Shown: positions 1-64,000 of the stretch, in pieces
Numbering within the stretch: the first letter of the stretch is position 1
Layout: each line of letters starts with the position of its first letter
Assembly (NCBI RefSeq): GCF_041860085.1
Contig: NZ_CP124747.1
Location: 4,154,001-4,218,000, forward strand
DNA length: 64,000 nt
Direction of reading: 5' to 3'
Source of the DNA: Schlesneria sp. DSM 10557
GTDB lineage: Bacteria > Planctomycetota > Planctomycetia > Planctomycetales > Planctomycetaceae
The notes under the pieces: generated by a model
The model's database searches: none
What the model was told of the DNA's origin: nothing
Seen by the model: only the letters and a program-made list of their open reading frames with translations
Made by a program: the position numbers and the translations under genes

Positions 1-2
1 TC

Positions 3-1934
3 CGCTCGCGTATTCCTGAGTCCAACTGGATTCGCTTTCCGGACTACTCATTCGAGGAAATTTCCGAGATCTTTCGGCGTGAGTGTGTCAAACGTCAATT
101 GGTGTTAACGCCAGATGCCGAACAATCAGCATTACGGTTCCTCGGCGCGGAGTTGAAGCGACACCGACTCGGAAACGGACGTGGTGTGCGAAATCTCGTC
201 GATCAGATTGTCCGCAACCGTGCAGCTCAAGGTGGTGGTCCTGTCTCTCCGGCAATGGTGCCCGAGACCACTCGCTATGACAACGACCGTGTCCAGGACC
301 TTCTTACGAACCTGAACACGGATTTTGTTGGACTCAAAAACCTGAAGGAGTTTTTGCAAAAGACGGCATTGCGCGCTCGTCGGGCGGAGGAATGCGGAAC
401 GCTCGTCGAAGGTTTTTTGCATTGCCGATTCGTGGGGCCGCCGGGAACAGGGAAAACATCTGTTGCTCGGCGTGTCGGCCAGATTTTCCACGCGATGGGA
501 TTGTTGAGTCACGGTCGCGTTCGAGAGGTGAATCCTGTTTCCCATTTCGGCTCACAATACGTCAGCCAATTCGCTGAACAAGTGGCCGAGCAATTCCGCT
601 TGGCCAAGGGGGGCGTGCTGTTCATCGACGAAGCCTATCAGCTTGCCGAACAAGACCAGGGTGTGCAAATCATCCACCAAATTGTGCAGACGCTCACACA
701 GCCGACGTTTGCGGACACGCTCGTAATCATGGCGGGATATCGTGATCCAATAAATCGACTGCTCGAACGTAATCCCGGCCTGGCGAGTCGCATTCCTAAC
801 GAAATTGTGTTTGAGCAGTTCTCCGTTGATGAATTAGCCGCCTTGTTTCATCGCGAATTGGAAAAGAGAGATCATCTCGTTCGCTCTGACGAGCGCGAGA
901 CATTTGATGGTGGCTTGAGGCCACGGATTAGTCGAGAGCGCGGTGATCCGCACTTCGCGAATGCGCGTTCATTGCAAACTTTGGTTGATGAAGTTCTCGA
1001 TCACCAACGAGCGCGAATCGAAGCGACTGGCGATCCACAGAGGATGCGTGTTCGACTTGAGGACTTGGGAGTGTCTCAGGCTACGTCAGAAGACATCCAG
1101 CGACTCATGCAGGAGTTGGACGATCGCTTCGTGGGCATGACGACTGTTAAAGATCAAATGCGCGACATTGCAATTGACGTCCAAATGCAGGCTGAACTCG
1201 GTGGCCAGTCTCCAAAGGCTCCTCGAATGTTGTTCCTGGGCAATCCGGGCACCGGAAAGACCAGCGCAGCGAGGGAACTTGCTCGTCTTTTGAAAGCCGT
1301 GGGAGCAGTGGTCAGCGACCGATGGGTGGAAACTCGTGGCACGGAATTGAAGGGATCATTTCTCGGCCAGACCAAAGACAAGGTCATCGAGGTCATTGCG
1401 GACGCTCGCGGCGGCGTACTATTTATTGACGAAGTTTACTCTCTGGGAAATGACTGCGGCGGAATGGATAGCTACGCCTTGGAAGCAATTGATGCGATCG
1501 TTGGGCAAACGGAACTGCCTGAGAACGTGCAGACAGCAATTATTTTGGCGGGCTATTTGAAACCAATGCGTGCCTTCTTGGGAACCAATCCTGGATTGGC
1601 GAGACGATTCCCGGCCACAATCTCGTTTCCGGATTATTCAGATGAGGAGTGCCTTGAAATCCTTCAGCGTTGGTTTGTCAGAACTCAGTCAGGCCTAACC
1701 TTGCCCATTGAGAAGCCTGGCGTGCGTGACACATTACTGTCCGCGATTGGCCAGCGGCGTTTGCGACCTCATTTTGGAAATGCCGGCGACATTGAAGAGC
1801 TCGGCCAGCGCATTGTCTCAGCCAGGAATTCACGACTTCATCAACTGCCACAGACCATGTGGCGCGACCAATCGCGGCCGACCATCGAAGACATCAATCG
1901 GGGGGTGGAGCAATGGCTCACAGGACTGATGTAG
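3..1934 (+). CDS. Multi-domain CbxX/CfxQ-type AAA ATPase (5'-partial)
   Basis: The reading frame is open from base 3 with no start, so the gene begins outside the window. The first visible residues (SRIPESNWIRFPDYSFEE, bases 9-62) are the end of an upstream AAA module, matching the later 'ASRIPNEIVFEQFS' and 'ARRFPATISFPDYS' segments. Two complete AAA modules follow. The first has Walker A GPPGTGKT (bases 435-458) and Walker B GGVLFIDEAY. The second has Walker A GNPGTGKT (near 1239-1262) and Walker B GGVLFIDEVY. After modules 1 and 2 comes a helical segment of the 'HFANARSLQTLVDEV' kind, typical of CbxX/CfxQ/SpoVK proteins. The protein therefore has at least three modules. Members of this family usually remodel protein complexes with ATP; the substrate here is unknown. 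The end overlaps the next gene by 22 bases, which points to an operon. A TTG at 99 could be read as a start but would cut a conserved module. Confidence 0.9.
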   Translation, partial: RSRIPESNWIRFPDYSFEEISEIFRRECVKRQLVLTPDAEQSALRFLGAELKRHRLGNGRGVRNLVDQIVRNRAAQGGGPVSPAMVPETTRYDNDRVQDLLTNLNTDFVGLKNLKEFLQKTALRARRAEECGTLVEGFLHCRFVGPPGTGKTSVARRVGQIFHAMGLLSHGRVREVNPVSHFGSQYVSQFAEQVAEQFRLAKGGVLFIDEAYQLAEQDQGVQIIHQIVQTLTQPTFADTLVIMAGYRDPINRLLERNPGLASRIPNEIVFEQFSVDELAALFHRELEKRDHLVRSDERETFDGGLRPRISRERGDPHFANARSLQTLVDEVLDHQRARIEATGDPQRMRVRLEDLGVSQATSEDIQRLMQELDDRFVGMTTVKDQMRDIAIDVQMQAELGGQSPKAPRMLFLGNPGTGKTSAARELARLLKAVGAVVSDRWVETRGTELKGSFLGQTKDKVIEVIADARGGVLFIDEVYSLGNDCGGMDSYALEAIDAIVGQTELPENVQTAIILAGYLKPMRAFLGTNPGLARRFPATISFPDYSDEECLEILQRWFVRTQSGLTLPIEKPGVRDTLLSAIGQRRLRPHFGNAGDIEELGQRIVSARNSRLHQLPQTMWRDQSRPTIEDINRGVEQWLTGLM

Positions 1935-2779
1935 CACCGATTACGGTCTCTGACGCCGTAAGAAAGTTGGCGACGCAGAGTCAGCGAAGTGACGACCCTG
2001 TGAAAGCTGCGGCGCTGGAATTGGCAGCCGCGCTGATTGACGCATCCGCGAATCGGAACAGTGCGTCGAAGGCTTCAAGTTCGATTCCCGATTCTGCCGA
2101 TACTGTTCTTTCGGAGTGGGCTAAATCCTGCGCGGGACTGCTCGCTGCCATGGCGGGGCCTCTATCGCATGATCCGCGAAAGTCGAACGGAACGGAGATT
2201 TCCGCGGAAGCAACTTCACTTTCGGTGGCGGCCGAGCGACTCGCAAATCAGACGCGATTGTCCAGCGAATCGCTGGCCAACCTTGTCCGAGAACTCAAGG
2301 CGAATTCGGCGGAGATCGCTCGGCAGGCCGGGGAAGTTGGAACACTGAGCTTGGCGTCACAACGTGAGCGACTGCGGCTTAATGAAGATCTGCGAAAAGC
2401 AGAATTCCTGACCGCGGAACTCAAATCGATGGCGGCAGAGCGTGGGCCGGTGGTTGAACGAATTCGTCTGCTGCAAGAACGCTTTCAACTTGCTCAAGGT
2501 ATGGTCGAGGAACAACGAAAGTTCGAGCAACAAGTGCGTGACGCGGATTCGGCTGCGACTCTTGCTGAGGCATCGGTCAAAAAGCTCAGTGCCGAACTCC
2601 AAGAATGTCAGAAGAGGTTGGAAGTGCTTCAGGCCGAACATGCCGTCCTGCCAGATCGAATCAAAATGACCCGAGACCTTATCGAGAAGCTGAAGCAATC
2701 ACCGGATCAAAAATTGTTTGAAGGAATCCAGAAAATCTGGAAGCAGTTGCCGCTCGACCACTCCAATGGAGGTTCGTGA
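1913..2779 (+). CDS. Hypothetical helical/coiled-coil protein
   Basis: 288 residues, family not recognised. The ATG at 1913 is preferred to the in-frame ATG at 1859 because a purine-rich GGGGGTGGAG (1901-1910) lies just upstream. It overlaps the end of the AAA gene by 22 bases. The first ~130 residues are Ala/Ser-rich and probably helical. Roughly residues 110-275 have a heptad-like pattern of Leu, Glu, Arg and Gln (for example LRLNEDLRKAEFLTAELKS and LSAELQECQKRLEVLQAEH), so a coiled coil is likely. No signal peptide or membrane segment is visible. Its position between two AAA ATPase genes suggests a scaffold or adaptor for the complex; that is inference from context only. Confidence 0.85.
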   Translation: MAHRTDVAPITVSDAVRKLATQSQRSDDPVKAAALELAAALIDASANRNSASKASSSIPDSADTVLSEWAKSCAGLLAAMAGPLSHDPRKSNGTEISAEATSLSVAAERLANQTRLSSESLANLVRELKANSAEIARQAGEVGTLSLASQRERLRLNEDLRKAEFLTAELKSMAAERGPVVERIRLLQERFQLAQGMVEEQRKFEQQVRDADSAATLAEASVKKLSAELQECQKRLEVLQAEHAVLPDRIKMTRDLIEKLKQSPDQKLFEGIQKIWKQLPLDHSNGGS

Positions 2780-3804
2780 TGTCGCGGCAGCAAACTCAAA
2801 CGAAGACAGGCACTGCAACATCAGGTCCACTAGTGGAACAAATTGCCGAGACCGCATCTTGGACTCGTCGACTTGGCGATATGTCGGAATCGCTGGCCGC
2901 CTCGGTGACCGAGTGGACCGCGACCAGCCGGAAGGGAATTGTCGAAACAGTCGGACAGCCGTTCGAGCAATTGCTGTCGTCGGGATCTGCCGGCAGTCGG
3001 CGCTGGGCGACGTTGCTGTTGCTGGAGTCGCCGGTGGTTCGTCGTGCGGCGAAGGTTGTCTTGATCGAAAAGATCTCTGAACGAGGTGTGTATCGAGATG
3101 TGAGCGATGTGCAGGATGTCGGTGCTTTGGCGGTCGGTTGTCTCTTGGCGGCGGCGATGCTTCAGGCTCGGCATGATGTCACAAGAATCGTGGAATTTAT
3201 TGGTGAGTACATTGAGCAACAAACGGTTCACGTTATTGCGTCTGCGGACGCCAGTCTGCTGGGACTGATGCTCACGTGCAACGAACTTGATGCGTTGAAT
3301 CGAAGTGTGCGTCACCATGAATTGGCGGATGTCTTGGCCCTGGCACGTTGGATCAGCGCTTTAGATTCTGGCAACGCTGAGCGTGTTGCGGCAGATTTGC
3401 CATCGGGCTTTCTGAGTCAAGCTTGGTTCGAGCGCCGAGCCTACCGAGGGATGCGTCGCCATTGGGCTCGCAAAGATGGGTTAGCCGCCGGAGCGGCGGG
3501 GGAAACATCGCTGCCTGGATGGCTGCTGCCGCGCAGCCAGTCCGACCTCCTGTCGGAAGGGTACGGGGCCATGGTTGTGGAATGGACAATTGCTGCCGTG
3601 CGACGCTGGCCGGATGGGGATCGAATGTCGCATGATGACGTGGCAGAACACCGAAATCGTGCGAAGGCACTTGGGACGCAAGCCGCTACGATTCTGCAAC
3701 GGTGTGAAGAAGCTGGAGAGCTGACGAAGTGGCTTCGGGCAAGTCTGCGTGATTTAGTGAGCACTCCCGTCACGGAACGACGAGTGTTCAGAAACACAAA
3801 CTGA
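2779..3804 (+). CDS. Hypothetical helical protein of the MoxR operon
   Basis: 341 residues from the ATG at 2779, which overlaps the previous stop as TGATG. GGAGG at 2768-2772 fits this start; a GTG at 2776 is the alternative. The protein appears almost entirely helical, with repeated Ala/Leu/Val-rich stretches (RRWATLLLLESPVVRRAAK, VGALAVGCLLAAAMLQAR, SLLGLMLTCNELDAL). The hydrophobic runs are too short and too interrupted by charge to be clear membrane spans. No catalytic motif is seen. It sits 27 bases before the MoxR gene, so it is probably co-translated with the ATPase and may be a dedicated partner. Function unknown. Confidence 0.85.
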   Translation: MSRQQTQTKTGTATSGPLVEQIAETASWTRRLGDMSESLAASVTEWTATSRKGIVETVGQPFEQLLSSGSAGSRRWATLLLLESPVVRRAAKVVLIEKISERGVYRDVSDVQDVGALAVGCLLAAAMLQARHDVTRIVEFIGEYIEQQTVHVIASADASLLGLMLTCNELDALNRSVRHHELADVLALARWISALDSGNAERVAADLPSGFLSQAWFERRAYRGMRRHWARKDGLAAGAAGETSLPGWLLPRSQSDLLSEGYGAMVVEWTIAAVRRWPDGDRMSHDDVAEHRNRAKALGTQAATILQRCEEAGELTKWLRASLRDLVSTPVTERRVFRNTN

Positions 3805-3831
3805 TCGTCTACGTGAGGAACTGCACCCGCG

Positions 3832-5022
3832 ATGAAGTTGCTTCAAAAGATTGGCAATCTAAAAGAGTTTGCCGCCCTTCCACCGAAAGCTGTTGAGCAA
3901 GAACTCGCGGCAATAATTCGAGGAGAACAGACGGCTGGTCTTAATAAACTGGAACACCTTGGCGAAACAGTCTTCGAGCGTGTGCGGAAACTCGTCGCCG
4001 CTGTCGGACGGTCGTTTCATTCGAGAGATCGTGAGATTGAGGCGGTGGCTGCTGGGTTCATCAGCGGAGTACCTGTCTTGCTTCTGGGGCCACCAGGCAC
4101 AGCGAAGAGCGCTGTCGTTCGGAAGCTTGCATCGCTTTGCGGACTCGCTTCTGGCGAAGACGAACGGAACGGCGCCGAAGGAAACGATTCCCTGTTTCAC
4201 GGGGGCTACTTTGAATACCTCCTGACGAATCACACGATGCCAGAGGAATTGTTCGGTGGGCCTGACCTGGCCGAGTTGGCCAAAGGGAAGATCAAGAAAG
4301 TGACGACCGGAAAACTCCCACGTGCGGAGATTGCGTTTCTGGATGAGGTTTTCCGTGGCGGCGGTCACATCCTCAATACCCTGCTCACGATCATCAACGA
4401 AAAGCGATTCGACAGTGGCGACGGCGCGATCCATGTGCCTCTGCTGGGTCTGGTCGGTGCATCGAACGACATCCCGCGTGAGCAGGACTTGGAAGCATTC
4501 TTTGACCGATTTCCAGTGCGTGCGTGGATGCAATCGGTGTTGGAGTCTCGTCAAAAGGCAAAAGCACCGAACGCAAAGAACCCAGCGGCACAGCTAATCA
4601 ATCTTTCCGTGGACGCAGAAAAGAAACGACTGGCGGACGCTTGGGATGTTCCTACAACTGTGAAAGAACGACTCGATAAACGAGAGTCTTGCACAAATGA
4701 TTTTCGATTCGCCCGGATGCTATTGCTGCAACGTTTGGCAGACACGGTCGATAATTCTCCTCGCTTTGAGCAATTCGAGCGGCTATTTCGCGCCGTGAGA
4801 GACCGCGCGCGACTCTCGGATCGTAGCTTTGGTCAGCTTTGGCTCTTCGCTGCGGCATTGGACCGGCTGCGCAGATCTGATGACCCGAATATGGGATACC
4901 CAAACTGCAAGGGCCATCTCGAAGTTTTTCGATATGTTGCTCGCTCACCTCAGGATTCTAAATGGCTGGACGACGTTGTCATACAACACATGCAAGGTTT
5001 GCAGCATAACGGAGTGGTATAG
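3832..5022 (+). CDS. MoxR-family AAA+ ATPase
   Basis: 396 residues. Walker A GPPGTAKS lies at residues 86-93, the MoxR-typical TMPEELFGGPD near 135-145, and Walker B IAFLDE at 167-172, followed by VFRGGGHILNTLLTIINEKRF. This is the insert-bearing helix-2 segment of MoxR/RavA ATPases, which read there roughly 'ILNTLLT.INER.F'. Sensor-1-like GASND is near 209-213 and an arginine-finger region FFDRFPVR near 223-230. MoxR ATPases act as chaperone-like remodellers, usually with a vWA-domain partner encoded next door. Here the neighbours are unusual proteins and a giant propeller protein, as in the predicted MoxR-vWA-beta-propeller systems. The start ATG has GAGGAA at 3815-3820, a rather long spacing. 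The next gene starts 3 bases after the stop. Confidence 0.95.
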   Translation: MKLLQKIGNLKEFAALPPKAVEQELAAIIRGEQTAGLNKLEHLGETVFERVRKLVAAVGRSFHSRDREIEAVAAGFISGVPVLLLGPPGTAKSAVVRKLASLCGLASGEDERNGAEGNDSLFHGGYFEYLLTNHTMPEELFGGPDLAELAKGKIKKVTTGKLPRAEIAFLDEVFRGGGHILNTLLTIINEKRFDSGDGAIHVPLLGLVGASNDIPREQDLEAFFDRFPVRAWMQSVLESRQKAKAPNAKNPAAQLINLSVDAEKKRLADAWDVPTTVKERLDKRESCTNDFRFARMLLLQRLADTVDNSPRFEQFERLFRAVRDRARLSDRSFGQLWLFAAALDRLRRSDDPNMGYPNCKGHLEVFRYVARSPQDSKWLDDVVIQHMQGLQHNGVV

Positions 5023-5025
5023 ACG

Positions 5026-6570
5026 GTGGCGACATTAAATGATCCATTTCAATCAGCACTCAGAGTCCTCGCGGGACATGCTATTTGGACTCGCGACATG
5101 GCATGGGCACAGCAATGGTTTGATGGCTTTCTAAAGCCGCTGTTTGCCGAAGGGTTGTTCTTGCCACCGCAATTCGCGTTCGATCTCCGATCCGCTGCGG
5201 AGCGGGGTGAACGTCGGTATGGACAGTTTGCGGGCTTACGAGCGGATCTGTCGAACTGGAAGGAGTTTATGCTTTGGATGCACTCCGTCACGGTCGAACG
5301 CCTGCCATCTGGGACGGCCGCTCGCGCAGAGATGCGCAATGCCTCTGCGATGAGAATTGCCAGACGCCTGGCTCTCAACCTTATGGGGCGTGTCGATGTT
5401 TCTGCATTTCGAGTTGGTGAGCAATTCGACGCGTATTCAGCAGTCTTATTTGAAGTACAGAGGCTTCAGGGTGATGCACAAGCTGCCGAGCGATTCGCCC
5501 CAGTTTGTTCGATCATTACAGAGGCCGTACGAGTCCAGAGATTCAATGATTTAGTTCCGTTCTGTGAATCTCACGCAGCGAATGATCGCCGCACGATTGC
5601 CATCGATCCATTTCTTCAGAAATTGCTGATCGTCCCTGGCTCAGAGCGTGCGGCCTTGGCAGAACCGCCGGTTCAAGGGCGAATCCTTCATGCGGACAGT
5701 CCTCGGAAGATTCTGGCGGCGGCGGGGGAATTTGCTGGGCGCGACCTTGGTGGCCTGCCAGACAATCTAGGCCGACTCACTCCCACCGAGCTTTTGTTGC
5801 TCCATGAAGCGTTTCGCAGCGATAAGGATCAACAGCCGATCATCGAGAGTGAGGGCTTCCGCACGCTCTTTCTGCTTCGTGCTTCGCAGTCAGGTCTGTT
5901 GCAGCGTTTCCACTTTGACACCGAGTTGGCACACACCGAGCCGACCGTTTACCTCCAAATTGAATTGGTGGATGATCCGAACGATCACCGGCTCAGCGAT
6001 CCGCCGCGTCCCCCACTCATTTCCTATTACCGAGCGGTCGTCGTCCATCTCTTCCATCAGTTCGCGCGGATCGCGGAAGAATTCCAGTGGTCGCTTCATG
6101 GAGTGATCGCGCACAACTCTTGGAGTTCGAGGAATCGAGTCGTATTGGAGTCCCGCGAGGTTCAAGAACTTAGTGCATCCATCCAAAAGGCTTTTGACAC
6201 GCTCGTGTTGAATTGTCCGTCTGCGTTCGTCGCGACTCGATGCCATTCGGATTCCCGGCGAACACAACCCAATGCGCCGGCCGGTGATTTCGATCTGGCG
6301 ATTCGGATGGTGGTCGGCCGTGAATCCCACGACCGAGATGATCAGCTCCCGTGGCTACGCACCCAAGCAAGAAATGAACGCGGAGTTCGAGTTGAGCTAC
6401 GTCGTGATGGCACTTGGGGTTGGTCCAGTTCAGACGATTGTGCGAGTACTGAGTGTCTCGATGTCTTAGACTTCTCGTGGGACATCGACGATCCCGCCGC
6501 AATGGCCACCCAGTTGATTCTGAAAACACTAGGTGTGGAACCGGTGCCGCCTGATTTGGAGATCAAGTGA
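5026..6570 (+). CDS. MoxR-operon protein, possibly a degenerate vWA-like component
   Basis: 514 residues from a GTG at 5026, with GGAGTGG at 5011-5017. The family is not recognised with certainty. The N-terminal half (1-230) looks helical. From about residue 308 the order is strand (VYLQIELVDDPNDH), long helix (YYRAVVVHLFHQFARIAEE), strand (SLHGVIAHNSW), and further strand-like segments up to DFDLAIRMVV. That order resembles a vWA (Rossmann-like) domain, but the DxSxS MIDAS motif is absent. Because MoxR ATPases normally pair with a vWA protein, this gene is the best candidate for that role in this operon; this is inference. An alternative is an unrelated 'bpX'-type component. The stop overlaps the next start by 4 bases. 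Confidence 0.85.
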   Translation: MATLNDPFQSALRVLAGHAIWTRDMAWAQQWFDGFLKPLFAEGLFLPPQFAFDLRSAAERGERRYGQFAGLRADLSNWKEFMLWMHSVTVERLPSGTAARAEMRNASAMRIARRLALNLMGRVDVSAFRVGEQFDAYSAVLFEVQRLQGDAQAAERFAPVCSIITEAVRVQRFNDLVPFCESHAANDRRTIAIDPFLQKLLIVPGSERAALAEPPVQGRILHADSPRKILAAAGEFAGRDLGGLPDNLGRLTPTELLLLHEAFRSDKDQQPIIESEGFRTLFLLRASQSGLLQRFHFDTELAHTEPTVYLQIELVDDPNDHRLSDPPRPPLISYYRAVVVHLFHQFARIAEEFQWSLHGVIAHNSWSSRNRVVLESREVQELSASIQKAFDTLVLNCPSAFVATRCHSDSRRTQPNAPAGDFDLAIRMVVGRESHDRDDQLPWLRTQARNERGVRVELRRDGTWGWSSSDDCASTECLDVLDFSWDIDDPAAMATQLILKTLGVEPVPPDLEIK

Positions 6571-9500
6571 AGCCCAAGACATTATTCGAATTTCCTTCGA
6601 TCCAACTGGCGTTGTCGTTTGTCAGAGCAGTAACTCCGTCGTCCCCACACGAAGCGTGGTGTTCCCTAGAAGGGATGACTATTTATCATGGAGGCACGGG
6701 AAAGTCGGCGGGTTTGGAGATCACTGAACCAAAGTTGCCGAAGAATCGAGTCGAAAAACTGCTCCAACGATTGAGTGCTAAGTCGATTGACCGCGATGGT
6801 GCAGAAGTTTGGTCGCAACGCGTGCCGATGCAGCAATTCTTTCGGCGCGTCCAGGTTGTTCGCAGCCCCAAAACTGACCGAACGATCCGCTGCCTTGTTA
6901 TTCCACGACGTGAATCGGCCGCTCAAGCCAACGAACTTATGAACGAGCTTGCGAATCAGGGCGGCTGGTCGGTCTGGACTCGTGCGGCCGAGAACGTGGG
7001 AGTCATTTATGAGCTACGTTCCCTCGACGGCCGCCTCAAAGTGCCTCCGTCTGGGCTTCCAGGACAGCCATTCGTGCTGAACGAAGTGGATGAAGATATC
7101 TTCATCCCACCGGGTTGGGAGCTTCCGTTGTTGCCAATGTTTCGCAGTCTAATGCCGCCGACCGAACCCGGCCGACTGCACGTCTGGCTTCCGAAGCGTG
7201 ATGACCGTGCACAGTACCAGGCACTTCAAGAAATCGAGGGCGAAGCCCTGCCGCTCATCCGGGCCGTGAAATTGGAAGAGTGGGACAATCCTGCGGTGGA
7301 AGTTCTGATCGGTGGCTCATCGCGAGTCGAGGTTTCACTTCGTCTGCGTCGAACGACACGACGTCGCGGAACGGAGCGAGCAGCCAAGCTCGTTTATCGA
7401 GTTGAGTCACGCAGCGGTCAGTTCGGACCAGCGCTGCTGAATCTGCTCGATCGAGCCGAGGCGCAAATCGAGGACTTCACATACTTCAGTAAAGTCTTGG
7501 GTGACGGGCCGAACGCGGTGATCGAGCACTATCTGCTCACCGATGCTCGCATTGCCGACGATGATTTCTGGCCGGAGTTGGAACGATTTGAACTTACACA
7601 GACTCTCCATGAGGTTGGGCTGCCGCTATTCGTCTCCTCAGAAACCGAGTTTTTGCCAAACTTAGATGGGTTGGTTCAAGGGATTGACGCAGATGATCCC
7701 TTTCTCAAAAGGCTGAGTGAACAAGTCGGCCTGGCTGATCATCGAGAAGGCCGGTTCGCACTAGTGGAGCCGTTTGGAGATGACGGTCATTGGCGAGTGC
7801 TGGTGCTCGAACAGGGGCAGCCTCTGCATCGACTCTTACGGGTCGTGCTTGGTGAGATGAACCGTGAGCCCCTCCGCCAAGTGATCGATGTCGGGCGTGT
7901 TGATCTCGCAACGGATCGCAAGCAATACGAGGAGAAATGGCAGAAGCTCGGTTTTGAAGAGGGGCGAGAACTTGTCGAAATGACGACCAACCTCATCAAT
8001 GAGCTGAGGCAACTCGCCGAAGGAATTGACCATGAACTTGAACGTCTTGGCAGTCGGCTCGGTCCTGCCCAACAGATCACAGGCTCGGCTAGTCAATTGG
8101 TCACGGAACTGCCACAAGAATTGAACGAATTCGCCCGGCGAGTGTCGCGGTTGTTGAATCAAGTCGCGGGGCCACGATACGAGTGGCTGATGGCGATCGA
8201 GTCGCGCCGACAAGCATTGGCCCAAGTCGCCTCTAACCTACAAACACTAGAACAAGATGCGCAGCAGGTAGTTGCCACGGTTGTCACAGAAGCCAATTCA
8301 AACCGACAGCAAGTCGAGGCGTTACGGGAACAGCTTGCACAGGCCACGGAGGCACTTGGAAACGCCGAAGCCGATTTGCAACAGGCGTTGGTTGAAGGGC
8401 AGCAAGCAGCACAAACTGCTCTGAACGCAATCAATGAGCGAGCTCAACGCGCAGAGTTGCGTTTCCAAGATGCTCGCGAACGAGAGCGACGAGTGGTCAC
8501 AGAAGAGCAATGTGTCGTGGCCCGAGAGCAAGAGGTCAACGCATTTGACGCGCAAGTGCGGGCCAGAGAACAACAAGTTGCCTCGCTCGCAGCGAGAGTG
8601 GAGCAACGTCGTCAATCACTGGAAAGCCGCCTCGAGAGCGCTGAGCGACGAGAGCGCGAGGCAAATCAGGAAACAGCCCGGCTAAACATACTGGAAACGG
8701 TCACGATTCCAGAGACCGAAAAGCGAAAGAAAGAGGCCGATCGCCTGCTCATCGAGATTCGAGGTCGGAATATCGACCACAGTTATGAGGTGGTGAGACA
8801 ACAAAACGAGCAAGTTCAAAGCGAGTTGAAGGAAGCCCAAGAACAGGAACGAGTACTTCGTGAACTTGAGAACCAAGTCAAGGCACTCGTAAAACAACTT
8901 CAGACCATCCGGCGCGAAGTCAAGACACTGAAATCAAAGAGCCTCGACACCACCATCAGTCGCCGACAGCAGGAATTGACAGGACTCGAAGCAGAATTGC
9001 AGACGCTTCAAGGCAAATCAGCCCGACTGACGCTACTCGAAACTCACGAACTGCCGGTGGCACAGTCGCGAGTCACTCAGGCCCAACAACGATTGTCGGA
9101 ATTACAGGCTCTTGGAGTGGAACAACGTCTGGCAGAGATGAAGCCACAAGCGGCCCAGCTAGAAGAAAAAGTCGCCGCTGCAATTCAGGAACTTGCGGCA
9201 TTAAAAGAGCAGGACGTTGAATTGCAGGAACGACGTCGCGAACTAGAGAACGTCGAAGTGGAAATACTCGAAGTCCGCAAGCAGCGAGTAGACCTGGAGC
9301 AACGACTTCAAACAATGAGTGAGCACCGTACGGAATTGCTTGATGCGATTATCTCGGCCGAGGCGGAAGCGATCCGGTTACGGCAACTAGAGTCCGACGA
9401 ACTGCCCAAGCTCGAACGTCAAGCCGAGACCGCCCAAAAAAAACTTAATGAATTGATTGCATTAGGAATCGATGAAAGATGTCAGGCGGCAGCTCAAGAG

Positions 9501-10004
9501 GCTCAGCAATGGGAGCAGAAATTGGCTGAGGCACGCGCCAAGGTGCGAGCTTTGATGGTTCAGAAACAGCGGCTGGAAGAACTTCAGGTTGAGAACACAA
9601 TGCTGGCGACTCGCCTTATCGAACTGGCCGACTATGGGTATGAAGACCGCATCGAAAGTACAAAGTTACAAGCTGCCGGCACCCGAGAAGCGTTTCAAAC
9701 GACGGCTTCGGTTCTTGCGGACGCGCAAGCGATTAAGGACAAGCTTCGAGAAGTCGCAGTTGAACTGAGTAAACAGCCGTCCCTTGAGGGTGGCGAAGTT
9801 GTTCTGGAAAAACTGAAGGAAACTCAGCGAGAAATTGACCGGGACATTGTTGCAGTGATTGAAACACATCCCGAGAAGCGACGAGCAAATGTAAACCGGA
9901 GCGTTCGGCGAATCGAAAAAAAAACGGCGGAACTGAAACGGCATTTGGGCATTGAGCAACGTCGAGGTTGGTTCTCGTTTCTCTTTGGGGGACGTAAGAC
10001 ATGA
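6567..10004 (+). CDS. Large protein with N-terminal globular domain and long coiled coil
   Basis: 1145 residues. The GTG start at 6567 forms a GTGA overlap with the previous stop, and GGAG at 6558-6561 supports it. Residues 1 to ~440 are mixed alpha/beta with no recognised motif and contain a Pro/Trp-rich central part (IFIPPGWELPLLPMFRSL). Residues ~460-1125 are a nearly continuous heptad-patterned coiled coil, rich in Glu, Gln, Arg and Leu, with recurring segments of the type LETHELP / LESDELP / LETVTIP about every 130-150 residues. The C-terminus ends RRGWFSFLFGG, a short aromatic patch that could dock on a membrane or partner. No Walker motifs are present, so it is not an SMC ATPase. It is probably a structural element of the MoxR-propeller assembly. 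Confidence 0.88.
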   Translation: MKPKTLFEFPSIQLALSFVRAVTPSSPHEAWCSLEGMTIYHGGTGKSAGLEITEPKLPKNRVEKLLQRLSAKSIDRDGAEVWSQRVPMQQFFRRVQVVRSPKTDRTIRCLVIPRRESAAQANELMNELANQGGWSVWTRAAENVGVIYELRSLDGRLKVPPSGLPGQPFVLNEVDEDIFIPPGWELPLLPMFRSLMPPTEPGRLHVWLPKRDDRAQYQALQEIEGEALPLIRAVKLEEWDNPAVEVLIGGSSRVEVSLRLRRTTRRRGTERAAKLVYRVESRSGQFGPALLNLLDRAEAQIEDFTYFSKVLGDGPNAVIEHYLLTDARIADDDFWPELERFELTQTLHEVGLPLFVSSETEFLPNLDGLVQGIDADDPFLKRLSEQVGLADHREGRFALVEPFGDDGHWRVLVLEQGQPLHRLLRVVLGEMNREPLRQVIDVGRVDLATDRKQYEEKWQKLGFEEGRELVEMTTNLINELRQLAEGIDHELERLGSRLGPAQQITGSASQLVTELPQELNEFARRVSRLLNQVAGPRYEWLMAIESRRQALAQVASNLQTLEQDAQQVVATVVTEANSNRQQVEALREQLAQATEALGNAEADLQQALVEGQQAAQTALNAINERAQRAELRFQDARERERRVVTEEQCVVAREQEVNAFDAQVRAREQQVASLAARVEQRRQSLESRLESAERREREANQETARLNILETVTIPETEKRKKEADRLLIEIRGRNIDHSYEVVRQQNEQVQSELKEAQEQERVLRELENQVKALVKQLQTIRREVKTLKSKSLDTTISRRQQELTGLEAELQTLQGKSARLTLLETHELPVAQSRVTQAQQRLSELQALGVEQRLAEMKPQAAQLEEKVAAAIQELAALKEQDVELQERRRELENVEVEILEVRKQRVDLEQRLQTMSEHRTELLDAIISAEAEAIRLRQLESDELPKLERQAETAQKKLNELIALGIDERCQAAAQEAQQWEQKLAEARAKVRALMVQKQRLEELQVENTMLATRLIELADYGYEDRIESTKLQAAGTREAFQTTASVLADAQAIKDKLREVAVELSKQPSLEGGEVVLEKLKETQREIDRDIVAVIETHPEKRRANVNRSVRRIEKKTAELKRHLGIEQRRGWFSFLFGGRKT

Positions 10005-10510
10005 TCTTCCCCAAACTGTCAATCACCGGAATTGTTGAACCATGCTCTGTCGATGCGGAGTCGAGGCTTGTTGCCGTAAGAGAAAAGGTCGAGGCTGTTG
10101 AGCAAAAAGCGTCGGAGACACAGACGCTTCTTGAACGGATTCGTTCGGAGACGGCTGCCATAGACGTAGCGACACGAACCGAGACTGCACTCCATCGCCT
10201 GGCACGCGACACACATCGCGAGCATCGTGCTCAAGAGCAAAAACTTGAATCCGACGTTGTGAGCGTTGAACGGCAACTGGAAGCGATGCGGGGAGATGTT
10301 GAAGGCGACACTCTCGCGACCGAACGGCGATGTCGCGATGTGAGAGACCAGATTGGCGCTGGAGGGAACGCGGCGGCACACCTCAGTTTGTCCGTTCAAA
10401 CTATTTCCGCATCTCAGCAGCGAATGGAAACACTCCGCGACGAGGGGGGAGGAATACTTGATCGCCTCCGTGCCATCGCACGACGACAGCAATCGGAGCA
10501 ATCGACATAG
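10001..10510 (+). CDS. Small coiled-coil protein
   Basis: 169 residues. The ATG at 10001 overlaps the preceding TGA (ATGA). Apart from a short N-terminal segment (MIFPKLSITGIVEP), the sequence is charged and heptad-like from about residue 20 to the end (VREKVEAVEQKASETQTLLE, EHRAQEQKLESDVVSVERQ). No signal peptide or membrane segment is seen. Its place directly after the 1145-residue coiled-coil gene, and with zero spacing before the giant membrane protein, suggests it links the two or pairs with the long coil. Function unknown. Confidence 0.82.
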   Translation: MIFPKLSITGIVEPCSVDAESRLVAVREKVEAVEQKASETQTLLERIRSETAAIDVATRTETALHRLARDTHREHRAQEQKLESDVVSVERQLEAMRGDVEGDTLATERRCRDVRDQIGAGGNAAAHLSLSVQTISASQQRMETLRDEGGGILDRLRAIARRQQSEQST

Positions 10511-13500
10511 ATGCGAACGCAACAGACACCAACTTGGACTTCTCGTGCTTGCGGCGTGTTTGCCGTCGCGACAGGGGTGACTTGTCTCCACGCCGTGTCG
10601 TTCTTACCCGGTTTTTGCGATTGGGCCGCAACAGATTTGCTTCATGGTTGGTCTGCTGTACTTGTGGCTGACGTCGCAATCATTCTCGTCTTTGCGGCAC
10701 CGTTGCGGTCAGGCCTCGGCGTATTGCCGCTCGGTTTAGGAGTGCTCTGCGGCGGAACGATCTGGTGGTTATGGTTTGCTCTATTTCACACTGACTTGCT
10801 GTCGCGGAACGACCAGTACTTTACCGTCCTGGTGGCGATGATTCCGGCCGTGATCTTGGGAAAAGCCTTGCTTGGTCCGTCGTTGCTGCGGTTCCTAGCT
10901 CGACGGGACCTTCGTCGCGAGCCTCGTGCAAGCGCCCTTCTAAGGTTGGCTCGCGCTATCATGCTTGGTCCAGAGCGAGGGCACCTTTGTCGTGACCAGC
11001 ATCATTGGTGGCACTGGCTGTTTCAGACCTATAACTGGGCGCGTTGTTCTCTTCGCATCGGGCCGTCGCGAAGCTGTGCGATCGAGAAAGCAATTGAAGA
11101 CGGAATCGACTATGAAAGTAGCCGACTACGTCGGCTACTCGACATGGAAGCGGCGGGAACGCCCCCAATAGCCGATCAGGCAGACCGAGCTGCTGCGGCC
11201 GGAGCAGCGTACTTGGAACTCGTAGCAATCATGGATGAGACTGCATTGAGCGATCAAGTCAGCGAATCCACCTGGATGCGCCGGTTTCTTGCCGTATGGG
11301 ATTTGATTCGATTCGCTGAACGTATTCAGCAAAAAGAATTTAGCAAAGCACGCGCCGAGTTGCTATTGGGAGTCGAGCGACTCTCCTCTCCCATTCCCAT
11401 CCTATTTGAAATGGTACGGGCCGCCCGAAGCGAAAATCCAAGATTCGCCTTGATTCGTCGTGTCTCCGAGAAGGTGGCCGGAAACCCGAACCTCTCGGAA
11501 CAGCTCGCGGCGCTTTTGTTGGCTGATCTTCTGGTGGACCTTGAGCACGCGACTTGGGCGCTGGGGTTGGTTGATGAAATGGTGTCTGGAGGTGTCGTCG
11601 AGTGGATGCATCCGACCCTGGAAAGAATTCGGTTGCGGGCAGAGCAACAGATTCTGCGACATGAAGTGTCGCTCGAAGCATCCGACATCTTCGCTCGATA
11701 CGCTCAGTGCGAGCACTCAGCTGTAATTGCTGACGCACCGCTTTGTAGTCGAGCCATCACAAACATCTCGGCATCGCGGTTTAACGTGACCCGGATACCT
11801 CCCCGGCGCGGCACGCGCGGTCTTCCTGCAATCGCACGACCACTCTTCGATCCTGGCCCAGGCCGAGGGTTTGCGACGGCTTCGCTTCTGGCCATTACGA
11901 TATTTGCCGCAATTTTGGTAACGACTTGGGTTCCATTCGGACAGGCTCTCAAGCCGTTGGCCGACCTACATCGTCAGATTGACTACCATGAGCATCCACT
12001 GACATCCGTCGCAATCAATCCGAACGATCGGAGTCTTTTGATCACTTCATTGGGTGGTGGACTGCACCACGTTGATACTCACACCTTTCGCATTCGCACG
12101 GAGAGACCCGATAACGGCGGACCATCAACGAATTTTCTGACCGACGTTGCAGTGTCGGAGGAGGGTCGGATCGCGGTGCTCACCGCAGACGGGGCAAAGG
12201 CTACGGCCTCCGGATTGGATGTGCAAAGCACAAACGGTTGGAAAAGGCTGATTTCGCCGCAAGGAGTGAGCGGCCTGAGTGCCAAGGAGATTTCCTTCAT
12301 CGGAGCAAACGGAGCCGACAAGGTGTTGTTGGCTGGTTCGCGAGTTCTTAGGTATCGCACTGCACAACGCGAGTTGACAGAACTCATTCACGATAATCAG
12401 GGGCCACCAATCCATGGACGGATTGTGGCGGTCGCGAGTTCACCGACAGACGCCAACAGGCTTTGGGTCGCCGCTGGAGAACATGATCAACCATCCACTC
12501 GCGTCTTGGAATTATCCCTGCGTGATGATGGGAGGTATTCAACCCAAGACATCACTGGAAATGCCCTACCGACTGAAACGATCAAACATCTGGCGACTGG
12601 AGCAGACCGACTTTGGGCGAGCACCGAGACAGGTAGGCTTTACCAATACGACGACAAGCGATGGAAGTTGCGAATTGATGGAGATACGGGGCTTGATCTT
12701 GGCGCGGTTCGATATGCGATTGTTGGGGCTGGTGATCCGCCGGCGCTTTGGTTGACGGATCGCGCAGCGAGCGGAGAGATCCGTAGCATTCGAGCACGAA
12801 TACTGCCCAGTCAAGGAATCTTGCCGAGTCGTCCATGGAGGCGGGTTCAATTGGGGGCTGGCAATGTGCCGCGAAGTCCTGACCTAAGATTGGGAGATCA
12901 CGACGGAACGCCCGCGGCTTGGTTTGACACAGTTCGTCAGGAACATGTGCTGGCCGTGCCAGGTCGCAACGGCGGTCTCTGGTGCTTTCGAGCGTCTCTC
13001 GAACTTCCTGAATCGGTTGATCAAGCAACATTGAAGGCCGAACAGATTTTGACGCCAGGTGAACGCATTTGCTCGATCGACCATCGCGGCCAGAAGCTTG
13101 TCTGTTTGCTCGAAACATTAAATGGAACTCAACGCCGATTGGCCATTGAGTCGATCGATGCGATTTCGGATGGCCTGGAAAGCGCGACGGTTGTCCAACA
13201 ATCGGTGATGCCAGATGAAAACGTGTTTGGCGGAGCTCGGATACTTTCCTTGCGGCACCAGCAAGCTGAGAAACGGTTCGACCTCTTGACGGATCGCGGT
13301 CGTATTTTGACCTACGATCTGAGTCGCCACGGACTGACAACTTCTTCCGGAACACAACTGGTCGATAGAGTCGGCGCACCGATCGGCCCACTACGGAGCG
13401 TCGATTCGGATGATGGAAAATTGGTCGCAGTCGATGAGCAGAGCCGTCTTGTCGAAGTGGTGTTGCCCTCCCGACTGGATGAGGAGAATGCACTTCCAGC

Positions 13501-16500
13501 AAAGATTCTTTTTGAACCGTCTAAGATCGCGCCATCGGTCAACCTCGAACCCGTCAAGGTTGCAACCGAACCAGACGGCATTGATATATTGATGGCGGAA
13601 CCTGGCAGCACTCTGGGCGTGCCGTGGAGACTGAAGGCTTCGAGCTTGCAGAATCGTGAGAACGGGGCAGGTTCCGAAAAGCGATCACTCGTCGAATGGG
13701 TGCCACTACCGGTTGAAAAGCCTTTGCAAATCGCCTCTTTGACACGACTTCAGGACGGGGGGAGGATTGGACCTCAGTTAGCAACGGACCAATCTGGTCA
13801 ATTGCTTTGGCGCGACACTTCGGGTTGGAAAAAGGTCGAGAAGAGTTTAGCAGGAGGAACTGAAATCGTTCCGGCTGTTGGAGCGACCTTTGGACAAGAT
13901 TCCGAAGGTTTGAAACGAATTGCGTTAACCGCTCAGGGGCCAGTCCTTGTCGAAGCACTTTGGACAACTCCGCCATCCATCTTGCGATTTCCAATAACGG
14001 CCATCGCTGCGATGCGAGGAGCAAACCCACAGAAATCTCCCGTGTGCGTTGTTGTCGGTCATGCAGGCGGGTTGGCTCAATATGACCTGACAAGTCGAAA
14101 ATGGAGGGCGCTGGTAACTGCGGCGGCCACCAATTGGAGTTTCATCAGTACAGAAAATGAGCAAGGCGTCTGCGAGCACATTTGGGCGATAAAGATCGAA
14201 AACGGCAAAACGATTTCACAAGCAATCCTGGTCAAAGGCGACCAAGCAGATATCGTCGCGAACAGCGAGATTGCAGAGGCTCGCGGCGCAGGCAATTCGC
14301 TGGGCTTACTGTTCTCGGACGGTCATGTTGCAGTTGCAACACCTGATCGAGTCATCAAAACGCTGGTTCATGAGAAGTCTTCCGCTGTTGGTGACGCCAA
14401 GCTTAGAAGATTGGCACTTGCCGACCGGATTTACTCAATCGATACAACTGGTCGATTGCTATCAGCGACCAAAGACACATTGCAATGGCGTGTTGAGGAC
14501 CAACTCAAAGAGGGCGTACCCTATCGTGATTTGGAGACGACGAGCGACGGGGCACTACTATTAGTTTCGGATGACGGCAAGGTGCTTCGGCATACTCAAG
14601 GACGCACCCAAGAATTAGGCGTATTCGCGCATCAAGTCGAGCGGTTGGACACTGCTATCGCAGCGGCTGACATCAAGACTGGCCGGCTCGAAGTTCTGGA
14701 CCGCCAAGGACTCCGATCAGAAATACTGGCTGGAGGAAGGAGTCCCGCAGTTCAGATCGGTGACCACGTGATTGCAGCACTCAGTGATGGCGACGACCTC
14801 TTTATTGCCGGACCTAGCGGCGCCGTTTGGCGAGATCCCAATCAGCGACGCAGTATTCCGGTCTTGAACGGAGACTTGATTGATCGCTTTGAAAAACTGG
14901 GGCCACACCGAATCGCTTGGAAGAAGACTCAACCATTTCTGTTGACAGTCGGCGCTGCTCCGAAGCTGACCAAGTTGGGCGATCCCGGAACCGAAGTTGT
15001 CTTGGCTCCAGATTCAACTTTGTGGATTTCAGACACAAAAAATGGCGTGACCCGTCTCAAGCCAGTGAATGGTGCTAACACAGGATTGTTTGATGCGGAA
15101 AGTCTTCTTGGCAATAAAGTGACTCAGGCTGCTCCCCTTTCCGACGGGCATTTTGTTCTGCAAGGTAAGTTTGGAGAGTTATTGATCTATGAAGCGGCCA
15201 AGCGTCGCATACGACAATTGGCAAATGCAAATGAACTGCCATCCGAATGGCGTTTCGCGATCATCGCGAAACAGGTATTCATCATTTCGTCTTCGGCAAA
15301 ACAGCAAGATTCGGTTTACCGAGTCGATTCAAATCCAATTGCCCTGCGGCTTTTGGAAAAAAACGCGAGTCGTGTGGTCGAGTATTCCAACGGTTTGGCT
15401 TGGTTCGACGATACCGGATCACTGAGGCACATTGATGCCCAAGGCAAGGATCAAATCCTGATTCGATTGCCATTGAAACAGCGGTCTGCTGACGCGGCTT
15501 TGCAGGTGACACAAGTCTTAGCCGGTGATGACAATTCATTGTGGGTTCACGCAGGTTCGACTGCTTTTGAATACCGCGTCAAAGAGGGTGGAGTTGCACA
15601 GCAGTTATCGAACGTCAATGAATTAGTCCGAGTCGGAACGCAAGCAGCAGCGATACGAAAGTCACCGAATACCCCGAAACAGCTGATCGCTCTGGGAGCC
15701 AAGTTAAATCTTCTGGCCTCAGCATTTGAGGGAGCTAGAGGAGGTGCCGACAGTGTTCTGACTTGGAGAAGTGCAAATGGAACATTGAGTATTGAGCACC
15801 TAGGCGATGACGCAAAGGTCTACCAGAAATCCGTTACTTTGCTTAGCCGCTTGGCATCGAACGCCACAAATCGAATCGCTGCTGCAGATAGCCGAAAGCT
15901 CTTCTGTCGAACGGATCAAGGCGTAATTGTTGCATACGATGTTATAGAAGGTGGCTGGTCCACACTGCCCAAACTCGGTGCTGGGTGGGAGGCACTTGGG
16001 CAGATGGGGGAATTGATTATCGCGAAGCGTCAGACAGCCGCCGGGGCAGACGTGATGACATTGAAGCCGAGTGGGCAGTTACAAGATATCTGGAATGTGC
16101 CCGGTACCGCCTGGTTCTTGGACAATGGCTTTATTGGCCTGATTCGAGACGGAAACAATGTGGTCCGAATTGTGAAGCAGCACCTTGACGGTTCAACAGA
16201 ACTTATAGGGCAGTACAACCGTTTGAGCGTCCCCTTTGCTCCTGAGCGTTCGTTTGTCGTCGAATCAAAGTCTCTCAAGGCCGCATTGGTTCGGACGAGC
16301 GACGCAGCGGGGAAGAGTTCAGAGATATTTGTGGTTCGTGCGGACCAATCGGCGACCCGTTTGGCTGAGATCAAACTTCCACCATTGCTCACGAAGTTGC
16401 AGGTTTTTACCCAGAGCGGAGAGTTTCTATTTCTCGATTCGGGAAACTGTTTGGTTCGCATCAACGCAACTTCTGGCGAGACTAAGGTCGGAACAGAAAT

Positions 16501-19500
16501 GTTCGATGGTCTCGGAGTCCTCGGTGAGGAAGTTGTCACCATTCGACGAACAATGAAACCTGAACCCGGTGTGTCGATCTATCGTCTCCGTGACGGCAAG
16601 GATATCGGATCTTTGTTGTCGGAGGAAGATCGAGGGCAGCTTTCCAGAGTGACGGAATTCCAGTTCGTTGTCGATCGCACCCGGCAGTTGCTAACGGTGA
16701 AAATGGGTGACGGAGTACTGGAACAACCCGGAACAGGAAATAACAGAGTCACGGTGCTTTCGCTGAGCGATGACAATCCGCGTTTCGAGAATATCGCGAC
16801 GACGGACCTGCTTAACAAATCTTCCCAACTGCCACTGCAGTACGGTCGTACTGGTATGTTGCCAGTTATGGGACGGCGCCTGGATCAAGACGGCTGGTTT
16901 GCCGATCACGCGGTTCTGAAGATTGCAGCGAAGAGTATTAACTCCGACCTCAGAAACGTTGTGCCGTTGGAGATGCGTGATGGTCAACGCATTTCGCTGC
17001 CGATCAAAAACAACATTTCTACCGCTCCGCCTGAAGGATTGGGCGGCTTTGCGCTGATTGATGGTGAACTTCGCAGCAAAGACGGCCAAATTCGGTTCGG
17101 GCGCATCGTAGTTGACGGGATGAAGTTCGCTTGTGATGCCTGGGTCGATGCTCTCCCTTTCAAGAAAAGCGAATTCTTCTCGCTCGACCAGTTTGGACAA
17201 CTTTGGCGATGGACCGATTCTGACGGGACGCTGACTCGACAATTCGTCGCACAACCAACTTCTGTTCGCACATCACGTGCGCGGAGAATGGCGCTAACGG
17301 CCGAAGACAACTCAGCCTTGGTATTGCTTGACGAAAAAAGCGCCCCGTTCGCACGCATTCTTCCTGATGGCAAAGTAGACGTGGTCAACCAGGACGTTGC
17401 GACTATCGATTCCCCCGCACAGCGAAGCGGGCAATGGGGGCCAATCGCTTGGGAACGAACAACGGACAAAACGACTAAAAGGTCGTCCCACATAATGTCG
17501 CTAGTGATCTCTGATGGCAGCTCGAAATCGACCATGCCGATTCACATGACTAGTTCAGGGTTGAATGTTGATACTCCAGTCGGATTGAAAGCCATTGAGG
17601 ATGACAAGCAACCGTGGCTGCACTTGGGCCGTGCCGCCGATGGACGCGAGGTGGTCTGTCCACCAATTGCCGACTCTCGGCTTCTCCAAATGCGGTTGGT
17701 TAGCAAGTTTTCGCCAGCTCTGAAGCCCGTGGAATTCCGGAGTGGTTCGTTCCAGTTCGTGCCTCGCGACGATAGCTGGGAAGTGCAGATCGATGGAAAG
17801 CGAATCGATCTCGTGTCGGGACGTCTCGCCGTGGACACCGTTCTCGGTGCGACTTCAGTCCTTTCTGCGGGCGGCACGGAGCTCTTTCTCAGGACGGCTC
17901 AGCCGCGTGTGCTCGTCCGACAGCGTTGGGGACGGGACATGGCGCTCGGTATGCCAGAACTGTTCGCAACGCCAGGTGAGATTCGCTCCTTACGGACTTG
18001 GCGAGGTGAGTTAGTCGTTCAAACAACTGACAGCAACTGGTATAGCCTGCACGATGGTCAGTGGACCCCGACGGCCCCAGAGTGGCAAGCAACCGTTGGC
18101 GAACCATCAAGGTGGAAATTCAGTCCAGACCACAAAGTGTTGAATTGGAGTAACCAACCTATCCCGCTTCTGAACGGCAAGGCTGGATTTGCTCTTGCGT
18201 CCGATGTTGTGACGGAAGCGACAGAATCGGATGGCGCACCGAAAATCCGACAGGGACCGAATGGTGATATTGTTTTCACATCGGCGTCTGGTGACTGGCT
18301 GTCGTGGCGACAAGGTCAGATTGTGGCCGTCCCCACCGAAGACGTGCCTCCCCGCGTTTCCGCCGAGATTGAGCTTCTTGAATCGCGTATCCGAGTCCCA
18401 AAGCGTGGTGGCGACGATGGAGTCTACAGGCTTATGTCCGAAGTCGACTCATCGGCGGCCTTGCCAATGAAGCTAGTTGACGGGCGGCTGCCGCATCATC
18501 AAGCCGAAAAACTCTTGTCTTGGGACAAAGATGGTTTGCAGGTCCAGTTGGCATCGAAACATGGAAATTGGAGCTTCGATGGCCAATCACTGCGAGAGGG
18601 TAAGTCTCCTCTGTTCTCGACCGCGCCGATCGCCAGCCCCAACACGTCGCCGGACTATGATCGCCACGTTGCCATCGAGTTGCGCAAGGATCGATGGTTG
18701 CGGTGGACACAGCAGGATCGATCTTGGCAGTTTGAATTTGCCGCCTCGAAGTCCGCCACCTCGGCTGATGCCGTGCTTGGGTCGCTGACCGAAAGTGGAT
18801 TCCCTATCGACAATCCTGCCGAAGTTCGCCCATTGGAATTACGAGATGACCGAATACGATTCGCTTTTCGTAGTCAACTCTGGAGTCGATCCCTCGCAAA
18901 TTCGATAGTAGACTTTGCCAAGGAAGGCGAGCTTCCGTTTGGCCCCCAAACAGCCCCCGGCCTAGATCTCGAAACTGGCCGGTGCACACTCCTCGCACGG
19001 GAGGTGATGCCGAACATGGCCGACCCGATGCTGGGCGTATTTTCTCCAGACGGTCGGTACGACGCAGCCTCTTCAGCGGTAGCCTCCGTCCAACGAACAG
19101 ATTTAACGCTTGCATTGAGACTTCAGCAGCGCAGTCCGGCACTATTAGACTTTGAAGTGCTTCGTGATGGCACACGGTGGAAAACACCATTCGAGAATCC
19201 GCGTGGAGTTCTCGAACGTGATCAACGACTACTGGTACTAAATGAAGAGGGAACCTCGCTCGGAGTCTGGGACCGAACAGGCCGTCTTTTTGGACTTGTC
19301 ACGACAAATGCGAGGATCACTGCATTTTGGCGACAGGGAAATCGCGTTTTTGCCAGGCAAGCGATGAGCGATGAAGAGTCTGTCGTCGAACTGCGAGAGC
19401 AAGACAACGGACTTCCGCAGGTCGTTCCTGTCGATCTACCCGACAACGAAACTGCTATCACAACCGATGCCTTCGCTGTTCGACGTTCATTTCAAGACGG

Positions 19501-20788
19501 CCACTTCGATATTGTTTCGCAAGTACAAGGTCAGGACGACTGGCAGGTATTGGACTCATGGGCAAGTACGGGCTTTCCCGGTTCACGGGTAGATGTTGCA
19601 CTTTGGCTAAGCGACAACGCGCTCGCTTGCCAAGATGGTCTGGGAATTCGACAGCTCGAATTGACGGGACGAGGGTACTCACGGCTTCACTGGCCCTTGA
19701 GTAACGTCGAACGGCCATCCATGTTTCGTCATGCGGGCCACATCATTTACGGACAGACCGATTCACAAATCGTCGTTTGCGTGGAAGGCAACTCGGAAGG
19801 ACCGCGATTCACTCCACCTGGCGAGGAATCTGGCATTCAGAGAATCGCTGACTGGCAAGTCCAGCAGTCAGGACGCGATCGACCAGTTTCGTTGCAGGCC
19901 ACGGACTCAAAAGATCGTCCCATCTTGCTCGGCGATGCGACCTCCGCGGGTCAGAAACCCCTCGGTGCTCTTCTGATCGATCGCGTCCAACTGCTTGGCA
20001 ACTTCAAGGCGCATCCGGCATTGGTGCTGCCCGCTGGAGTGCAATGGCTCGACGAGCATGGAGCATTTCTGGAGGCGGGTGAAGAAGTGCGGGCGATTCT
20101 TGCGAACGGCAACCTACGAGTACTCGGTTCACCGAAAGGCGATTTGGTCCTTGTATCGGACCATGCGAACGACAGAGCAATTCATGTCGATCAATTGCTT
20201 CATCTCGGCTCTTGCGAGTCGGAGGCTGTCGATAGCCTTTATATTGGCGAAGACGACGACTGGCGAGTTTTTCGGAACAATGATCAGGAACTCGTTTTGG
20301 AACGTCCCGTTGCAACCATCCAGGGCCGGCAGGTGGACCACATCAAAGGCGACGACATCTTTTCTAATGGCGGTCAACTGTCTTTCGATAGCGTGCTGTC
20401 AGTTGCCCAGAATCCTGATGACGGTAGCACTCTACTGATCTCAACGGAGCGGGCAGTTGAAGTTGTTCGGTTCACACCCAACGGTCCAGTGATGCAAGTC
20501 AGCCAACTTGGAAAAGTGGAGTTTCAGCAACGAAAAGACCGCAATTCTCTGTCAGTTTCCTGGGACGGAGAGGCCGAGATGAACCTCAAGTTTGGAGACC
20601 AACTCCTGCACCTTTCTGTTCCCCCGAAGCGGAAGCAAGGCCACGAGACGTCGCGTTCAAACTGGTCACTTCCGCGCGCTATTCAAGCAGGTCGCAGAGC
20701 ATGGATCGTTGAGCCAACCGGAGTTCATTGGGTTGAAACTGACGATCGTTGGATCGCTCTCCGTCGCAAAATGGAAGTGGAAAGATAG
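10511..20788 (+). CDS. Giant membrane-anchored beta-propeller protein (3425 aa)
   Basis: A single uninterrupted frame of 3425 codons starts right after the previous stop. Four hydrophobic segments lie near residues 13-32, 47-63, 69-91 and 104-122. A positively charged stretch (RFLARRDLRREPR) and a helical region follow to ~430, then a fifth span at ~455-478. The positive-inside rule places the remaining ~2900 residues outside the cytoplasm. That part is a long series of beta-rich units with WD/Kelch-like four-strand rhythm, for example LWVAAGEHDQ, LWASTETGRLYQYDDKRW, LWISDTKNGVTRL and LWRWTDSDGTLTR. At ~300-400 residues per propeller it could fold into seven to ten propellers (estimate). No catalytic motif is evident. 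It is the likely propeller component of a MoxR-linked ternary system. Base composition looks lower in G+C than in the genes beyond 26 kb. Confidence 0.92.
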   Translation: MRTQQTPTWTSRACGVFAVATGVTCLHAVSFLPGFCDWAATDLLHGWSAVLVADVAIILVFAAPLRSGLGVLPLGLGVLCGGTIWWLWFALFHTDLLSRNDQYFTVLVAMIPAVILGKALLGPSLLRFLARRDLRREPRASALLRLARAIMLGPERGHLCRDQHHWWHWLFQTYNWARCSLRIGPSRSCAIEKAIEDGIDYESSRLRRLLDMEAAGTPPIADQADRAAAAGAAYLELVAIMDETALSDQVSESTWMRRFLAVWDLIRFAERIQQKEFSKARAELLLGVERLSSPIPILFEMVRAARSENPRFALIRRVSEKVAGNPNLSEQLAALLLADLLVDLEHATWALGLVDEMVSGGVVEWMHPTLERIRLRAEQQILRHEVSLEASDIFARYAQCEHSAVIADAPLCSRAITNISASRFNVTRIPPRRGTRGLPAIARPLFDPGPGRGFATASLLAITIFAAILVTTWVPFGQALKPLADLHRQIDYHEHPLTSVAINPNDRSLLITSLGGGLHHVDTHTFRIRTERPDNGGPSTNFLTDVAVSEEGRIAVLTADGAKATASGLDVQSTNGWKRLISPQGVSGLSAKEISFIGANGADKVLLAGSRVLRYRTAQRELTELIHDNQGPPIHGRIVAVASSPTDANRLWVAAGEHDQPSTRVLELSLRDDGRYSTQDITGNALPTETIKHLATGADRLWASTETGRLYQYDDKRWKLRIDGDTGLDLGAVRYAIVGAGDPPALWLTDRAASGEIRSIRARILPSQGILPSRPWRRVQLGAGNVPRSPDLRLGDHDGTPAAWFDTVRQEHVLAVPGRNGGLWCFRASLELPESVDQATLKAEQILTPGERICSIDHRGQKLVCLLETLNGTQRRLAIESIDAISDGLESATVVQQSVMPDENVFGGARILSLRHQQAEKRFDLLTDRGRILTYDLSRHGLTTSSGTQLVDRVGAPIGPLRSVDSDDGKLVAVDEQSRLVEVVLPSRLDEENALPAKILFEPSKIAPSVNLEPVKVATEPDGIDILMAEPGSTLGVPWRLKASSLQNRENGAGSEKRSLVEWVPLPVEKPLQIASLTRLQDGGRIGPQLATDQSGQLLWRDTSGWKKVEKSLAGGTEIVPAVGATFGQDSEGLKRIALTAQGPVLVEALWTTPPSILRFPITAIAAMRGANPQKSPVCVVVGHAGGLAQYDLTSRKWRALVTAAATNWSFISTENEQGVCEHIWAIKIENGKTISQAILVKGDQADIVANSEIAEARGAGNSLGLLFSDGHVAVATPDRVIKTLVHEKSSAVGDAKLRRLALADRIYSIDTTGRLLSATKDTLQWRVEDQLKEGVPYRDLETTSDGALLLVSDDGKVLRHTQGRTQELGVFAHQVERLDTAIAAADIKTGRLEVLDRQGLRSEILAGGRSPAVQIGDHVIAALSDGDDLFIAGPSGAVWRDPNQRRSIPVLNGDLIDRFEKLGPHRIAWKKTQPFLLTVGAAPKLTKLGDPGTEVVLAPDSTLWISDTKNGVTRLKPVNGANTGLFDAESLLGNKVTQAAPLSDGHFVLQGKFGELLIYEAAKRRIRQLANANELPSEWRFAIIAKQVFIISSSAKQQDSVYRVDSNPIALRLLEKNASRVVEYSNGLAWFDDTGSLRHIDAQGKDQILIRLPLKQRSADAALQVTQVLAGDDNSLWVHAGSTAFEYRVKEGGVAQQLSNVNELVRVGTQAAAIRKSPNTPKQLIALGAKLNLLASAFEGARGGADSVLTWRSANGTLSIEHLGDDAKVYQKSVTLLSRLASNATNRIAAADSRKLFCRTDQGVIVAYDVIEGGWSTLPKLGAGWEALGQMGELIIAKRQTAAGADVMTLKPSGQLQDIWNVPGTAWFLDNGFIGLIRDGNNVVRIVKQHLDGSTELIGQYNRLSVPFAPERSFVVESKSLKAALVRTSDAAGKSSEIFVVRADQSATRLAEIKLPPLLTKLQVFTQSGEFLFLDSGNCLVRINATSGETKVGTEMFDGLGVLGEEVVTIRRTMKPEPGVSIYRLRDGKDIGSLLSEEDRGQLSRVTEFQFVVDRTRQLLTVKMGDGVLEQPGTGNNRVTVLSLSDDNPRFENIATTDLLNKSSQLPLQYGRTGMLPVMGRRLDQDGWFADHAVLKIAAKSINSDLRNVVPLEMRDGQRISLPIKNNISTAPPEGLGGFALIDGELRSKDGQIRFGRIVVDGMKFACDAWVDALPFKKSEFFSLDQFGQLWRWTDSDGTLTRQFVAQPTSVRTSRARRMALTAEDNSALVLLDEKSAPFARILPDGKVDVVNQDVATIDSPAQRSGQWGPIAWERTTDKTTKRSSHIMSLVISDGSSKSTMPIHMTSSGLNVDTPVGLKAIEDDKQPWLHLGRAADGREVVCPPIADSRLLQMRLVSKFSPALKPVEFRSGSFQFVPRDDSWEVQIDGKRIDLVSGRLAVDTVLGATSVLSAGGTELFLRTAQPRVLVRQRWGRDMALGMPELFATPGEIRSLRTWRGELVVQTTDSNWYSLHDGQWTPTAPEWQATVGEPSRWKFSPDHKVLNWSNQPIPLLNGKAGFALASDVVTEATESDGAPKIRQGPNGDIVFTSASGDWLSWRQGQIVAVPTEDVPPRVSAEIELLESRIRVPKRGGDDGVYRLMSEVDSSAALPMKLVDGRLPHHQAEKLLSWDKDGLQVQLASKHGNWSFDGQSLREGKSPLFSTAPIASPNTSPDYDRHVAIELRKDRWLRWTQQDRSWQFEFAASKSATSADAVLGSLTESGFPIDNPAEVRPLELRDDRIRFAFRSQLWSRSLANSIVDFAKEGELPFGPQTAPGLDLETGRCTLLAREVMPNMADPMLGVFSPDGRYDAASSAVASVQRTDLTLALRLQQRSPALLDFEVLRDGTRWKTPFENPRGVLERDQRLLVLNEEGTSLGVWDRTGRLFGLVTTNARITAFWRQGNRVFARQAMSDEESVVELREQDNGLPQVVPVDLPDNETAITTDAFAVRRSFQDGHFDIVSQVQGQDDWQVLDSWASTGFPGSRVDVALWLSDNALACQDGLGIRQLELTGRGYSRLHWPLSNVERPSMFRHAGHIIYGQTDSQIVVCVEGNSEGPRFTPPGEESGIQRIADWQVQQSGRDRPVSLQATDSKDRPILLGDATSAGQKPLGALLIDRVQLLGNFKAHPALVLPAGVQWLDEHGAFLEAGEEVRAILANGNLRVLGSPKGDLVLVSDHANDRAIHVDQLLHLGSCESEAVDSLYIGEDDDWRVFRNNDQELVLERPVATIQGRQVDHIKGDDIFSNGGQLSFDSVLSVAQNPDDGSTLLISTERAVEVVRFTPNGPVMQVSQLGKVEFQQRKDRNSLSVSWDGEAEMNLKFGDQLLHLSVPPKRKQGHETSRSNWSLPRAIQAGRRAWIVEPTGVHWVETDDRWIALRRKMEVER

Positions 20789-20829
20789 CATGCATTTCGG
20801 CAAGATTTTGTTTTTGTGCGGCGTCAACA

Positions 20830-22134
20830 TCACGAACGCACAGTTTTTCGCATTGCAGCAGCGAATTTTAGCAACGTGTCGAAGCGGTCGTTTGGGCGTT
20901 CTGCGACGCTCCATTGAAGGGCCTCGACGACTGCTTGTAAGCCGATCTCTTCATGGAGATGCGCCGCTTTCCGCGTAAGGTCGGCTGCGAACGGTACTGT
21001 GATGGAGCTCGCGTGACTGTCAGCGAGATGGCGACAGCCGCTTAGATAGGCAAGAGTGGCCGAGCGGCCGTCTGGGAACTGTGCAGAGACAAGGTCATCA
21101 ACTGTTTCGCCCATTAACGCGAGAACGATCGCTCCAACTAAGAACACTTGTGACGGTTCCGGCTTGGACAAGTCCGCCGCGTCCGCCAACCCGAGCTCAA
21201 CTCCACGCCATTCCGGAAGTAACCCACGACCGGGAATCACGGCCGTAGGATCAAGTAACTGCGTGAATCGCTGTCCCGGACTCCAATCGAACGCAATCCA
21301 AGAAGGGGAAAGGTCCAAGACATGGATACCGTGTGCATTGAGCGCGTCAAGTATGCCACAGAGCGATATGCCCAGTTCAACACATTCGCGAGGTGAGAGG
21401 CATTCGCCGCCCCGAACGCGATCTGCCAGTGTTCGCCTCGTGACCTCGGGTTGCAAAAATGCAATGCCGCAGGCGGCCTCATCTTCCATGTGCAGCAAAA
21501 CACGAGCGACCTGCGAAGATACCGTCGTTCTCTGAAGATACTGAGCTGTTTCAATCCGCTTTTTCCAGCATTTCTCTGCTTCGGTCGAAGTTGCTGCATC
21601 ATCAGATGGAATCAGCACGAACCCAAAATTCAAATCCTGCTCGTCGGCCCCGACCACAGCGTAGGCATCGACCCATCGCGATGACCAACGATGCTGCGGC
21701 AGTGTCCAACGGGAGAAAGGCGGCAACGATCCGTTTCCCGACTGTAATCGTTCACGAACGCCTACGACGAATTCAGGCCATGACAGCGGCAGAGGAGGGA
21801 GTGACGAAGATGGCTCTGTAACGATCGAGTAGGAATCGGGAACCTTTGGCGGCTCTGGCAAAAGCGGCAATTCATCAACCGCTGCCAGTCCAAGTTCACT
21901 GAGCCAAGAGTTCAGTTCGGCAACCGTCTCACTCGTAAGATTGTTTGCAAGCCGATTGATTCTCGAAGACGGCCCATAAAGGCGAAGCGTCTCTAAGAGA
22001 CGTACAACACTAGAGGAACGCTCCCGCTTTGCCTCATCGGGATCAAGTCGATCAAGAATGGCCCACAACGCGTTCCGAAGTTGGTCGACATGAGGCATGA
22101 AATGGTTTCGTTGTGGCTGAGCGCAATTACCCAT
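20830..22134 (-). CDS. Degenerate protein kinase (pseudokinase) facing the operon
   Basis: 434 residues; ATG at 22134, with an alternative ATG at 22098, and neither has a clear ribosome site. The N-terminal ~170 residues are helical and Pro-rich. The rest follows a Ser/Thr kinase fold: hinge-like ARVLLHMEDEAACGIAFL, an alphaE-like helix (ECVELGISLCGILDALNAHG), a catalytic-loop equivalent HVLDLSPSWIAF, then QLLDPTAV in the DFG place, and an end segment ERPNDRFDTLLKF. Compared with HRDLKPSNI..DFG, the Arg, Lys and Asn are lost and DFG reads LDP. No glycine loop or clear beta-3 Lys is visible, so catalysis is doubtful. It is convergent with the giant propeller gene, 41 bases apart. A binding or sensing role in the same system is inferred from position. 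Confidence 0.8.
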   Translation of the reverse strand: MGNCAQPQRNHFMPHVDQLRNALWAILDRLDPDEAKRERSSSVVRLLETLRLYGPSSRINRLANNLTSETVAELNSWLSELGLAAVDELPLLPEPPKVPDSYSIVTEPSSSLPPLPLSWPEFVVGVRERLQSGNGSLPPFSRWTLPQHRWSSRWVDAYAVVGADEQDLNFGFVLIPSDDAATSTEAEKCWKKRIETAQYLQRTTVSSQVARVLLHMEDEAACGIAFLQPEVTRRTLADRVRGGECLSPRECVELGISLCGILDALNAHGIHVLDLSPSWIAFDWSPGQRFTQLLDPTAVIPGRGLLPEWRGVELGLADAADLSKPEPSQVFLVGAIVLALMGETVDDLVSAQFPDGRSATLAYLSGCRHLADSHASSITVPFAADLTRKAAHLHEEIGLQAVVEALQWSVAERPNDRFDTLLKFAAAMRKTVRS

Positions 22135-22482
22135 AAATGGTTAATTCCGGCGTGGCTAGAATTAGTCGGCTTCTACCAGGACGTTCTGGCTTCGTGCTGT
22201 TCAGAGAGAGGCATCCGAACATCGTGATAGAAGCGCGGGATTGCAGATCTTTTCGACATATTGGAATCTACCGACACGAACAAATTTCAAGTCTTGGCCT
22301 GTTGTGTTGTTAGTTGATTCGTGCTCGTTCAATCAGAGTATGCGATTTTTCAAAGCCGCTGCAACTTACGCGGGAGGATAGATTTCTTTGGCCTCGGAGC
22401 CATCGCGACCATGAGGTCGCTGACGATTTCAAGGACAGTTCAACATCTTAAACTGGATTCGTCAGAAAGGATCGTTGGATGC
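22135..22482. other. Intergenic spacer, nothing recognised
   Basis: 348 bases between the pseudokinase start and the outer end of the older insertion-element remnant. It probably contains the promoter of the pseudokinase gene on the - strand. No gene, tRNA or clear hairpin terminator is seen. Confidence 0.5.
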
Positions 22483-22638
22483 CTAACAGCCTGTTGAACA
22501 TTCCGTGAATATGGGATTGTCGCTGTCATTTTCACGCTGCCGAGAAATTGCCACTGACCGGTTCAGAATGCCAGGCAAGCGGCCTGTATGGCGCAACGTC
22601 GCTTCTGATCACTGCAGTGAGGGTGGTCTGCCATGGTT

Positions 22639-22642
22639 GAAA
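22639..22642. repeat. Left target-site duplication GAAA
   Basis: GAAA lies directly before the left inverted repeat of the IS3-type element. The same four bases follow the right end at 23904-23907. Confidence 0.65.
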
Positions 22643-22664
22643 TGTACCACCAGTAATGAGAGTC
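22643..22664 (+). repeat. Left terminal inverted repeat of the IS3-type element
   Basis: 22 bases starting TGTACC. They pair with 23882-23903 with five mismatches, and the inner half (AGAGTC) is identical. Confidence 0.7.
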
Positions 22665-22695
22665 TTTTTGCCGAATTAAGGCAAGGAGATTGGAG

Positions 22696-22983
22696 ATGCC
22701 GAAAGGTGTTGGAAAACGTCACAGCGCGGCTCAGATCGTGGAGAAGCTGCGTGATTGTGATGCGATGCTAAAGTCAGGTAAGTCGGTTTCGGAGTTGGTT
22801 CAACACCTCGGGATCAGCGAGCAGACTTACTACCGTTGGCGGAGCAAGTACGGCGGTATGAGTTCAGACGAAGCGAAGCGTCTGAAGGAGCTGGAAACAG
22901 AGAACGCGCGGCTGAAGAAGCTTCTGGCTGAAGCGGAGTTGGACAAGACGATGCTGAAAGAGATCGCCTCGGGAAACTGGTGA
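22696..22983 (+). CDS. IS3-type transposase OrfA
   Basis: 95 residues from the ATG at 22696, preceded by AAGGAG at 22683-22688. It carries a helix-turn-helix (VSELVQHLGISEQTYYRWRS) that would bind the element ends, then a leucine-zipper-like segment (LKELETENARLKKLLAEAE) and the conserved tail LDKTMLKEIASGNW. The stop overlaps the GTG of orfB (GGTGAG), as in IS407-group elements where OrfB is made by coupling or frameshift. The full family length is present. Confidence 0.88.
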   Translation: MPKGVGKRHSAAQIVEKLRDCDAMLKSGKSVSELVQHLGISEQTYYRWRSKYGGMSSDEAKRLKELETENARLKKLLAEAELDKTMLKEIASGNW

Positions 22984-23883
22984 GCCCTTCCCGCAAGCGT
23001 GAAGCTGTGGACCATCTGGAGAGCTCGTTTTCGGTCAGTGAACGTCGCGCGTGCCGTGTGTTGAGCCAGCCGCGCAGTAGTCACCGTTATGAACGGCAAC
23101 CCTCTTGTGACGAAGGGCGGCTGTTATCCCGGATTCACGAGTTGGTTCTTCAGCACCCGCGTTTCGGGTATCGCCGGATCACGGTTCTGTTGCAGCGGGT
23201 AGGGTTTGAAGCCGGGTTTGATCGTGTGTATCGGCTGTGGCGTCGCGAAGGTCTCAAGGTGCAGAAAAAAGCCACGAAAGAAGCGACGTCTCGGTGCCAG
23301 TGTGAATCGCTGCAATCGCGTTCGTGTGGAGCGGAAGAACCATGTCTGGGCGTGGGATTTCATCTTCGATCGAACGTCGAACGGGACCAGCCTGAAGTGG
23401 TTGAGCGTGGTCGATGAATTCACTCGCGAATGTTTGTGTTTGAAGGTGGCTCGCCGGATGACAAGCGAGGACATCATCGAGGTGTTGCGCGGCCTGTTTG
23501 TGGCTCACGGTGTACCGGCACATATCCGGAGTGACAACGGACCGGAGTTTATTGCCAAAGCGTTGCGGAATTGGCGGGAGCGGTCATCGGTGGGGCCGCT
23601 GTACATCGAGCCTGGTTCACCGTGGGAGAATGGCTACGCGGAGAGTTTTCATTCGAAGGTGCGGGATGAGTTTCTGGCCTGCGAAGTGTTTGAATCACTG
23701 CGTTCAGCGACGAGCCTGGGCCTGTCGTGGCGACGTCAGTACAACGAAGTGCGACCTCACAGTTCGCGTGGGTATCAGACCCCGGCGGAGTTCGCGCGAA
23801 CGTGCGGTCCTTCCGCTACGGCTCCGGCGAAGACGCCTGCGCCTCCGCTCCAGGCCCACACGTTCAGCCCCCTACAGACCTGA
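22980..23883 (+). pseudogene. IS3-type transposase OrfB, frameshifted
   Basis: The N-terminal part (SVSERRACRVLSQPRSSHRY…RVYRLWRREGLKVQKK) reads from the GTG at 22980. The C-terminal integrase core reads in the +1 frame (RKKPRKKRRLGAS…VWAWDFIFDRTSNG). The switch falls at a run of six A (23265-23270); with five A the two halves would join as one typical OrfB. The DDE residues are visible in the downstream frame: D in WAWDF, D in RSDNGPEF, E in GYAESFHSKVRDE. A one-base insertion is the simplest explanation. Transcript slippage at the A-run could restore a little full-length product. Confidence 0.85.
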
Positions 23884-23907
23884 CTCTTATTACAACTGGT
23901 ACGGAAA
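23882..23907 (-). repeat. Right terminal inverted repeat plus GAAA duplication
   Basis: The repeat spans 23882-23903 and overlaps the stop codon of orfB. GAAA at 23904-23907 copies the left flank. The terminal base is C instead of the usual T, a possible decay mark. Confidence 0.65.
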
Positions 23908-24260
23908 TCACCGGCAGGCCAAGGGGTTTGGAGCGAACGATACACTGCAATGATGGCTCCCAACGCCCCCTGACCGTGTGCAGCGGCCTCGGTTTGCCCA
24001 TTCACATCTTGAGCATAGGATTCCCAGGTTCCGAGTGGCGGCCGCCATCAGGTGACGTTTGTTGATCTTGGTCAGGCCTCTCAGCCATGTCCGGCGAGAT
24101 CCCCCGGTCTGCCAGATGTGAGCGAAGTTCCGCTCTACCTTCTCGCTGTGAGCACGTTGCGAGCTCTTTCCCTTCGCGCGACCGGTCAGCAGCCGATTCG
24201 TCTCGTGTCAGAATTCCCGCTGCTCTCTGATCCACGCTTTCCCAGCGACACCTCCAACTC
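23908..24260 (-). pseudogene. C-terminal remnant of a DDE transposase
   Basis: Read on the - strand, the segment encodes RAHSEKVERNFAHIWQTGG, then RRTWLRGLTKINKRHLM and AAATRNLGIL. This is the conserved C-terminal signature of planctomycete DDE (IS1182/IS4-like) transposases. After a frame change, GALGAIIAVYRSLQ follows. Upstream codons contain an in-frame stop, and about three quarters of a normal transposase is missing. The 3' end is cut by the IS3-type insertion, and the tail continues at 22642 and below. Confidence 0.7.
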
Positions 24261-24376
24261 CTCCAGATACGATCTTCTCCCCAGGCCGGTCGAGTGTATC
24301 AGAGACATTGTCTGTATGGAGTATTTTAACAGGCTGCTAACCGTTCAATTCTGCGATCCCGATTCCCCGGATTTTG

Positions 24377-25315
24377 TCACTCCTTGGTGGCCCCGACGAG
24401 GGTATGGGGGTAATTGGTTACGGTTTCCCAGGCGAGTTCTTGTAATGCGTGGTTGAACTTGTCGTTCCATGCTTCCCGCTTGGGGTTCTTCAGCATGTCT
24501 GGCAGGGGCAAGCCTACGGGGCTCTTTTCGTAGAGCACGGCGAAGTGGAGATAGGAATTCAGGGCTTCCAGTGGCGCGGACGGGTGGACCGGGTCTACGA
24601 ATAGCTCACTTTGCCTGGTCAGGCCGGGCCATTGCTGCTCGGCGATTTTGCTTCGTAGCGTCACCATCGCTTGAACGCTGGGGACGAGGGCAAGAATTTT
24701 CTTGCCGTTACCAAACTTTTCGTTGATGGCGTCGGCCTGCGCTTCACCCGCCTTGATGTTTCTCTGATTGTATCGCTTGAGTTGCTCGGTTGTTTTTTCT
24801 TTGTCGACGTTGTCGAAGGCCCCGTTGGGGAAGTCCTGATTATCGATGTCTCCCCCGCCCCAGGAAAGCTGGACGATGAATCGCATGTGGGGATTATGCT
24901 CCAGCCCCAGCTTGACGAAATTCTGGATCCCTTCATCGGGGAACGAAATGGGCGACATCACGAACACATCGACTTCGCCGGTTTTCAGGGCCTTTTTGGC
25001 CTCATTCTTGTCGTCGGCCAGGTTCCAGTGCTGAAGGGTCCGGGATGCACCGAGGGATTGAAGCCCGACCAGTTGATGACCCTTAATCCCTGCCGCTTCA
25101 GCCATCTCTCCCAGAGGTTTCGGAACGTACCACATCAAGCTGTGCGATGCGTAGAACACACGCAAGCCCTTCGGTGCCGCAGCGGGCGGATCTGGCTGGG
25201 TGACTCGTTCACTGCTTCCCACCTGTGCTGACAGTGGGCCGGGGATCGTGGCAGTCCACCCGATGAGGACGACTGCAGCGAAGAGACCCTGAGTGAGTCG
25301 GTTGAACTTCTTCAT
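24377..25315 (-). CDS. Secreted SGNH/GDSL-like hydrolase
   Basis: 312 residues from the ATG at 25315, with GGGGAACGGA upstream; a TTG at 25327 is an alternative. A signal peptide is evident (hydrophobic LFAAVVLIGWTATIPG followed by LSAQ). The first block VFYASHSLMW resembles the GNS/GHS nucleophile block of planctomycete SGNH-type proteins. A late DPVHPSAPLEALNSYLHF supplies the Asp-x-x-His pair expected for block V. The substrate is unknown and the serine is inferred. It is followed on the left by mobile-element debris and stands alone on its strand. Confidence 0.75.
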   Translation of the reverse strand: MKKFNRLTQGLFAAVVLIGWTATIPGPLSAQVGSSERVTQPDPPAAAPKGLRVFYASHSLMWYVPKPLGEMAEAAGIKGHQLVGLQSLGASRTLQHWNLADDKNEAKKALKTGEVDVFVMSPISFPDEGIQNFVKLGLEHNPHMRFIVQLSWGGGDIDNQDFPNGAFDNVDKEKTTEQLKRYNQRNIKAGEAQADAINEKFGNGKKILALVPSVQAMVTLRSKIAEQQWPGLTRQSELFVDPVHPSAPLEALNSYLHFAVLYEKSPVGLPLPDMLKNPKREAWNDKFNHALQELAWETVTNYPHTLVGATKE

Positions 25316-25965
25316 TCCGTTCCCCAATTCTGGAGGTTCGTCGATCGATGAAACCTTATGAATCCATCTTACGGACGAATAGGATTCGGAAGGAAATGAC
25401 TGAGACGTATTTTCCCGGTCGACTGTTGTGACTCGGATTTCGACCTGATACCGAAAGTACTCGTACCCCGTGCATCACTCAGGATTTCAGGTCCTCGCTT
25501 TGCCGATGGAGTGCGGCAGTGGTAGGTCAAGAACTGCACAAGGTAGCTGTCTTTGAAAACTGTCGCAGCATCTGGATGGATTTCTCTCAGCGGCGCTGAG
25601 AGTTTTGTCGGCGTAAGAACCACACGTTCGAACAAAGCACCGGCAAACCAAGTGGTGATTCAATAGTGTCTATCTCGACTGCTGCGACGCTGTCAACGTC
25701 GTGATCAGTGGAAATGGAAGTCACGTTCCAGTCAGGTGCCAAGGCCTGAGCCGTTGGTCGTATGGCGCGCCCGGTCCAAAATGCTTTTCTACCTCAACCC
25801 ACTTTCTTGATCTGAAGAGTGCTCTGGGGGGCCAGCACCCAACTTGATATTGCTCAAAATCGGGCGGGTGACTTCAATGCGGCGGCTTTTCGGGCGACTG
25901 TCTTACTTTTTGAGGCTTGGGCTGGCCGTGGCGGTCTTACTCGACGGGCGATTCCCCTTTCAGGT
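25316..25965. other. Spacer with little coding potential
   Basis: 650 bases between the SGNH-like gene and the next + strand gene. Apart from the possible nuclease fragment at 25512-25656, no gene or RNA is recognised. Confidence 0.45.
25512..25656 (-). pseudogene. Possible remnant of a YhcG/DUF1016-type nuclease
   Basis: On the - strand a short open stretch reads WFAGALFERVVLTPTKLSA then LREIHPDAATVFKDSYLVQFL. This looks like the linker before the PD-(D/E)XK nuclease domain in YhcG/DUF1016 proteins, which normally reads '…HPDA..VFKD.Y..EFL'. Neither the N-terminal half nor the nuclease domain can be followed, so only a fragment survives. The call rests on one short segment. Confidence 0.4.
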
Positions 25966-26493
25966 ATGCGTGACATGAGTTTTCGAATTTCTCGGTGGGC
26001 GACGGGTGGCCTGGCCCTCGTGGCTGTCCTGGTGATGGCGGGACTTGGTTGGTCGCATTTTTATGACCTGGGGCCTTCCAAGGACGAGTGGGGGCTGAAG
26101 TATGAGGCGGAGGTCGTCCCGCAGGGGGACGTGCTGAATGTCTCGTTCACTCTGGCCGATCAGGGACGGCTCAAACCGATCTACTCAGTGAGCGTGGTGG
26201 CGTTCAGCGATCCCAGACCGGGGGGAGGACGAACTTACCTCTTGAATGCGACGATCGATCTGAAGCCGACCCCTGATGGGAAGCTGACAGGAACGCTGCA
26301 GGTCGATAAGAAATTTGCCGATCGGGCTCTCCTGCGGATCATGACGCTCACCTTCGACGGCAAGCCGCAGCGAGACGGGGCGCGGTACTACCAGATGCCG
26401 CTGAAACAGTTCACCAAGAAAACACCCGCCTTGGCGATTGGTCCCAAGCCCACGGCTCTCGCCGCTCCAATTCCATCGAAGGTTGCGCGGTAA
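25966..26493 (+). CDS. Small membrane-anchored hypothetical protein
   Basis: 175 residues from the ATG at 25966; an ATG at 25975 is also possible and the longer frame upstream looks non-coding. One N-terminal hydrophobic segment (WATGGLALVAVLVMAGLGW) is either a signal anchor or an uncleaved signal. The rest looks beta-rich: LKYEAEVVPQGDVLNVSFTL, YLLNATIDLKPTPDGKLTG, RALLRIMTLTFDGK. It may be a small Ig-like or other beta-sandwich domain outside the membrane. The family is not recognised. Confidence 0.65.
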   Translation: MRDMSFRISRWATGGLALVAVLVMAGLGWSHFYDLGPSKDEWGLKYEAEVVPQGDVLNVSFTLADQGRLKPIYSVSVVAFSDPRPGGGRTYLLNATIDLKPTPDGKLTGTLQVDKKFADRALLRIMTLTFDGKPQRDGARYYQMPLKQFTKKTPALAIGPKPTALAAPIPSKVAR

Positions 26494-26662
26494 CAGAGAC
26501 AGGTCCGTCCTGCGTCGCTGCGACCAGCCGCCGTGCGACTCGCACTGTGGAGCAGCGGTGACGTGGGGAATGAGGGAACCAGCCAGCAAGCCGCTGGTGC
26601 CGAGTGCCACCCCGTTCCCCGCATGGAGACGTCGATCGGGGAGAGGGGTTGGCTGGCAGTCT

Positions 26663-26989
26663 TTAGACGGGCTTCTGATTTTGCGGGTCTGATTCCTTCG
26701 GAGGGGCGGACATCAGGTCGGTGGCGTGCTTTGAGAGATGAATTCCTCGTTGCTTTGACGTCTTGACCAGTCCCATTTCTTCGAGCGTGGAGACAAGGGA
26801 TTCCAGTTTCGGTCCCAGGTCCGCGAGACGAGCTTCCAGATCCTGCAAGGAGAGTGGTGTGTCTGGGTTGTGGGCGAGAAACATCAGCAGATTGAGGCTG
26901 TCCACGCGGTTGAAGGTGGGATCGGCTGGCAGGGCGTCCTTCAACGCCTGACGAATTCTGCCCCAATCTCGTTTTCCTGACTTAGCCAT
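26663..26989 (-). CDS. Small winged-helix-like hypothetical protein
   Basis: 108 residues from the ATG at 26989, with a GGGA-rich stretch upstream; the frame extends further 5' but looks non-coding. The central part (VDSLNLLMFLAHNPDTPLSL, QDLEARLADLGPKLESLVST, LEEMGLVK) fits helix, helix-turn-helix and wing of a winged-helix fold, as in small regulators that sense context through partner proteins. It is alone on its strand and faces the 25966 gene. A regulatory role is a guess from fold pattern. Confidence 0.65.
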   Translation of the reverse strand: MAKSGKRDWGRIRQALKDALPADPTFNRVDSLNLLMFLAHNPDTPLSLQDLEARLADLGPKLESLVSTLEEMGLVKTSKQRGIHLSKHATDLMSAPPKESDPQNQKPV

Positions 26990-27506
26990 TCCGGTTTCCC
27001 GCCATCCACGGTGCCTGACGTCTTTCGTATCCCCACTCGGTTCAACTGCGCCCGCAATGTTATGCGAACCCGGAGGAATGTCCACCAGCAATTTGCGAGT
27101 GGCAGAATGTGAGGATCGCACTGAGAATTCATTCTGAGAATTCGCTTCACGGACCCAGCCCCTGACACAGCCCCTCAAACAGCCCTTGTGCCGAGGTCAG
27201 ACCGATCAGGCATCGATGTCGGAAACGAGGTAACGAACCGGGCGAACCACTCAGACGGGATCAGGTCAGGTCCTCGCGATGGCATGCGGTGACTTGCCAC
27301 GTTTTCCGAAACGTGCCACAGTCGAGAGGCTCGACGTGTCCAAATTTCTCGAACGGGTTTCTCTCGCAGTTGGTTTCTCTGTTTAGCGGCACTGTTGAGA
27401 CGATCGCCGAGAGACGGACGCCGGGCAGATCTGTGAGCGTCGACGCCGTTGCGGGTGACTGGTTTCGGATGGGGTTGCTCGGAGGCTTCTCAAAGCGAGT
27501 TCCTCG
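26990..27506. other. Intergenic region between divergent genes
   Basis: 517 bases that should hold the promoters of the 26663 gene (-) and the DUF1549/1553 gene (+). Two copies of GAGAATTC spaced 13 bases apart lie near 27122-27142. No other structure is recognised. Confidence 0.4.
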
Positions 27507-30500
27507 ATGATGTTAACGATGCGAGCCTGGTTCATTGTCGGGATGATTACTTGTTTGAGTTTCATCACAGCCGGGTTCGCTGGGGCAGCGTCGGCCGACG
27601 AAGCAGCAGACTCAAGGGGTCTCGCTGCCCCGCTCGCAGATCAGGAAATCGACTTTAACCGGGATATCCGCCCGCTCCTCTCGAAGAACTGCTTTCAATG
27701 TCATGGATTTGATGAGCAGGGACGGCAGGGGGGCTTGCGACTGGATCGAGCCGACGGAGCGACGGCCGTTACCGATTCCGGGTCCCGGGCGATCGTGCCG
27801 GGGAAGCCCGACGAGAGTGTGCTGCTGCAACTGCTGCGGAGCACGGATCCGCAGCTACGGATGCCACCCGAGTCGAGCGGAAAGAGTCTCTCTGCTGCAC
27901 AGATTTCCCTGCTGCAGCGCTGGATCGAAACCGGGGGACGCTATGCCGATCACTGGGCGTTTATCCCCCCTGCCCGGCCGAAGGTGCCTGAGACGGCGTC
28001 TGACGACTGGTCGCGGAACGCCATCGATCGATTCGTGCTTCACAGGTTGCGGCAGGAAGGGTTGCAGCCGACCGTGGAGGCAGACCCGGCCCGCCTGTTG
28101 CGGCGGGTTTCTCTCGATCTGGTGGGACTTCCGCCAACCTCCGAAGAATTGGACGAGTATCTGAATCAGGCTCAGTACGATCCCGATGCCGCTTATGAGC
28201 AAGCGGTCGATCGCTTGTTGAATTCACCTCATTTCGGGGAACGAATGGCGATCGACTGGCTGGATGCGGCGCGGTACGCGGACACGAACGGCTACTTCGG
28301 CGATCGACCACGGCAGGCCTGGCCGTGGCGGGACTGGGTGATTGCCGCATTCAACGCGAACCTTCCCTTTGATCAATTCACGATCGAGCAACTCGCGGGA
28401 GACCAGTTGCCCGCAGCCACGCGCGATCAGCGCATCGCGACGGGATTCCACCGCAACTCGATGGCAAACAACGAAACCGGTATCACGGATGAGGAATACC
28501 GTGTTGAAGCCGTAGCGGATCGCGTCGAGACCACGGCGAGTGTCTGGCTGGGAATGACAGTTGGGTGTGCCCAGTGCCACGATCATAAGTACGACCCGAT
28601 CTCGCAGCAGGAGTATTATCAGCTCTTCGCCTACTTCAATAATTCGGTCGAGCCGGGACTGATCTATGCTGATTCTCCCCCACCGACGATCGAGGTCCCC
28701 ACGGTCGAACAGGTCGACGAACTGGCGCGGCGGCAGCAGCGACTGACCGAACTGGAAGCGAGGTTCTCGAGGCTCTCCAGCAATCTGGAGGAGGATCTGA
28801 ACCAGTGGCAGCAGTCGGCATTGAGCGAGCTGAGTCCGCCGGTTCAAGATACGGCGCTATCCTACGACTTTGATCAGGACCAGAAGAATGCGCTCTCGAT
28901 CGGCACAACAATCAAAAAGCAGCCGGGAATTCGAGGCGAAGCGGGCCAGTTTGACGCCACGCAGCATGTCGAGGTGCCGCTCGACTTTCAGGCCGACGCC
29001 CCGTGGACGATCTCTGTCTGGTTTAAGTCGACCGGCTCGGTCGGCTGCCTGATTTCGAAGATTGAGCCGGTCGGGCGACGTCGGGGGCTGGAGGTGCTCT
29101 GGCAGAAGGGACACCTGCATCTCCACCTGGTCCATCAATGGGGCGTCGATGAGATTGTGGCGGTCACGCAAGAGAAGCTCTCGCAACACGACTGGCACCA
29201 CGCCGTGATCCAGTACGACGGATCTCATCAGTCGACGGGGCTGCGGCTGATCGTCGACGGCCGCCCCGCTCCGTTGACCATTCGACACGATCAACTGATG
29301 GGCAGTATCGAGTGCGACGAACCGCTGAGGATCGGGCGGCGCGATACGGGACTGGGTTTCTACGGGTTACTTGATCAGATCACCGTCGTCCCGTCGCTCG
29401 TCAGCGAAGGGGACGCGGAGACGTGGTACTACGACGAACGACTGCGAGGCATTCTCGAACGCCCTGTCGAGAAACGGGTCGCCGCAGAGACGAACTTTCT
29501 CAAGCAGTACTACATCGATCATCGAGCCGCCCCGGAAATCAAGGCGGCCCATGTTGACTTGCAGCGGGGGCGGGAGAGTGTTGCCGAGCTGCGTCGTCAG
29601 ATTCCGACAACGCTGGTGATGGAGGACCGCCAGGAATTCCGCCCGACTCACGTCCTGCTGCGAGGCCAATACGATCAGCCGGGAGCGGAAGTGCATGCGG
29701 GAGTTCCTGCGATCTTTCCCTCGGTCGAGGCGGACGCACCACGAAATCGGCTGACGCTGGCGAAGTGGCTCGTCTCGGGACGGCATCCGCTGACGGCGCG
29801 CGTCACGGTGAATCGGCTGTGGCAGCAATTGTTCGGTGAGGGACTGGTGCGGACCGTGAATGATTTCGGCTCACAGGGAGATCTACCGACTCACCCCCAA
29901 CTGCTGGACTCTCTGGCAGTGGAGTTCGTCGACAGCGGCTGGGACATCAAGCGGATGTTGCGGTTGATCGTGACCAGCGCCACGTATCGGCAGTCGTCGA
30001 ACGGGACTGAGGAACTGCTGCAGCGTGATCCGGAGAATCGACTGCTGGCGCATGGCCCCCGGTTTCGTCTCCCTGCGGAACTGCTCCGTGATCAGGCTCT
30101 GGCAGCCGCAGGACTGCTGACGCGAACGCTGGGTGGCCCCAGCGCTAAGCCGTACCAACCGGAAGGACTGTGGGAGGAAGTCTCTTACAACGGAGACGAT
30201 TCGTATGTCGAAGAGACCGGCGACAACTTGTGGCGGCGCAGTCTTTATACCTACCACAAACGACAGGCACCGCCCCCGGCGCAGTTAATCTTTGATGCGG
30301 GGACGCGGGAGAAGTGTCAGGTGCGACGATTGAGGACCAACACACCGCTGCAGGCGCTGCTCACGCTCAACGATCCGACCTGGATTGAGGCTTCACGGGT
30401 GCTGGCGGAAGCGGCGACGGCCAGTTCGCGTGATGACCAGCGACGGCTGATCTCCCTTTTCCGTCAGGTCGTCTCCCGAAGCCCGGATCCTCAAGAGATC

Positions 30501-30686
30501 GCTCTCCTGATCGGCCTGTTAGAACGACAGCGTGCTCGCTTCGGAGATGATCTGCCAGCCGCGGAGCAGCTCGTTCGCGTCGGCACGGCGCCCGGAAATT
30601 CCCAGCTTGATGCCCGGGAAGTGGCGGCCTGGACGATCGTGGTACACACACTTTTCAATCTCGATGAAGTGATCACACGCCGATGA
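27507..30686 (+). CDS. Secreted cytochrome-c/DUF1549/LamG/DUF1553 protein
   Basis: 1059 residues. A signal peptide (FIVGMITCLSFITAGFAGAASA) comes first. A planctomycete cytochrome-c-type domain follows, with heme motif CFQCH at residues 62-66 and the tail 'GEPxxSxLxxxxxxxDPxxRMPP'-like. DUF1549 starts at DHWAFIPPARPKVP and contains LLRRVSLDLVGLPPT. A concanavalin/LamG-like insert lies near 470-610 (APWTISVWFKSTG, LRIGRRDTGLGFYGLLDQI). DUF1553 starts at RLTLAKWLVSGRHPLTARV. These proteins are extracytoplasmic, very numerous in planctomycetes, and paired with DUF1501 proteins; their biochemical role is not established. The stop overlaps the start of the downstream DUF1501 gene (ATGA), so the pair is co-translated. 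Confidence 0.95.
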   Translation: MMLTMRAWFIVGMITCLSFITAGFAGAASADEAADSRGLAAPLADQEIDFNRDIRPLLSKNCFQCHGFDEQGRQGGLRLDRADGATAVTDSGSRAIVPGKPDESVLLQLLRSTDPQLRMPPESSGKSLSAAQISLLQRWIETGGRYADHWAFIPPARPKVPETASDDWSRNAIDRFVLHRLRQEGLQPTVEADPARLLRRVSLDLVGLPPTSEELDEYLNQAQYDPDAAYEQAVDRLLNSPHFGERMAIDWLDAARYADTNGYFGDRPRQAWPWRDWVIAAFNANLPFDQFTIEQLAGDQLPAATRDQRIATGFHRNSMANNETGITDEEYRVEAVADRVETTASVWLGMTVGCAQCHDHKYDPISQQEYYQLFAYFNNSVEPGLIYADSPPPTIEVPTVEQVDELARRQQRLTELEARFSRLSSNLEEDLNQWQQSALSELSPPVQDTALSYDFDQDQKNALSIGTTIKKQPGIRGEAGQFDATQHVEVPLDFQADAPWTISVWFKSTGSVGCLISKIEPVGRRRGLEVLWQKGHLHLHLVHQWGVDEIVAVTQEKLSQHDWHHAVIQYDGSHQSTGLRLIVDGRPAPLTIRHDQLMGSIECDEPLRIGRRDTGLGFYGLLDQITVVPSLVSEGDAETWYYDERLRGILERPVEKRVAAETNFLKQYYIDHRAAPEIKAAHVDLQRGRESVAELRRQIPTTLVMEDRQEFRPTHVLLRGQYDQPGAEVHAGVPAIFPSVEADAPRNRLTLAKWLVSGRHPLTARVTVNRLWQQLFGEGLVRTVNDFGSQGDLPTHPQLLDSLAVEFVDSGWDIKRMLRLIVTSATYRQSSNGTEELLQRDPENRLLAHGPRFRLPAELLRDQALAAAGLLTRTLGGPSAKPYQPEGLWEEVSYNGDDSYVEETGDNLWRRSLYTYHKRQAPPPAQLIFDAGTREKCQVRRLRTNTPLQALLTLNDPTWIEASRVLAEAATASSRDDQRRLISLFRQVVSRSPDPQEIALLIGLLERQRARFGDDLPAAEQLVRVGTAPGNSQLDAREVAAWTIVVHTLFNLDEVITRR

Positions 30687-32128
30687 ACAGACTCGATGAA
30701 TTCCTGCCACGTCGCGAGCTTCTCAGACGCGCCTGTCTCGGGGCGTGCGGGGTCAACCTGGGTGGAATGGCCCTCGCGTCTCTGTTGGGCAATGAAGCAC
30801 GGGTGGTCACGGAACGGCAGTCAGGCCCGCACCCGGTCGCGAAAGCCAAACACATCATCTATCTGTTCATGCATGGAGGGCCATCGCAACTGGACCTGTT
30901 TGATCACAAGCCGGATCTGAAACAACTGCATGGGCAGGAGCTTCCGGCGTCGGTGCGGGGAACTCAGCGACTGACGGGGATGACCAGCGGTCAGGCGTCG
31001 TTTCCTGTGACATCCTCGCTCTTCTCGTTTGAGCGTCAGGGTCAATGCGGAATGTGGGTCAGTGATGCCCTGCCCCGCACGGCCCAAATCGTCGACGAGC
31101 TTTGCTTTATCCGGTCCATGCATACCGAGGCGATTAATCACGATCCGGCAGTGACGTTACTTCAGACGGGGCATCAGCAACCGGGCCGCCCCAGTTTTGG
31201 TTCCTGGTTAAGCTACGGGCTGGGAAGTGAGAATCAGAATCTCCCTGCGTTCATGGTGCTGCTTTCACGCGGGAGCGCCGCACGTCCAGCAGACCCGCTC
31301 TATGCCCGGCTCTGGGGATCCGGCTTCCTTCCCTCCAATCATCAAGGGGTCGCCCTGCGGAGTTCCCGCGATCCGGTGCTGTACCTGTCCAACCCGCCGG
31401 GAGTCGATCAGGAGGTTCGGCAAGATCAGTTGGAAACGCTGGCAGCACTGAATCGGCAGGCAAACCGGGCCGCCGTCGATCCCGAGATTGAGACACGCAT
31501 CTCACAGTACGAGATGGCGTTTCGGATGCAGTCTTCTGTCCCCGATCTGATTGACCTCAAAGGGGAATCTCAGGAGGTGCTGAAGGCGTATGGGCAGCAA
31601 GTTCAACAGCCCGGCTCGTTCGCCGCGAACTGCCTGCTGGCCCGGCGCATGGTGGAACGGGGAGTTCGATTTATCCAGCTCTACCATCGAGGCTGGGACC
31701 AGCATTACAACCTTCCGAGCGATCTGCGGCTGCAGGCAGGGGATGTCGATCAGCCGTGTGCCGCCTTGATTCAGGACTTGAAGCAGCGCGGCTTGCTCGA
31801 CGAGACACTGGTCGTGTGGGGGGGCGAGTTCGGCAGAACGATCTACTCACAAGGAACTCCGGAAGCGACGAATTACGGCCGCGATCACCATGGGCGCTGC
31901 TTTACCATGTGGCTGGCGGGTGCGGGGATCAAGCCGGGGACCATCTACGGGGCAACCGATGACTTCAGTTACAACGTCGTCGATCGCCCGGTCCACGTGC
32001 ATGACCTGAACGCGACCCTGCTGCATCTGCTGGGGATCGATCACCAGCGACTGACATTTCACAATCAGGGTCGAGATTATCGCTTGACCGATGTCAGTGG
32101 CGAAGTGGTGTCGGGGATCCTTGCCTAG
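30683..32128 (+). CDS. DUF1501 family secreted protein
   Basis: 481 residues; ATG at 30683 overlaps the preceding stop. The N-terminus carries a twin-arginine-like signal (PRRELLRRACLGACGVNLGG), as usual for DUF1501. The family core has an alkaline-phosphatase/sulfatase-like fold: KHIIYLFMHGGPSQLDLFDHK near the start, then LCFIRSMHTEAINHDPA, ARRMVERGVRFIQLYHRGWD, LVVWGGEFGRT, GRDHHGRCFTMWLAGAGIKPG and the C-terminal VHDLNATLLHLLGIDH. It should act outside the cytoplasm together with the cytochrome/DUF1549/DUF1553 partner encoded just before it. The substrate is unknown. Confidence 0.95.
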   Translation: MNRLDEFLPRRELLRRACLGACGVNLGGMALASLLGNEARVVTERQSGPHPVAKAKHIIYLFMHGGPSQLDLFDHKPDLKQLHGQELPASVRGTQRLTGMTSGQASFPVTSSLFSFERQGQCGMWVSDALPRTAQIVDELCFIRSMHTEAINHDPAVTLLQTGHQQPGRPSFGSWLSYGLGSENQNLPAFMVLLSRGSAARPADPLYARLWGSGFLPSNHQGVALRSSRDPVLYLSNPPGVDQEVRQDQLETLAALNRQANRAAVDPEIETRISQYEMAFRMQSSVPDLIDLKGESQEVLKAYGQQVQQPGSFAANCLLARRMVERGVRFIQLYHRGWDQHYNLPSDLRLQAGDVDQPCAALIQDLKQRGLLDETLVVWGGEFGRTIYSQGTPEATNYGRDHHGRCFTMWLAGAGIKPGTIYGATDDFSYNVVDRPVHVHDLNATLLHLLGIDHQRLTFHNQGRDYRLTDVSGEVVSGILA

Positions 32129-32595
32129 CGACTGCAGATCACTGCAGCGCACTGGAAGTGATTCCATCGTACCCGGTCCGTGGGGCGCGCCGCTGACGAC
32201 GGGGATTCACGGGTGACCGGAGCCGATAAATGGTTTTGGAATTCAACAAAAAATCTTGCGAACCTTCTTCCGATCGAAGGGTCCATGTCGATGGCGGTGA
32301 TCAAGTTTGATCATCGTGTCACTGGTGTTCGTGAAGGAACACCGACTCGGCCTGGCGGAAGATCATGCTTTCAACACTGAACTACGAAACCAACCTCAGC
32401 AGCCCTTTGGAAGTGGGCGGTTCCATAAGTGGTTCCGTGGCAGGCTCCGTGCATCTTGTGTCCAGCAAGCCCTTTGCCGGCATCGGCCACACCCGTCCGG
32501 GAAGGGCGTTGACCAGAAACGTGGAAACCGGATCTCGAAGTAGCGAGCCGTCGTTTCCCTTGCGCACGTGACAGAGGCGGTATGCTGCCATCAGC
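32129..32595. other. Spacer after the DUF1501 gene
   Basis: 467 bases. Short frames are present (for example an ATG at 32365) but have no family resemblance. The stretch ends in a strong terminator, so a small RNA or leader transcript is possible; nothing more is supported. Confidence 0.4.
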
Positions 32596-32637
32596 AGAAA
32601 GCCCGGTGTCACACCCAGACACCGGGCTTTCTTTTTT
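32596..32637 (+). terminator. Strong rho-independent terminator
   Basis: A perfect 15-bp stem (AGAAAGCCCGGTGTC with GACACCGGGCTTTCT) encloses a 7-base loop and is followed by a run of T to 32637. It lies 470 bases after the DUF1501 stop and 57 bases before the first tRNA-like gene. The A-rich 5' side could let it work from the other strand too. Confidence 0.85.
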
Positions 32638-32694
32638 GAGGGTTCAATCACCTGCGGAAGCCCTCCCGGACGAATTCACGGAGGGCCGAGGTAA

Positions 32695-32766
32695 GGGCTG
32701 GTAGCTGAGACGGTTTAGCGCCTGGCTGAAGACCAGGAGAGAAGGATTCGAGCGCCTTCCAGCCCA
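32695..32766 (+). tRNA. tRNA-Phe-like (anticodon GAA)
   Basis: 72 bases fold as a cloverleaf: acceptor GGGCTGG/CCAGCCC (7 of 7), D stem GCTG/TAGC, anticodon stem CCTGG/CCAGG with loop CTGAAGA (anticodon GAA at 32728-32730), and T loop TTCGAGC at 32747-32753. Discriminator A. The last T-stem pair is A·G instead of the near-universal G-C, so the gene may be degenerate or specialised. CCA is not encoded. Confidence 0.6.
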
Positions 32767-32893
32767 CATTCTGTGTTGGAGTGTGCCACAAAGACATCTT
32801 CATCGAGGACGAAGAGTTGACGTGCTCGTAGGTCGATTTCGGGACGACTTCGCGCCAGTCCCCGTTCTCTAACTAACGATGTAATAACCGGAA

Positions 32894-32978
32894 GGAAGTC
32901 ACCCGGCTGGATCAGGGACCTGTCTTGAAAACAGGCGGCGGGGAAACCCGCTTGTGGGTTCGAGTCCCACGGCTTCCG
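32894..32978 (+). tRNA. tRNA-Ser (anticodon TGA)
   Basis: Acceptor GGAAGTC pairs with GGCTTCC. Anticodon stem CCTGT/ACAGG holds loop CTTGAAA (anticodon at 32926-32928). A long variable arm with a GCGGG/CCCGC stem marks a class II tRNA, and T arm GTGGG/CCCAC encloses TTCGAGT. Discriminator G, as expected for Ser. CCA is not encoded. Confidence 0.92.
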
Positions 32979-33048
32979 CTGACCATGGAATGACGGAAAC
33001 AAGCGATCGAGGTTTGCGTAAGCGCCCGATCGTTCGCGTGTGAGATGA

Positions 33049-33134
33049 GGAAGGTAGCCGGATAGGGTTTGCCGGGCCGGTTTGCTAAACCGTGCGGCCT
33101 TCGGGTCGTGAGGGTTCGAATCCCTTGCCTTCCG
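33049..33134 (+). tRNA. tRNA-Ser (anticodon GCT)
   Basis: Acceptor GGAAGGT pairs with GCCTTCC (one G·T). D stem CCGG/CCGG, anticodon loop TTGCTAA (GCT at 33084-33086), and a long variable arm from GCGGCCTTCGGGTCGT. T arm GAGGG/CCCTT encloses TTCGAAT. Discriminator G. The outermost anticodon-stem pair (C·T) is mismatched. Second of three Ser tRNAs in a row. Confidence 0.9.
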
Positions 33135-33216
33135 CCTGGAAAAGTTGACTTGTGGTCGGTGCCTGATGTCACCGTTCCCAGAGCCAAAGGAATGTCTGAA
33201 CTGGACAAGTCACAAA

Positions 33217-33306
33217 GGAAGGGCCACCCGAATGGCGACGGGAGCCGGTTGGAAGCCGGTCGAGTATTTTTTGAATGCCTTGCGGGTTCAACTCCCGCCC
33301 CTTCCG
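33217..33306 (+). tRNA. tRNA-Ser (anticodon GGA)
   Basis: Acceptor GGAAGGG pairs with CCCTTCC. D stem CCCG/CGGG, anticodon stem GCCGG/CCGGT with loop TTGGAAG (GGA at 33251-33253), and a long variable arm around the T-run at 33267-33272. T arm GCGGG/CCCGC encloses TTCAACT. Discriminator G. CCA is not encoded. Confidence 0.92.
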
Positions 33307-33813
33307 CTGAGTGAACGAAACGGGATTACACACGGACAGATAAGATTTCTTTGTCGAGATCGATCTATGACAGGGAGGTGAGTTGCTTGTTTGTGGTACT
33401 AAGCGTGCATCAAAGACAAGAATAAGGGGGACTGAGCAACTGCCCGAGAATAGATTCTCGTGTTCGCCTTTGCTTTCGGCGATGGGGGGTTCGGTCCAGC
33501 GGTTGTTGCGGTTGCGGGAAGCCTCTTGCGGCTGTTGCCGCCCCGGTAGCCGCGAGCGTCAACCGGGACTACCGTGAGTTTGGAATAATGTGTAGCGACG
33601 ATATCAAATTCGCTTCTGGTGGTTTCGTAATGAATCAGGATGGATTGAGTTGCGACCGAACGGATTGTTTCTTTGAGTGAATTCTTGCTTTTCGCGATTC
33701 CTGTGATTTAGTGGATAGATTGTGGCTTAGCTGTCCGGCTTTACTGCCGCGGTTTGGCGGAGTTACTTTGATGATTCCGTTTACGCCCCCGGATCGAAAC
33801 GAAGGAGGTTGTT
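33307..33813. other. Spacer between the tRNA-Ser cluster and the HNH gene
   Basis: 507 bases with no convincing gene. A GC-rich, hairpin-prone part near 33480-33575 could be structured RNA, but it matches no RNA family I recognise. The promoter of the HNH gene should lie here. Confidence 0.4.
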
Positions 33814-34407
33814 GTGGTCGCTGTGTTGAGTCGACAGACGCTGGTGCTGAACCGCAACTGGCAGCCGGTGGGCGTGGCTTCGGTCGCTCGTTCACTGACG
33901 CTCGTTGTTGCGGAGCGGGCTCGGATTGTCGACCCGGCCAACTTCCAGCTTTACACCTGGTCTGACTGGTCGCGACTGATTCCGCACGACGATGAATTGT
34001 TCGTGCAATCCGTCGCGTTCCGGATTCGTGTTCCCGAGGTGATCACGCTGACGGAATATGACCGCGTTCCCGTGAATGTCGTGACATTCAGTCGACGAAA
34101 CATTTACAAGCGGGACCGGTATACCTGTCAGTACTGCGGAGTGAAACCGGGGAGTGAAGAACTAACGCTCGATCATGTGTTGCCTCGATCGCGCGGGGGA
34201 ACCAGTTCCTGGGAGAACTGCGTTCTGGCTTGCCTGGCCTGTAACAACCGGAAGGCGGACCGGACCCCGGGCGAGGCCGCAATGCCCCTGCGGAAAGCGC
34301 CGGCCCGGCCGGCCTGGAAGCCGCTGTACGCTCAGCAGGCGGTCCGGATCGAAAACTGGTCTAAGTTCCTCAGCGAAGCCTACTGGAATGTGGAACTCTC
34401 CGAATGA
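33814..34407 (+). CDS. HNH endonuclease family protein
   Basis: 197 residues from a GTG at 33814, with AGGAGG at 33803-33808. The N-terminal ~95 residues (VLNRNWQPVGVASVARSLTL…) are the domain commonly found before the nuclease in this family. The HNH core is complete: CQYCG, LTLDHVLPRSRGG (the catalytic His), SWENCVLACLACNNRKADRTP. Two CxxC pairs bind a structural zinc. Stand-alone proteins of this type are common in bacterial genomes and their target is rarely known. It lies between the Ser tRNA cluster and the acetyltransferase. No toxin partner or phage gene is adjacent. Confidence 0.92.
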   Translation: MVAVLSRQTLVLNRNWQPVGVASVARSLTLVVAERARIVDPANFQLYTWSDWSRLIPHDDELFVQSVAFRIRVPEVITLTEYDRVPVNVVTFSRRNIYKRDRYTCQYCGVKPGSEELTLDHVLPRSRGGTSSWENCVLACLACNNRKADRTPGEAAMPLRKAPARPAWKPLYAQQAVRIENWSKFLSEAYWNVELSE

Positions 34408-34417
34408 TGTTCATGTC

Positions 34418-34461
34418 CGTCGCTTGAGGGAGTGGCTTCGCAGCGATTCACTCAAGCGACG
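34418..34461. repeat. 11-bp perfect inverted repeat
   Basis: CGTCGCTTGAG at 34418-34428 and CTCAAGCGACG at 34451-34461, separated by 22 bases, just after the HNH stop. No T-run follows, so it may be a factor-dependent terminator or RNA-processing hairpin. Confidence 0.6.
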
Positions 34462-34530
34462 CTCATGGATCGAAGATGTTGTCGTTGCTGTCGATAGAGA
34501 ACAGAGATGGTCTGCGAGGTGGAGGTCAAA

Positions 34531-35061
34531 ATGAAGACGCCGGTCCGGATTCGAAACTATCGGCCCGAGGATGTGGAAGGAATCTACTCGGCCGTGATGG
34601 CGTCGCGGCGCGAGCTGTCTCAGTGGATGCCCTGGTGCCATGAGACATATTCCCGTCAGGATACCAGCGGGTGGGTTTCGAGCCGTCCGTCCGCCTGGGA
34701 ACGGAATGAAGAATGGAGTTTTCTGATCATTGACGGGGATGACACGGTCGTGGGGGGCTGCGGCCTGCATCGTCTGGACCTGAAGAATAGAGTTGCTGAA
34801 CTGGGCTATTGGGTCAGGACGCCATCGACTCGTCAAGGCGTTGCCACGGAAGCAACAAGACGACTTTGCCAATGGGCATTTCAAGACGGGGGTCTTGAGC
34901 GAATCGAGATACTCGCGTCTGTCGACAATCGTGCCAGTCAGCGTGTCGCGGAGAAAGCGGGAGGGGTTCGCGAAGGAGTGCTCAGGCGACGCATCCGACT
35001 GGGGGGACGATCGCACGACTGCATTTTGTATTCGATTCTGAAAGAGGATCTACGACACTGA
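34531..35061 (+). CDS. GNAT N-acetyltransferase, RimJ/RimL type
   Basis: 176 residues. The ATG at 34531 has GGAGG at 34521-34525; the ATG at 34507 lacks such a site. The sequence follows the RimJ/RimL-type ribosomal-protein acetyltransferases: start VRIRNYRPEDVEGIYSAV, middle WSFLIIDGDDTVVGGCGLHR, then VAELGYWVRTPSTRQGVATE, where the last part is the acetyl-CoA pyrophosphate loop (R/QxxGxA type), and C-terminal ASVDNRASQRVAEKAGGVRE. It would transfer acetyl from acetyl-CoA to an amino group, perhaps a protein N-terminus; the substrate is unproved. The stop codon (35059-35061) lies within the acceptor stem of the downstream tRNA-Cys gene, an 8-base overlap. Confidence 0.9.
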   Translation: MKTPVRIRNYRPEDVEGIYSAVMASRRELSQWMPWCHETYSRQDTSGWVSSRPSAWERNEEWSFLIIDGDDTVVGGCGLHRLDLKNRVAELGYWVRTPSTRQGVATEATRRLCQWAFQDGGLERIEILASVDNRASQRVAEKAGGVREGVLRRRIRLGGRSHDCILYSILKEDLRH

Positions 35062-35125
35062 TGTCGCTCGGAGTGGCGGCGGCCTGCAAAACCGTCCTCA
35101 GTGGGTTCGACTCCCACCAGTGTCA
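35054..35125 (+). tRNA. tRNA-Cys (anticodon GCA)
   Basis: Acceptor GACACTG pairs fully with CAGTGTC. D stem GTCG/TGGC, anticodon loop CTGCAAA (GCA at 35086-35088), T arm GTGGG/CCCAC encloses TTCGACT. The innermost anticodon-stem pair is C·A. The base after the stem is A, whereas most bacterial tRNA-Cys have U73. The 5' end overlaps the acetyltransferase gene. CCA is not encoded. Confidence 0.88.
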
Positions 35126-35226
35126 CTTTGAAGGAAAACATTGTTGCCGGGTCCAGCGGCGGTTGGGTCACTCAGTCGAGTTTGGCCTCAACTGTTCCGA
35201 ACATGGGTTCTGACGAATGGCAATCA

Positions 35227-35299
35227 ATGTCGATAGCTCAACGGACAGAGCACCAGCCTACCAAGCTGGAGGTTGCGGGTTCGATTCCCGTTCCTCGTC
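35227..35299 (+). tRNA. Degenerate tRNA-Gly-like gene (apparent anticodon ACC)
   Basis: The body matches bacterial tRNA-Gly very well: TAGCTCAACGGACAGAGC, anticodon stem CCAGC/GCTGG with loop CTACCAA, T arm GCGGG/CCCGT enclosing TTCGATT. The acceptor stem (35227-35233 with 35292-35298) has two central mismatches (T·T, C·C). The anticodon reads ACC, where a normal bacterial gene would read TCC or GCC. A possible pseudogene. Another acceptor half (GACGA, 35212-35216) could pair with TCGTC at 35295-35299 if ~15 bases have been inserted. Confidence 0.5.
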
Positions 35300-35734
35300 G
35301 GTCAAACCCGACGCTGGCAGGTCGTCAGACCTGTCGCACATGACCCAAGGAAGGTGAGCGATTGTTTGATCGGTCATGGCGGTGGCTTTCCGCCGTCATG
35401 ACAACCTGCGAAGTCACCCTGCAGGACATGGATTCCGCCAGGTTGCCCACCAGGCAACGGTGCGAGAACAGGAGGACTGAGGAATTCAGAAGTTCGCTTC
35501 TGGATGAAGGTCCCCCGTCGCTCGCATCGACGCCCGGTCCGGCCCCTGACGGAAGTGTCTCTCCGTGGCTTTCCGGGTGATCGGCGAACGCTTCGCCTTC
35601 TGCGGACTCTTTCGTTCTCTATTCGATTTTTTGAATTGAAGTTTTTGAGTCTGTAATGGGCCGGCGGCAAGCCGTCTCTGCGGGGTGACCCGGTACAGAC
35701 TGGTCTGGTTGATCCTCCAGAAAGGAGGTACGTC
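35300..35734. other. Spacer before the SPFH gene
   Basis: 435 bases. No gene or RNA is recognised. An excellent ribosome site (AAAGGAGG) ends it. Confidence 0.4.
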
Positions 35735-36841
35735 GTGTTTCCGTTTAAGCGTTATCAGATTCGTTCCTATGAGGTAGGCCTGCTGTTCCGTGAGGAAGAG
35801 TTCCAGGGATTGCTCAAGGCGGGTACTCACACCTTCTTTGACCCACTGGGAAAGGTCTCCGTGGATGTTGTCTCACAGCGTGAGCCTCGTCTGGACCATG
35901 AAAAGCTGGACCTGATGATCCGATCCGGTGCACTGGCAAGTCAGGCGATCGTGCTCGACCTGAAGGACAACGAACGGGCACTTGTCTGGATCGAGAACCG
36001 GTTCAGTCACATCCTGCCGCCGGGACAGTACGCCTTCTGGACGACACAGAAGCAGGTCCGTGTGCAAATCGTCGATACGCGGACGGTTCGTTTCGAGCAC
36101 GACCAGTTTAAGACGATCGTCCATTCCAAACTGGCTCCTCTCACCCTGAATGTCACGACCGTGCGACGTGACCAGGTGGGGGTCCTGTTTATCGACGGTC
36201 GGTATGTCGATTCATTGCCACCTGGGGAATACGCCTTCTGGAAGGATGCGGCGGAAGCCAAGGTCGTGGAAGTCGACATGCGTGAAACGATCGTTGATGT
36301 GGGTGGTCAGGAAATTATGACGGCCGACAAGGTCACTTTGCGGTTGAACGCCGTGGTGACTTACAAGGTCGTCGACGCACGGAAGACGGTGAGTCAGACG
36401 GACGATGTTCGGCAGGCGCTTTACCGAGACACCCAGCTTGTGTTGCGGAGTGTCGTGGGAGCCCGCGAACTTGACGCTTTCCTGACGGACAAGGATGCCG
36501 TCGCGAAGGAGATCGAGGACAGCGTTCGACGTCGTGCCACGGAACTGGGTCTGGAGCTTGCGTCTGTGGGGATCCGCGACGTCATCCTGCCTGGTGACAT
36601 GAAGGAACTGATGAACAAGGTGACCGAAGCGCATAAGGCGGCCGAGGCCAACCTGATCTCCCGACGTGAAGAGACGGCGGCGATCCGTAGTCAGGCCAAC
36701 ACAGCGAAGTTGCTGGCGGACAACCCGACGCTCATGCGACTGCGTGAGCTCGAAGTCCTGGAAAAGATCGCGGCCTCTGGAAAGCTCAATATCATCGTGG
36801 GTGATAAAGGGCTGTCAGATAAAGTGATCAATCTGTTGTAA
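35735..36841 (+). CDS. SPFH/band-7 (slipin-like) protein
   Basis: 368 residues from a GTG at 35735 with AAAGGAGG just upstream. A band-7/SPFH core covers ~150-310: KVVEVDMRETIVDVGGQEIM, TADKVTLRLNAVVTYKVVD, QALYRDTQLVLRSVVGAREL, then ELGLELASVGIRDVILPGDM and the flotillin-type helix EAHKAAEANLISRREETAAI. Unlike stomatins and slipins there is no N-terminal membrane hairpin. Instead the first ~175 residues hold three copies of a short motif (EVGLLFREEEFQGLLKAGTH, ERALVWIENRFSHILPPGQY, QVGVLFIDGRYVDSLPPGEY). Such proteins usually form membrane-associated rings or scaffolds; how this one reaches the membrane is unclear. Two hairpin terminators follow it. Confidence 0.92.
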   Translation: MFPFKRYQIRSYEVGLLFREEEFQGLLKAGTHTFFDPLGKVSVDVVSQREPRLDHEKLDLMIRSGALASQAIVLDLKDNERALVWIENRFSHILPPGQYAFWTTQKQVRVQIVDTRTVRFEHDQFKTIVHSKLAPLTLNVTTVRRDQVGVLFIDGRYVDSLPPGEYAFWKDAAEAKVVEVDMRETIVDVGGQEIMTADKVTLRLNAVVTYKVVDARKTVSQTDDVRQALYRDTQLVLRSVVGARELDAFLTDKDAVAKEIEDSVRRRATELGLELASVGIRDVILPGDMKELMNKVTEAHKAAEANLISRREETAAIRSQANTAKLLADNPTLMRLRELEVLEKIAASGKLNIIVGDKGLSDKVINLL

Positions 36842-36854
36842 CGCGACCGTGTCC

Positions 36855-36883
36855 CCCTTCCCTCAATTCTGAGGGAAGGGTTT
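36855..36883 (+). terminator. Hairpin after the SPFH gene
   Basis: CCCTTCCCTC pairs perfectly with GAGGGAAGGG around a 6-base loop, 13 bases after the stop, followed by only TTT. Confidence 0.7.
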
Positions 36884-36918
36884 GACTCTGCCATGCTGTG
36901 TGGATCCCTCACGCACCG

Positions 36919-36957
36919 AAGGCCCCTCACCTGATTTTTCAGGGCGAGGGGCCTTTT
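36919..36957. terminator. Probable bidirectional terminator
   Basis: AAGGCCCCTC pairs with GAGGGGCCTT, with an inner CCTGA/TCAGG extension and TTTT after the stem. It stands between the convergent SPFH gene and the lipoprotein gene (ends at 37032) and can serve both. Confidence 0.8.
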
Positions 36958-37031
36958 GCGTTCAGCCTCTGATCCCGACAGAAGGACCCGTGCGCACCTG
37001 CCTGAGGCAGGAAAAAGGGAGATCGATTCCC

Positions 37032-37535
37032 CTACATCCGACGGGTGACGGTATGGGATTTGGCAGCCCTCAGCGTGGGCCGCTTGGGGAGGGGACCGAC
37101 CTTGGAATCGAGTTCAAAGTCGACCACAGCCACCTTCCCTTTCACGGTCTTCTTCATGACAGCAGTCTCTTCTGCCTTGTCGTTGTAAGCCGCAGGAACT
37201 TTCTCATCGCTGCCCGGGCTGGTGGTCTTTCCGTCATCGACCGGTGGCGACCATGTTGAGATCCGAACCAGGTGCTCACCCTCCAGACTTCCGGAACGAT
37301 TCTGGGTAAACTTGAGACTGTAATTCCCGCTCGCATCCGTGATGCCATAGGACGGACGGCTGCCGGAAACAGGGTGGAACGTGACCTGTGCACCCGCAAG
37401 CGGCTTGCCGTCGAGTTTGATGGACCCCTTCACATCCGTGAGAGAGGGACCGCTTTTCCCGCACCCGGTGACCACAAAACCGGTCACGAGAAGAGCCATC
37501 ACTCGTACAGAATTCGTCATTCGCAAAAACTTCAT
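37032..37535 (-). CDS. Lipoprotein with carboxypeptidase-regulatory-like domain
   Basis: 167 residues. The signal VMALLVTGFVVTGC is a lipobox, with the lipidated Cys at ~25 followed by GKSGP. The body is one Ig-like/transthyretin-like domain: VKGSIKLDGKPLAGAQVTFH, SYGITDASGNYSLKFTQNR, EHLVRISTW. Planctomycete genomes carry many such small lipoproteins, typically beside DUF1559 genes, as here. It may bind ligands or stabilise surface assemblies; no enzyme function is expected. AAGGA nine bases before the ATG fits the start. Confidence 0.9.
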   Translation of the reverse strand: MKFLRMTNSVRVMALLVTGFVVTGCGKSGPSLTDVKGSIKLDGKPLAGAQVTFHPVSGSRPSYGITDASGNYSLKFTQNRSGSLEGEHLVRISTWSPPVDDGKTTSPGSDEKVPAAYNDKAEETAVMKKTVKGKVAVVDFELDSKVGPLPKRPTLRAAKSHTVTRRM

Positions 37536-37752
37536 TTCCTAAAATCCTTTCGTTTCTGAGCGACTGTCATGGAGGATGCCCCTTTGGCCTCAGGGAACAG
37601 ATGACTGCAACACCCGCGGTGACTTCCCAGCAACTGAATTTGCAGTGAGAGATCTCGCTCTGATCATCCAGAGGGGGGTCTCAAGAACAACTCTTCACGC
37701 AGGGATGCAGGTTGGCCGCGAGGTACGTCCTGCATACGCGCCAACTTCCGAT

Positions 37753-38811
37753 TCAGAACTCGCCCACGGACTGGCGGTCGTCACGGATACCGAGCTTGTT
37801 GTAGACACCGAGGTTCTTCCAGATTCGTCCGCAGACGTCACCACTGTTGAATTCAATATTGTCGCTGATGAATCGGACGGTGCCGTCGCCGAACAGGAAA
37901 TGAGCTCCCCCTGTGTGCTGACTTCCCAACCCTTGCGAGCAGTTGTTCTGGCGCTGTGCGACAGTGGTCCAGGGTGCGTTCAGTGGAGCGGCGTTACCGG
38001 TCGCTCCAGCCCCACAGGTGGTCGCATCACCGACGCGGGCGAGCGTATAGTACTGTCCCCACATCCCCGTTCCCGGTGGATTGCGATTTCCGACCCACGA
38101 CCCCGCATTGCACAGCCAGGACCGCTCTCCCACGAGGAAGGTATTACTCAGTCCATCGGGGAAGTCCGACATCCGGGTCCCTTCATTATTCATGAAGGCC
38201 CCTTCCTCGACGCGATCTCCCGTGCTGAGCCACCAGTTCCAGGCACGCGACTGCCGGTTCCCGTGGATCCCAACATAGTTCGATGTCGCTGTGTATTCGG
38301 CGGGCCAGTTTGTTCCCTGGAAGTGGCGGTCGTCCGGAGTCCCCTGCAGGGTGTTCTTCGATCCTGTGTCAGACGGGCAGCGGAAGACTTTCAGTACCGT
38401 TCGCGTGAGTGGACGCAAGTTTTCATAGGCCGGAGATCCATACTCGCTCAGTCGAATCGTGTTCGGACTAAGCTGATTGAACAGCGGCCCCTGCTCAAGT
38501 TGCGGCAGAATGAACGTCGGCCACCCCCATTGAGGTCCAGGGTCGACGAAGGGGACTTTGTTATTCCAGTTCGCCGAGTAATCCATATTCCCCGGCGGGA
38601 ATGCATTATAAACATCGTGGTAGTTATGGAGCGCGAGTCCGATCTGTTTGAGATTACTCTTACATTGCGTTCGATGGGCGGCTTCTCTCGCTTGTTGTAC
38701 GGCGGGTAAAAGCAGCGAGATCAGGATGGCAATAATCGCAATCACCACCAGCAATTCAATAAGTGTAAATCCATAATTGATTCGACGTCTGCGACCTGAA
38801 TGATTTGGCAC
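37753..38811 (-). CDS. DUF1559 prepilin-like protein
   Basis: 352 residues from a GTG at 38811, with GGGGAG five bases upstream. The N-terminus is a class III (type IV pilin-like) signal: GFTLIELLVVIAIIAILISL, with cleavage after G and methylation of F, then LLPAVQQAREAAHRTQCKSN. DUF1559 features follow: LKQIGLALHNYHDVYNAFPP and the C-terminal HTGGAHFLFGDGTVRFISDN. These pseudopilin-like proteins are abundant in planctomycetes and probably sit at the cell surface or in pilus-like fibres. The lipoprotein gene lies 217 bases downstream on the same strand and may be co-transcribed. Confidence 0.95.
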   Translation of the reverse strand: MPNHSGRRRRINYGFTLIELLVVIAIIAILISLLLPAVQQAREAAHRTQCKSNLKQIGLALHNYHDVYNAFPPGNMDYSANWNNKVPFVDPGPQWGWPTFILPQLEQGPLFNQLSPNTIRLSEYGSPAYENLRPLTRTVLKVFRCPSDTGSKNTLQGTPDDRHFQGTNWPAEYTATSNYVGIHGNRQSRAWNWWLSTGDRVEEGAFMNNEGTRMSDFPDGLSNTFLVGERSWLCNAGSWVGNRNPPGTGMWGQYYTLARVGDATTCGAGATGNAAPLNAPWTTVAQRQNNCSQGLGSQHTGGAHFLFGDGTVRFISDNIEFNSGDVCGRIWKNLGVYNKLGIRDDRQSVGEF

Positions 38812-40029
38812 GGGACTCCCCTTACGAACAAAACTTTCTCATTGAAACGAACTGTTTACGAAGACACGCCGGGTACGCTCTGCGCAGAGCCTGGGCAGCA
38901 GCCCCCCTGCTTGTCCTGAGCGGCAAAATGCGAACTGCGGTGTGTGCAGTAGCAGAGTTGTCACGGTGACAACGGATCACGAGCGCAAGCCGTTCCGCTG
39001 CGCTCATTGACTGTCAGGAGACTGCGAGCATGCTTCGTTTACGAGCGATGACGTCAACAAACCTGTGTGCGGCCTCTGGCCTGCAACTGTTGAAGGAACC
39101 GCACAGGAGTCACGACCAAATGGTGTGACATCCGTACGGCGCGCTGCCGCCCCATGCATGAGGTAAACAGCATGATGAGACCGGGCATGCTGTGTGATGC
39201 CCTACGCAAGGGTGCAACAGGACACTTGCGCGAGCACACACGGAGATCGCCCTCTCCTGAAGAGAGCGGAGACCTGATGCCGGCCCAGCGTTTTCGAAAA
39301 GCACTTTAGTACGAGTTAGCCATCACAACAGCGCGTCACGACCCTCAGATCCTGAATGGGCATCTGACAACGCTCGCATGGGAATCGGTCAACTGTGCCG
39401 TTAAGAGCATTCAACCCGGAGTAGTTCATGAGACCTCCATGGCCTCGACAGCCGCCTCCAGTGACAAATGGTCAGCGCTGCAATGACAAAACGGTTGATG
39501 GGCTTCAGGCCGCATTCATATATCACCTATTCGGTGCGGATTTATCTTCGTCATTCAGGCCGGTTCCGTCAATGGAATTTCACGGCAACATCTGAATTTC
39601 TCATTAACGGGAACTACGGTGATAGATTCATTACGGACGAGCGACTTCACAGGGTCTGCGAAGAAGTCCGATGGATGGACGAAGGACGGCGAAAAGGATC
39701 GAGGGTCGAAACAAGTCTTTCGGTCCCTTCATCAGATGCAATACTTAGGAGAAGGTGCCCGGGATTTTCGTCGGTACGGGCATCGTCATTTGCACATCCG
39801 AAATGCCGGGGACGAGTCGATTCATGACCTGCATGCCGCCGGTCAGCAGAACTTCTACGTGTTCTTTCTGGAAAATCCTTTGCGCCCCGAATCTGCGAAC
39901 AGCCTGTCTCATTCAACACGGCTGACCCGGGGAAAATCACCATTGAGAACGCGCACGGTCAACATGGCGAACCATAACACCGCAGAGAACGAATGCGTGC
40001 GTGCCACCCGACGGTGCCGCTTGAGCGAC
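38812..40029. other. Long gene-free spacer
   Basis: 1218 bases between the DUF1559 start and the end of the giant kinase gene. A frame at 39619-40470 (+) reads against the kinase gene and resembles nothing. A perfect palindrome is noted separately. Regulatory DNA or small RNAs are possible; nothing else is supported. Confidence 0.45.
38957..38973. promoter_or_regulatory. Perfect palindrome upstream of the DUF1559 gene
   Basis: GTTGTCACGGTGACAAC, 8-bp arms around one base, ~145 bases upstream of the GTG start. It has the size and symmetry of a dimeric regulator's operator and shares the TGTCAC/GTGACA core with dyads at 44386 and 54340. Confidence 0.45.
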
Positions 40030-43000
40030 TCATGCAAGCGCATCCTGTTCCAGAAAAGCTCTCGCCCGAATCAGATCGGTCGTGGTGTGCCCTTCTGTGA
40101 AAGAAGTGTAAACTGGCGCGAGCATCTGCCGGGCTTCCTCCATATTTCCTTGAGATTTTTTGAGCTCGGCCAGACTGATCGTCGCGCGAAGTTCCCAGGA
40201 TCGGGTTCCCTGCAGCCGCGCGACGTCCACCGCGTTCTGCAGATACTCTTCGCCCGCAGCAAGGTGATCCTCGGCGATCGCGACCAGTCCCTGCAGTCGA
40301 TAGAACTCACTCTCTTTACGCCGCAGGTTCAGATCATTGATCAGTTCAAACCCGCGGCGCAGCCATTCATGAGCGTCTTCCAGAAGCCCTGCCTCCAGAT
40401 AAGCCTGTGCAACCATGCTGAAGGGATGGTCCATCGACAAATGTCCGCCGGTGGTCTTCAGCGTGGCTAGTCCGTGTTGAAAATACTTGCGGGCTTCATC
40501 GGTTCTCCCTTGTTTCAGTGACCGGATTCCCCGCCCCAGGATGGAATGAACACCCACAAACGTGAAGCCGTTCTCCTGGCACAGTCGGTATTCCTCGTCC
40601 AGTGCCCTGTGAGCTTGATCCGTGAATCCGCAGTAATCCAAGACTTGCCTGCGAAAGAAGAGGGCCATCGCGTAAGTGAAGGGGTGGTTCTGGGCCTTTG
40701 CTATCCGCACCGCTTCTTCTGAGCGTCGCAGGGCCTGATCGGGGAACCCCAGTTCCCACAGCGCTAAAGCGGAATGGGTACGACACATGGTGCCACAGCG
40801 CTGTCCGGTCTTCAGTGAGTGAGTGCGATCCTTCTCCTCGTCGAACAGTTTCAGCCCCTGGTCGAGCATCTTCAGACCGGACTGGGTTTGACCTCGATAG
40901 TATGCCGTGCAACCGACCGTCCAGTATGCCTCCGGCAGCAAGCCCGAATCGGCCGGAGCAATCCCTGCCAATTCAACCAGTTCTGCGGCGAGTGGAGTCG
41001 CAAAGTCCATCTCTGCTCGAATGAGTCGCCAGCTCCACAAGCCCCACTCAACAAAGAACCGATCTTCGATCGATTCGAACCGGGCTACCAGTTGACTGGC
41101 TCGCTGGATCGCGGTGCCGACCTCGGAATTTGACCAGCCGCGTGCCGCCATCAGGACGGGGGCCAGAACCTGCTGGAAGTTCAGTTCCCGCTGATCCCGC
41201 TCGGGTGATTCCGGAATCGACGCGAGGACGATTAGTCCACGATTCAAGTGATTAATCGCTTCGATATTGGCGAACTGGGCCTGGGACTTTCTCCCGGCCT
41301 GCAGCCAGTACTCCGCCCCCTTTTCCGGCATATCGGCTTTCGTGAAATGGTGAGCGACCAGTTCCGGCTGGTGCTGCGCGAGATCGGGAAAATGAGCTTC
41401 AATCGCCGCCCCGATCGACGCGTGAACGGCGCACCGACGTTTCTTAATCATCAAGCTATAAGCGGCATCCTGTAACAAGGCGTGTTTGAAGAGGAAGCTC
41501 GCATCCGGAAAATTCCCTTTTTGAAACAGCACTTCGGCCGTGACAAGCTTGATCAGTTCTGCCTGAAGATCCTGTGGCGACATTGACGTCGCCGCGGAAA
41601 GTAGTGAGTAGCTGAATTCGCGTCCGATCGCCGCGGCCAGTTGAATGACACTCGGGTCGCTCGCCATGCGGTCCAGCCGCGCCATGAGCAAGTCTTGCAG
41701 CGATTCCGGGATGGCCTGACCAAGCGACGATCGGGAGCTGGTGGTCTCCTGCAGCGATCCACTTTCCTCGAGCAGCTTCGAGAATTCTTCGATGAACAGA
41801 GGGATGCCGTCCGTTCGCTGGACCAACTGTTCAACGAGAGGTGGGGGAAGGTCTTGCCAGCGGAGCCGCCGATGAAGCATGTCCCGGATCTGGCGGTGAT
41901 TCAGGCGATTCAGAGCGATTTGCGTTTGATGCGGCTTACTTCTCCAGGGCGTTTCAAACTCGGGTCGGAACGTAAAGATGCTCAGCGTGCGATGTTGATC
42001 AAAATTCTCGACAAAGGCTGTCAGCAGATCCAGCAGCGTTGGATCCACCCAGTGCAGGTCCTCAACGATGAACAGTACCGGCCTGAGAATGGCTCTGCTT
42101 TTTAACACAGACAGCAGCAAAGCCGTCGTCAGTTCGCGTTTCTTACGACCATTCCCTTCCAAAGGGGCCAGCTGGGGGGCATCAACCTCAAGCAGTCGGG
42201 CCAACAGGATTCGGTTCAAGTCCGTCAAGAGGTTCAGAGATTGCAGATAGCGATCAATGGCCTGCAGCCGTGACTCGGCCGAAACGTGTCTGTCGAACTG
42301 CAACAGATGCGTCAGATGCTCAATCATCGGGTGCAATCCCGTCGACTGATGATTCTGCGAACAGCGCAATTCAATGATGTCGGGATTCACGCTCAGGGCC
42401 GTGACGCCTTCGCGAATTTCGCGAATCAGGCGTGACTTGCCTAATCCTGCCTCACCGATCAGCAGGACGATCTGGCCCATCCCCTCCACCGCCTGTTCCC
42501 AGCGGTCTTTCAGAATCGCGACCTCGGTGTCTCTCCCGACGAGCGGTGTCAGATTGACCAGATCGACCAGTTCGACACGATTGAGCGTAACGGGGGCTTC
42601 TTTGATGACCCGGTACAGCGAAAGTGGTTCTGCCAGATTCGGGACGGGAACAGCCCCCAGCGAATCCTGCTGGAAGTAGACACGGCTGGATCGGTGCACA
42701 CCTTCCGTTACCGTCACTTCAGCAGACGGGACCACTTGCAGCAGGCCTTTCAGAATTTTCCCCGGCTCGCCCAGTATCTCGATCCCACCCACCGTTTCTT
42801 CCGCCACAGCGAACCCGGAATGAACGGCAATTCGCAGCTGGTGTCGCTGCGGAAACACTTCAATCCCTTCTCCGAGCTTCAAAATCTGCATCCCGCAACG
42901 AATCCCCCGTAAGAGACTGTCTTCGTAAGCCACGGGGAACCCGAAACAGAGGATGATTTCGAATTCCGAGCAACTGCTGATGCACCCGCCAGCTTTTTCC

Positions 43001-44310
43001 GCAACAGCAGCGACAGCGGGGGTAAACCCCCTGAGAAATTCCAGTTGAGTGCCGGGCTTTCGATTCTGCTTTCCGAGACTCAGCCGAACACCGACAAGTG
43101 TCACAAGCCGGAACTGGGCTTCCTTCAGGGGGCGTAACGGGGAGGAATCTCGAGCGAAATTGCTGGGAGGAATCAGAGGCGCCGTCAGGGGGCCGCCAGC
43201 AGAGGGATTCGTGTCCGGTTTCCGCAGAAGACTCTCTGGTGCGAACACCGCTTTTCTGGTGCCGATAACACTACGCAGCGCTTCTGCCAGTTCGTCCGCC
43301 GTCGAAAATCGATCTTCCCGTCTCTTGTTCAGTGCCTTCCGACAAATCGACTCAACCGTGACCGGAACCAGCGGATTCCATCTGCGAATTGGTACGGGGT
43401 CTTCTTCCTGGATCTTGCGGAACAAGGCTTTTCGGTCGGGAGAAGTAAATGGCTGTCGACCGGTAAGCAGTTCGTACAGGATCACACCGAGAGAGAAAAT
43501 ATCAGACCTGCCATCAATCTGATGCGACTCACCCCGGATCTGTTCCGGCGACATGTAAGAGGGAGTCCCGGCGATTTCCGATCGACTCGGCTCCAGATCA
43601 TGTACAGCCAGTCCGAAATCCAGCAGCACGCATCGTCCGTCGACCGTCAGCATGATGTTGGACGGCTTGATGTCGCGGTGCATGATCCCCCGGGAATGGG
43701 CATGCCCCAGAGCATCGGCCAGGTGACTGACAATTTCGACACAGCGCTGCCAGGGAGCGGGGCTGCCTCCCGGCTGGACATCAAGGATCTGCCCCTCCAG
43801 AAACTCGGTCACGATGTAGCAACGGTCGTCAACTCGCCCGATATCGTAGACTGCGACGATACCCGGATGCTGCAACTGAGCCAGCCGTTGCGCTTCGCCC
43901 AGGAACGTCTGAAGAGCGGCCTCAGAGAGCGAGTCTTTGGGATACTTAATCGCTACGAAGCGTTTAAGAGTGGCGTCAAACCCCAGAAAGACGTCACCAA
44001 ATCCCCCCGTCCCCAATTGTTTGCGAATTTCAAAACGCCCAAGCTGCACCGGAACGGGGGAGGTAGGTTGGGGGGCCGCCTGTGCCAAATTCGCGGGAAG
44101 TGACACAACTTCTGAAACGAGATTGCGAGGAGTTCCCTCAACGGATTGCGAAGGGGGCGTCGTGCTCTGAGTGCCATCGATGTCTTTTGCGTTTGACACT
44201 TCCTCATCGCCCGCTGAACTATGCTGCTGAAACCTGGCGGTCGAACTTTGCGGCGTCGATCCCGTGAGTCGCTGACTCGTGAATACGGATGCGCCCCAGG
44301 CCCTTTTCAT
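40030..44310 (-). CDS. Ser/Thr protein kinase with cyclase-like, AAA_16-type ATPase and TPR regions
   Basis: 1426 residues. The Hanks-type kinase domain at ~93-350 is complete: GTGGFG at 100-105, Lys122 in AIKYPK, HRDIKPSN from 211, DFG at 231-233, APE-like MSPEQIRG. A degenerate nucleotide-cyclase-like region (~400-570) follows, with LRIAVHSGFAVAEETVGGIE but without the paired metal Asp residues. Then comes a predicted ATPase of the AAA_16/STAND type: LTPLVGRDTEVAILKDRW, Walker A GEAGLGKS at 619-626, and Walker B-like VLFIVEDLHWVDPTLLDLL. The last ~420 residues are TPR-like helical repeats. It probably integrates a signal through phosphorylation and ligand-induced assembly in the cytoplasm. 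It is alone on its strand and far from its neighbours. The cyclase part is likely a regulatory fold, not an enzyme. Confidence 0.93.
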   Translation of the reverse strand: MKRAWGASVFTSQRLTGSTPQSSTARFQQHSSAGDEEVSNAKDIDGTQSTTPPSQSVEGTPRNLVSEVVSLPANLAQAAPQPTSPVPVQLGRFEIRKQLGTGGFGDVFLGFDATLKRFVAIKYPKDSLSEAALQTFLGEAQRLAQLQHPGIVAVYDIGRVDDRCYIVTEFLEGQILDVQPGGSPAPWQRCVEIVSHLADALGHAHSRGIMHRDIKPSNIMLTVDGRCVLLDFGLAVHDLEPSRSEIAGTPSYMSPEQIRGESHQIDGRSDIFSLGVILYELLTGRQPFTSPDRKALFRKIQEEDPVPIRRWNPLVPVTVESICRKALNKRREDRFSTADELAEALRSVIGTRKAVFAPESLLRKPDTNPSAGGPLTAPLIPPSNFARDSSPLRPLKEAQFRLVTLVGVRLSLGKQNRKPGTQLEFLRGFTPAVAAVAEKAGGCISSCSEFEIILCFGFPVAYEDSLLRGIRCGMQILKLGEGIEVFPQRHQLRIAVHSGFAVAEETVGGIEILGEPGKILKGLLQVVPSAEVTVTEGVHRSSRVYFQQDSLGAVPVPNLAEPLSLYRVIKEAPVTLNRVELVDLVNLTPLVGRDTEVAILKDRWEQAVEGMGQIVLLIGEAGLGKSRLIREIREGVTALSVNPDIIELRCSQNHQSTGLHPMIEHLTHLLQFDRHVSAESRLQAIDRYLQSLNLLTDLNRILLARLLEVDAPQLAPLEGNGRKKRELTTALLLSVLKSRAILRPVLFIVEDLHWVDPTLLDLLTAFVENFDQHRTLSIFTFRPEFETPWRSKPHQTQIALNRLNHRQIRDMLHRRLRWQDLPPPLVEQLVQRTDGIPLFIEEFSKLLEESGSLQETTSSRSSLGQAIPESLQDLLMARLDRMASDPSVIQLAAAIGREFSYSLLSAATSMSPQDLQAELIKLVTAEVLFQKGNFPDASFLFKHALLQDAAYSLMIKKRRCAVHASIGAAIEAHFPDLAQHQPELVAHHFTKADMPEKGAEYWLQAGRKSQAQFANIEAINHLNRGLIVLASIPESPERDQRELNFQQVLAPVLMAARGWSNSEVGTAIQRASQLVARFESIEDRFFVEWGLWSWRLIRAEMDFATPLAAELVELAGIAPADSGLLPEAYWTVGCTAYYRGQTQSGLKMLDQGLKLFDEEKDRTHSLKTGQRCGTMCRTHSALALWELGFPDQALRRSEEAVRIAKAQNHPFTYAMALFFRRQVLDYCGFTDQAHRALDEEYRLCQENGFTFVGVHSILGRGIRSLKQGRTDEARKYFQHGLATLKTTGGHLSMDHPFSMVAQAYLEAGLLEDAHEWLRRGFELINDLNLRRKESEFYRLQGLVAIAEDHLAAGEEYLQNAVDVARLQGTRSWELRATISLAELKKSQGNMEEARQMLAPVYTSFTEGHTTTDLIRARAFLEQDALA

Positions 44311-44385
44311 CAGACGAAACGAAATCCGTACAGGCCATCAACAGCAGCAAATCGTCGCGTGACGTCCGATCCGTTTTTACTCCAT

Positions 44386-44409
44386 GTGGTGACAGACTTT
44401 TGTCACCAC
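44386..44409. promoter_or_regulatory. Dyad upstream of the kinase gene
   Basis: GTGGTGACA and TGTCACCAC are perfect 9-bp arms around a 6-base spacer, 76 bases before the kinase start. A likely operator for a dimeric regulator; a hairpin in the leader RNA is the alternative. Confidence 0.5.
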
Positions 44410-45119
44410 CCGGCTGATCAAGAACTACCCGAACTCCAACGACCTCAGATAAATCTGACCCGCGCCTGACGTTCAACCGGGTGCATTGAACTGAAGTCAC
44501 ATTTGAGATCGTTCCAGACGTAAATGCAACCCTGCTAAAATCGTCGAGCCGCCGGGAATTGCTGGGACAGCAGAGACAAAAACGGAGAAATCTCGGTCGC
44601 TCGGCTCCCACTTCGCGTCCGCAATTCAGGCGCATTCCCCGGCATCTGCCGTCGCGAGCAGGGAGATGTCGGTTGCAAAACCGGGCCGCCCATCTACCAA
44701 AAAAGCTCGACGAAGCAGCCACTCGCCACACATTGCAACATTTTCACACACACATATTGACTACCCCAAGCGGAAACAGTCGACAATACCTCGCGTGTAC
44801 ACTATTCCTGTTCCATGCGATTCATACTGCATCATCCATACAGACCCCTGCCAGCTCGACCTTCGCAAACCCATTACCGCTGAACTTTGGGACGTAGCCG
44901 TGTCGGCAATCCGCGCCCATTAAGGAAGAGAGCCATCAATCGCTACAGAACAAATTGCTCTCTTGCATTCCCTTAATTTCAGCAGGTTTCAGTCAACGTA
45001 GCGATCCGCACTCAACGGTGGGGACTTCCATTTTTCCCTTGATTCTGTGGTCCGAAAGGTCTTCGGGGACGCTCCCTGGCAGCAGGTTCGTCTTTGTCGC
45101 CGGCGAAAAAAATTTGTGA

Positions 45120-45148
45120 TTGAAAGTTAGAAGTACCCCGCCTATCAT
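45120..45148 (+). promoter_or_regulatory. Sigma-70-like promoter candidate
   Basis: TTGAAA, 17 bases, TATCAT. It lies ~380 bases before the GT26 start on the same strand. Confidence 0.4.
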
Positions 45149-45291
45149 AGAACAGAAGTACACGATACACCCGTATTGTCTGCGGCAAACTTTCGTGTAC
45201 ATGACTTTGTGAACACAGAGCAGCTTCCATGTTAGCTCGATTCTGGCTACCCGGCTCGATGACCCAAATCCTCTTCACCAGCAGAACCGGG

Positions 45292-45308
45292 TGTCACAAT
45301 TTGTCACA
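45292..45308 (+). promoter_or_regulatory. Direct repeat TGTCACA, 10-bp period
   Basis: TGTCACAATTTGTCACA: two copies exactly one helical turn apart, ~225 bases before the GT26 start. The core is the same as in the kinase-side dyad. Confidence 0.4.
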
Positions 45309-45531
45309 TTGGTTTCTGCCACACATATTCTGGCATTTTCCGGGGCAGGCTCAGCATTCGGAAAGCGTTCGATCTTTCTCCCGTCCCCTAGGCGGACCTG
45401 GGCGTCAATGACCCCAGCATTGGGACCAATAAAGATAGCCCAGCAACGCTCAGCCTGGCTGCTTTACCGCAGTACACACACGCACAGATTACGTCCGTAC
45501 CGGCAGCGGCTTTCTACAGGAGGCATGCCCC

Positions 45532-46323
45532 ATGCTTCACACATTTGACGACTATGACATTACGCAGTTTCTGGACGTTGTTGCCTCTTTCGGCGATAGC
45601 CGGTACGGGTTCGTCGTAACCCCCAATACGGATCATCTGATCCGCCTGAATGACGACGAAGCGTTTCTCACGCTTTGCCAGAACGCGACGTACCTGCTGC
45701 TTGACAGCCGCTTTCTGTCACTCGCATTCTTCCTGACGAAGGGAATGCACATCCCCGTTTGCCCGGGCAGCGACCTGACCGAATCGCTGTTCGAAAAGGT
45801 GATCAAGCCCGACGATCCCGTCCTGATCGTTGGCGCGACCCCTGAACAGGCCCGCTTTCTGGAAAACAAATACAGTCTCACGAATCTGTCACAGTACACC
45901 CCCCCAATGGGGTTTATTAAGTCGGAAGAAGAAGTTCTGAAGTGCCTCGAATTCGTCGAAGCACACAGCCCCTTCCGCTACTGCCTTATCGCTCTGGGAT
46001 CACCCCAGCAGGAAATCCTCGCGAGTCGATTAGCAGAACGGGGGGTTGCCCGAGGACTGGCCCTGTGTATCGGTGCTTCGGTCAACTTCCTCACCGGGAC
46101 CGAACAACGCGCACCGGTGTGGATGCGGGCCATGTGTTCGGAGTGGATGTACCGCCTGCTTCAGAACCCCCGCCGCATGTGGTGGCGTTATCTTGTCCGC
46201 GGCCCCCGAATCTTCTGGCTGATGACAAATCTGCAGATCAAACTTCGGACATCAAGTCCACCGACACCGAAAGTCGCGCGCAGACCTGACTCGGGCAGTA
46301 TTGCCGTCTACGACCACGTTTGA
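45532..46323 (+). CDS. WecG/TagA/CpsF family glycosyltransferase (GT26)
   Basis: 263 residues with AGGAGG ~10 bases before the ATG. GT26 signatures are visible: VTPNTDHLIRLNDDEAFLTL (substrate-binding Asn/Thr-Asp), CQNATYLLLDSRFLSLAF, IPVCPGSDLTESLFEKV, DDPVLIVGATPEQARF, YCLIALGSPQQEILASRLAE, CIGASVNFLTGTEQRAPVWM, and a final EWMYRLLQNPRRMWWRYLV that includes the membrane-binding C-terminal appendage. It would transfer N-acetylmannosaminyl or similar sugars from UDP-sugar to a lipid-linked acceptor at the inner face of the membrane, in polysaccharide synthesis. The GT2 gene downstream on the other strand may act in the same pathway. Confidence 0.95.
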   Translation: MLHTFDDYDITQFLDVVASFGDSRYGFVVTPNTDHLIRLNDDEAFLTLCQNATYLLLDSRFLSLAFFLTKGMHIPVCPGSDLTESLFEKVIKPDDPVLIVGATPEQARFLENKYSLTNLSQYTPPMGFIKSEEEVLKCLEFVEAHSPFRYCLIALGSPQQEILASRLAERGVARGLALCIGASVNFLTGTEQRAPVWMRAMCSEWMYRLLQNPRRMWWRYLVRGPRIFWLMTNLQIKLRTSSPPTPKVARRPDSGSIAVYDHV

Positions 46324-46782
46324 TCGACACACCCGTCTCGACCCCAAGCAGGCTCGGACACCCATCCGCCCGCTCGGCGAGCGAGAACTCGGATGGCGGC
46401 GAGAGCTTGAGCAGTTACGTTCAGACACCTGCCAATGCAGGTACCCTCGAGGCCGGATGGGGGTCGCAACGAATCGACAGCCAAAACACCGACTCTTAAG
46501 AGAGGGGCCCGCAGGGCTGCCAAGCTGTGATTGCACGGAGATTTGCGGACGCGAACGCGAGCTTCAGCGTTCAGCCCCGCAGGGGCCGCTGCCTGAGCCG
46601 GACCTTCACCCTGTCCTGATTCGCACCGCGTTCATTTTCGGAGTTCCGGCGCGTCCGCAGATTCTTCAAGCCCTTCTCACACCCACACCTCGCCCACATC
46701 CCTCTCAGCGCCAACACCTTTCCCGCCGACGCGCCTCGATGAAGGCTCCGGACGGAGCTCACTCACACACGACGGCATGCGG
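46324..46782. other. Spacer between convergent glycosyltransferase genes
   Basis: 459 bases. No gene, RNA or clear terminator is recognised. Confidence 0.4.
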
Positions 46783-47709
46783 TCACGAGCGATTGTTCGC
46801 GTGAAAGCCCCACCACCATTTTCCCGGCATAAAGACGACCGGCGCATAGGCCTCCACGAGATTTCTCGGCCACTTTTTTCCCGTAAAGGGAAAGGCCGCG
46901 ACCCCAATCGCGACTCGAATCAGTCCATGCAGCCAGGTGAGAAACCCGGCCAGCCAGACTTTGGGAAGCGCCCAATACTTGCGGATGAAATGCATTCGAG
47001 AAGTCGTCAGTAACCGGACTCGCCGCGGTGTATTCCCCTGCCCTCCGGCGTCCAGGTGAATCACCTGGGCTTGAGGGGTCATGATAATGGACCAGCCGAG
47101 TCCCCGTAGACGATAGCAAAGATCCATTTCCTCGGAATACATAAAGAAGCTGGGATCAAAGCCGCCGATCTCTTTCCAGACATCGACCCGGACGAGCATG
47201 AATGCGCCGGACAAAGTTTCCACTTCCCGGGCTTTGACTTCCCCCTCTTTCAAAGCACCATTGAGGAACCTCGCCCCTCCCAGAGCGGTCACCAGAATCC
47301 GAGAAATTGTCGGTAAAAACTGGCGGCAGCCGGGATCTCGTTGCCCGTTCGGTAACTGATTCCAGCCCCCGACGGCCCCGGCACGGGGCATCGCGATGGC
47401 AGTTCGATAAAGCTCACCGACTGCGTCGTCAGAAATGATCACGTCGGGATTCAACAGAAGGATGTACTTGCCGCTCGCATGCGCTGCGAGAACATTGTTC
47501 CCCAGTCCATAACCAAGGTTCTGATCATTATCAATAATAATCGCCTTGGGATACTCCTGCCGCACGAGATCCATCGTGCCGTCGTTCGAGCAATCGAGCA
47601 GCAGGACCTCGTAGTCGACTCCTGTCGTGTGGTTGTAGACCCCATCCAGACACTGGCGAATGAGGTCCTTCGATTTATAGCACACGATCAGAATGCTCAC
47701 TTCGGCCAT
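46783..47709 (-). CDS. Family 2 glycosyltransferase
   Basis: 308 residues from the ATG at 47709, with GGAG upstream; a longer frame to 47754 adds a non-homologous 15 residues. It shows the GT-A fold of rhamnosyl-type GT2 enzymes: VSILIVCYKSKDLIRQCLDG at the N-terminus, EVLLLDCSNDGTMDLV, NLGYGLGNNVLAAHASGKYI, and LLLNPDVIISDD, where NPD stands for the DxD metal site. Then GAFMLVRVDVWKEIGGFDPS and MYSEEMDLCYRLRGLGW (acceptor-side ED motif). A C-terminal hydrophobic helix (WLAGFLTWLHGLIRVAIGVA) suggests membrane attachment. It probably extends a cell-surface polysaccharide; the sugar is not predictable. Confidence 0.93.
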   Translation of the reverse strand: MAEVSILIVCYKSKDLIRQCLDGVYNHTTGVDYEVLLLDCSNDGTMDLVRQEYPKAIIIDNDQNLGYGLGNNVLAAHASGKYILLLNPDVIISDDAVGELYRTAIAMPRAGAVGGWNQLPNGQRDPGCRQFLPTISRILVTALGGARFLNGALKEGEVKAREVETLSGAFMLVRVDVWKEIGGFDPSFFMYSEEMDLCYRLRGLGWSIIMTPQAQVIHLDAGGQGNTPRRVRLLTTSRMHFIRKYWALPKVWLAGFLTWLHGLIRVAIGVAAFPFTGKKWPRNLVEAYAPVVFMPGKWWWGFHANNRS

Positions 47710-48160
47710 GCAAAATTTCTCCGCAGTTTCAATCGGCTTTGCGCATGCGACCACTGCCGCAGCGATCCACTCCCGGACCTGATGAGAGATGCGTGGCCGG
47801 AGCTGGTTGAGAAAACCATGGTGTTATCGTACCCGCCCCTTGAGAGAGGGGTCAACACACTTGTACAGGTCGCCCACGACTGTGAAATCGCAGCCAAAAT
47901 CATCCCGGAACCGAGCTTCGATTGGGCCTTCATCCCCCTGCCGTTCGGCACCCTGAAGAGCGTGGAGCGGGCCACCCATCGTCGCGGTGTGAAATCGGAT
48001 TGCTCGCCACTCCGGACAAACTCTCTCATTGCCACCTCCGTCGTAACCGGCAGTTCAGCTCACAGAAACTCTGCGCATCACTGGGGCGTTGACTTTAATT
48101 TCTAAACTTTCTTAAATATATCCCTCTTGAGTTTCCCGCACGCTTGATGAGGCTCCCATC
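47710..48160. other. Divergent promoter region
   Basis: 451 bases between the GT2 (-) and cytochrome/DUF1549 (+) starts. A promoter candidate for the + gene is listed separately. A small CCCCT/AGGGG hairpin lies at 47838-47853. No gene is seen. Confidence 0.45.
48089..48117 (+). promoter_or_regulatory. Sigma-70-like promoter candidate
   Basis: TTGACT, 17 bases, TTAAAT in an AT-rich stretch 44 bases before the start of the cytochrome/DUF1549 gene. Confidence 0.5.
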
Positions 48161-51151
48161 ATGTCGCCGCTCTCTGATTTTCGTGGGCTTTCGGGCCGTT
48201 TCAGGTGGCTCTTCCTGTCTGCCCTCCTGTTCGTGCTGACGGGCTTGAGCGGTCAGGGCGAATTGAAGGGGGCGTCCGAATCGTTTGAGAAAGTCGCGGA
48301 TGTCCTCGTCCGACGATGTCTCGAATGTCATTCTGATCACGATAGTTCAGGATCGCTCTCGCTGACGAAACTGGGAAACATCGTGAAAGGGGGCGATAGC
48401 GGTCCCGCATTCGAACCGGGACTTCCGATTGAAGAGAATCTCATTCTGAGTCGTGTCCGCAGCGGCGAAATGCCTCCTCCCTTAAAAGGTCAGCCCCGCC
48501 CGCTGCCGCCGGAGGAAATCGAGATTCTGACCGCCTGGATTTCGTCGGGCGCCGCGTGGCCCGAAGGACGTGTCCTCGACCCGTACGAACGGACGACGGA
48601 CGTGCGAGGGGGGCGTGACTTCTGGTCACTCCAACCCGTCCGTCGACCGTCAATTCCCGGCGTCAAAGCCCCGCACTGGGTTGCGAATCCCGTCGATGCA
48701 TTCATCCTGGCCCGCCTGGAGGCAGCCTCCTTCTCTCCCGCTCCCCCTGCGCCGCGTGCCGTTCTGATTCGCCGACTCTACTTCGACCTCATCGGTCTTC
48801 CCCCCACGGCGGAAGAAATTACGGACTATGTCGAAGACCCTCGTTCAGACGGGGTCGTTAAAGCCGAGCTTGTCGAACGACTGCTGAAGTCGCCCCATTT
48901 CGGCGAGCGGTGGGCCCGTCAATGGCTGGATCTGGCCCGCTACGCAGAAACGTCGGGCTACGAACGGGACCAGGAGAAGCCGGGTGCGTGGAAGTACCGG
49001 GACTGGGTCGTCAACGCAGCGAACGCAGACATGCCCTACGATCGCTTCATCCTCGAACAGATCGCCGGGGATGAGATTCCCGACCGAACCGAGTCATCGG
49101 TTATCGCCACCGGCTTTCTGCGATTAGGGACCTGGAACGACGAGCCGAATGATCCTGAAGAATACAAATATGATCGGCTCGAAGACCTGGTCAATGTGAC
49201 CTGTACCTCGTTCATCGGACTGACGGTCAAGTGTGCCCGCTGCCACGACCACAAGTTTGATCCCATCCTGCAGTCAGACTACTACAAGGTCGCTGCCGCA
49301 TTCTGGGCAGGGCCTATCGAAGCCCGGCAGCGGGAACTTCTGGGAGGCCCCTCGAAGGAGGAACTGGGGTTTGATGTACTCGGGTGGACCGACGTGACGG
49401 CAACGCCGTCTGACTTGTGGATGCTGAAGAAGGGGGACCCCAAGCGGCCCATGGCGGTCGTCAGCCCTGGAACACCCGCTATCGTCGCCTCACTCAGTGC
49501 AGCAGCTCCGACGCCACGCCCGACAGAAAACTCATCGCAGCGCCGACGGCAACTGGCCCAGTGGATCACGGATCCAGCTCACCCCTTAACGGCGCGCGTG
49601 TTCGTGAATCGCCTCTGGCAGTCTCATTTTGGAAAAGGGCTGGTCCGAACGTCGGACAACTTCGGATTCACCGGCGATCTTCCCAGCCACCCCGAACTGC
49701 TGGACTGGTTAGCCAGCGAATTCCAGCAGGAAGGCTGGAGCCCGAAGCACATTCATCGACTACTGGTCCTGTCGAACACCTATGGACAATCGTCCCTTCA
49801 TCCAGCAGCCCAACAGATCGAATCAGCCGACGCCGGTAACCGACTCTGGTGGCGGTTCGATCGTCACCGGTTGGACGCGGAACAGATTCGCGACCGAATG
49901 CTCACGGTGAGTGGTGCGATCGACTTGCGAATGGGGGGCCCCAGCTTCAAGCCGACAGTCAGTGCCGAAGCGCTGGAAGGACTTTCGATGAAGTCGAATG
50001 CCTGGAACGCGTCCCCCCCGGACGAGCAGCGTCGGCGAAGTCTGTACATGTATTCCAAGCGGGGCCTGCTACCCCCGCTGATGACAACATTCGATTTTGT
50101 CGAAACGACGCTTCCCTGTGGCCAGCGAGACGTCAGCACCGTCGCACCACAGGCCCTTGCGCTCATGAACAACGAATTCGTTCACGAGCAAAGTCGCCTG
50201 CTGGCCAAACGGATCGAAGGCCTGGCGGGACCGGACGATCAGGCGAGAATCCAAGCCGCCTGGCAGACAACCCTGGGACGGCTCCCCTCCCCCACGGAAA
50301 TCGCGGCCGCTCAAGCACATCTGACGAAGCAGCTCGAGCGATTTTCCCATCTGCCGAAACCGAAGATGACAGAACCGGTCGACATCCCGCAGCGGGGTGT
50401 CACCCTGCATTTGCAAGCCAGTGCAGGAGTCGAGCGAGATGCAAGTGGACGAGTCATTCGCTGGAAGGACGACTCGGCAGGAAACCACAATGCCACTCAA
50501 CCTGACCCGGATCGACGTCCCCAGTGGGTGGCCGATGGGATGAACGGAAAACCCGTGATCCGATTCGATGGACGACGGCAGTTCCTGCATCTCGAGGGAC
50601 AAGTAGTGACGTCACAGCAGTTCACCCTGGTGGCGGTTGCCCGTGACCAGGGGACTGAAGGTCACCGCACGTTATTCTCGAACTGGAACGGGGGTGCCGG
50701 CAACTCTGGGACGTCGCTGTTTTTCGGTACCACCTCAAAGTCAGCCGTTCGACTCAGCGATGATTTTTCGGGAGTCGGTCAACTCCGTTCGGGCAAAGAA
50801 CCCTTCCTGCTGATCGGCCAGTCGAATGCAAACGAGGCCCGCATCTTCGAGAATCTGACGGAACTGGCCAGCCGGTCGACACCCCTCGCCCCGCGCAACC
50901 TCGGCACGAACTACGTGCTGGGTCAGCAGGGCAACATCGATGGGGAATACTGGCAGGGGGATCTGGCAGAGATCATCGTCTTTGATCGATCGTTGTCGGG
51001 TGAAGAGCGGATCGCTCTGACACGCGAACTGTCCAAACGGTACGAGATTCACCTCTCTGCAGCACCGGCAGAACCTTCGCCCCACGAGTTGGCCCTGGCC
51101 TCGCTGTGTCACGTCCTGCTGAACAGTAATGAGTTTATCTATGTGGACTAA
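48161..51151 (+). CDS. Secreted cytochrome-c/DUF1549/DUF1553/LamG protein
   Basis: 996 residues. Signal peptide WLFLSALLFVLTGLSGQG. Cytochrome-type heme motif CLECH at 53-57, with the distal SRVRSGEMPPPL (Met ligand candidate). DUF1549: FWSLQPVRRPSIPGV, LIRRLYFDLIGLPPTAEE, CARCHDHKFDPILQSDYY, the last being a second CxxCH typical of the family. DUF1553: RRQLAQWITDPAHPLTARVF, FVNRLWQSHFGKGLVRTSDN. Here the LamG-like domain (VIRFDGRRQFLHLEG, LAEIIVFDRSLSGEERIALT) is at the C-terminus, whereas in the protein at 27507 it is internal. It is extracytoplasmic, and its DUF1501 partner follows 189 bases downstream. Confidence 0.95.
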   Translation: MSPLSDFRGLSGRFRWLFLSALLFVLTGLSGQGELKGASESFEKVADVLVRRCLECHSDHDSSGSLSLTKLGNIVKGGDSGPAFEPGLPIEENLILSRVRSGEMPPPLKGQPRPLPPEEIEILTAWISSGAAWPEGRVLDPYERTTDVRGGRDFWSLQPVRRPSIPGVKAPHWVANPVDAFILARLEAASFSPAPPAPRAVLIRRLYFDLIGLPPTAEEITDYVEDPRSDGVVKAELVERLLKSPHFGERWARQWLDLARYAETSGYERDQEKPGAWKYRDWVVNAANADMPYDRFILEQIAGDEIPDRTESSVIATGFLRLGTWNDEPNDPEEYKYDRLEDLVNVTCTSFIGLTVKCARCHDHKFDPILQSDYYKVAAAFWAGPIEARQRELLGGPSKEELGFDVLGWTDVTATPSDLWMLKKGDPKRPMAVVSPGTPAIVASLSAAAPTPRPTENSSQRRRQLAQWITDPAHPLTARVFVNRLWQSHFGKGLVRTSDNFGFTGDLPSHPELLDWLASEFQQEGWSPKHIHRLLVLSNTYGQSSLHPAAQQIESADAGNRLWWRFDRHRLDAEQIRDRMLTVSGAIDLRMGGPSFKPTVSAEALEGLSMKSNAWNASPPDEQRRRSLYMYSKRGLLPPLMTTFDFVETTLPCGQRDVSTVAPQALALMNNEFVHEQSRLLAKRIEGLAGPDDQARIQAAWQTTLGRLPSPTEIAAAQAHLTKQLERFSHLPKPKMTEPVDIPQRGVTLHLQASAGVERDASGRVIRWKDDSAGNHNATQPDPDRRPQWVADGMNGKPVIRFDGRRQFLHLEGQVVTSQQFTLVAVARDQGTEGHRTLFSNWNGGAGNSGTSLFFGTTSKSAVRLSDDFSGVGQLRSGKEPFLLIGQSNANEARIFENLTELASRSTPLAPRNLGTNYVLGQQGNIDGEYWQGDLAEIIVFDRSLSGEERIALTRELSKRYEIHLSAAPAEPSPHELALASLCHVLLNSNEFIYVD

Positions 51152-51340
51152 AGCACCTCCGCGATGGGCGGCATCTTATCCCGTTGGATCCCCTCACCCA
51201 TTCGAGGTTAATCGCAGCGAAACTAAATAAGTGGCACCTGCCTCGTTGCGATCGTCGCTCCCGCAGACAAGTTCGCTCAAACCTTACATTCGATGACAGG
51301 TCAATTCGCCCTTCCCGATGTCAGATCCGGAGACACACCG

Positions 51341-52801
51341 ATGCCACACCCGCAGAATCCCTTTCCATGCCAACTGACGCGACGCGAGTTTGTCTGGGAG
51401 ATGGGAGGCGGTTTCGCGGGCCTGGCTCTGGCGGGTCTCATACACGAGCACCGCGTGTTCGGCAATGGCGCGGTTTCTCCCGCACCGTCGGCCAACCCGC
51501 TCTCCCCGCGACCGCAGCAGCTTCCCGCGAAAGCAAAGAGCGTCATTTTTCTGATGATGAACGGGGGGCCCAGTCAGGTCGATACGTTCGACTACAAGCC
51601 TGTACTTCAGAAGTACGCGGGCCAGCCACTTCCTGAAGGAAAGACATTCATCAACTCGGGTGGGCGAAAAGTGGGCTTTCTGACGCCCTCCTTCCGCCCT
51701 TTCCGACCGGGAGGCGAAAGCGGGCTTTTGATCTCGGACTTTTTTCCGAAAGTGCGTGAGCACGCAGACAAGCTGGCCGTGATCCGCTCGTGCCACACCG
51801 ACAGCCATGCGCACGGTTCGGCACTGGTCGCCATGAACACTGGCAAGACCTTCATCGGACGCCCCTCGCTGGGAAGCTGGGCCGTTTATGGTCTGGGGTC
51901 GGAAAACCAGAACATGCCCGGCTATGTCGTGATCCTCGACAAACGGGGTGGTCCGATCGGGGGCCAGCCGAACTGGTCCAGCGGCTTCATCCCCAGTTCT
52001 TACGCCGGGACCTTGTTCCGGTCTGTCGGTGACCCCATGTTTGACCTCCGTGGCCCGGGGTACGTGGACCTGGCGGCACAGCGTGAGCAACTCGATCTGC
52101 TCGCAAAGATCAATCAGGAACACATGGATGCCAGACCGGGTGGACAAGATCTGGCAGCGCGGATCAACTCGTTTGAGCTGGCCTATCGCATGCAGGCAGA
52201 AGCACCTGCAGCTGTCGATCTTTCAGAAGAGACGCCCCAGACACTGGCGATGTACGGTGTGGGACAGCATCCGACCGACGAGTACGGCCGCAACTGTCTG
52301 GTCGCTCGCCGACTTGTCGAAAGAGGTGTTCGGTTCGTTCAACTTTACTCAGGCGGCGGTCATCTCGAAGAGACCTGGGACGCTCACAAGAGTATCGAGA
52401 CCAATCATGGGCAGCATGCTGCCGAAGTCGACCAGCCCATCGCCGCCCTGCTGACAGACCTTGAGCAACGCGGTTTGCTCGAATCCACGCTCGTCGTGTG
52501 GGGGGGAGAATTTGGGCGAATGCCATTCAGTGAAGGTCCCGGCGAACCGGGACGAAACCATAACCCGTACGGGTTTTCGATGTGGATGGCGGGCGGGGGT
52601 GTGAAAGGGGGAACGGCCTATGGCGAGACGGACGACTTCGGGTTTGAGGCGGTCGTTAATAAGGCCCATCTCCACGACATCCACGCGACGATTCTGCACC
52701 TGATCGGTCTGGATCACGAGCTGCTGACCTACTTCCACCAGGGCCGCGACGAGAGCCTGACCGACGTCGACGGACATGTCATTCGCGCTATTCTCGCTTA
52801 A
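51341..52801 (+). CDS. DUF1501 family secreted protein
   Basis: 486 residues from the ATG at 51341, with GGAG upstream; an ATG at 51293 lacks a ribosome site. A twin-arginine-like signal TRREFVWEMGGGFAGLALAG directs folded export. The DUF1501 core is complete: KSVIFLMMNGGPSQVDTFDY, HADKLAVIRSCHTDSHAHGS, GSWAVYGLGSENQNMPGYVV, ARRLVERGVRFVQLYSGGGH, LVVWGGEFGRMPFSEG, NHNPYGFSMWMAGGGVKGGT and the C-terminal LHDIHATILHLIGLDHELLT. It belongs with the preceding cytochrome/DUF1549/DUF1553 protein. The ROK regulator gene starts 20 bases after its stop and is likely co-transcribed. Confidence 0.95.
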   Translation: MPHPQNPFPCQLTRREFVWEMGGGFAGLALAGLIHEHRVFGNGAVSPAPSANPLSPRPQQLPAKAKSVIFLMMNGGPSQVDTFDYKPVLQKYAGQPLPEGKTFINSGGRKVGFLTPSFRPFRPGGESGLLISDFFPKVREHADKLAVIRSCHTDSHAHGSALVAMNTGKTFIGRPSLGSWAVYGLGSENQNMPGYVVILDKRGGPIGGQPNWSSGFIPSSYAGTLFRSVGDPMFDLRGPGYVDLAAQREQLDLLAKINQEHMDARPGGQDLAARINSFELAYRMQAEAPAAVDLSEETPQTLAMYGVGQHPTDEYGRNCLVARRLVERGVRFVQLYSGGGHLEETWDAHKSIETNHGQHAAEVDQPIAALLTDLEQRGLLESTLVVWGGEFGRMPFSEGPGEPGRNHNPYGFSMWMAGGGVKGGTAYGETDDFGFEAVVNKAHLHDIHATILHLIGLDHELLTYFHQGRDESLTDVDGHVIRAILA

Positions 52802-52821
52802 GCAGGAAACCGACCGAACCG

Positions 52822-53982
52822 ATGTCTCCGCTGATTCAGCCTCAATTATTGCGCCGAATGAATGTCCGTCGGCTGTTGGAACACCTGCAGAAGAGTGGCC
52901 CGTCGACACGCGCCGACCTGACGCGACGAACAGGCAGCAGTGGCCCGACCGTTTCCAAAGCGATCGCCGCCCTGCTTGAGTCGGGCCTGGTCGAAGAAGG
53001 GGAATCGCACGCCGTGGCCCTCGGCCGCCCCGGAACGGTTCTGAGGCTCGCACGAAATGCCGCGCAAGTCATCGGCGTGGTGATCGACGCCCGGCAATGT
53101 CAGGTCGTGGCTGCGGGACTGGATGGCGTTAATCACGATGAGGCGATGGAGACATTCGCGACACCACGCACCTACTCGTTACTCATCGACCAGCTTGCTC
53201 ACGCCGTCAATCGCCTGATGCGACGGTCCGCCCGGACATTGTCGATCGGCATCAGTGCACCGGGTCTGATCAACCGGCGTGAGCAGAAGTGTACGTTTTC
53301 CCCCAACTTTCATGTCACGGATGGCCATTCCCCCACGCGAGATCTTTTCGAACGAGTCGGTGTGGAATGTGTTCTTTATCAGGAAACGCAGGCGCTCTGC
53401 CTCAGCGAACGAATGTTTGGCGGGCCGGAATCGCTGGATGACTTCGTCGTGCTGGAGATCAGCACTGGGCTGGGTCTGGGGGTTTACAGTTCCGGCCGTC
53501 TGCTGGAAGGGCATAGCGGTCTGGCAGGAGAACTGGGCCACGTGACCGTCGTTCCCGATGGTCGAATCTGTGGTTGCGGCAATCGCGGCTGCCTGGAAAC
53601 CGTGGCGACCGATTCGTCCTTTGCGCAGTTGATTTCCGAACAGACAGGCCGCGCCGTCGATATCAAAGAAGCGGTCCACCTGATCCGTAGTGGCCAACTG
53701 GAAAGCGAACGGCAGCTTCGCACGACCATCGAGTCGCTGGCGATCGCCATGGCGGCTGCAATCAATATCTTTAACCCCGCCCACCTGTTCGTTCATGGGC
53801 GGCTGTTCGATGCTCAGGATGGCCTGTTTGAGCTGACGTGTGAATTAACGCGACGTCGTGCACTGGCCCCCTCACTGGCAGACTGCCACATCCGCCGTTC
53901 ACGCTTCAGCAAAGCACAAGGAGCGACAGCCGCGGCCATTCATGCTCTTTTTGCTTCATTCGGCCCCACCTTCGGCGAATGA
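52822..53982 (+). CDS. ROK-family transcriptional regulator
   Basis: 386 residues. An N-terminal winged helix-turn-helix covers ~10-75 (RRLLEHLQKSGPSTRADLTR, SGPTVSKAIAALLESGLV), then a ROK sugar-kinase-like domain. The ROK zinc motif is intact: GELGH with His240 and ICGCGNRGCLE with Cys250, Cys252 and Cys257. At the place of the kinase catalytic Asp (usual 'NDAN') it reads QETQ, so it probably binds a sugar without phosphorylating it, as NagC/XylR-type repressors do. It is close behind the DUF1501 gene and may control that cluster in response to a sugar. No specific ligand can be named. Confidence 0.92.
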   Translation: MSPLIQPQLLRRMNVRRLLEHLQKSGPSTRADLTRRTGSSGPTVSKAIAALLESGLVEEGESHAVALGRPGTVLRLARNAAQVIGVVIDARQCQVVAAGLDGVNHDEAMETFATPRTYSLLIDQLAHAVNRLMRRSARTLSIGISAPGLINRREQKCTFSPNFHVTDGHSPTRDLFERVGVECVLYQETQALCLSERMFGGPESLDDFVVLEISTGLGLGVYSSGRLLEGHSGLAGELGHVTVVPDGRICGCGNRGCLETVATDSSFAQLISEQTGRAVDIKEAVHLIRSGQLESERQLRTTIESLAIAMAAAINIFNPAHLFVHGRLFDAQDGLFELTCELTRRRALAPSLADCHIRRSRFSKAQGATAAAIHALFASFGPTFGE

Positions 53983-54270
53983 CAAACGAAGGATCATCAC
54001 GCGGAAGCACGGGAGGGTCGCTCACAGCGTTTCGCACCCCGGCACATCTCCAGCGAATCCCGAAAACCGATCCGCTGATGCCGGCAGAGAACGCCGCGAC
54101 AGCATTCGACTCTTCTCTCAAACAACTTGCACACACCAACCACGACGAACAGCCGAAGAATTCCTATCTTCTAACATTCAAATATGCTAACAACATGCTA
54201 GCATCCAGAAGTCTCATCTAATACAATTAGCACTCATTATGACATCGGCAATCTCCGCCGATGGAGTTCC

Positions 54271-54290
54271 GACTTGTATATAAACAAGTC
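54271..54290. promoter_or_regulatory. Palindrome GACTTGT-N6-ACAAGTC
   Basis: 7-bp perfect arms around ATATAA, ~360 bases upstream of the ATG at 54648. Operator-like. Confidence 0.35.
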
Positions 54291-54339
54291 CAAGGAACGA
54301 GGCCAGTCATAGGACGTTCCGCGCCAACAGCTCGCGACA

Positions 54340-54359
54340 GTGTCACCTGGAGTTGACAC
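54340..54359. promoter_or_regulatory. Dyad GTGTCA-N8-TGACAC
   Basis: Perfect 6-bp arms with an 8-base spacer. It shares the TGTCA/TGACA core with dyads at 38957 and 44386. Confidence 0.3.
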
Positions 54360-54647
54360 CTACATTTCGTCACGCAGAGCAACGGTTTTGGTGCGAGCGG
54401 CAATAGCTGCCGTCAATTCCCGTTGACAGTGTGCAAAAGCGGCACACCGGCAGAGACGACAATTCTGTATCGCTGCAACTCTTTTTCTGCCAGCAGCTTG
54501 GGAGTCGAGCGCGGCTTCCGTTCTCCACTTCCGTGGGTGTGGCACGGTACCTGCAAAACTAGTTCCTCGCATCCGAGTCAGACTTGTGTCGTATCGCGGT
54601 CACAAGGAGAAGATCCCCACTATAGCCAGACGGAAGGTATTACTACA

Positions 54648-55097
54648 ATGAGAGCAATCAAATTTAGCAGAACGATCCGTATTGCCGCCGCTGTGGCTCT
54701 GGCAACCTCTCTCTTCCCATTAGTTTCTGTTCGAGCGGGCGATTACCGCCGTGTCTATCGAGGACCGGTTCGGACCGTGCAGCAGACTCAACATATTCAG
54801 TCGGTTCCCGTACAGGCTCAGACTCATATCCAGTCTGTCGTGCCATCAGCGATTCCCGCAGGAACTCCAGTAACCTCACCGGCCCCGCAACCTGTGACAA
54901 CGCCGGTGGCGCCGTCGAATGTTGTTCCCGGCCCCATTGTGTCCCCGGTGCAGACTGTTCCAAACTCAACGGTGATCGGTACTCCTGTTTCGCCGTCGGG
55001 GTCGCACTACCGGGGAACGCTGCGTCACGAGGCCAATCACCCCGTCCCCAACCTGTTCCGTGCGGACAGTAAGATTCGCGGACTTCGACGCAACTAG
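54648..55097 (+). CDS. Small secreted Pro/Val/Thr/Gln-rich protein
   Basis: 149 residues from the ATG at 54648, with GGAAGG upstream. The frame extends 5' to 54423 but that part looks non-coding. Signal peptide TIRIAAAVALATSLFPLVSV ends near RAG. The mature part is low-complexity with short repeats: TQHIQSVPVQAQTHIQSV, TPVTSPAPQPVTTPVAP, and a basic C-terminus HYRGTLRHEANHPVPNLFR. It is probably a surface or cell-wall-like component. Family not recognised. A strong terminator follows. Confidence 0.75.
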   Translation: MRAIKFSRTIRIAAAVALATSLFPLVSVRAGDYRRVYRGPVRTVQQTQHIQSVPVQAQTHIQSVVPSAIPAGTPVTSPAPQPVTTPVAPSNVVPGPIVSPVQTVPNSTVIGTPVSPSGSHYRGTLRHEANHPVPNLFRADSKIRGLRRN

Positions 55098-55161
55098 TTC
55101 AGCGAGCCGTGGGCGCGCATTCCATTGCACCCTGCGGTTCTGAATGCCGATAATGCACGAG

Positions 55162-55197
55162 CCCCCTGCGATCTCGATCGCGGGGGGTTATTTTTTG
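55162..55197. terminator. Strong rho-independent terminator
   Basis: CCCCCTGCGAT pairs with ATCGCGGGGG around a CTCG loop, followed by TTATTTTTTG. It ends the 54648 gene and sits before the convergent UV endonuclease gene. Confidence 0.88.
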
Positions 55198-55335
55198 TTC
55201 CCTGCAAGCCCGCCCGCATCCAGCCCCTGGAACAGTCCACGTGCGGACGAGTTGGCTTCGTCACTCGCGCGGGGAATTTCGCGGGCAGAACGGAACCCAG
55301 CAATTCCGATCGTTTATCAACGGCCAGTGAGGCGC

Positions 55336-56265
55336 TCACGCGCCGGGAACCGGGATCCCCACCCCAACCCCCAACCTGCGCAAGTCCAAGGCCAGTTGCA
55401 CGACAGCCGGTTCCTTCGCCTTGGCTTCCACTTCCACCGTGATTCGCTGATCTCTCCAGCAGTCGGGGAAATCTTTCACGTCGATGAAGTCGTGGTGACG
55501 CTCAGGCTTGGGACCCTCCCAGCCTTCCAGGGGGCTTGAGAGGTGAAACATGGGTTCGCGGTCCCACGTCGCGAGCGCCTGACGGGTCGCTTCTTCCACC
55601 GTCAGACCGTCCGGATTGCAACGGTGATGATGCACGTCATAGACCAGTGGGATACCGGTCTCTCTACAAACGGCAAGCAGGTCCTGCGGCGTATAGGTGC
55701 GATCGTCATTCTCCAGTGTGAGTCGTTTTCTGGCCCTTAATGACAGACGATCGAAGTTCCGTACAAAATCGGCCATCGCTCTGGACTTATCGCCGAAAGC
55801 ACCACCGCCGTGGATATTGACGACATCCGCAGCAACCCACTCCGCGACCATCGCCTGGTACTCAAGCTCCTGGAGAGAGGCCTCAACCACGTCGGGCCGT
55901 TGTGAATTGAGCACCACGAACTGGTCCGGATGGAAACAGGTCCTCAGCCCATGCTGCCGGACAAATTCTCCGCACGCCTGAAACCCGCGAACGATTTCTT
56001 CCGCACGGGGAAGTTCCTCAATCTGGTAGCCATAAGTCGGATGCGTTTTCAGAGGGAGGATCTGGCTGTTGACGCGAAAGCACCCGATGCCGGTCTCTGC
56101 GCAAAACTGCAGGGCGCGCAATAACGATTCCGCGTTAGAGAGGCAGAGCCCGGCCAACTTCGCCAGAGCCCCGGGCCTGCCCATTTTACCAATCGAAGCG
56201 GCGGTCGTCGTCGAGAACTTGATGGGTTGGTCCCGAAAGATACAGCAGAGGCCGAGTCGAATCAC
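55336..56265 (-). CDS. uvsE: UV-damage endonuclease (UVDE)
   Basis: 309 residues from a GTG at 56265, preceded by GAAGG. A GTG at 56316 would add 17 residues. Most UvsE proteins start 'M.RLGLCC.F', as here with VIRLGLCCIF. This TIM-barrel enzyme nicks DNA 5' to UV photoproducts and other lesions. Metal-site segments are present: YRV-equivalent CFRVNSQILPL, TCFHPDQFVVLNS, VVNIHGGGAFGDK, KRLTLENDDRTYT, PLVYDVHHHRCN and RHHDFIDVKDF. Together they supply the expected His, Glu and Asp ligands for the metal cluster. Length is normal for the family. It probably gives nucleotide-excision-independent repair of sunlight damage. Confidence 0.95.
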   Translation of the reverse strand: MIRLGLCCIFRDQPIKFSTTTAASIGKMGRPGALAKLAGLCLSNAESLLRALQFCAETGIGCFRVNSQILPLKTHPTYGYQIEELPRAEEIVRGFQACGEFVRQHGLRTCFHPDQFVVLNSQRPDVVEASLQELEYQAMVAEWVAADVVNIHGGGAFGDKSRAMADFVRNFDRLSLRARKRLTLENDDRTYTPQDLLAVCRETGIPLVYDVHHHRCNPDGLTVEEATRQALATWDREPMFHLSSPLEGWEGPKPERHHDFIDVKDFPDCWRDQRITVEVEAKAKEPAVVQLALDLRRLGVGVGIPVPGA

Positions 56266-56316
56266 GAAGTCGCCTTCATTGAAGTCGTATCGCGATCCCT
56301 GTCCCACCGAGGCCAC

Positions 56317-56636
56317 GAAAGCGAACGAAACATTATCCTGCTACAGCATAGGCAGCCATTTCTGATGTGCCAACCACCCCTCCGCAGCTCATTCGCCGAA
56401 CCCACATTGAAAACACGACTTACGTCTAGACTGCACTTCTCCCTTGAGCAGTGAAGGACGAAGCCGGATGGCGATTCCGACCTCACGAATCCACTCAAGC
56501 GGGGGTGTCGAATTCCGCCAAAAATCGGTCTGTTCGCATTCGGAATCTTTCGTTAGGATCCGCCCCTCACCGGGCCGGACAGCTGTCCGATTGCGGTTTG
56601 TGCGTCGATCATGGATGACTCACGCTCCCGTTCAGG
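56317..56636. other. Divergent spacer
   Basis: 320 bases between the uvsE and LolA-like gene starts. It should contain both promoters. No specific element is recognised. Confidence 0.4.
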
Positions 56637-57758
56637 ATGAACGCCCCCATCATGCGACAGATTAATCAATTCACACTCGTGCTGTTGGCTGCATGCCCAC
56701 TCATGGGTCTTCCCGTGGAAGTGTCAGCTCAGCAATCGAAGCGACCTGCTGCGACGGCACAGACAACTCCACCGGCCAATAAGGCGGGCGCTCCCAGAGA
56801 AGCGGGCAAACACGCTCCCGTCGATAATCAGGTACGCCAGGCCTCGGACAAGCGGGCACGCCCCGAGCCGAAAGAGCTGCAACTTGACCCGCTCGACCCT
56901 CGACTGGTCGAGATTCTCGACGAGTGGGAAGCACACTCAGCGAAGATCAAATCCCTGCACGGCAAACATACCCGACGGGAATTCAACAAGACGTTCGAAG
57001 TCGAAAAAGTCTCTGAGGGTGAGTTCTTCCTGGAAACACCCGACAAAGGCCGTATCGACATCATGGCCAAACAGATTAAGAAGGGTGAGGTCAGCACGCG
57101 GAAAGGCCCGACAGGAACACCGTTTCAACTGCAGCCTGGCGAGTCCGAGCGGTGGGTCTGCACTGGCGAAGAGATTCTCTCGTTCAACATGGAACGCAAG
57201 GAATACACGCGCGACGAAATTCCCGCTTCACTACGAGGCAAGAATATCGTCCACAGTCCTTTGCCATTTCTCTTCGGGATGAAAGCGGACGAGGCCCGAC
57301 AGCGCTTTAATCTGACCCTCGAAGGAGAAGGAAAAGACGGGTCCGTCAAAATCAAGGCGATTCCCCGGATGGATACGGACCGCCAGAACTACAGAGAGGC
57401 GTGGATCATCCTCGATACCAAACGGTATATCCCCACTCACGTCCGACTGATTGATCCCAGCGGCCTCGACACGATCTACGCGTTCGAGCAAGTCGAAATC
57501 AACGACACCGGCTTCCTGCGAAAACTGAAAGATCGGTTCCAGGACCCGTACCACCCGAGCCTGAAGGGATTCACGTTGGCCATGCCGAATGATATCCAGC
57601 AGGAGGGCGCCCGGATCGCTGGAGAAGAAAACCCCGCACGGGCGGGCAATGCAGTGAACCCCGCCAACCACCAGAAGAATACGTCTGGTCTCCGCTCGAC
57701 CAAACAACCGGCACCATCGCGGACGACCAACTCCCCGTCTTCGACCCGAAAGCAGTAA
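56637..57758 (+). CDS. Secreted LolA-like (TIGR03009-type) protein
   Basis: 373 residues; ATG at 56637, with a second ATG at 56652. Signal peptide FTLVLLAACPLMGLPVEVSA. A Pro/Ala/Lys-rich linker (~30-80) leads to a beta-rich domain with the LolA/LolB half-barrel rhythm: LVEILDEWEAHSAKIKSLHG, GEFFLETPDKGRIDIMAK, SERWVCTGEEILSFNMERKE, YIPTHVRLIDPSGLDTIYAF. The C-terminal ~50 residues are low-complexity and basic. Such planctomycete proteins may carry lipids or lipoproteins in the periplasm; a transport role is inferred from fold resemblance only. Confidence 0.85.
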   Translation: MNAPIMRQINQFTLVLLAACPLMGLPVEVSAQQSKRPAATAQTTPPANKAGAPREAGKHAPVDNQVRQASDKRARPEPKELQLDPLDPRLVEILDEWEAHSAKIKSLHGKHTRREFNKTFEVEKVSEGEFFLETPDKGRIDIMAKQIKKGEVSTRKGPTGTPFQLQPGESERWVCTGEEILSFNMERKEYTRDEIPASLRGKNIVHSPLPFLFGMKADEARQRFNLTLEGEGKDGSVKIKAIPRMDTDRQNYREAWIILDTKRYIPTHVRLIDPSGLDTIYAFEQVEINDTGFLRKLKDRFQDPYHPSLKGFTLAMPNDIQQEGARIAGEENPARAGNAVNPANHQKNTSGLRSTKQPAPSRTTNSPSSTRKQ

Positions 57759-57946
57759 ACTCTCGCTACGACAACGGTCCCCTGACCTTGGTCAGCGTCC
57801 GAAAGGCCTCCCTCAACGGTTGACGGTGCGGTCTCGATCGTTAATCTTGCACTCACCGAATCGATCCATCTATTCCCACGGGATTGATTTGAGTGAGCCA
57901 AACGCGGGAAAACGTTCACGATCGCGATCGTGTGGAGGCCATGGAC

Positions 57947-58405
57947 ATGACGTCTGTCGCACAAGCCTGGGTACGTGTGGGAAAGGTTCCGTTCGGCAAA
58001 GGCGTTTTCGCCCGTCGAGACATCCCCAAAGGGACCGTGCTGGGAGAAGTGGACGGACGGGTCATCGATGACGCCAACTACGCCACCTCGTACTGCATCG
58101 ATCTGGGTGGCACCTTGTCACTCGAACCGCGGGCACCGTTCCGTTTTCTCAACCACTGCTGCACGCCGAACAGCACGCTGTGCATTGCCGACGTGACCTA
58201 CGAAGATGGCTCGCCAGCACCGTCAGAAGTGACGGTGGAAGCGCTGGAGGACATTCCCAAAGGGGCAGAAGTCACCATCGACTATCGGTGGGCCGCCTAT
58301 GGAGCCATCAAATGTCTGTGCGGCAGCCCCAAGTGCCGAGGCTGGGTTGTGGCTGAGGAAGAATTGCCCAAGCTGCTCCGATCGCTCAAACGCAAAGCCA
58401 AGTAG
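57947..58405 (+). CDS. SET-domain protein
   Basis: 152 residues from the ATG at 57947, which has GGAGG at the right distance (57934-57938). ATG 57941 and GTG 57893 are alternatives. SET signatures: GVFARRDIPKGTVLGEVDGR at the N-terminus, the pseudoknot segment FRFLNHCCTPNSTLC (NHxxxPN), a late VTIDYRWAAYG (the Tyr of the active site), and a post-SET-like KCLCGSPKCRGW cysteine cluster that could bind zinc. SET enzymes methylate lysine with S-adenosylmethionine. Bacterial versions act on ribosomal or DNA-binding proteins, or are uncharacterised. The small size means it is little more than the catalytic core. Confidence 0.9.
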   Translation: MTSVAQAWVRVGKVPFGKGVFARRDIPKGTVLGEVDGRVIDDANYATSYCIDLGGTLSLEPRAPFRFLNHCCTPNSTLCIADVTYEDGSPAPSEVTVEALEDIPKGAEVTIDYRWAAYGAIKCLCGSPKCRGWVVAEEELPKLLRSLKRKAK

Positions 58406-58570
58406 CCCGCTTGACTGACACGCGAATTGGGATCGCCTGCTGGTGCGGTTTCGCACGCCCGCAGGCCAGGCAAAAGGGGGCAAAACTCCCGACCTGATCT
58501 GGTCTTGGCAGCCTCGTTGCTGACCTCTGCTTCACGGCGCTGTCGGACACCATCAAGCCACGCAACAATC

Positions 58571-58612
58571 AGACTCCTCTCCCGCGGCATTTTGAAGCGA
58601 GAAGAGGAGTCT
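58571..58612. terminator. Hairpin between convergent genes
   Basis: AGACTCCTCT pairs with AGAGGAGTCT across a 22-base loop, between the ends of the SET gene and the NTF2-like gene. The T-runs are weak, so termination is plausible but not certain. Confidence 0.5.
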
Positions 58613-58637
58613 AAAATCACCCGACGTCTGCGTCAGA

Positions 58638-59219
58638 TCAGTTCTTGGGATCGAACGGCAAGGCCGACTTGTGAACACACAATCGCAGCTTGCCATCTTT
58701 GCCTCGTCGGAAAACGAATGTCTTGTCGACCATGATCTCATTGCCCGTGCTGTCGGTCAGGTAGACATTCCCCATCGTGATGGCGATGTCCCCGTGAATC
58801 TGCATCCCGTTCTCGGAAGCATTGTTGTCGTAACGAACCTTGGTCCACCCCTTGAGAGCGAACCCGCTGTCATCCGGAAAGTCCTTGCTTCCACCAACAA
58901 AGTACGACAAAGCCCCTTCCCGGGTCGGGCGGAAGGTGTTCTTACCGAAAGCTAATGTCGGTTTGAAGAACACCTTACCTTCCTTGTAGTCATATAAGTT
59001 ATCGATGACCTGAATAGCAGCGCTGCGATAATCGCCACCCTCTTTGTGGACCTTTGAGATCTTCACCAGCCCGTCACACCACGCCTGCTGTGCGGCGTCC
59101 ACTTCAGCTGCGGTGATTGGTTCAGCAGCAAAAGACACGTTCAAACACGCAAGCGACCCCATCAACGCCACCAAGAATCCAGCCAGATGCCGACGCGACG
59201 CGAAAGGAAACAAGGACAT
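58638..59219 (-). CDS. Secreted NTF2/SnoaL-like protein
   Basis: 193 residues. Signal peptide HLAGFLVALMGSLACLNVSF ends near AAE. The mature domain has the cone-shaped NTF2-like pattern: a helix AAEVDAAQQAWCDGLVKISK, helix SAAIQVIDNLYDYKEG, then strands VLFKP-like KVFFKPTLAF, ENGMQIHGDIAITMGNVYLT, MVDKTFVFRRGKDGKLRL, CVHKSALPF. Many such domains are ligand-binding or enzymatic; no catalytic residues can be assigned. It probably acts in the periplasm. It ends convergently with the SET gene and stands alone on its strand. Confidence 0.82.
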   Translation of the reverse strand: MSLFPFASRRHLAGFLVALMGSLACLNVSFAAEPITAAEVDAAQQAWCDGLVKISKVHKEGGDYRSAAIQVIDNLYDYKEGKVFFKPTLAFGKNTFRPTREGALSYFVGGSKDFPDDSGFALKGWTKVRYDNNASENGMQIHGDIAITMGNVYLTDSTGNEIMVDKTFVFRRGKDGKLRLCVHKSALPFDPKN

Positions 59220-59597
59220 GATGCAGACTCCAGACAGAGGAACGAACCCGGAACAGGAAAGTGCGATCGAAACGATAACGCGACCAAGACAAGCCTATCA
59301 ATCAGCTTTCGAACTTTTCCGTAATTTCCATTTTAAATACGAAGACGTCGCAGGAATAACACAACTCGCAGGCTCACACTCCAAAACAGCGACCGCAACT
59401 AACAAGCGAGGGCCGCAGGATTATCCGACTACGATCTTCATCGAGATCGTCATTACGGACCACATCGGACGCCTGCAACGCCTTCCGCCAGGTCTCTCCG
59501 AGACACTCAGAACGAGTACCACGACTTCGGGCAGTAAGGGACTTTCAGCGGGAACCTCTCAAGATGACGTCACCGACGACCGACGTCGCGAGTTTCG
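59220..59597. other. Spacer between two - strand genes
   Basis: 378 bases, AT-rich near 59300-59360. It probably carries the promoter of the NTF2-like gene. Nothing else is seen. Confidence 0.4.
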
Positions 59598-60740
59598 CTA
59601 CCTGATCTGTTGCTGACGATCGAACAGGGCCTGGATCTGATCCTTCTCGGTCTCCAGAGGCTGATAGCCGAGAGCAAGATAGGCGTCATAGTTCGTCCAG
59701 AGGTAGGCAGACCGGCTGTTCAACTGTAGCACGGAAACAGGGGGATCCCCCTTGGGTGGCGAGATCTGCTGTAACTGGGCGGCAAAAATCACGCGCGGAC
59801 TCTCGGCTGCCTCTTCGGCCTCCATCGCTCGTTTGAGCACCGCCGAATCAATTTCAATCCGGACGGTCACGCCATCGATCCGCATCGGAGCGTCAAGCAT
59901 CACTCGGCTGGCCCCCTCCGCAGCAGGGAGCAGGTGCGAGTCAAAAACGACCCATGCGTCTTGATCGAGACTGGCCATGTGCAGCGGATCAGACTGCCCG
60001 GGCTTCGCGGAGGCGATGGCAGCCTCGAGGATGTCGATCAGCGAACTGGACGCGAGATTCGCGAGTGTCGTTGCCTCCTGACTTCGCCGCCGGATGTTCT
60101 CTGCCTCGGGATCCTTCCGTTTCAGCAAATCAACAGCCTGTTGAGCTTTCTTCAGTTCGACCGCGGCCAGTGCGAATTCGCCATTCTTCAGCGCCGTCAG
60201 CCCTGCTTCCGCAGCGGTGGCCGCCGTCGCTTTCGCGGCCTCAAACTGCTGGCGATACCACAGCCCCGTCGCGGTCAATCCGCTGATGAGAACAATTGCC
60301 ACACCGATCAATCGAAGGGGCGTGACCAGCGGCGAGCGAGGCTCTCGCTGCAATAAGGGCTCGGGCCTCTCTGGCGTGCCGACCTTCCGTTCCCTTCGCC
60401 CCCCTTTTTTCGAACCCGCTTTTGATGACGACGCTGCGGTGGAAGTGGAACTGCCAGCCTCGTCGATCACCAGATTCGGTGACGTTCTGCCCCCTTTCGT
60501 CTCCTGGGTCGGCCGGGGCGCCAGCGCCTTTGATTTGGCTCTGACGGCAGGACGAGGGTACACGTTCGCAGGCAGCACGAAGACGGGACGTTCACAGACT
60601 GGACAAAGAGGCTTTTGAAAGGTTGGAGTTCGTTGCCCTGTAACTTTGCCACCGCAATCGCATTCCACCTCGAAAGGTTCCGGCTGCGATTGCGGCTTCT
60701 TCTGAAAGAGTGACGTCGTTCGACTCAACCATCCAGCCAT
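59598..60740 (-). CDS. Zinc-ribbon, single-span membrane protein
   Basis: 380 residues; family not recognised. An N-terminal zinc ribbon is visible: ECDCGGKVTGQ then PLCPVCERPVFV (two Cys pairs). A Ser/Lys/Arg-rich linker follows, then one membrane span (LIGVAIVLISGLTATGLWY, ~140-162). A helical segment (~170-240, AATAAEAGLTALKNGEFALA) with TPR-like spacing comes next. The last ~130 residues are a beta-rich domain (QDAWVVFDSHLLPAAEGASR, IDGVTVRIEIDSAVLKRA). Topology suggests a cytoplasmic zinc ribbon with an external C-terminal domain. Zinc-ribbon plus TM proteins are common in planctomycetes and mostly unstudied. Confidence 0.8.
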   Translation of the reverse strand: MAGWLSRTTSLFQKKPQSQPEPFEVECDCGGKVTGQRTPTFQKPLCPVCERPVFVLPANVYPRPAVRAKSKALAPRPTQETKGGRTSPNLVIDEAGSSTSTAASSSKAGSKKGGRRERKVGTPERPEPLLQREPRSPLVTPLRLIGVAIVLISGLTATGLWYRQQFEAAKATAATAAEAGLTALKNGEFALAAVELKKAQQAVDLLKRKDPEAENIRRRSQEATTLANLASSSLIDILEAAIASAKPGQSDPLHMASLDQDAWVVFDSHLLPAAEGASRVMLDAPMRIDGVTVRIEIDSAVLKRAMEAEEAAESPRVIFAAQLQQISPPKGDPPVSVLQLNSRSAYLWTNYDAYLALGYQPLETEKDQIQALFDRQQQIR

Positions 60741-60848
60741 GCGTCCACCGTACGTACGAAGGTGCCCGGTCCAACCTCACCATTATGGATGCGAGATTAA
60801 CAAAGTGCAAAGAAACTCCGGCCGGGACACCAGATCCGACATTACCTG

Positions 60849-61946
60849 TCAGACTTCTTTCTCGACGCGCGCCTCGAGATCAGACAATGCGATCATGGGA
60901 CAATGTGAGTTCCTGGTCATGGCTTCGAGCGAATTGGGATCCTTGAACGCAGATCCGCTGATCACACAGACAATGTTCGCGTTGGGATCGAGCAGCCCCT
61001 CTCGGGCGGCCTTAAGCACTCCGGCCACAGCCGTCGAACCGGCTGGCTCGGCAAAGAGACCTTCTTCCCTGGCCAGCCGCGACTGCACCTCATAGATCCA
61101 CTCATCGGTAACAAGGTGTCCGGTCCCGCCACTTTGACGGCACGCCTCGATCACCAGATCCCCGTCGATCACCTGAGGTACCTGCAGACCGCTGATGCGA
61201 CTGGTGCACTCGACCGGAACCGCCGCTTTCGAACCCGCTTTCAGGGGCCCTGCGATGGTGTCGTTTCCTTCTGGCTGTACACATTCAATGCGAGGAGTTC
61301 GCTCGATTCGCCCTGATTTCACAAGCTGCTGAAATCCGCGTGCGATGGCCAGCACGAAGCCCCCACCCCCGGCCATGCAGAAGACATGGTCGATGGGCCC
61401 GTCGATCTGCTCGGCCATCTCGTGAGAGATCCCGTACACACCGCTCATGCCGACCGGGCTGAATGCAAATGCGCTGATCTGCATCTGCGCCTGAGGTCGT
61501 GAGCTGAGCTTTTTCAAGCAGTCAACCACGCGATCGGACGTCTCGCTGTCGACTCCAAAATTCTTCACGCGGTACAGCTTCGCGCCGTAGGCCAGCATCT
61601 GACGCAGCTTACCTTCAGGCGCCTTCTCGACAATCGCAATCTCGCAGGTGATTCCCGCCAATGCACAATAGGCTGCCAGTGCCGCGCCGGTATTCCCGCT
61701 CGACGTGGCAATGCATTCGGTCTTGCCGTTAGCCACCATGTCGGAAACAGCCGCACACGCAAATCGGTCTTTGTAAGACCCGGTCGGATTCGTGAACTCC
61801 AGTTTGAAGAAAAGATTCTTCAGTCCGGCGGCGGGTCCGAGTCGGCGGGATCGAACGAGCGGCGTCCCCCCTTCGCCCAACGTCAATCGAGCCGCGGGGG
61901 GAACGGGTTCCATCCAGTCTGCGTAGCGCCACAATCCCTGATTCAT
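60849..61946 (-). CDS. thrC: Threonine synthase
   Basis: 365 residues from the ATG at 61946, with AGGAG five bases upstream. It converts O-phosphohomoserine to threonine with pyridoxal phosphate. The N-terminus carries LTLGEGGTPLVRSRRL. The PLP-lysine motif NPTGSYKDR has Lys59. The phosphate and cofactor loops are SSGNTGAALAAY (81-92) and the glycine loop FCMAGGGGFVLA. The C-terminal part holds EPAGSTAVAGVLKA and the cofactor-nitrogen segment CVISGSAFKDP. Length fits the short (plant/archaeal-like) class. Cysteate synthase or other fold-type II enzymes are alternatives but less likely. The M20 peptidase gene lies upstream on the same strand, 148 bases away. Confidence 0.85.
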   Translation of the reverse strand: MNQGLWRYADWMEPVPPAARLTLGEGGTPLVRSRRLGPAAGLKNLFFKLEFTNPTGSYKDRFACAAVSDMVANGKTECIATSSGNTGAALAAYCALAGITCEIAIVEKAPEGKLRQMLAYGAKLYRVKNFGVDSETSDRVVDCLKKLSSRPQAQMQISAFAFSPVGMSGVYGISHEMAEQIDGPIDHVFCMAGGGGFVLAIARGFQQLVKSGRIERTPRIECVQPEGNDTIAGPLKAGSKAAVPVECTSRISGLQVPQVIDGDLVIEACRQSGGTGHLVTDEWIYEVQSRLAREEGLFAEPAGSTAVAGVLKAAREGLLDPNANIVCVISGSAFKDPNSLEAMTRNSHCPMIALSDLEARVEKEV

Positions 61947-62094
61947 CTTTTCTCCTGTTCGTTTCTCAAGCGGTTGGTTGAAGCCCCTGAATTCGCTTCC
62001 CGGTTCACATCCGGGATGAACTTGCAACGAGATCGGAGGCAGGTCTGTGACGCACGTTCAACGGGAAGAAGATCGATTTTTGACAGTGGCCGTC

Positions 62095-63507
62095 TCAGCA
62101 GATGTTGTGAACAGAAGAGTCCGGTCGATTCTGCATTTCTGCCAGCTTTTGCCACAGATTGGCACTCGCCCTGATACCGCGATGGAAGTCCGCAACGGAG
62201 AAATGTTCGTCGGGACTATGAAGGTTGTCGGTATTCTGCCCCCATCCCAGCAACAACGTGTCCAGGCCCAGTACGTCTTTGAACGTCTGAACAACCGGGA
62301 TCGAGCCTCCTTCGCGAATCAGACGAACCTGATCAACGGCCCACGCTTCCTGGATGGCTGACTTCGCGGCTTCAATGTACGGGCTGTTCGGATCGAACAC
62401 GAAGCCGGGACAGCCATGGTAGCTGGTGAATTCAAACTTCAGCGAAGGTGGGCATTGGGACTTCAAATACTGATGCAGAGCTTCCGTCAGCTTTTCGGGG
62501 TTTTGATCCGGAACGAGTCGACAGGTGATCTTCACGGTCGCTTTGGACGGCACGATCGTTTTGGGCCCCGCCCCTGTGTAGCCACTGAACAGACCATTGA
62601 CCTCGCACGTGGGTCGGGCCCAGCGCCGCTCCAGGGTCGAGAAGCCCTCTTCCCCTGCGACTTCAGTGATCCCCAGTTCTGCCTTGAAGGCCCCTTCATC
62701 GAAGTGCAGTTCGCTGAACAACTGCCGTTCCGAGGGCGTCAGCGGTTTGACGTCATCGTAGAATCCGGGAATACGCACTCGCCCCTGATCGTCGTGCAAT
62801 GAAGCAATCAAACGGGCGATCCCCGTGGCCGGGTTCGCCACAGCCCCTCCGAAGACTCCCGAATGCAGGTCTTTGGACGGCCCTGTCAAACTGATCTCGA
62901 CCGCCACAATCCCTCGCAGACCATAGGTAATAGCGGGCTGGTTGGGACCGTACTGACTGGTATCGCTCACCACCGCCACATCGGCCTGAAGCTGGTCCCG
63001 GCGTGCATTGAGGAAATCTTCCAGGTTCCGGCTGCCAACCTCTTCTTCCCCCTCGATCACGTACTTCAGATTGACCGGAAGTTTTCCGATGGTTCGCAGC
63101 CACGCTTCGGCCGATTTGATGTGAGTAAACATCTGCCCTTTGTCGTCCGTTGCCCCACGTGCATAGAGGCAGCCGTGCCGCAGTGTTGGCTCAAAGGGAG
63201 GTGTCGTCCAGAGATCCAGTGGATCTGCGGGCTGAACGTCATAATGCCCGTAGACCAGAACCGTCGGCGCTCCTGGCGACTTGAGCCATTCGCCGTAAAC
63301 AATGGGATGACCGGCTGTGGGGACGATTTCTGCAGTACAACCGAGATTGGCGAGTTGCCGATGGACGAACTCCGCCCCGCGCTGCAAGTGAGGTTTGCAT
63401 TCAGGATCAGCGCTCACAGTGGGGATTCGCAGAAATTCCTTCAGCTCTTCGACGAAGCGTTCCTCATTCTGCGTCAAATACTCAGAGACTTGTGCATTTG
63501 TTGCCAA
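62095..63507 (-). CDS. M20-family dipeptidase
   Basis: 470 residues from a TTG at 63507, supported by AAGGAG six bases upstream. All M20 dinuclear-zinc features are visible: VLVYGHYDVQP with His88 and Asp90, GATDDKGQ with the bridging Asp121, IEGEEEVGS with catalytic Glu154 and neighbouring ligand, VVSDTSQYG (Asp ligand), and the late HSPDEHF His. The lid/dimerisation domain begins near RGIVAVEISLTGPSKDLHSG, with the conserved GPSKDLHSGVFGG. It hydrolyses dipeptides or short peptides in the cytoplasm, similar to DapE/CNDP-type enzymes; specificity is not predictable. It may share a transcript with thrC. Confidence 0.93.
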   Translation of the reverse strand: MATNAQVSEYLTQNEERFVEELKEFLRIPTVSADPECKPHLQRGAEFVHRQLANLGCTAEIVPTAGHPIVYGEWLKSPGAPTVLVYGHYDVQPADPLDLWTTPPFEPTLRHGCLYARGATDDKGQMFTHIKSAEAWLRTIGKLPVNLKYVIEGEEEVGSRNLEDFLNARRDQLQADVAVVSDTSQYGPNQPAITYGLRGIVAVEISLTGPSKDLHSGVFGGAVANPATGIARLIASLHDDQGRVRIPGFYDDVKPLTPSERQLFSELHFDEGAFKAELGITEVAGEEGFSTLERRWARPTCEVNGLFSGYTGAGPKTIVPSKATVKITCRLVPDQNPEKLTEALHQYLKSQCPPSLKFEFTSYHGCPGFVFDPNSPYIEAAKSAIQEAWAVDQVRLIREGGSIPVVQTFKDVLGLDTLLLGWGQNTDNLHSPDEHFSVADFHRGIRASANLWQKLAEMQNRPDSSVHNIC

Positions 63508-63909
63508 AATTCACTCCTTGATAACTGCTGCAGGGTGTCTGCGAATGTCCTGAGAACGGTGTCGTCGACTTCACGAAATTGCCTGCTGCCCAATCCTGGC
63601 CGATACGACGACGTGAGCCACGGTGAGTCCATCGAAAACAGAGGAACGATTGAAGACACCTGATCCAGGTGTCTCGAAGAGTTCGGGGGAGGATACAGGG
63701 ATTGAAGGATTCGAGGAAGGAACGGTCTGCGGCATTTTTTCTGCTGATTTCATGCCAATGTTTGTCCCTCCCTTGCGTCTTCCGATAGAATACAGTCTCA
63801 CACGCGATTCGGAATTGGCAGTAACAACCTTCACTGCTCTAATCCGATCGCCTTCATGATTCACTTCGGTGCATTTCGTCAGCGATCATCCTCGGCAGGA
63901 ACCAGTGAT
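63508..63909. other. Spacer at the right edge
   Basis: 402 bases between the dipeptidase start (-) and a partial + gene. A frame at 63571-63864 (-) has no family resemblance and probably is not a gene. Confidence 0.4.
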
Positions 63910-64000
63910 ATGGATTTTCCGGTATGTCCCTCGTGTCGTCAGTCAGTCATTGATGATGATGCTGTGGACTGTCCCTTCTGTGGAGCCTCGATGAAGGCCA
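63910..64000 (+). CDS. Zinc-ribbon protein (3'-partial)
   Basis: Only ~30 codons are visible before the window ends. From the ATG at 63910 (AGGAA upstream) it reads MDFPVCPSCRQSVIDDDAVD then CPFCGASMKA, two CxxC pairs forming a zinc ribbon. An in-frame ATG at 63856 would add 18 residues. Proteins starting this way in planctomycetes are often long, with the ribbon at the N-terminus. Function cannot be judged from this fragment. Confidence 0.7.
   Translation, partial: MDFPVCPSCRQSVIDDDAVDCPFCGASMKA

What the first reader, a model, noticed from the sequence alone, without database searches (positions are those of the whole stretch)
3..22134. Candidate new variant of the MoxR-vWA-beta-propeller conflict system
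Seen: a MoxR ATPase (3832), a multi-module CbxX-type AAA protein, two helical proteins, a 514-aa protein, two coiled-coil proteins and a 3425-aa propeller protein in one overlapping operon, with a pseudokinase facing it. Known: MoxR-vWA-propeller 'ternary' systems were predicted as conflict/defence modules in socially complex bacteria (Kaur, Burroughs, Iyer and Aravind, 2020). Inference: this operon is a related or new type, because a CbxX protein with several AAA modules and a pseudokinase do not belong to the simple three-part scheme and no intact vWA is present. A two-ATPase machine coupled to an external propeller array would be new.
Basis: partly seen in the sequence, partly recalled or inferred. 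Interest (0 to 1): 0.85.

Follow-up and report, generated by a model that had tools for sequence, protein, structure and literature searches.

The report
Mosaic MoxR, CbbX and propeller operon
A planctomycete carries a rare 11-gene operon, found gene for gene in one distant bacterium, that joins two kinds of ATP-driven protein machine, a radical enzyme and a giant membrane-anchored propeller protein, and looks like a new variant of a predicted but untested class of bacterial conflict systems.

Summary
The unit is 11 genes, about 25.5 kb, window -3358 to 22134: radical-SAM enzyme, coiled-coil "MSGPK" protein, triple-AAA CbbX-type protein, coiled-coil protein, helical protein, MoxR ATPase, 514-aa protein, two coiled-coil proteins, 3425-aa membrane protein, and a convergent kinase-like protein. 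A contig assigned to Verrucomicrobia holds all 11 in the same order and orientation (22-56% identity; giant protein 3425 versus 3420 aa). The set is therefore one inherited unit. It is rare: searches with the 514-aa protein in samples of 392, 59 and 387 genomes found clear matches only in these two genomes.

The MoxR branches with those of FtsH ternary systems, apart from the genome's own MoxR paralogues. The 514-aa protein is probably a degenerate vWA partner, nearest the FtsH-type ivWA (profile evidence, moderate). The giant protein has membrane segments and about 2950 aa of beta structure matching tandem propellers. The kinase-like protein is supported by profile comparison.

It fails a defining feature of both the FtsH and beta-propeller ternary types. 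A conflict or defence role is inferred, not shown.

The parts
1..1934 (+). CbbX/SpoVK-type protein, 1104 aa, three AAA+ modules with intact Walker A and B plus a ~285-aa N-terminal region of unknown fold (P0010); starts left of the window at -1380. Left of it, also outside the window: P0011, coiled-coil MSGPK protein, 407 aa, at -2684 to -1461 (L012:2316-3539), and P0012, radical-SAM enzyme, 225 aa, CX3CX2C, at -3358 to -2681 (L012:1642-2319), likely the first gene of the unit
   Evidence: P0010; best NCBIfam models SpoVK and CbbX, below their cut-offs, on the 643-aa part inside the window; Walker motifs; CbbX structure 3zuh 6e-49; 49.9% identical homologue. P0012: Fer4_12 5.7e-28 and Radical_SAM 3.7e-8, pyruvate formate-lyase activating enzyme 1.9e-4, 52.5% identical homologue. 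P0011: no convincing Pfam match, 37.5% identical homologue, related C-terminus in G849 beside a radical-SAM gene (hhalign E 8e-5)
1859..2779 (+). Coiled-coil protein, up to 306 aa as called (P0002; the true start may lie further in)
   Evidence: 30.6% identical homologue in the same order
2776..3804 (+).
   Evidence: No Pfam or NCBIfam match; 31.3% identical homologue
3832..5022 (+). MoxR-type AAA+ ATPase, 396 aa, P-loop GPPGTAKS (P0004)
   Evidence: PF20030 bpMoxR 3.9e-46; RavA structures 4.6e-36; 56.3% identical homologue; tree
5026..6570 (+). Probable degenerate vWA partner of MoxR, 514 aa, vWA-like region within about 206-417; no DxSxS metal site in the aligned first strand (P0005)
   Evidence: Profile match to MoxR-adjacent vWA proteins and to three Pfam ivWA proteins; 33.0% identical homologue; relative in L044 directly after MoxR
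6567..10004 (+). N-terminal part of ~430 aa plus very long coiled coil, 1145 aa (P0006)
   Evidence: 31.6% identical homologue of 859 aa with a shorter coil
10001..10510 (+). Small coiled-coil protein, 169 aa (P0007)
   Evidence: same-place protein of 177 aa, 22.1% identical, so mainly position and length
10511..20788 (+). Giant membrane protein, 3425 aa: four hydrophobic N-terminal segments, a soluble region ~123-450, another segment 453-471, then ~2950 aa of beta structure, probably tandem beta-propellers outside the cytoplasm (P0008)
   Evidence: Hydropathy and charge; Foldseek hits of residues 475-1270 to tandem propellers; 33.7% identical homologue of 3420 aa
20830..22134 (-). Kinase-like protein without intact catalytic motifs, 434 aa (P0009), convergent
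   Evidence: hhalign to 19 kinases of the same genome, E 4.6e-5 over 218 columns; convergent 471-aa homologue, 30.0% identical, beside L064

Best explanation
This is a self-contained, probably horizontally moving 11-gene machine: a new variant of the MoxR-vWA-centred systems predicted by Kaur et al. 2020. It is nearest their FtsH ternary type by MoxR and vWA, but has a CbbX-type triple ATPase in place of the FtsH-type protein and a giant propeller protein in the membrane. Most likely working order, with steps marked. (1) The giant protein sits in the cytoplasmic membrane and holds tandem propellers outside, where they sense or bind something at the cell surface (topology and fold supported; sensing inferred). 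(2) Its cytoplasmic region recruits the MoxR ring and the degenerate vWA partner, which has lost its metal site and so works as a scaffold or adaptor, aided by the coiled-coil proteins (inferred). (3) The radical-SAM enzyme modifies the neighbouring MSGPK protein (inferred from adjacency in two different kinds of locus). (4) The triple-AAA CbbX-type ATPase remodels that protein or the assembled complex and so arms or releases it (inferred from CbbX chemistry). (5) The kinase-like protein acts as a non-catalytic regulator (inferred from lost motifs). The most likely output is a regulated conflict response at the envelope, against phage or a competitor.
For: Unit: collinear 11-gene copy in Verrucomicrobia UBA6176, convergent kinase-like gene included. 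MoxR: PF20030; clade with L058-L060, whose following genes are Pfam ivWA proteins. Degenerate vWA: hhalign of three P0005 family members against 35 MoxR-adjacent proteins E 1e-4 over 121 columns, and against the three Pfam ivWA proteins alone E 4.3e-5, 69%, over 184 columns; reversed versions at most 0.7% and five other operon proteins at most 0.5% over both calls. Topology. Propellers: 778 Foldseek hits at E <= 1e-3, the 50 shown dominated by tandem propellers, among them the periplasmic sensor domains of BT4663 and BT4673. Radical-SAM, MSGPK, AAA and kinase-like genes stand together again upstream of a GAP1-N2 gene in G849. Rarity. Mobile signs: LPD1 and DUF932 genes flank the verrucomicrobial copy; transposase-type genes lie right of the window copy.
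Against: No recognised effector (nuclease, NADase, protease, pore) lies among the conserved genes. The TIR-domain gene left of the window copy was not recognised in the verrucomicrobial copy. PADLOC, run on nine of the proteins (643-aa part of P0010, P0002-P0009), gave only generic AAA, coil or weak matches. Both structure models are low-confidence (pLDDT 36.7 and 45.4), and the fold search for the 514-aa protein found nothing. Pfam's own ivWA model does not find P0005 or its homologue. vWA support for single sequences is at decoy level (scores 23.0-27.8, best of 300 decoys 27.2), and the two-sequence profile reaches only 12.7% against the ivWA proteins. A spurious 33% hhalign hit over 13 columns shows that weak values need care. 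In the verrucomicrobial copy the charges round the last membrane segment point weakly the other way (-1 before, +1 after). Two full members only, one of them a metagenome-assembled genome.
Confidence: 0.5

Rival explanations
1. Not a conflict system but a dedicated envelope maturation or assembly machine: MoxR and CbbX-type chaperones, with a radical-SAM maturase, build or mature a large surface complex of which the giant propeller protein is the core.
For: The closest solved relatives of the ATPases by sequence are RavA and CbbX, known as assembly or repair chaperones. No effector domain was recognised. The order of the parts and the length of the giant protein are strikingly fixed (3425 versus 3420 aa), unlike a fast-diversifying effector.
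Against: Rarity and spread over two phyla without neighbours in the sampled relatives, and mobile-element genes at the verrucomicrobial copy, point to an accessory mobile trait. MoxR and vWA are nearest to a predicted conflict system, and the radical-SAM/MSGPK/AAA/kinase-like set also stands upstream of GAP1-N2, from another predicted conflict system.
Confidence: 0.3
2. An ordinary FtsH ternary or beta-propeller ternary system with extra genes.
For: For FtsH type: MoxR clade and ivWA-like P0005, radical-SAM gene. For propeller type: bpMoxR match, membrane segments and propellers in the last large protein.
Against: The FtsH-type protein is replaced by three active CbbX-type modules, while L058 has an AAA plus M41 peptidase protein. 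The propeller-type vWA strictly carries a C-terminal propeller (section 22) and P0005 has little room for one. No bpX match in the lists shown or by hhalign.
Confidence: 0.12
3. Two unrelated operons that happen to abut (radical-SAM/MSGPK/CbbX and MoxR/propeller).
For: In G849 the first set occurs without MoxR genes in the stretch read, and in L044 the MoxR set occurs without the first set in the stretch read.
Against: All 11 genes are collinear in two phyla; in the verrucomicrobial copy the plus-strand genes lie -28 to +19 bases apart.
Confidence: 0.05

Closest known systems
MoxR-vWA subsystem 3, FtsH ternary systems (Kaur et al. 2020, PMC7159879, section 21 read), as in L058
   Same: MoxR on the same branch (support 0.893); divergent vWA-like partner directly after MoxR, nearest ivWA; a second AAA protein with several modules; a radical-SAM gene; extra helical proteins
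   Different: Three active CbbX-type modules instead of an inactive plus an active FtsH-type module (L058 also has M41 peptidase); giant propeller membrane protein; kinase-like protein; Pfam ivWA does not find P0005; the words CbxX and DUF1257 do not occur in the paper
MoxR-vWA subsystem 4, beta-propeller ternary systems (same paper, section 22 read), as in L046
   Same: bpMoxR match; GXXXTAKS P-loop in the window copy; large membrane protein with propellers; known from planctomycetes and verrucomicrobia
   Different: vWA component has no C-terminal propeller; no bpX domains found; MoxR on a different branch from the bpX2 loci; propeller protein over three times the length of the 933-aa one in L046; radical-SAM, MSGPK, CbbX-type and kinase-like genes added
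GAP1-N2 GTPase-centric systems (same paper, sections 27 and 29 read), as in G849/L153
   Same: G849 shares the radical-SAM gene, the MSGPK-type protein, an AAA gene and a kinase-like gene in one run, with GAP1-N2 next after a 1.4 kb stretch not resolved
   Different: No MoxR, vWA or giant propeller protein in the stretch read; the AAA is of AAA_2 type; sections 27 and 29 do not describe this radical-SAM/MSGPK/AAA set
RavA and CbbX chaperones (PDB hits 3nbx, 3zuh)
   Same: ATPase cores
   Different: Domain make-up, gene setting and presumably substrate

Membership tests
FtsH ternary system (subsystem 3) | Third component with two FtsH-type AAA modules, the first inactive | tested here: not met
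   Three modules with intact Walker A and B, best NCBIfam models SpoVK/CbbX on the window part; residues 1-300 did not match the N-terminal half of the G849 AAA protein (0.9%)
FtsH ternary system (subsystem 3) | MoxR of that group | tested here: met
   14-member clade, support 0.893, with L058, L059 and L060, whose next genes match ivWA. The tree used loci found by likeness to this MoxR.
FtsH ternary system (subsystem 3) | Highly divergent vWA, in the simpler type fused to a large helical N-terminal domain | tested here: inconclusive
   hhalign of three members against three ivWA proteins 69%, of the pair 12.7%; Pfam ivWA none; helical N-terminal part only in a low-confidence model
FtsH ternary system (subsystem 3) | Radical-SAM gene in the operon (simpler type) | tested here: met
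   P0012
Beta-propeller ternary system (subsystem 4) | MoxR matching bpMoxR | tested here: met
   PF20030 157 bits, cut-off 27; the model also rings in 12 of 14 control genomes, so it is not specific
Beta-propeller ternary system (subsystem 4) | P-loop GXXXTAKS (often) | tested here: met
   GPPGTAKS in the window copy; the verrucomicrobial copy reads GPPGTAKT
Beta-propeller ternary system (subsystem 4) | vWA component strictly with a C-terminal propeller of about four blades | tested here: not met
   P0005 ends at 514 with its vWA-like match reaching 367-417, leaving about 100-150 residues; no propeller family matched
Beta-propeller ternary system (subsystem 4) | Third component with variable N-terminus, membrane segment, TPR and propeller | tested here: inconclusive
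   Membrane segments and propellers yes; TPR not detected
Beta-propeller ternary system (subsystem 4) | bpX domains | tested here: not met
   No bpX in the Pfam lists shown (lists for the AAA protein are cut at 25), while the same library found bpX2, bpX3 and, below cut-off, bpX1 in L046; hhalign best 0.6% against bpX2 and bpX3
Protein kinase superfamily (P0009) | Kinase fold | tested here: inconclusive
   hhalign pair 68%, E 4.6e-5, 218 columns; singles 23.8 and 16.5%; reversed 0.1%; no Pfam match
Protein kinase superfamily (P0009) | Catalytic HRD and DFG motifs | tested here: not met
   The catalytic loop reads VLD where kinases have HRD, and no DFG follows (motif names recalled)
Conflict/defence system | Protects against phage or competitor | not testable with these tools
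   Needs bench work

The most novel reading that the evidence does not exclude
The operon is the first seen example of a separate class of envelope-coupled immune machine: an extracytoplasmic ~2950-aa propeller array senses an attack at the surface and, through a MoxR ring with a metal-free vWA adaptor, triggers a triple-AAA chaperone to deploy a radical-SAM-modified protein. The radical-SAM/MSGPK/AAA/kinase-like cassette is then a portable arming module that is plugged into different sensor cores (MoxR-propeller here, GAP1-N2 in G849).
Probability: 0.2. Interest if true: 0.85.

Novelty: new variant of a known kind. Interest (0 to 1): 0.6.

Why it matters
The MoxR-vWA systems that I compared it with are sequence-based predictions in the paper I read. 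A variant that mixes features of two of their types in one conserved operon, and shares a radical-SAM/AAA/kinase-like cassette with a third kind, would show that these systems are built from exchangeable modules and would give a bounded 11-gene target for testing what they do. It also gives a clean case to ask what a vWA partner without its metal site does, and what such a radical-SAM enzyme modifies.

Tried and rejected
Chance or artefact: rejected by the collinear second copy. Plain membership of subsystem 3 or 4: rejected on tested defining features (see the membership test). Housekeeping MoxR: rejected (the sampled loci were chosen by likeness to this MoxR, which favours grouping with them). 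My own first reading, that the beta-propeller type is the nearest relative, was dropped after a late Pfam check of the comparison vWA proteins showed that the best-matching ones are FtsH-type ivWA.

Led nowhere: P0005 in 392 phylum genomes and 59 relatives (own genome only); a GTDB scan with MoxR alone (71 stretches, none confirmed); plasmids with P0005 (none); viral contigs with MoxR (1 locus, L149, used only as one of the comparison loci); P0005 profile in 387 genomes of the verrucomicrobial phylum, which gave G439 itself and one marginal match with four stops, taken as chance; MoxR profile in 156 genomes of that order at 1e-60 (G439 only); MSGPK domain in 246 phylum genomes (own genome and two weak matches at 0.002 and 0.004, not followed); P0011 in 327 class genomes (own, G849, and a G087 match whose frame looks unrelated, dropped). 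The right-flank gene in 15 genomes of the genus proved too rich in paralogues to show an empty site. Sequence repeats within P0008: none convincing. Promoter and terminator scans: fewer promoter-like sites than in shuffles, terminator-like sites within about 1.2 sd. Fold search of the P0005 model: no match at E <= 0.001. P0006 and P0008 parts against components of typical propeller systems: best 4.1% for P0008 residues 470-1100 against the propeller of the vWA component.

Wider family, suggestive only: L044 has MoxR followed at once by a P0005 relative (its 100% match is to a profile that contains it). The L044 coiled-coil gene two before MoxR had only a 3.7% match to P0002, and the 410-aa gene just before MoxR none above 2%. 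In L045 and L104 the second gene after MoxR is the only one in its locus with a match above 2% to the P0006 N-terminus (3.7% and 10.2%), but an upstream gene in L053 reaches 5.2% too, so this is weak. The gene after MoxR in L104 matched nothing in Pfam.
Full report
CHECK OF THE OBSERVATION. The window is bases 4154001-4218000 of a complete 7.07 Mb chromosome. Its phylum is Planctomycetota: genome G145, listed as same phylum, holds contig L045, which is letter for letter the reverse complement of L065, titled Planctomycetota bacterium. I do not know the species. Fetching the left side (window and stretch agree letter for letter) shows that the frame open at base 3 belongs to a 1104-aa protein starting at -1380. 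It is preceded by a 407-aa protein at -2684 to -1461 and a 225-aa radical-SAM protein at -3358 to -2681.

ONE INHERITED UNIT. One, a metagenome-assembled genome named Verrucomicrobia bacterium UBA6176 (L064), matched the MoxR over residues 1-394 at 54%; the next best was far behind (8e-127 against 9e-44). Other full copies may exist among what the scan did not keep. In that contig the whole set is present in the same order: radical SAM (52.5% identical over aligned positions), MSGPK protein (37.5), CbbX-type (49.9), P0002 (30.6), P0003 (31.3), MoxR (56.3), P0005 (33.0), P0006 (31.6; 859 against 1145 aa, the coil being shorter), P0007 (22.1) and P0008 (33.7; 3420 against 3425 aa). The convergent P0009 homologue follows (30.0). 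P0007 rests mainly on position and length. Spacing is similar in both copies. The TIR gene left of the window copy was not recognised in the verrucomicrobial copy (listing, read by eye), so I do not count it as part.

RARITY AND MOBILITY. A P0005 match was found in 1 of 392 phylum genomes and 1 of 59 relatives, each time the window's own genome. In the verrucomicrobial phylum it was found in 2 of 387: G439, the genome of L064 and centre of the search, and one marginal match with four stops. The MoxR profile at 1e-60 was found in 1 of 156 genomes of that order, again G439. These samples overlap in part and are not the whole collection. LPD1 and DUF932 genes flank the verrucomicrobial copy. To the right of the window copy are HTH_Tnp_1 and rve frames, IS3-like in arrangement (22690-23883; family name recalled). 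GC is 53-55% in the first 24 kb of the window against 56-61% after it, in 4-kb steps.

MOXR. P0004 matches bpMoxR (PF20030) at 3.9e-46. That model also rings in 12 of 14 control genomes, so I built a tree of 111 MoxR proteins. The window and L064 proteins pair (support 0.991), then L044 (0.999), then L045, L065 and L104 (0.973). The next clade of 14 (0.893) adds L053, L057, L058, L059, L060, L078, L106 and L115, and the next of 53 (0.921) adds the 16 loci with a bpX2 match. None of nine MoxR paralogues of the own genome falls in these. L065 repeats L045 and L108 shares sequence with L047, so the counts hold duplicates. The tree was rooted on the nine paralogues, which did not form a clade of their own, so the root is loose. 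The distances agree: 0.95 to L064, 2.1-3.6 to the nearest others, 6.6-7.5 to the nine. Pfam shows that the genes after MoxR in L058, L059 and L060 are ivWA proteins, the vWA of FtsH ternary systems, and L058 has an AAA plus M41-peptidase protein. The window MoxR is thus nearer to FtsH-type systems than to the typical propeller type.

THE 514-AA PROTEIN. Pairwise comparison with the L044 gene directly after MoxR gave 3e-4. Of 539 neighbouring frames from 100 loci, that gene was the best hhalign match to the P0005 pair (16%). Against a profile of 35 MoxR-adjacent proteins grown from L058 the pair gave E 4.5e-4 (33%), and with the L044 gene E 1e-4 (57%) over residues 232-367; against two other such profiles it was weaker (6.0 and 0.3% for the pair; 18.3 and 1.3% for three sequences). 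Of nine members of these profiles checked in Pfam, three match ivWA above cut-off, five match general VWA models, and one has only a sub-threshold ivWA match. Against the three ivWA proteins alone, three P0005 members gave E 4.3e-5 (69%) over 184 columns, residues 206-417; the pair alone gave 12.7%. Against five general VWA proteins they gave 4.0 and 3.4%. In some searches reversed versions gave at most 0.7%, and P0003, P0006, P0002, P0009 and P0011 at most 0.5%. As single sequences the members score 23.0-27.8, at or barely above the best of 300 decoys (27.2), while the pair scores 37.8. Pfam itself finds no vWA in P0005 or its homologue. The aligned first strand reads LQIELVDDP, without DxSxS. 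The AlphaFold model is poor (pLDDT 36.7); its order of elements, helices then alternating strands and helices from 306, would fit, but I give it little weight, and its fold search was empty. My reading is a degenerate vWA partner nearest the FtsH type, about 75% likely.

THE GIANT PROTEIN. A hydropathy scan gives hydrophobic segments at 14-32, 47-65, 69-92 and 104-122 and one at 453-471 in the window copy. In the verrucomicrobial copy only the stretches 43-67, 104-130 and 452-470 pass the same cut-off; either count of N-terminal segments is even. The loop after them is net positive in both (+4, +3), which puts the region 123-450 inside and the large beta region outside by the positive-inside rule (recalled). 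The charges round the last segment agree in the window copy (+4 before, -1 after) and weakly disagree in the other (-1, +1). No sequence family matches it convincingly, and no internal repeat stood out. The model of residues 475-1270 is all-beta but low-confidence (45.4). Foldseek nevertheless gives 778 matches at E <= 1e-3, best 2e-13. The 50 listed are dominated by tandem propellers: WD40 proteins, LRP2 and LRP6, the tricorn protease, a GH74 enzyme, and the periplasmic sensor domains of BT4663 and BT4673 (which of these are propellers is partly recalled). TM-scores by query length are low (0.11-0.23), so I claim the fold class, not an architecture.

RADICAL SAM, MSGPK, CBBX AND KINASE-LIKE PROTEINS. 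P0012 is a small radical-SAM protein. The 1104-aa protein has three AAA modules, each with intact Walker motifs. P0009 aligns with 19 kinases of the same genome over 218 columns (pair E 4.6e-5, 68%; singles 23.8 and 16.5%; reversed 0.1%) and has lost the catalytic motifs. The same test gave P0011 a 33% match over 13 columns, which I take as spurious. A search with the MSGPK pair led to genome G849. There a radical-SAM gene (99.9% hhalign match to P0012), an MSGPK protein (E 8e-5), an AAA_2 protein and a kinase-like protein (E 2.6e-4 over 83 columns) follow one another, and after 1.4 kb not resolved comes a GAP1-N2/GAP1-M protein. The kinase-like proteins of G849 and the window did not match each other directly (0.1%). 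The two systems share a cassette although their other parts differ. That is one locus only.

COMPARISON WITH WHAT IS KNOWN. I read sections 8, 21, 22, 23, 27 and 29 and word-search passages of Kaur et al. 2020 (PMC7159879), not the whole text and not its supplements. The operon fails the FtsH feature of subsystem 3 and the stated vWA-propeller feature of subsystem 4, but shares features of each. Library searches, of which I saw listings only apart from that paper, showed no title or abstract start that describes this combination; subscription papers are mostly not held.

VERDICT. A real, conserved and rare unit; a new variant of a known kind that rests on prediction. How it is built is fairly secure; what it does is inference.

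Noticed in passing
L153 (G849:C35), 595-12156: Radical-SAM gene, 755-aa MSGPK protein, AAA_2 protein and kinase-like protein in one run, with a GAP1-N2/GAP1-M protein further on: the window's cassette beside a different predicted conflict core.
   Followed up: partly
window -3965 to -3555 (L011:15935-16345): Short TIR-domain frame (136 aa, PF13676) just left of the radical-SAM gene; not recognised in the verrucomicrobial copy; may be truncated.
   Followed up: partly
window -4925 to -4008 (L011:14975-15892): 305-aa protein with a DUF4357 domain left of the operon.
   Followed up: no
window 22690-23883: HTH_Tnp_1 and integrase-core frames, arranged like an IS3-family element, right of the kinase-like gene.
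   Followed up: no
L044, 2-4379: Planctomycete contig end with a MoxR on the same branch, followed at once by a relative of the 514-aa protein and preceded by a 410-aa and a coiled-coil protein with a hydrophobic start: perhaps a simpler form of the system.
   Followed up: partly
L104, 9692-18690: Victivallales locus with MoxR, 507-aa, 828-aa and further genes; the 828-aa protein has a weak match (10%) to the N-terminus of the 1145-aa protein.
   Followed up: partly
L060:9957-12221: FtsH-type ivWA protein after MoxR fused to a C-terminal FGE-sulfatase (sulfatase-modifying factor) domain.
   Followed up: no
L064:2-2359 and L145:10010-10864: LPD1 polyvalent-type protein and DUF932 protein on the two sides of the verrucomicrobial copy, signs of a mobile element.
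   Followed up: partly
window -11587 to -9818 (L011:8313-10082, minus strand): 589-aa protein with a C-terminal pretoxin HINT domain (PF07591) and a weak HEAT match.
   Followed up: no
window 32695-35299: Six tRNA genes (Phe, three Ser, Cys, Gly) on the plus strand to the right of the operon.
   Followed up: no
window 40030-44310, minus strand: 1426-aa frame with a protein kinase domain (43294-44034), one of 44 kinase matches in this genome.
   Followed up: no
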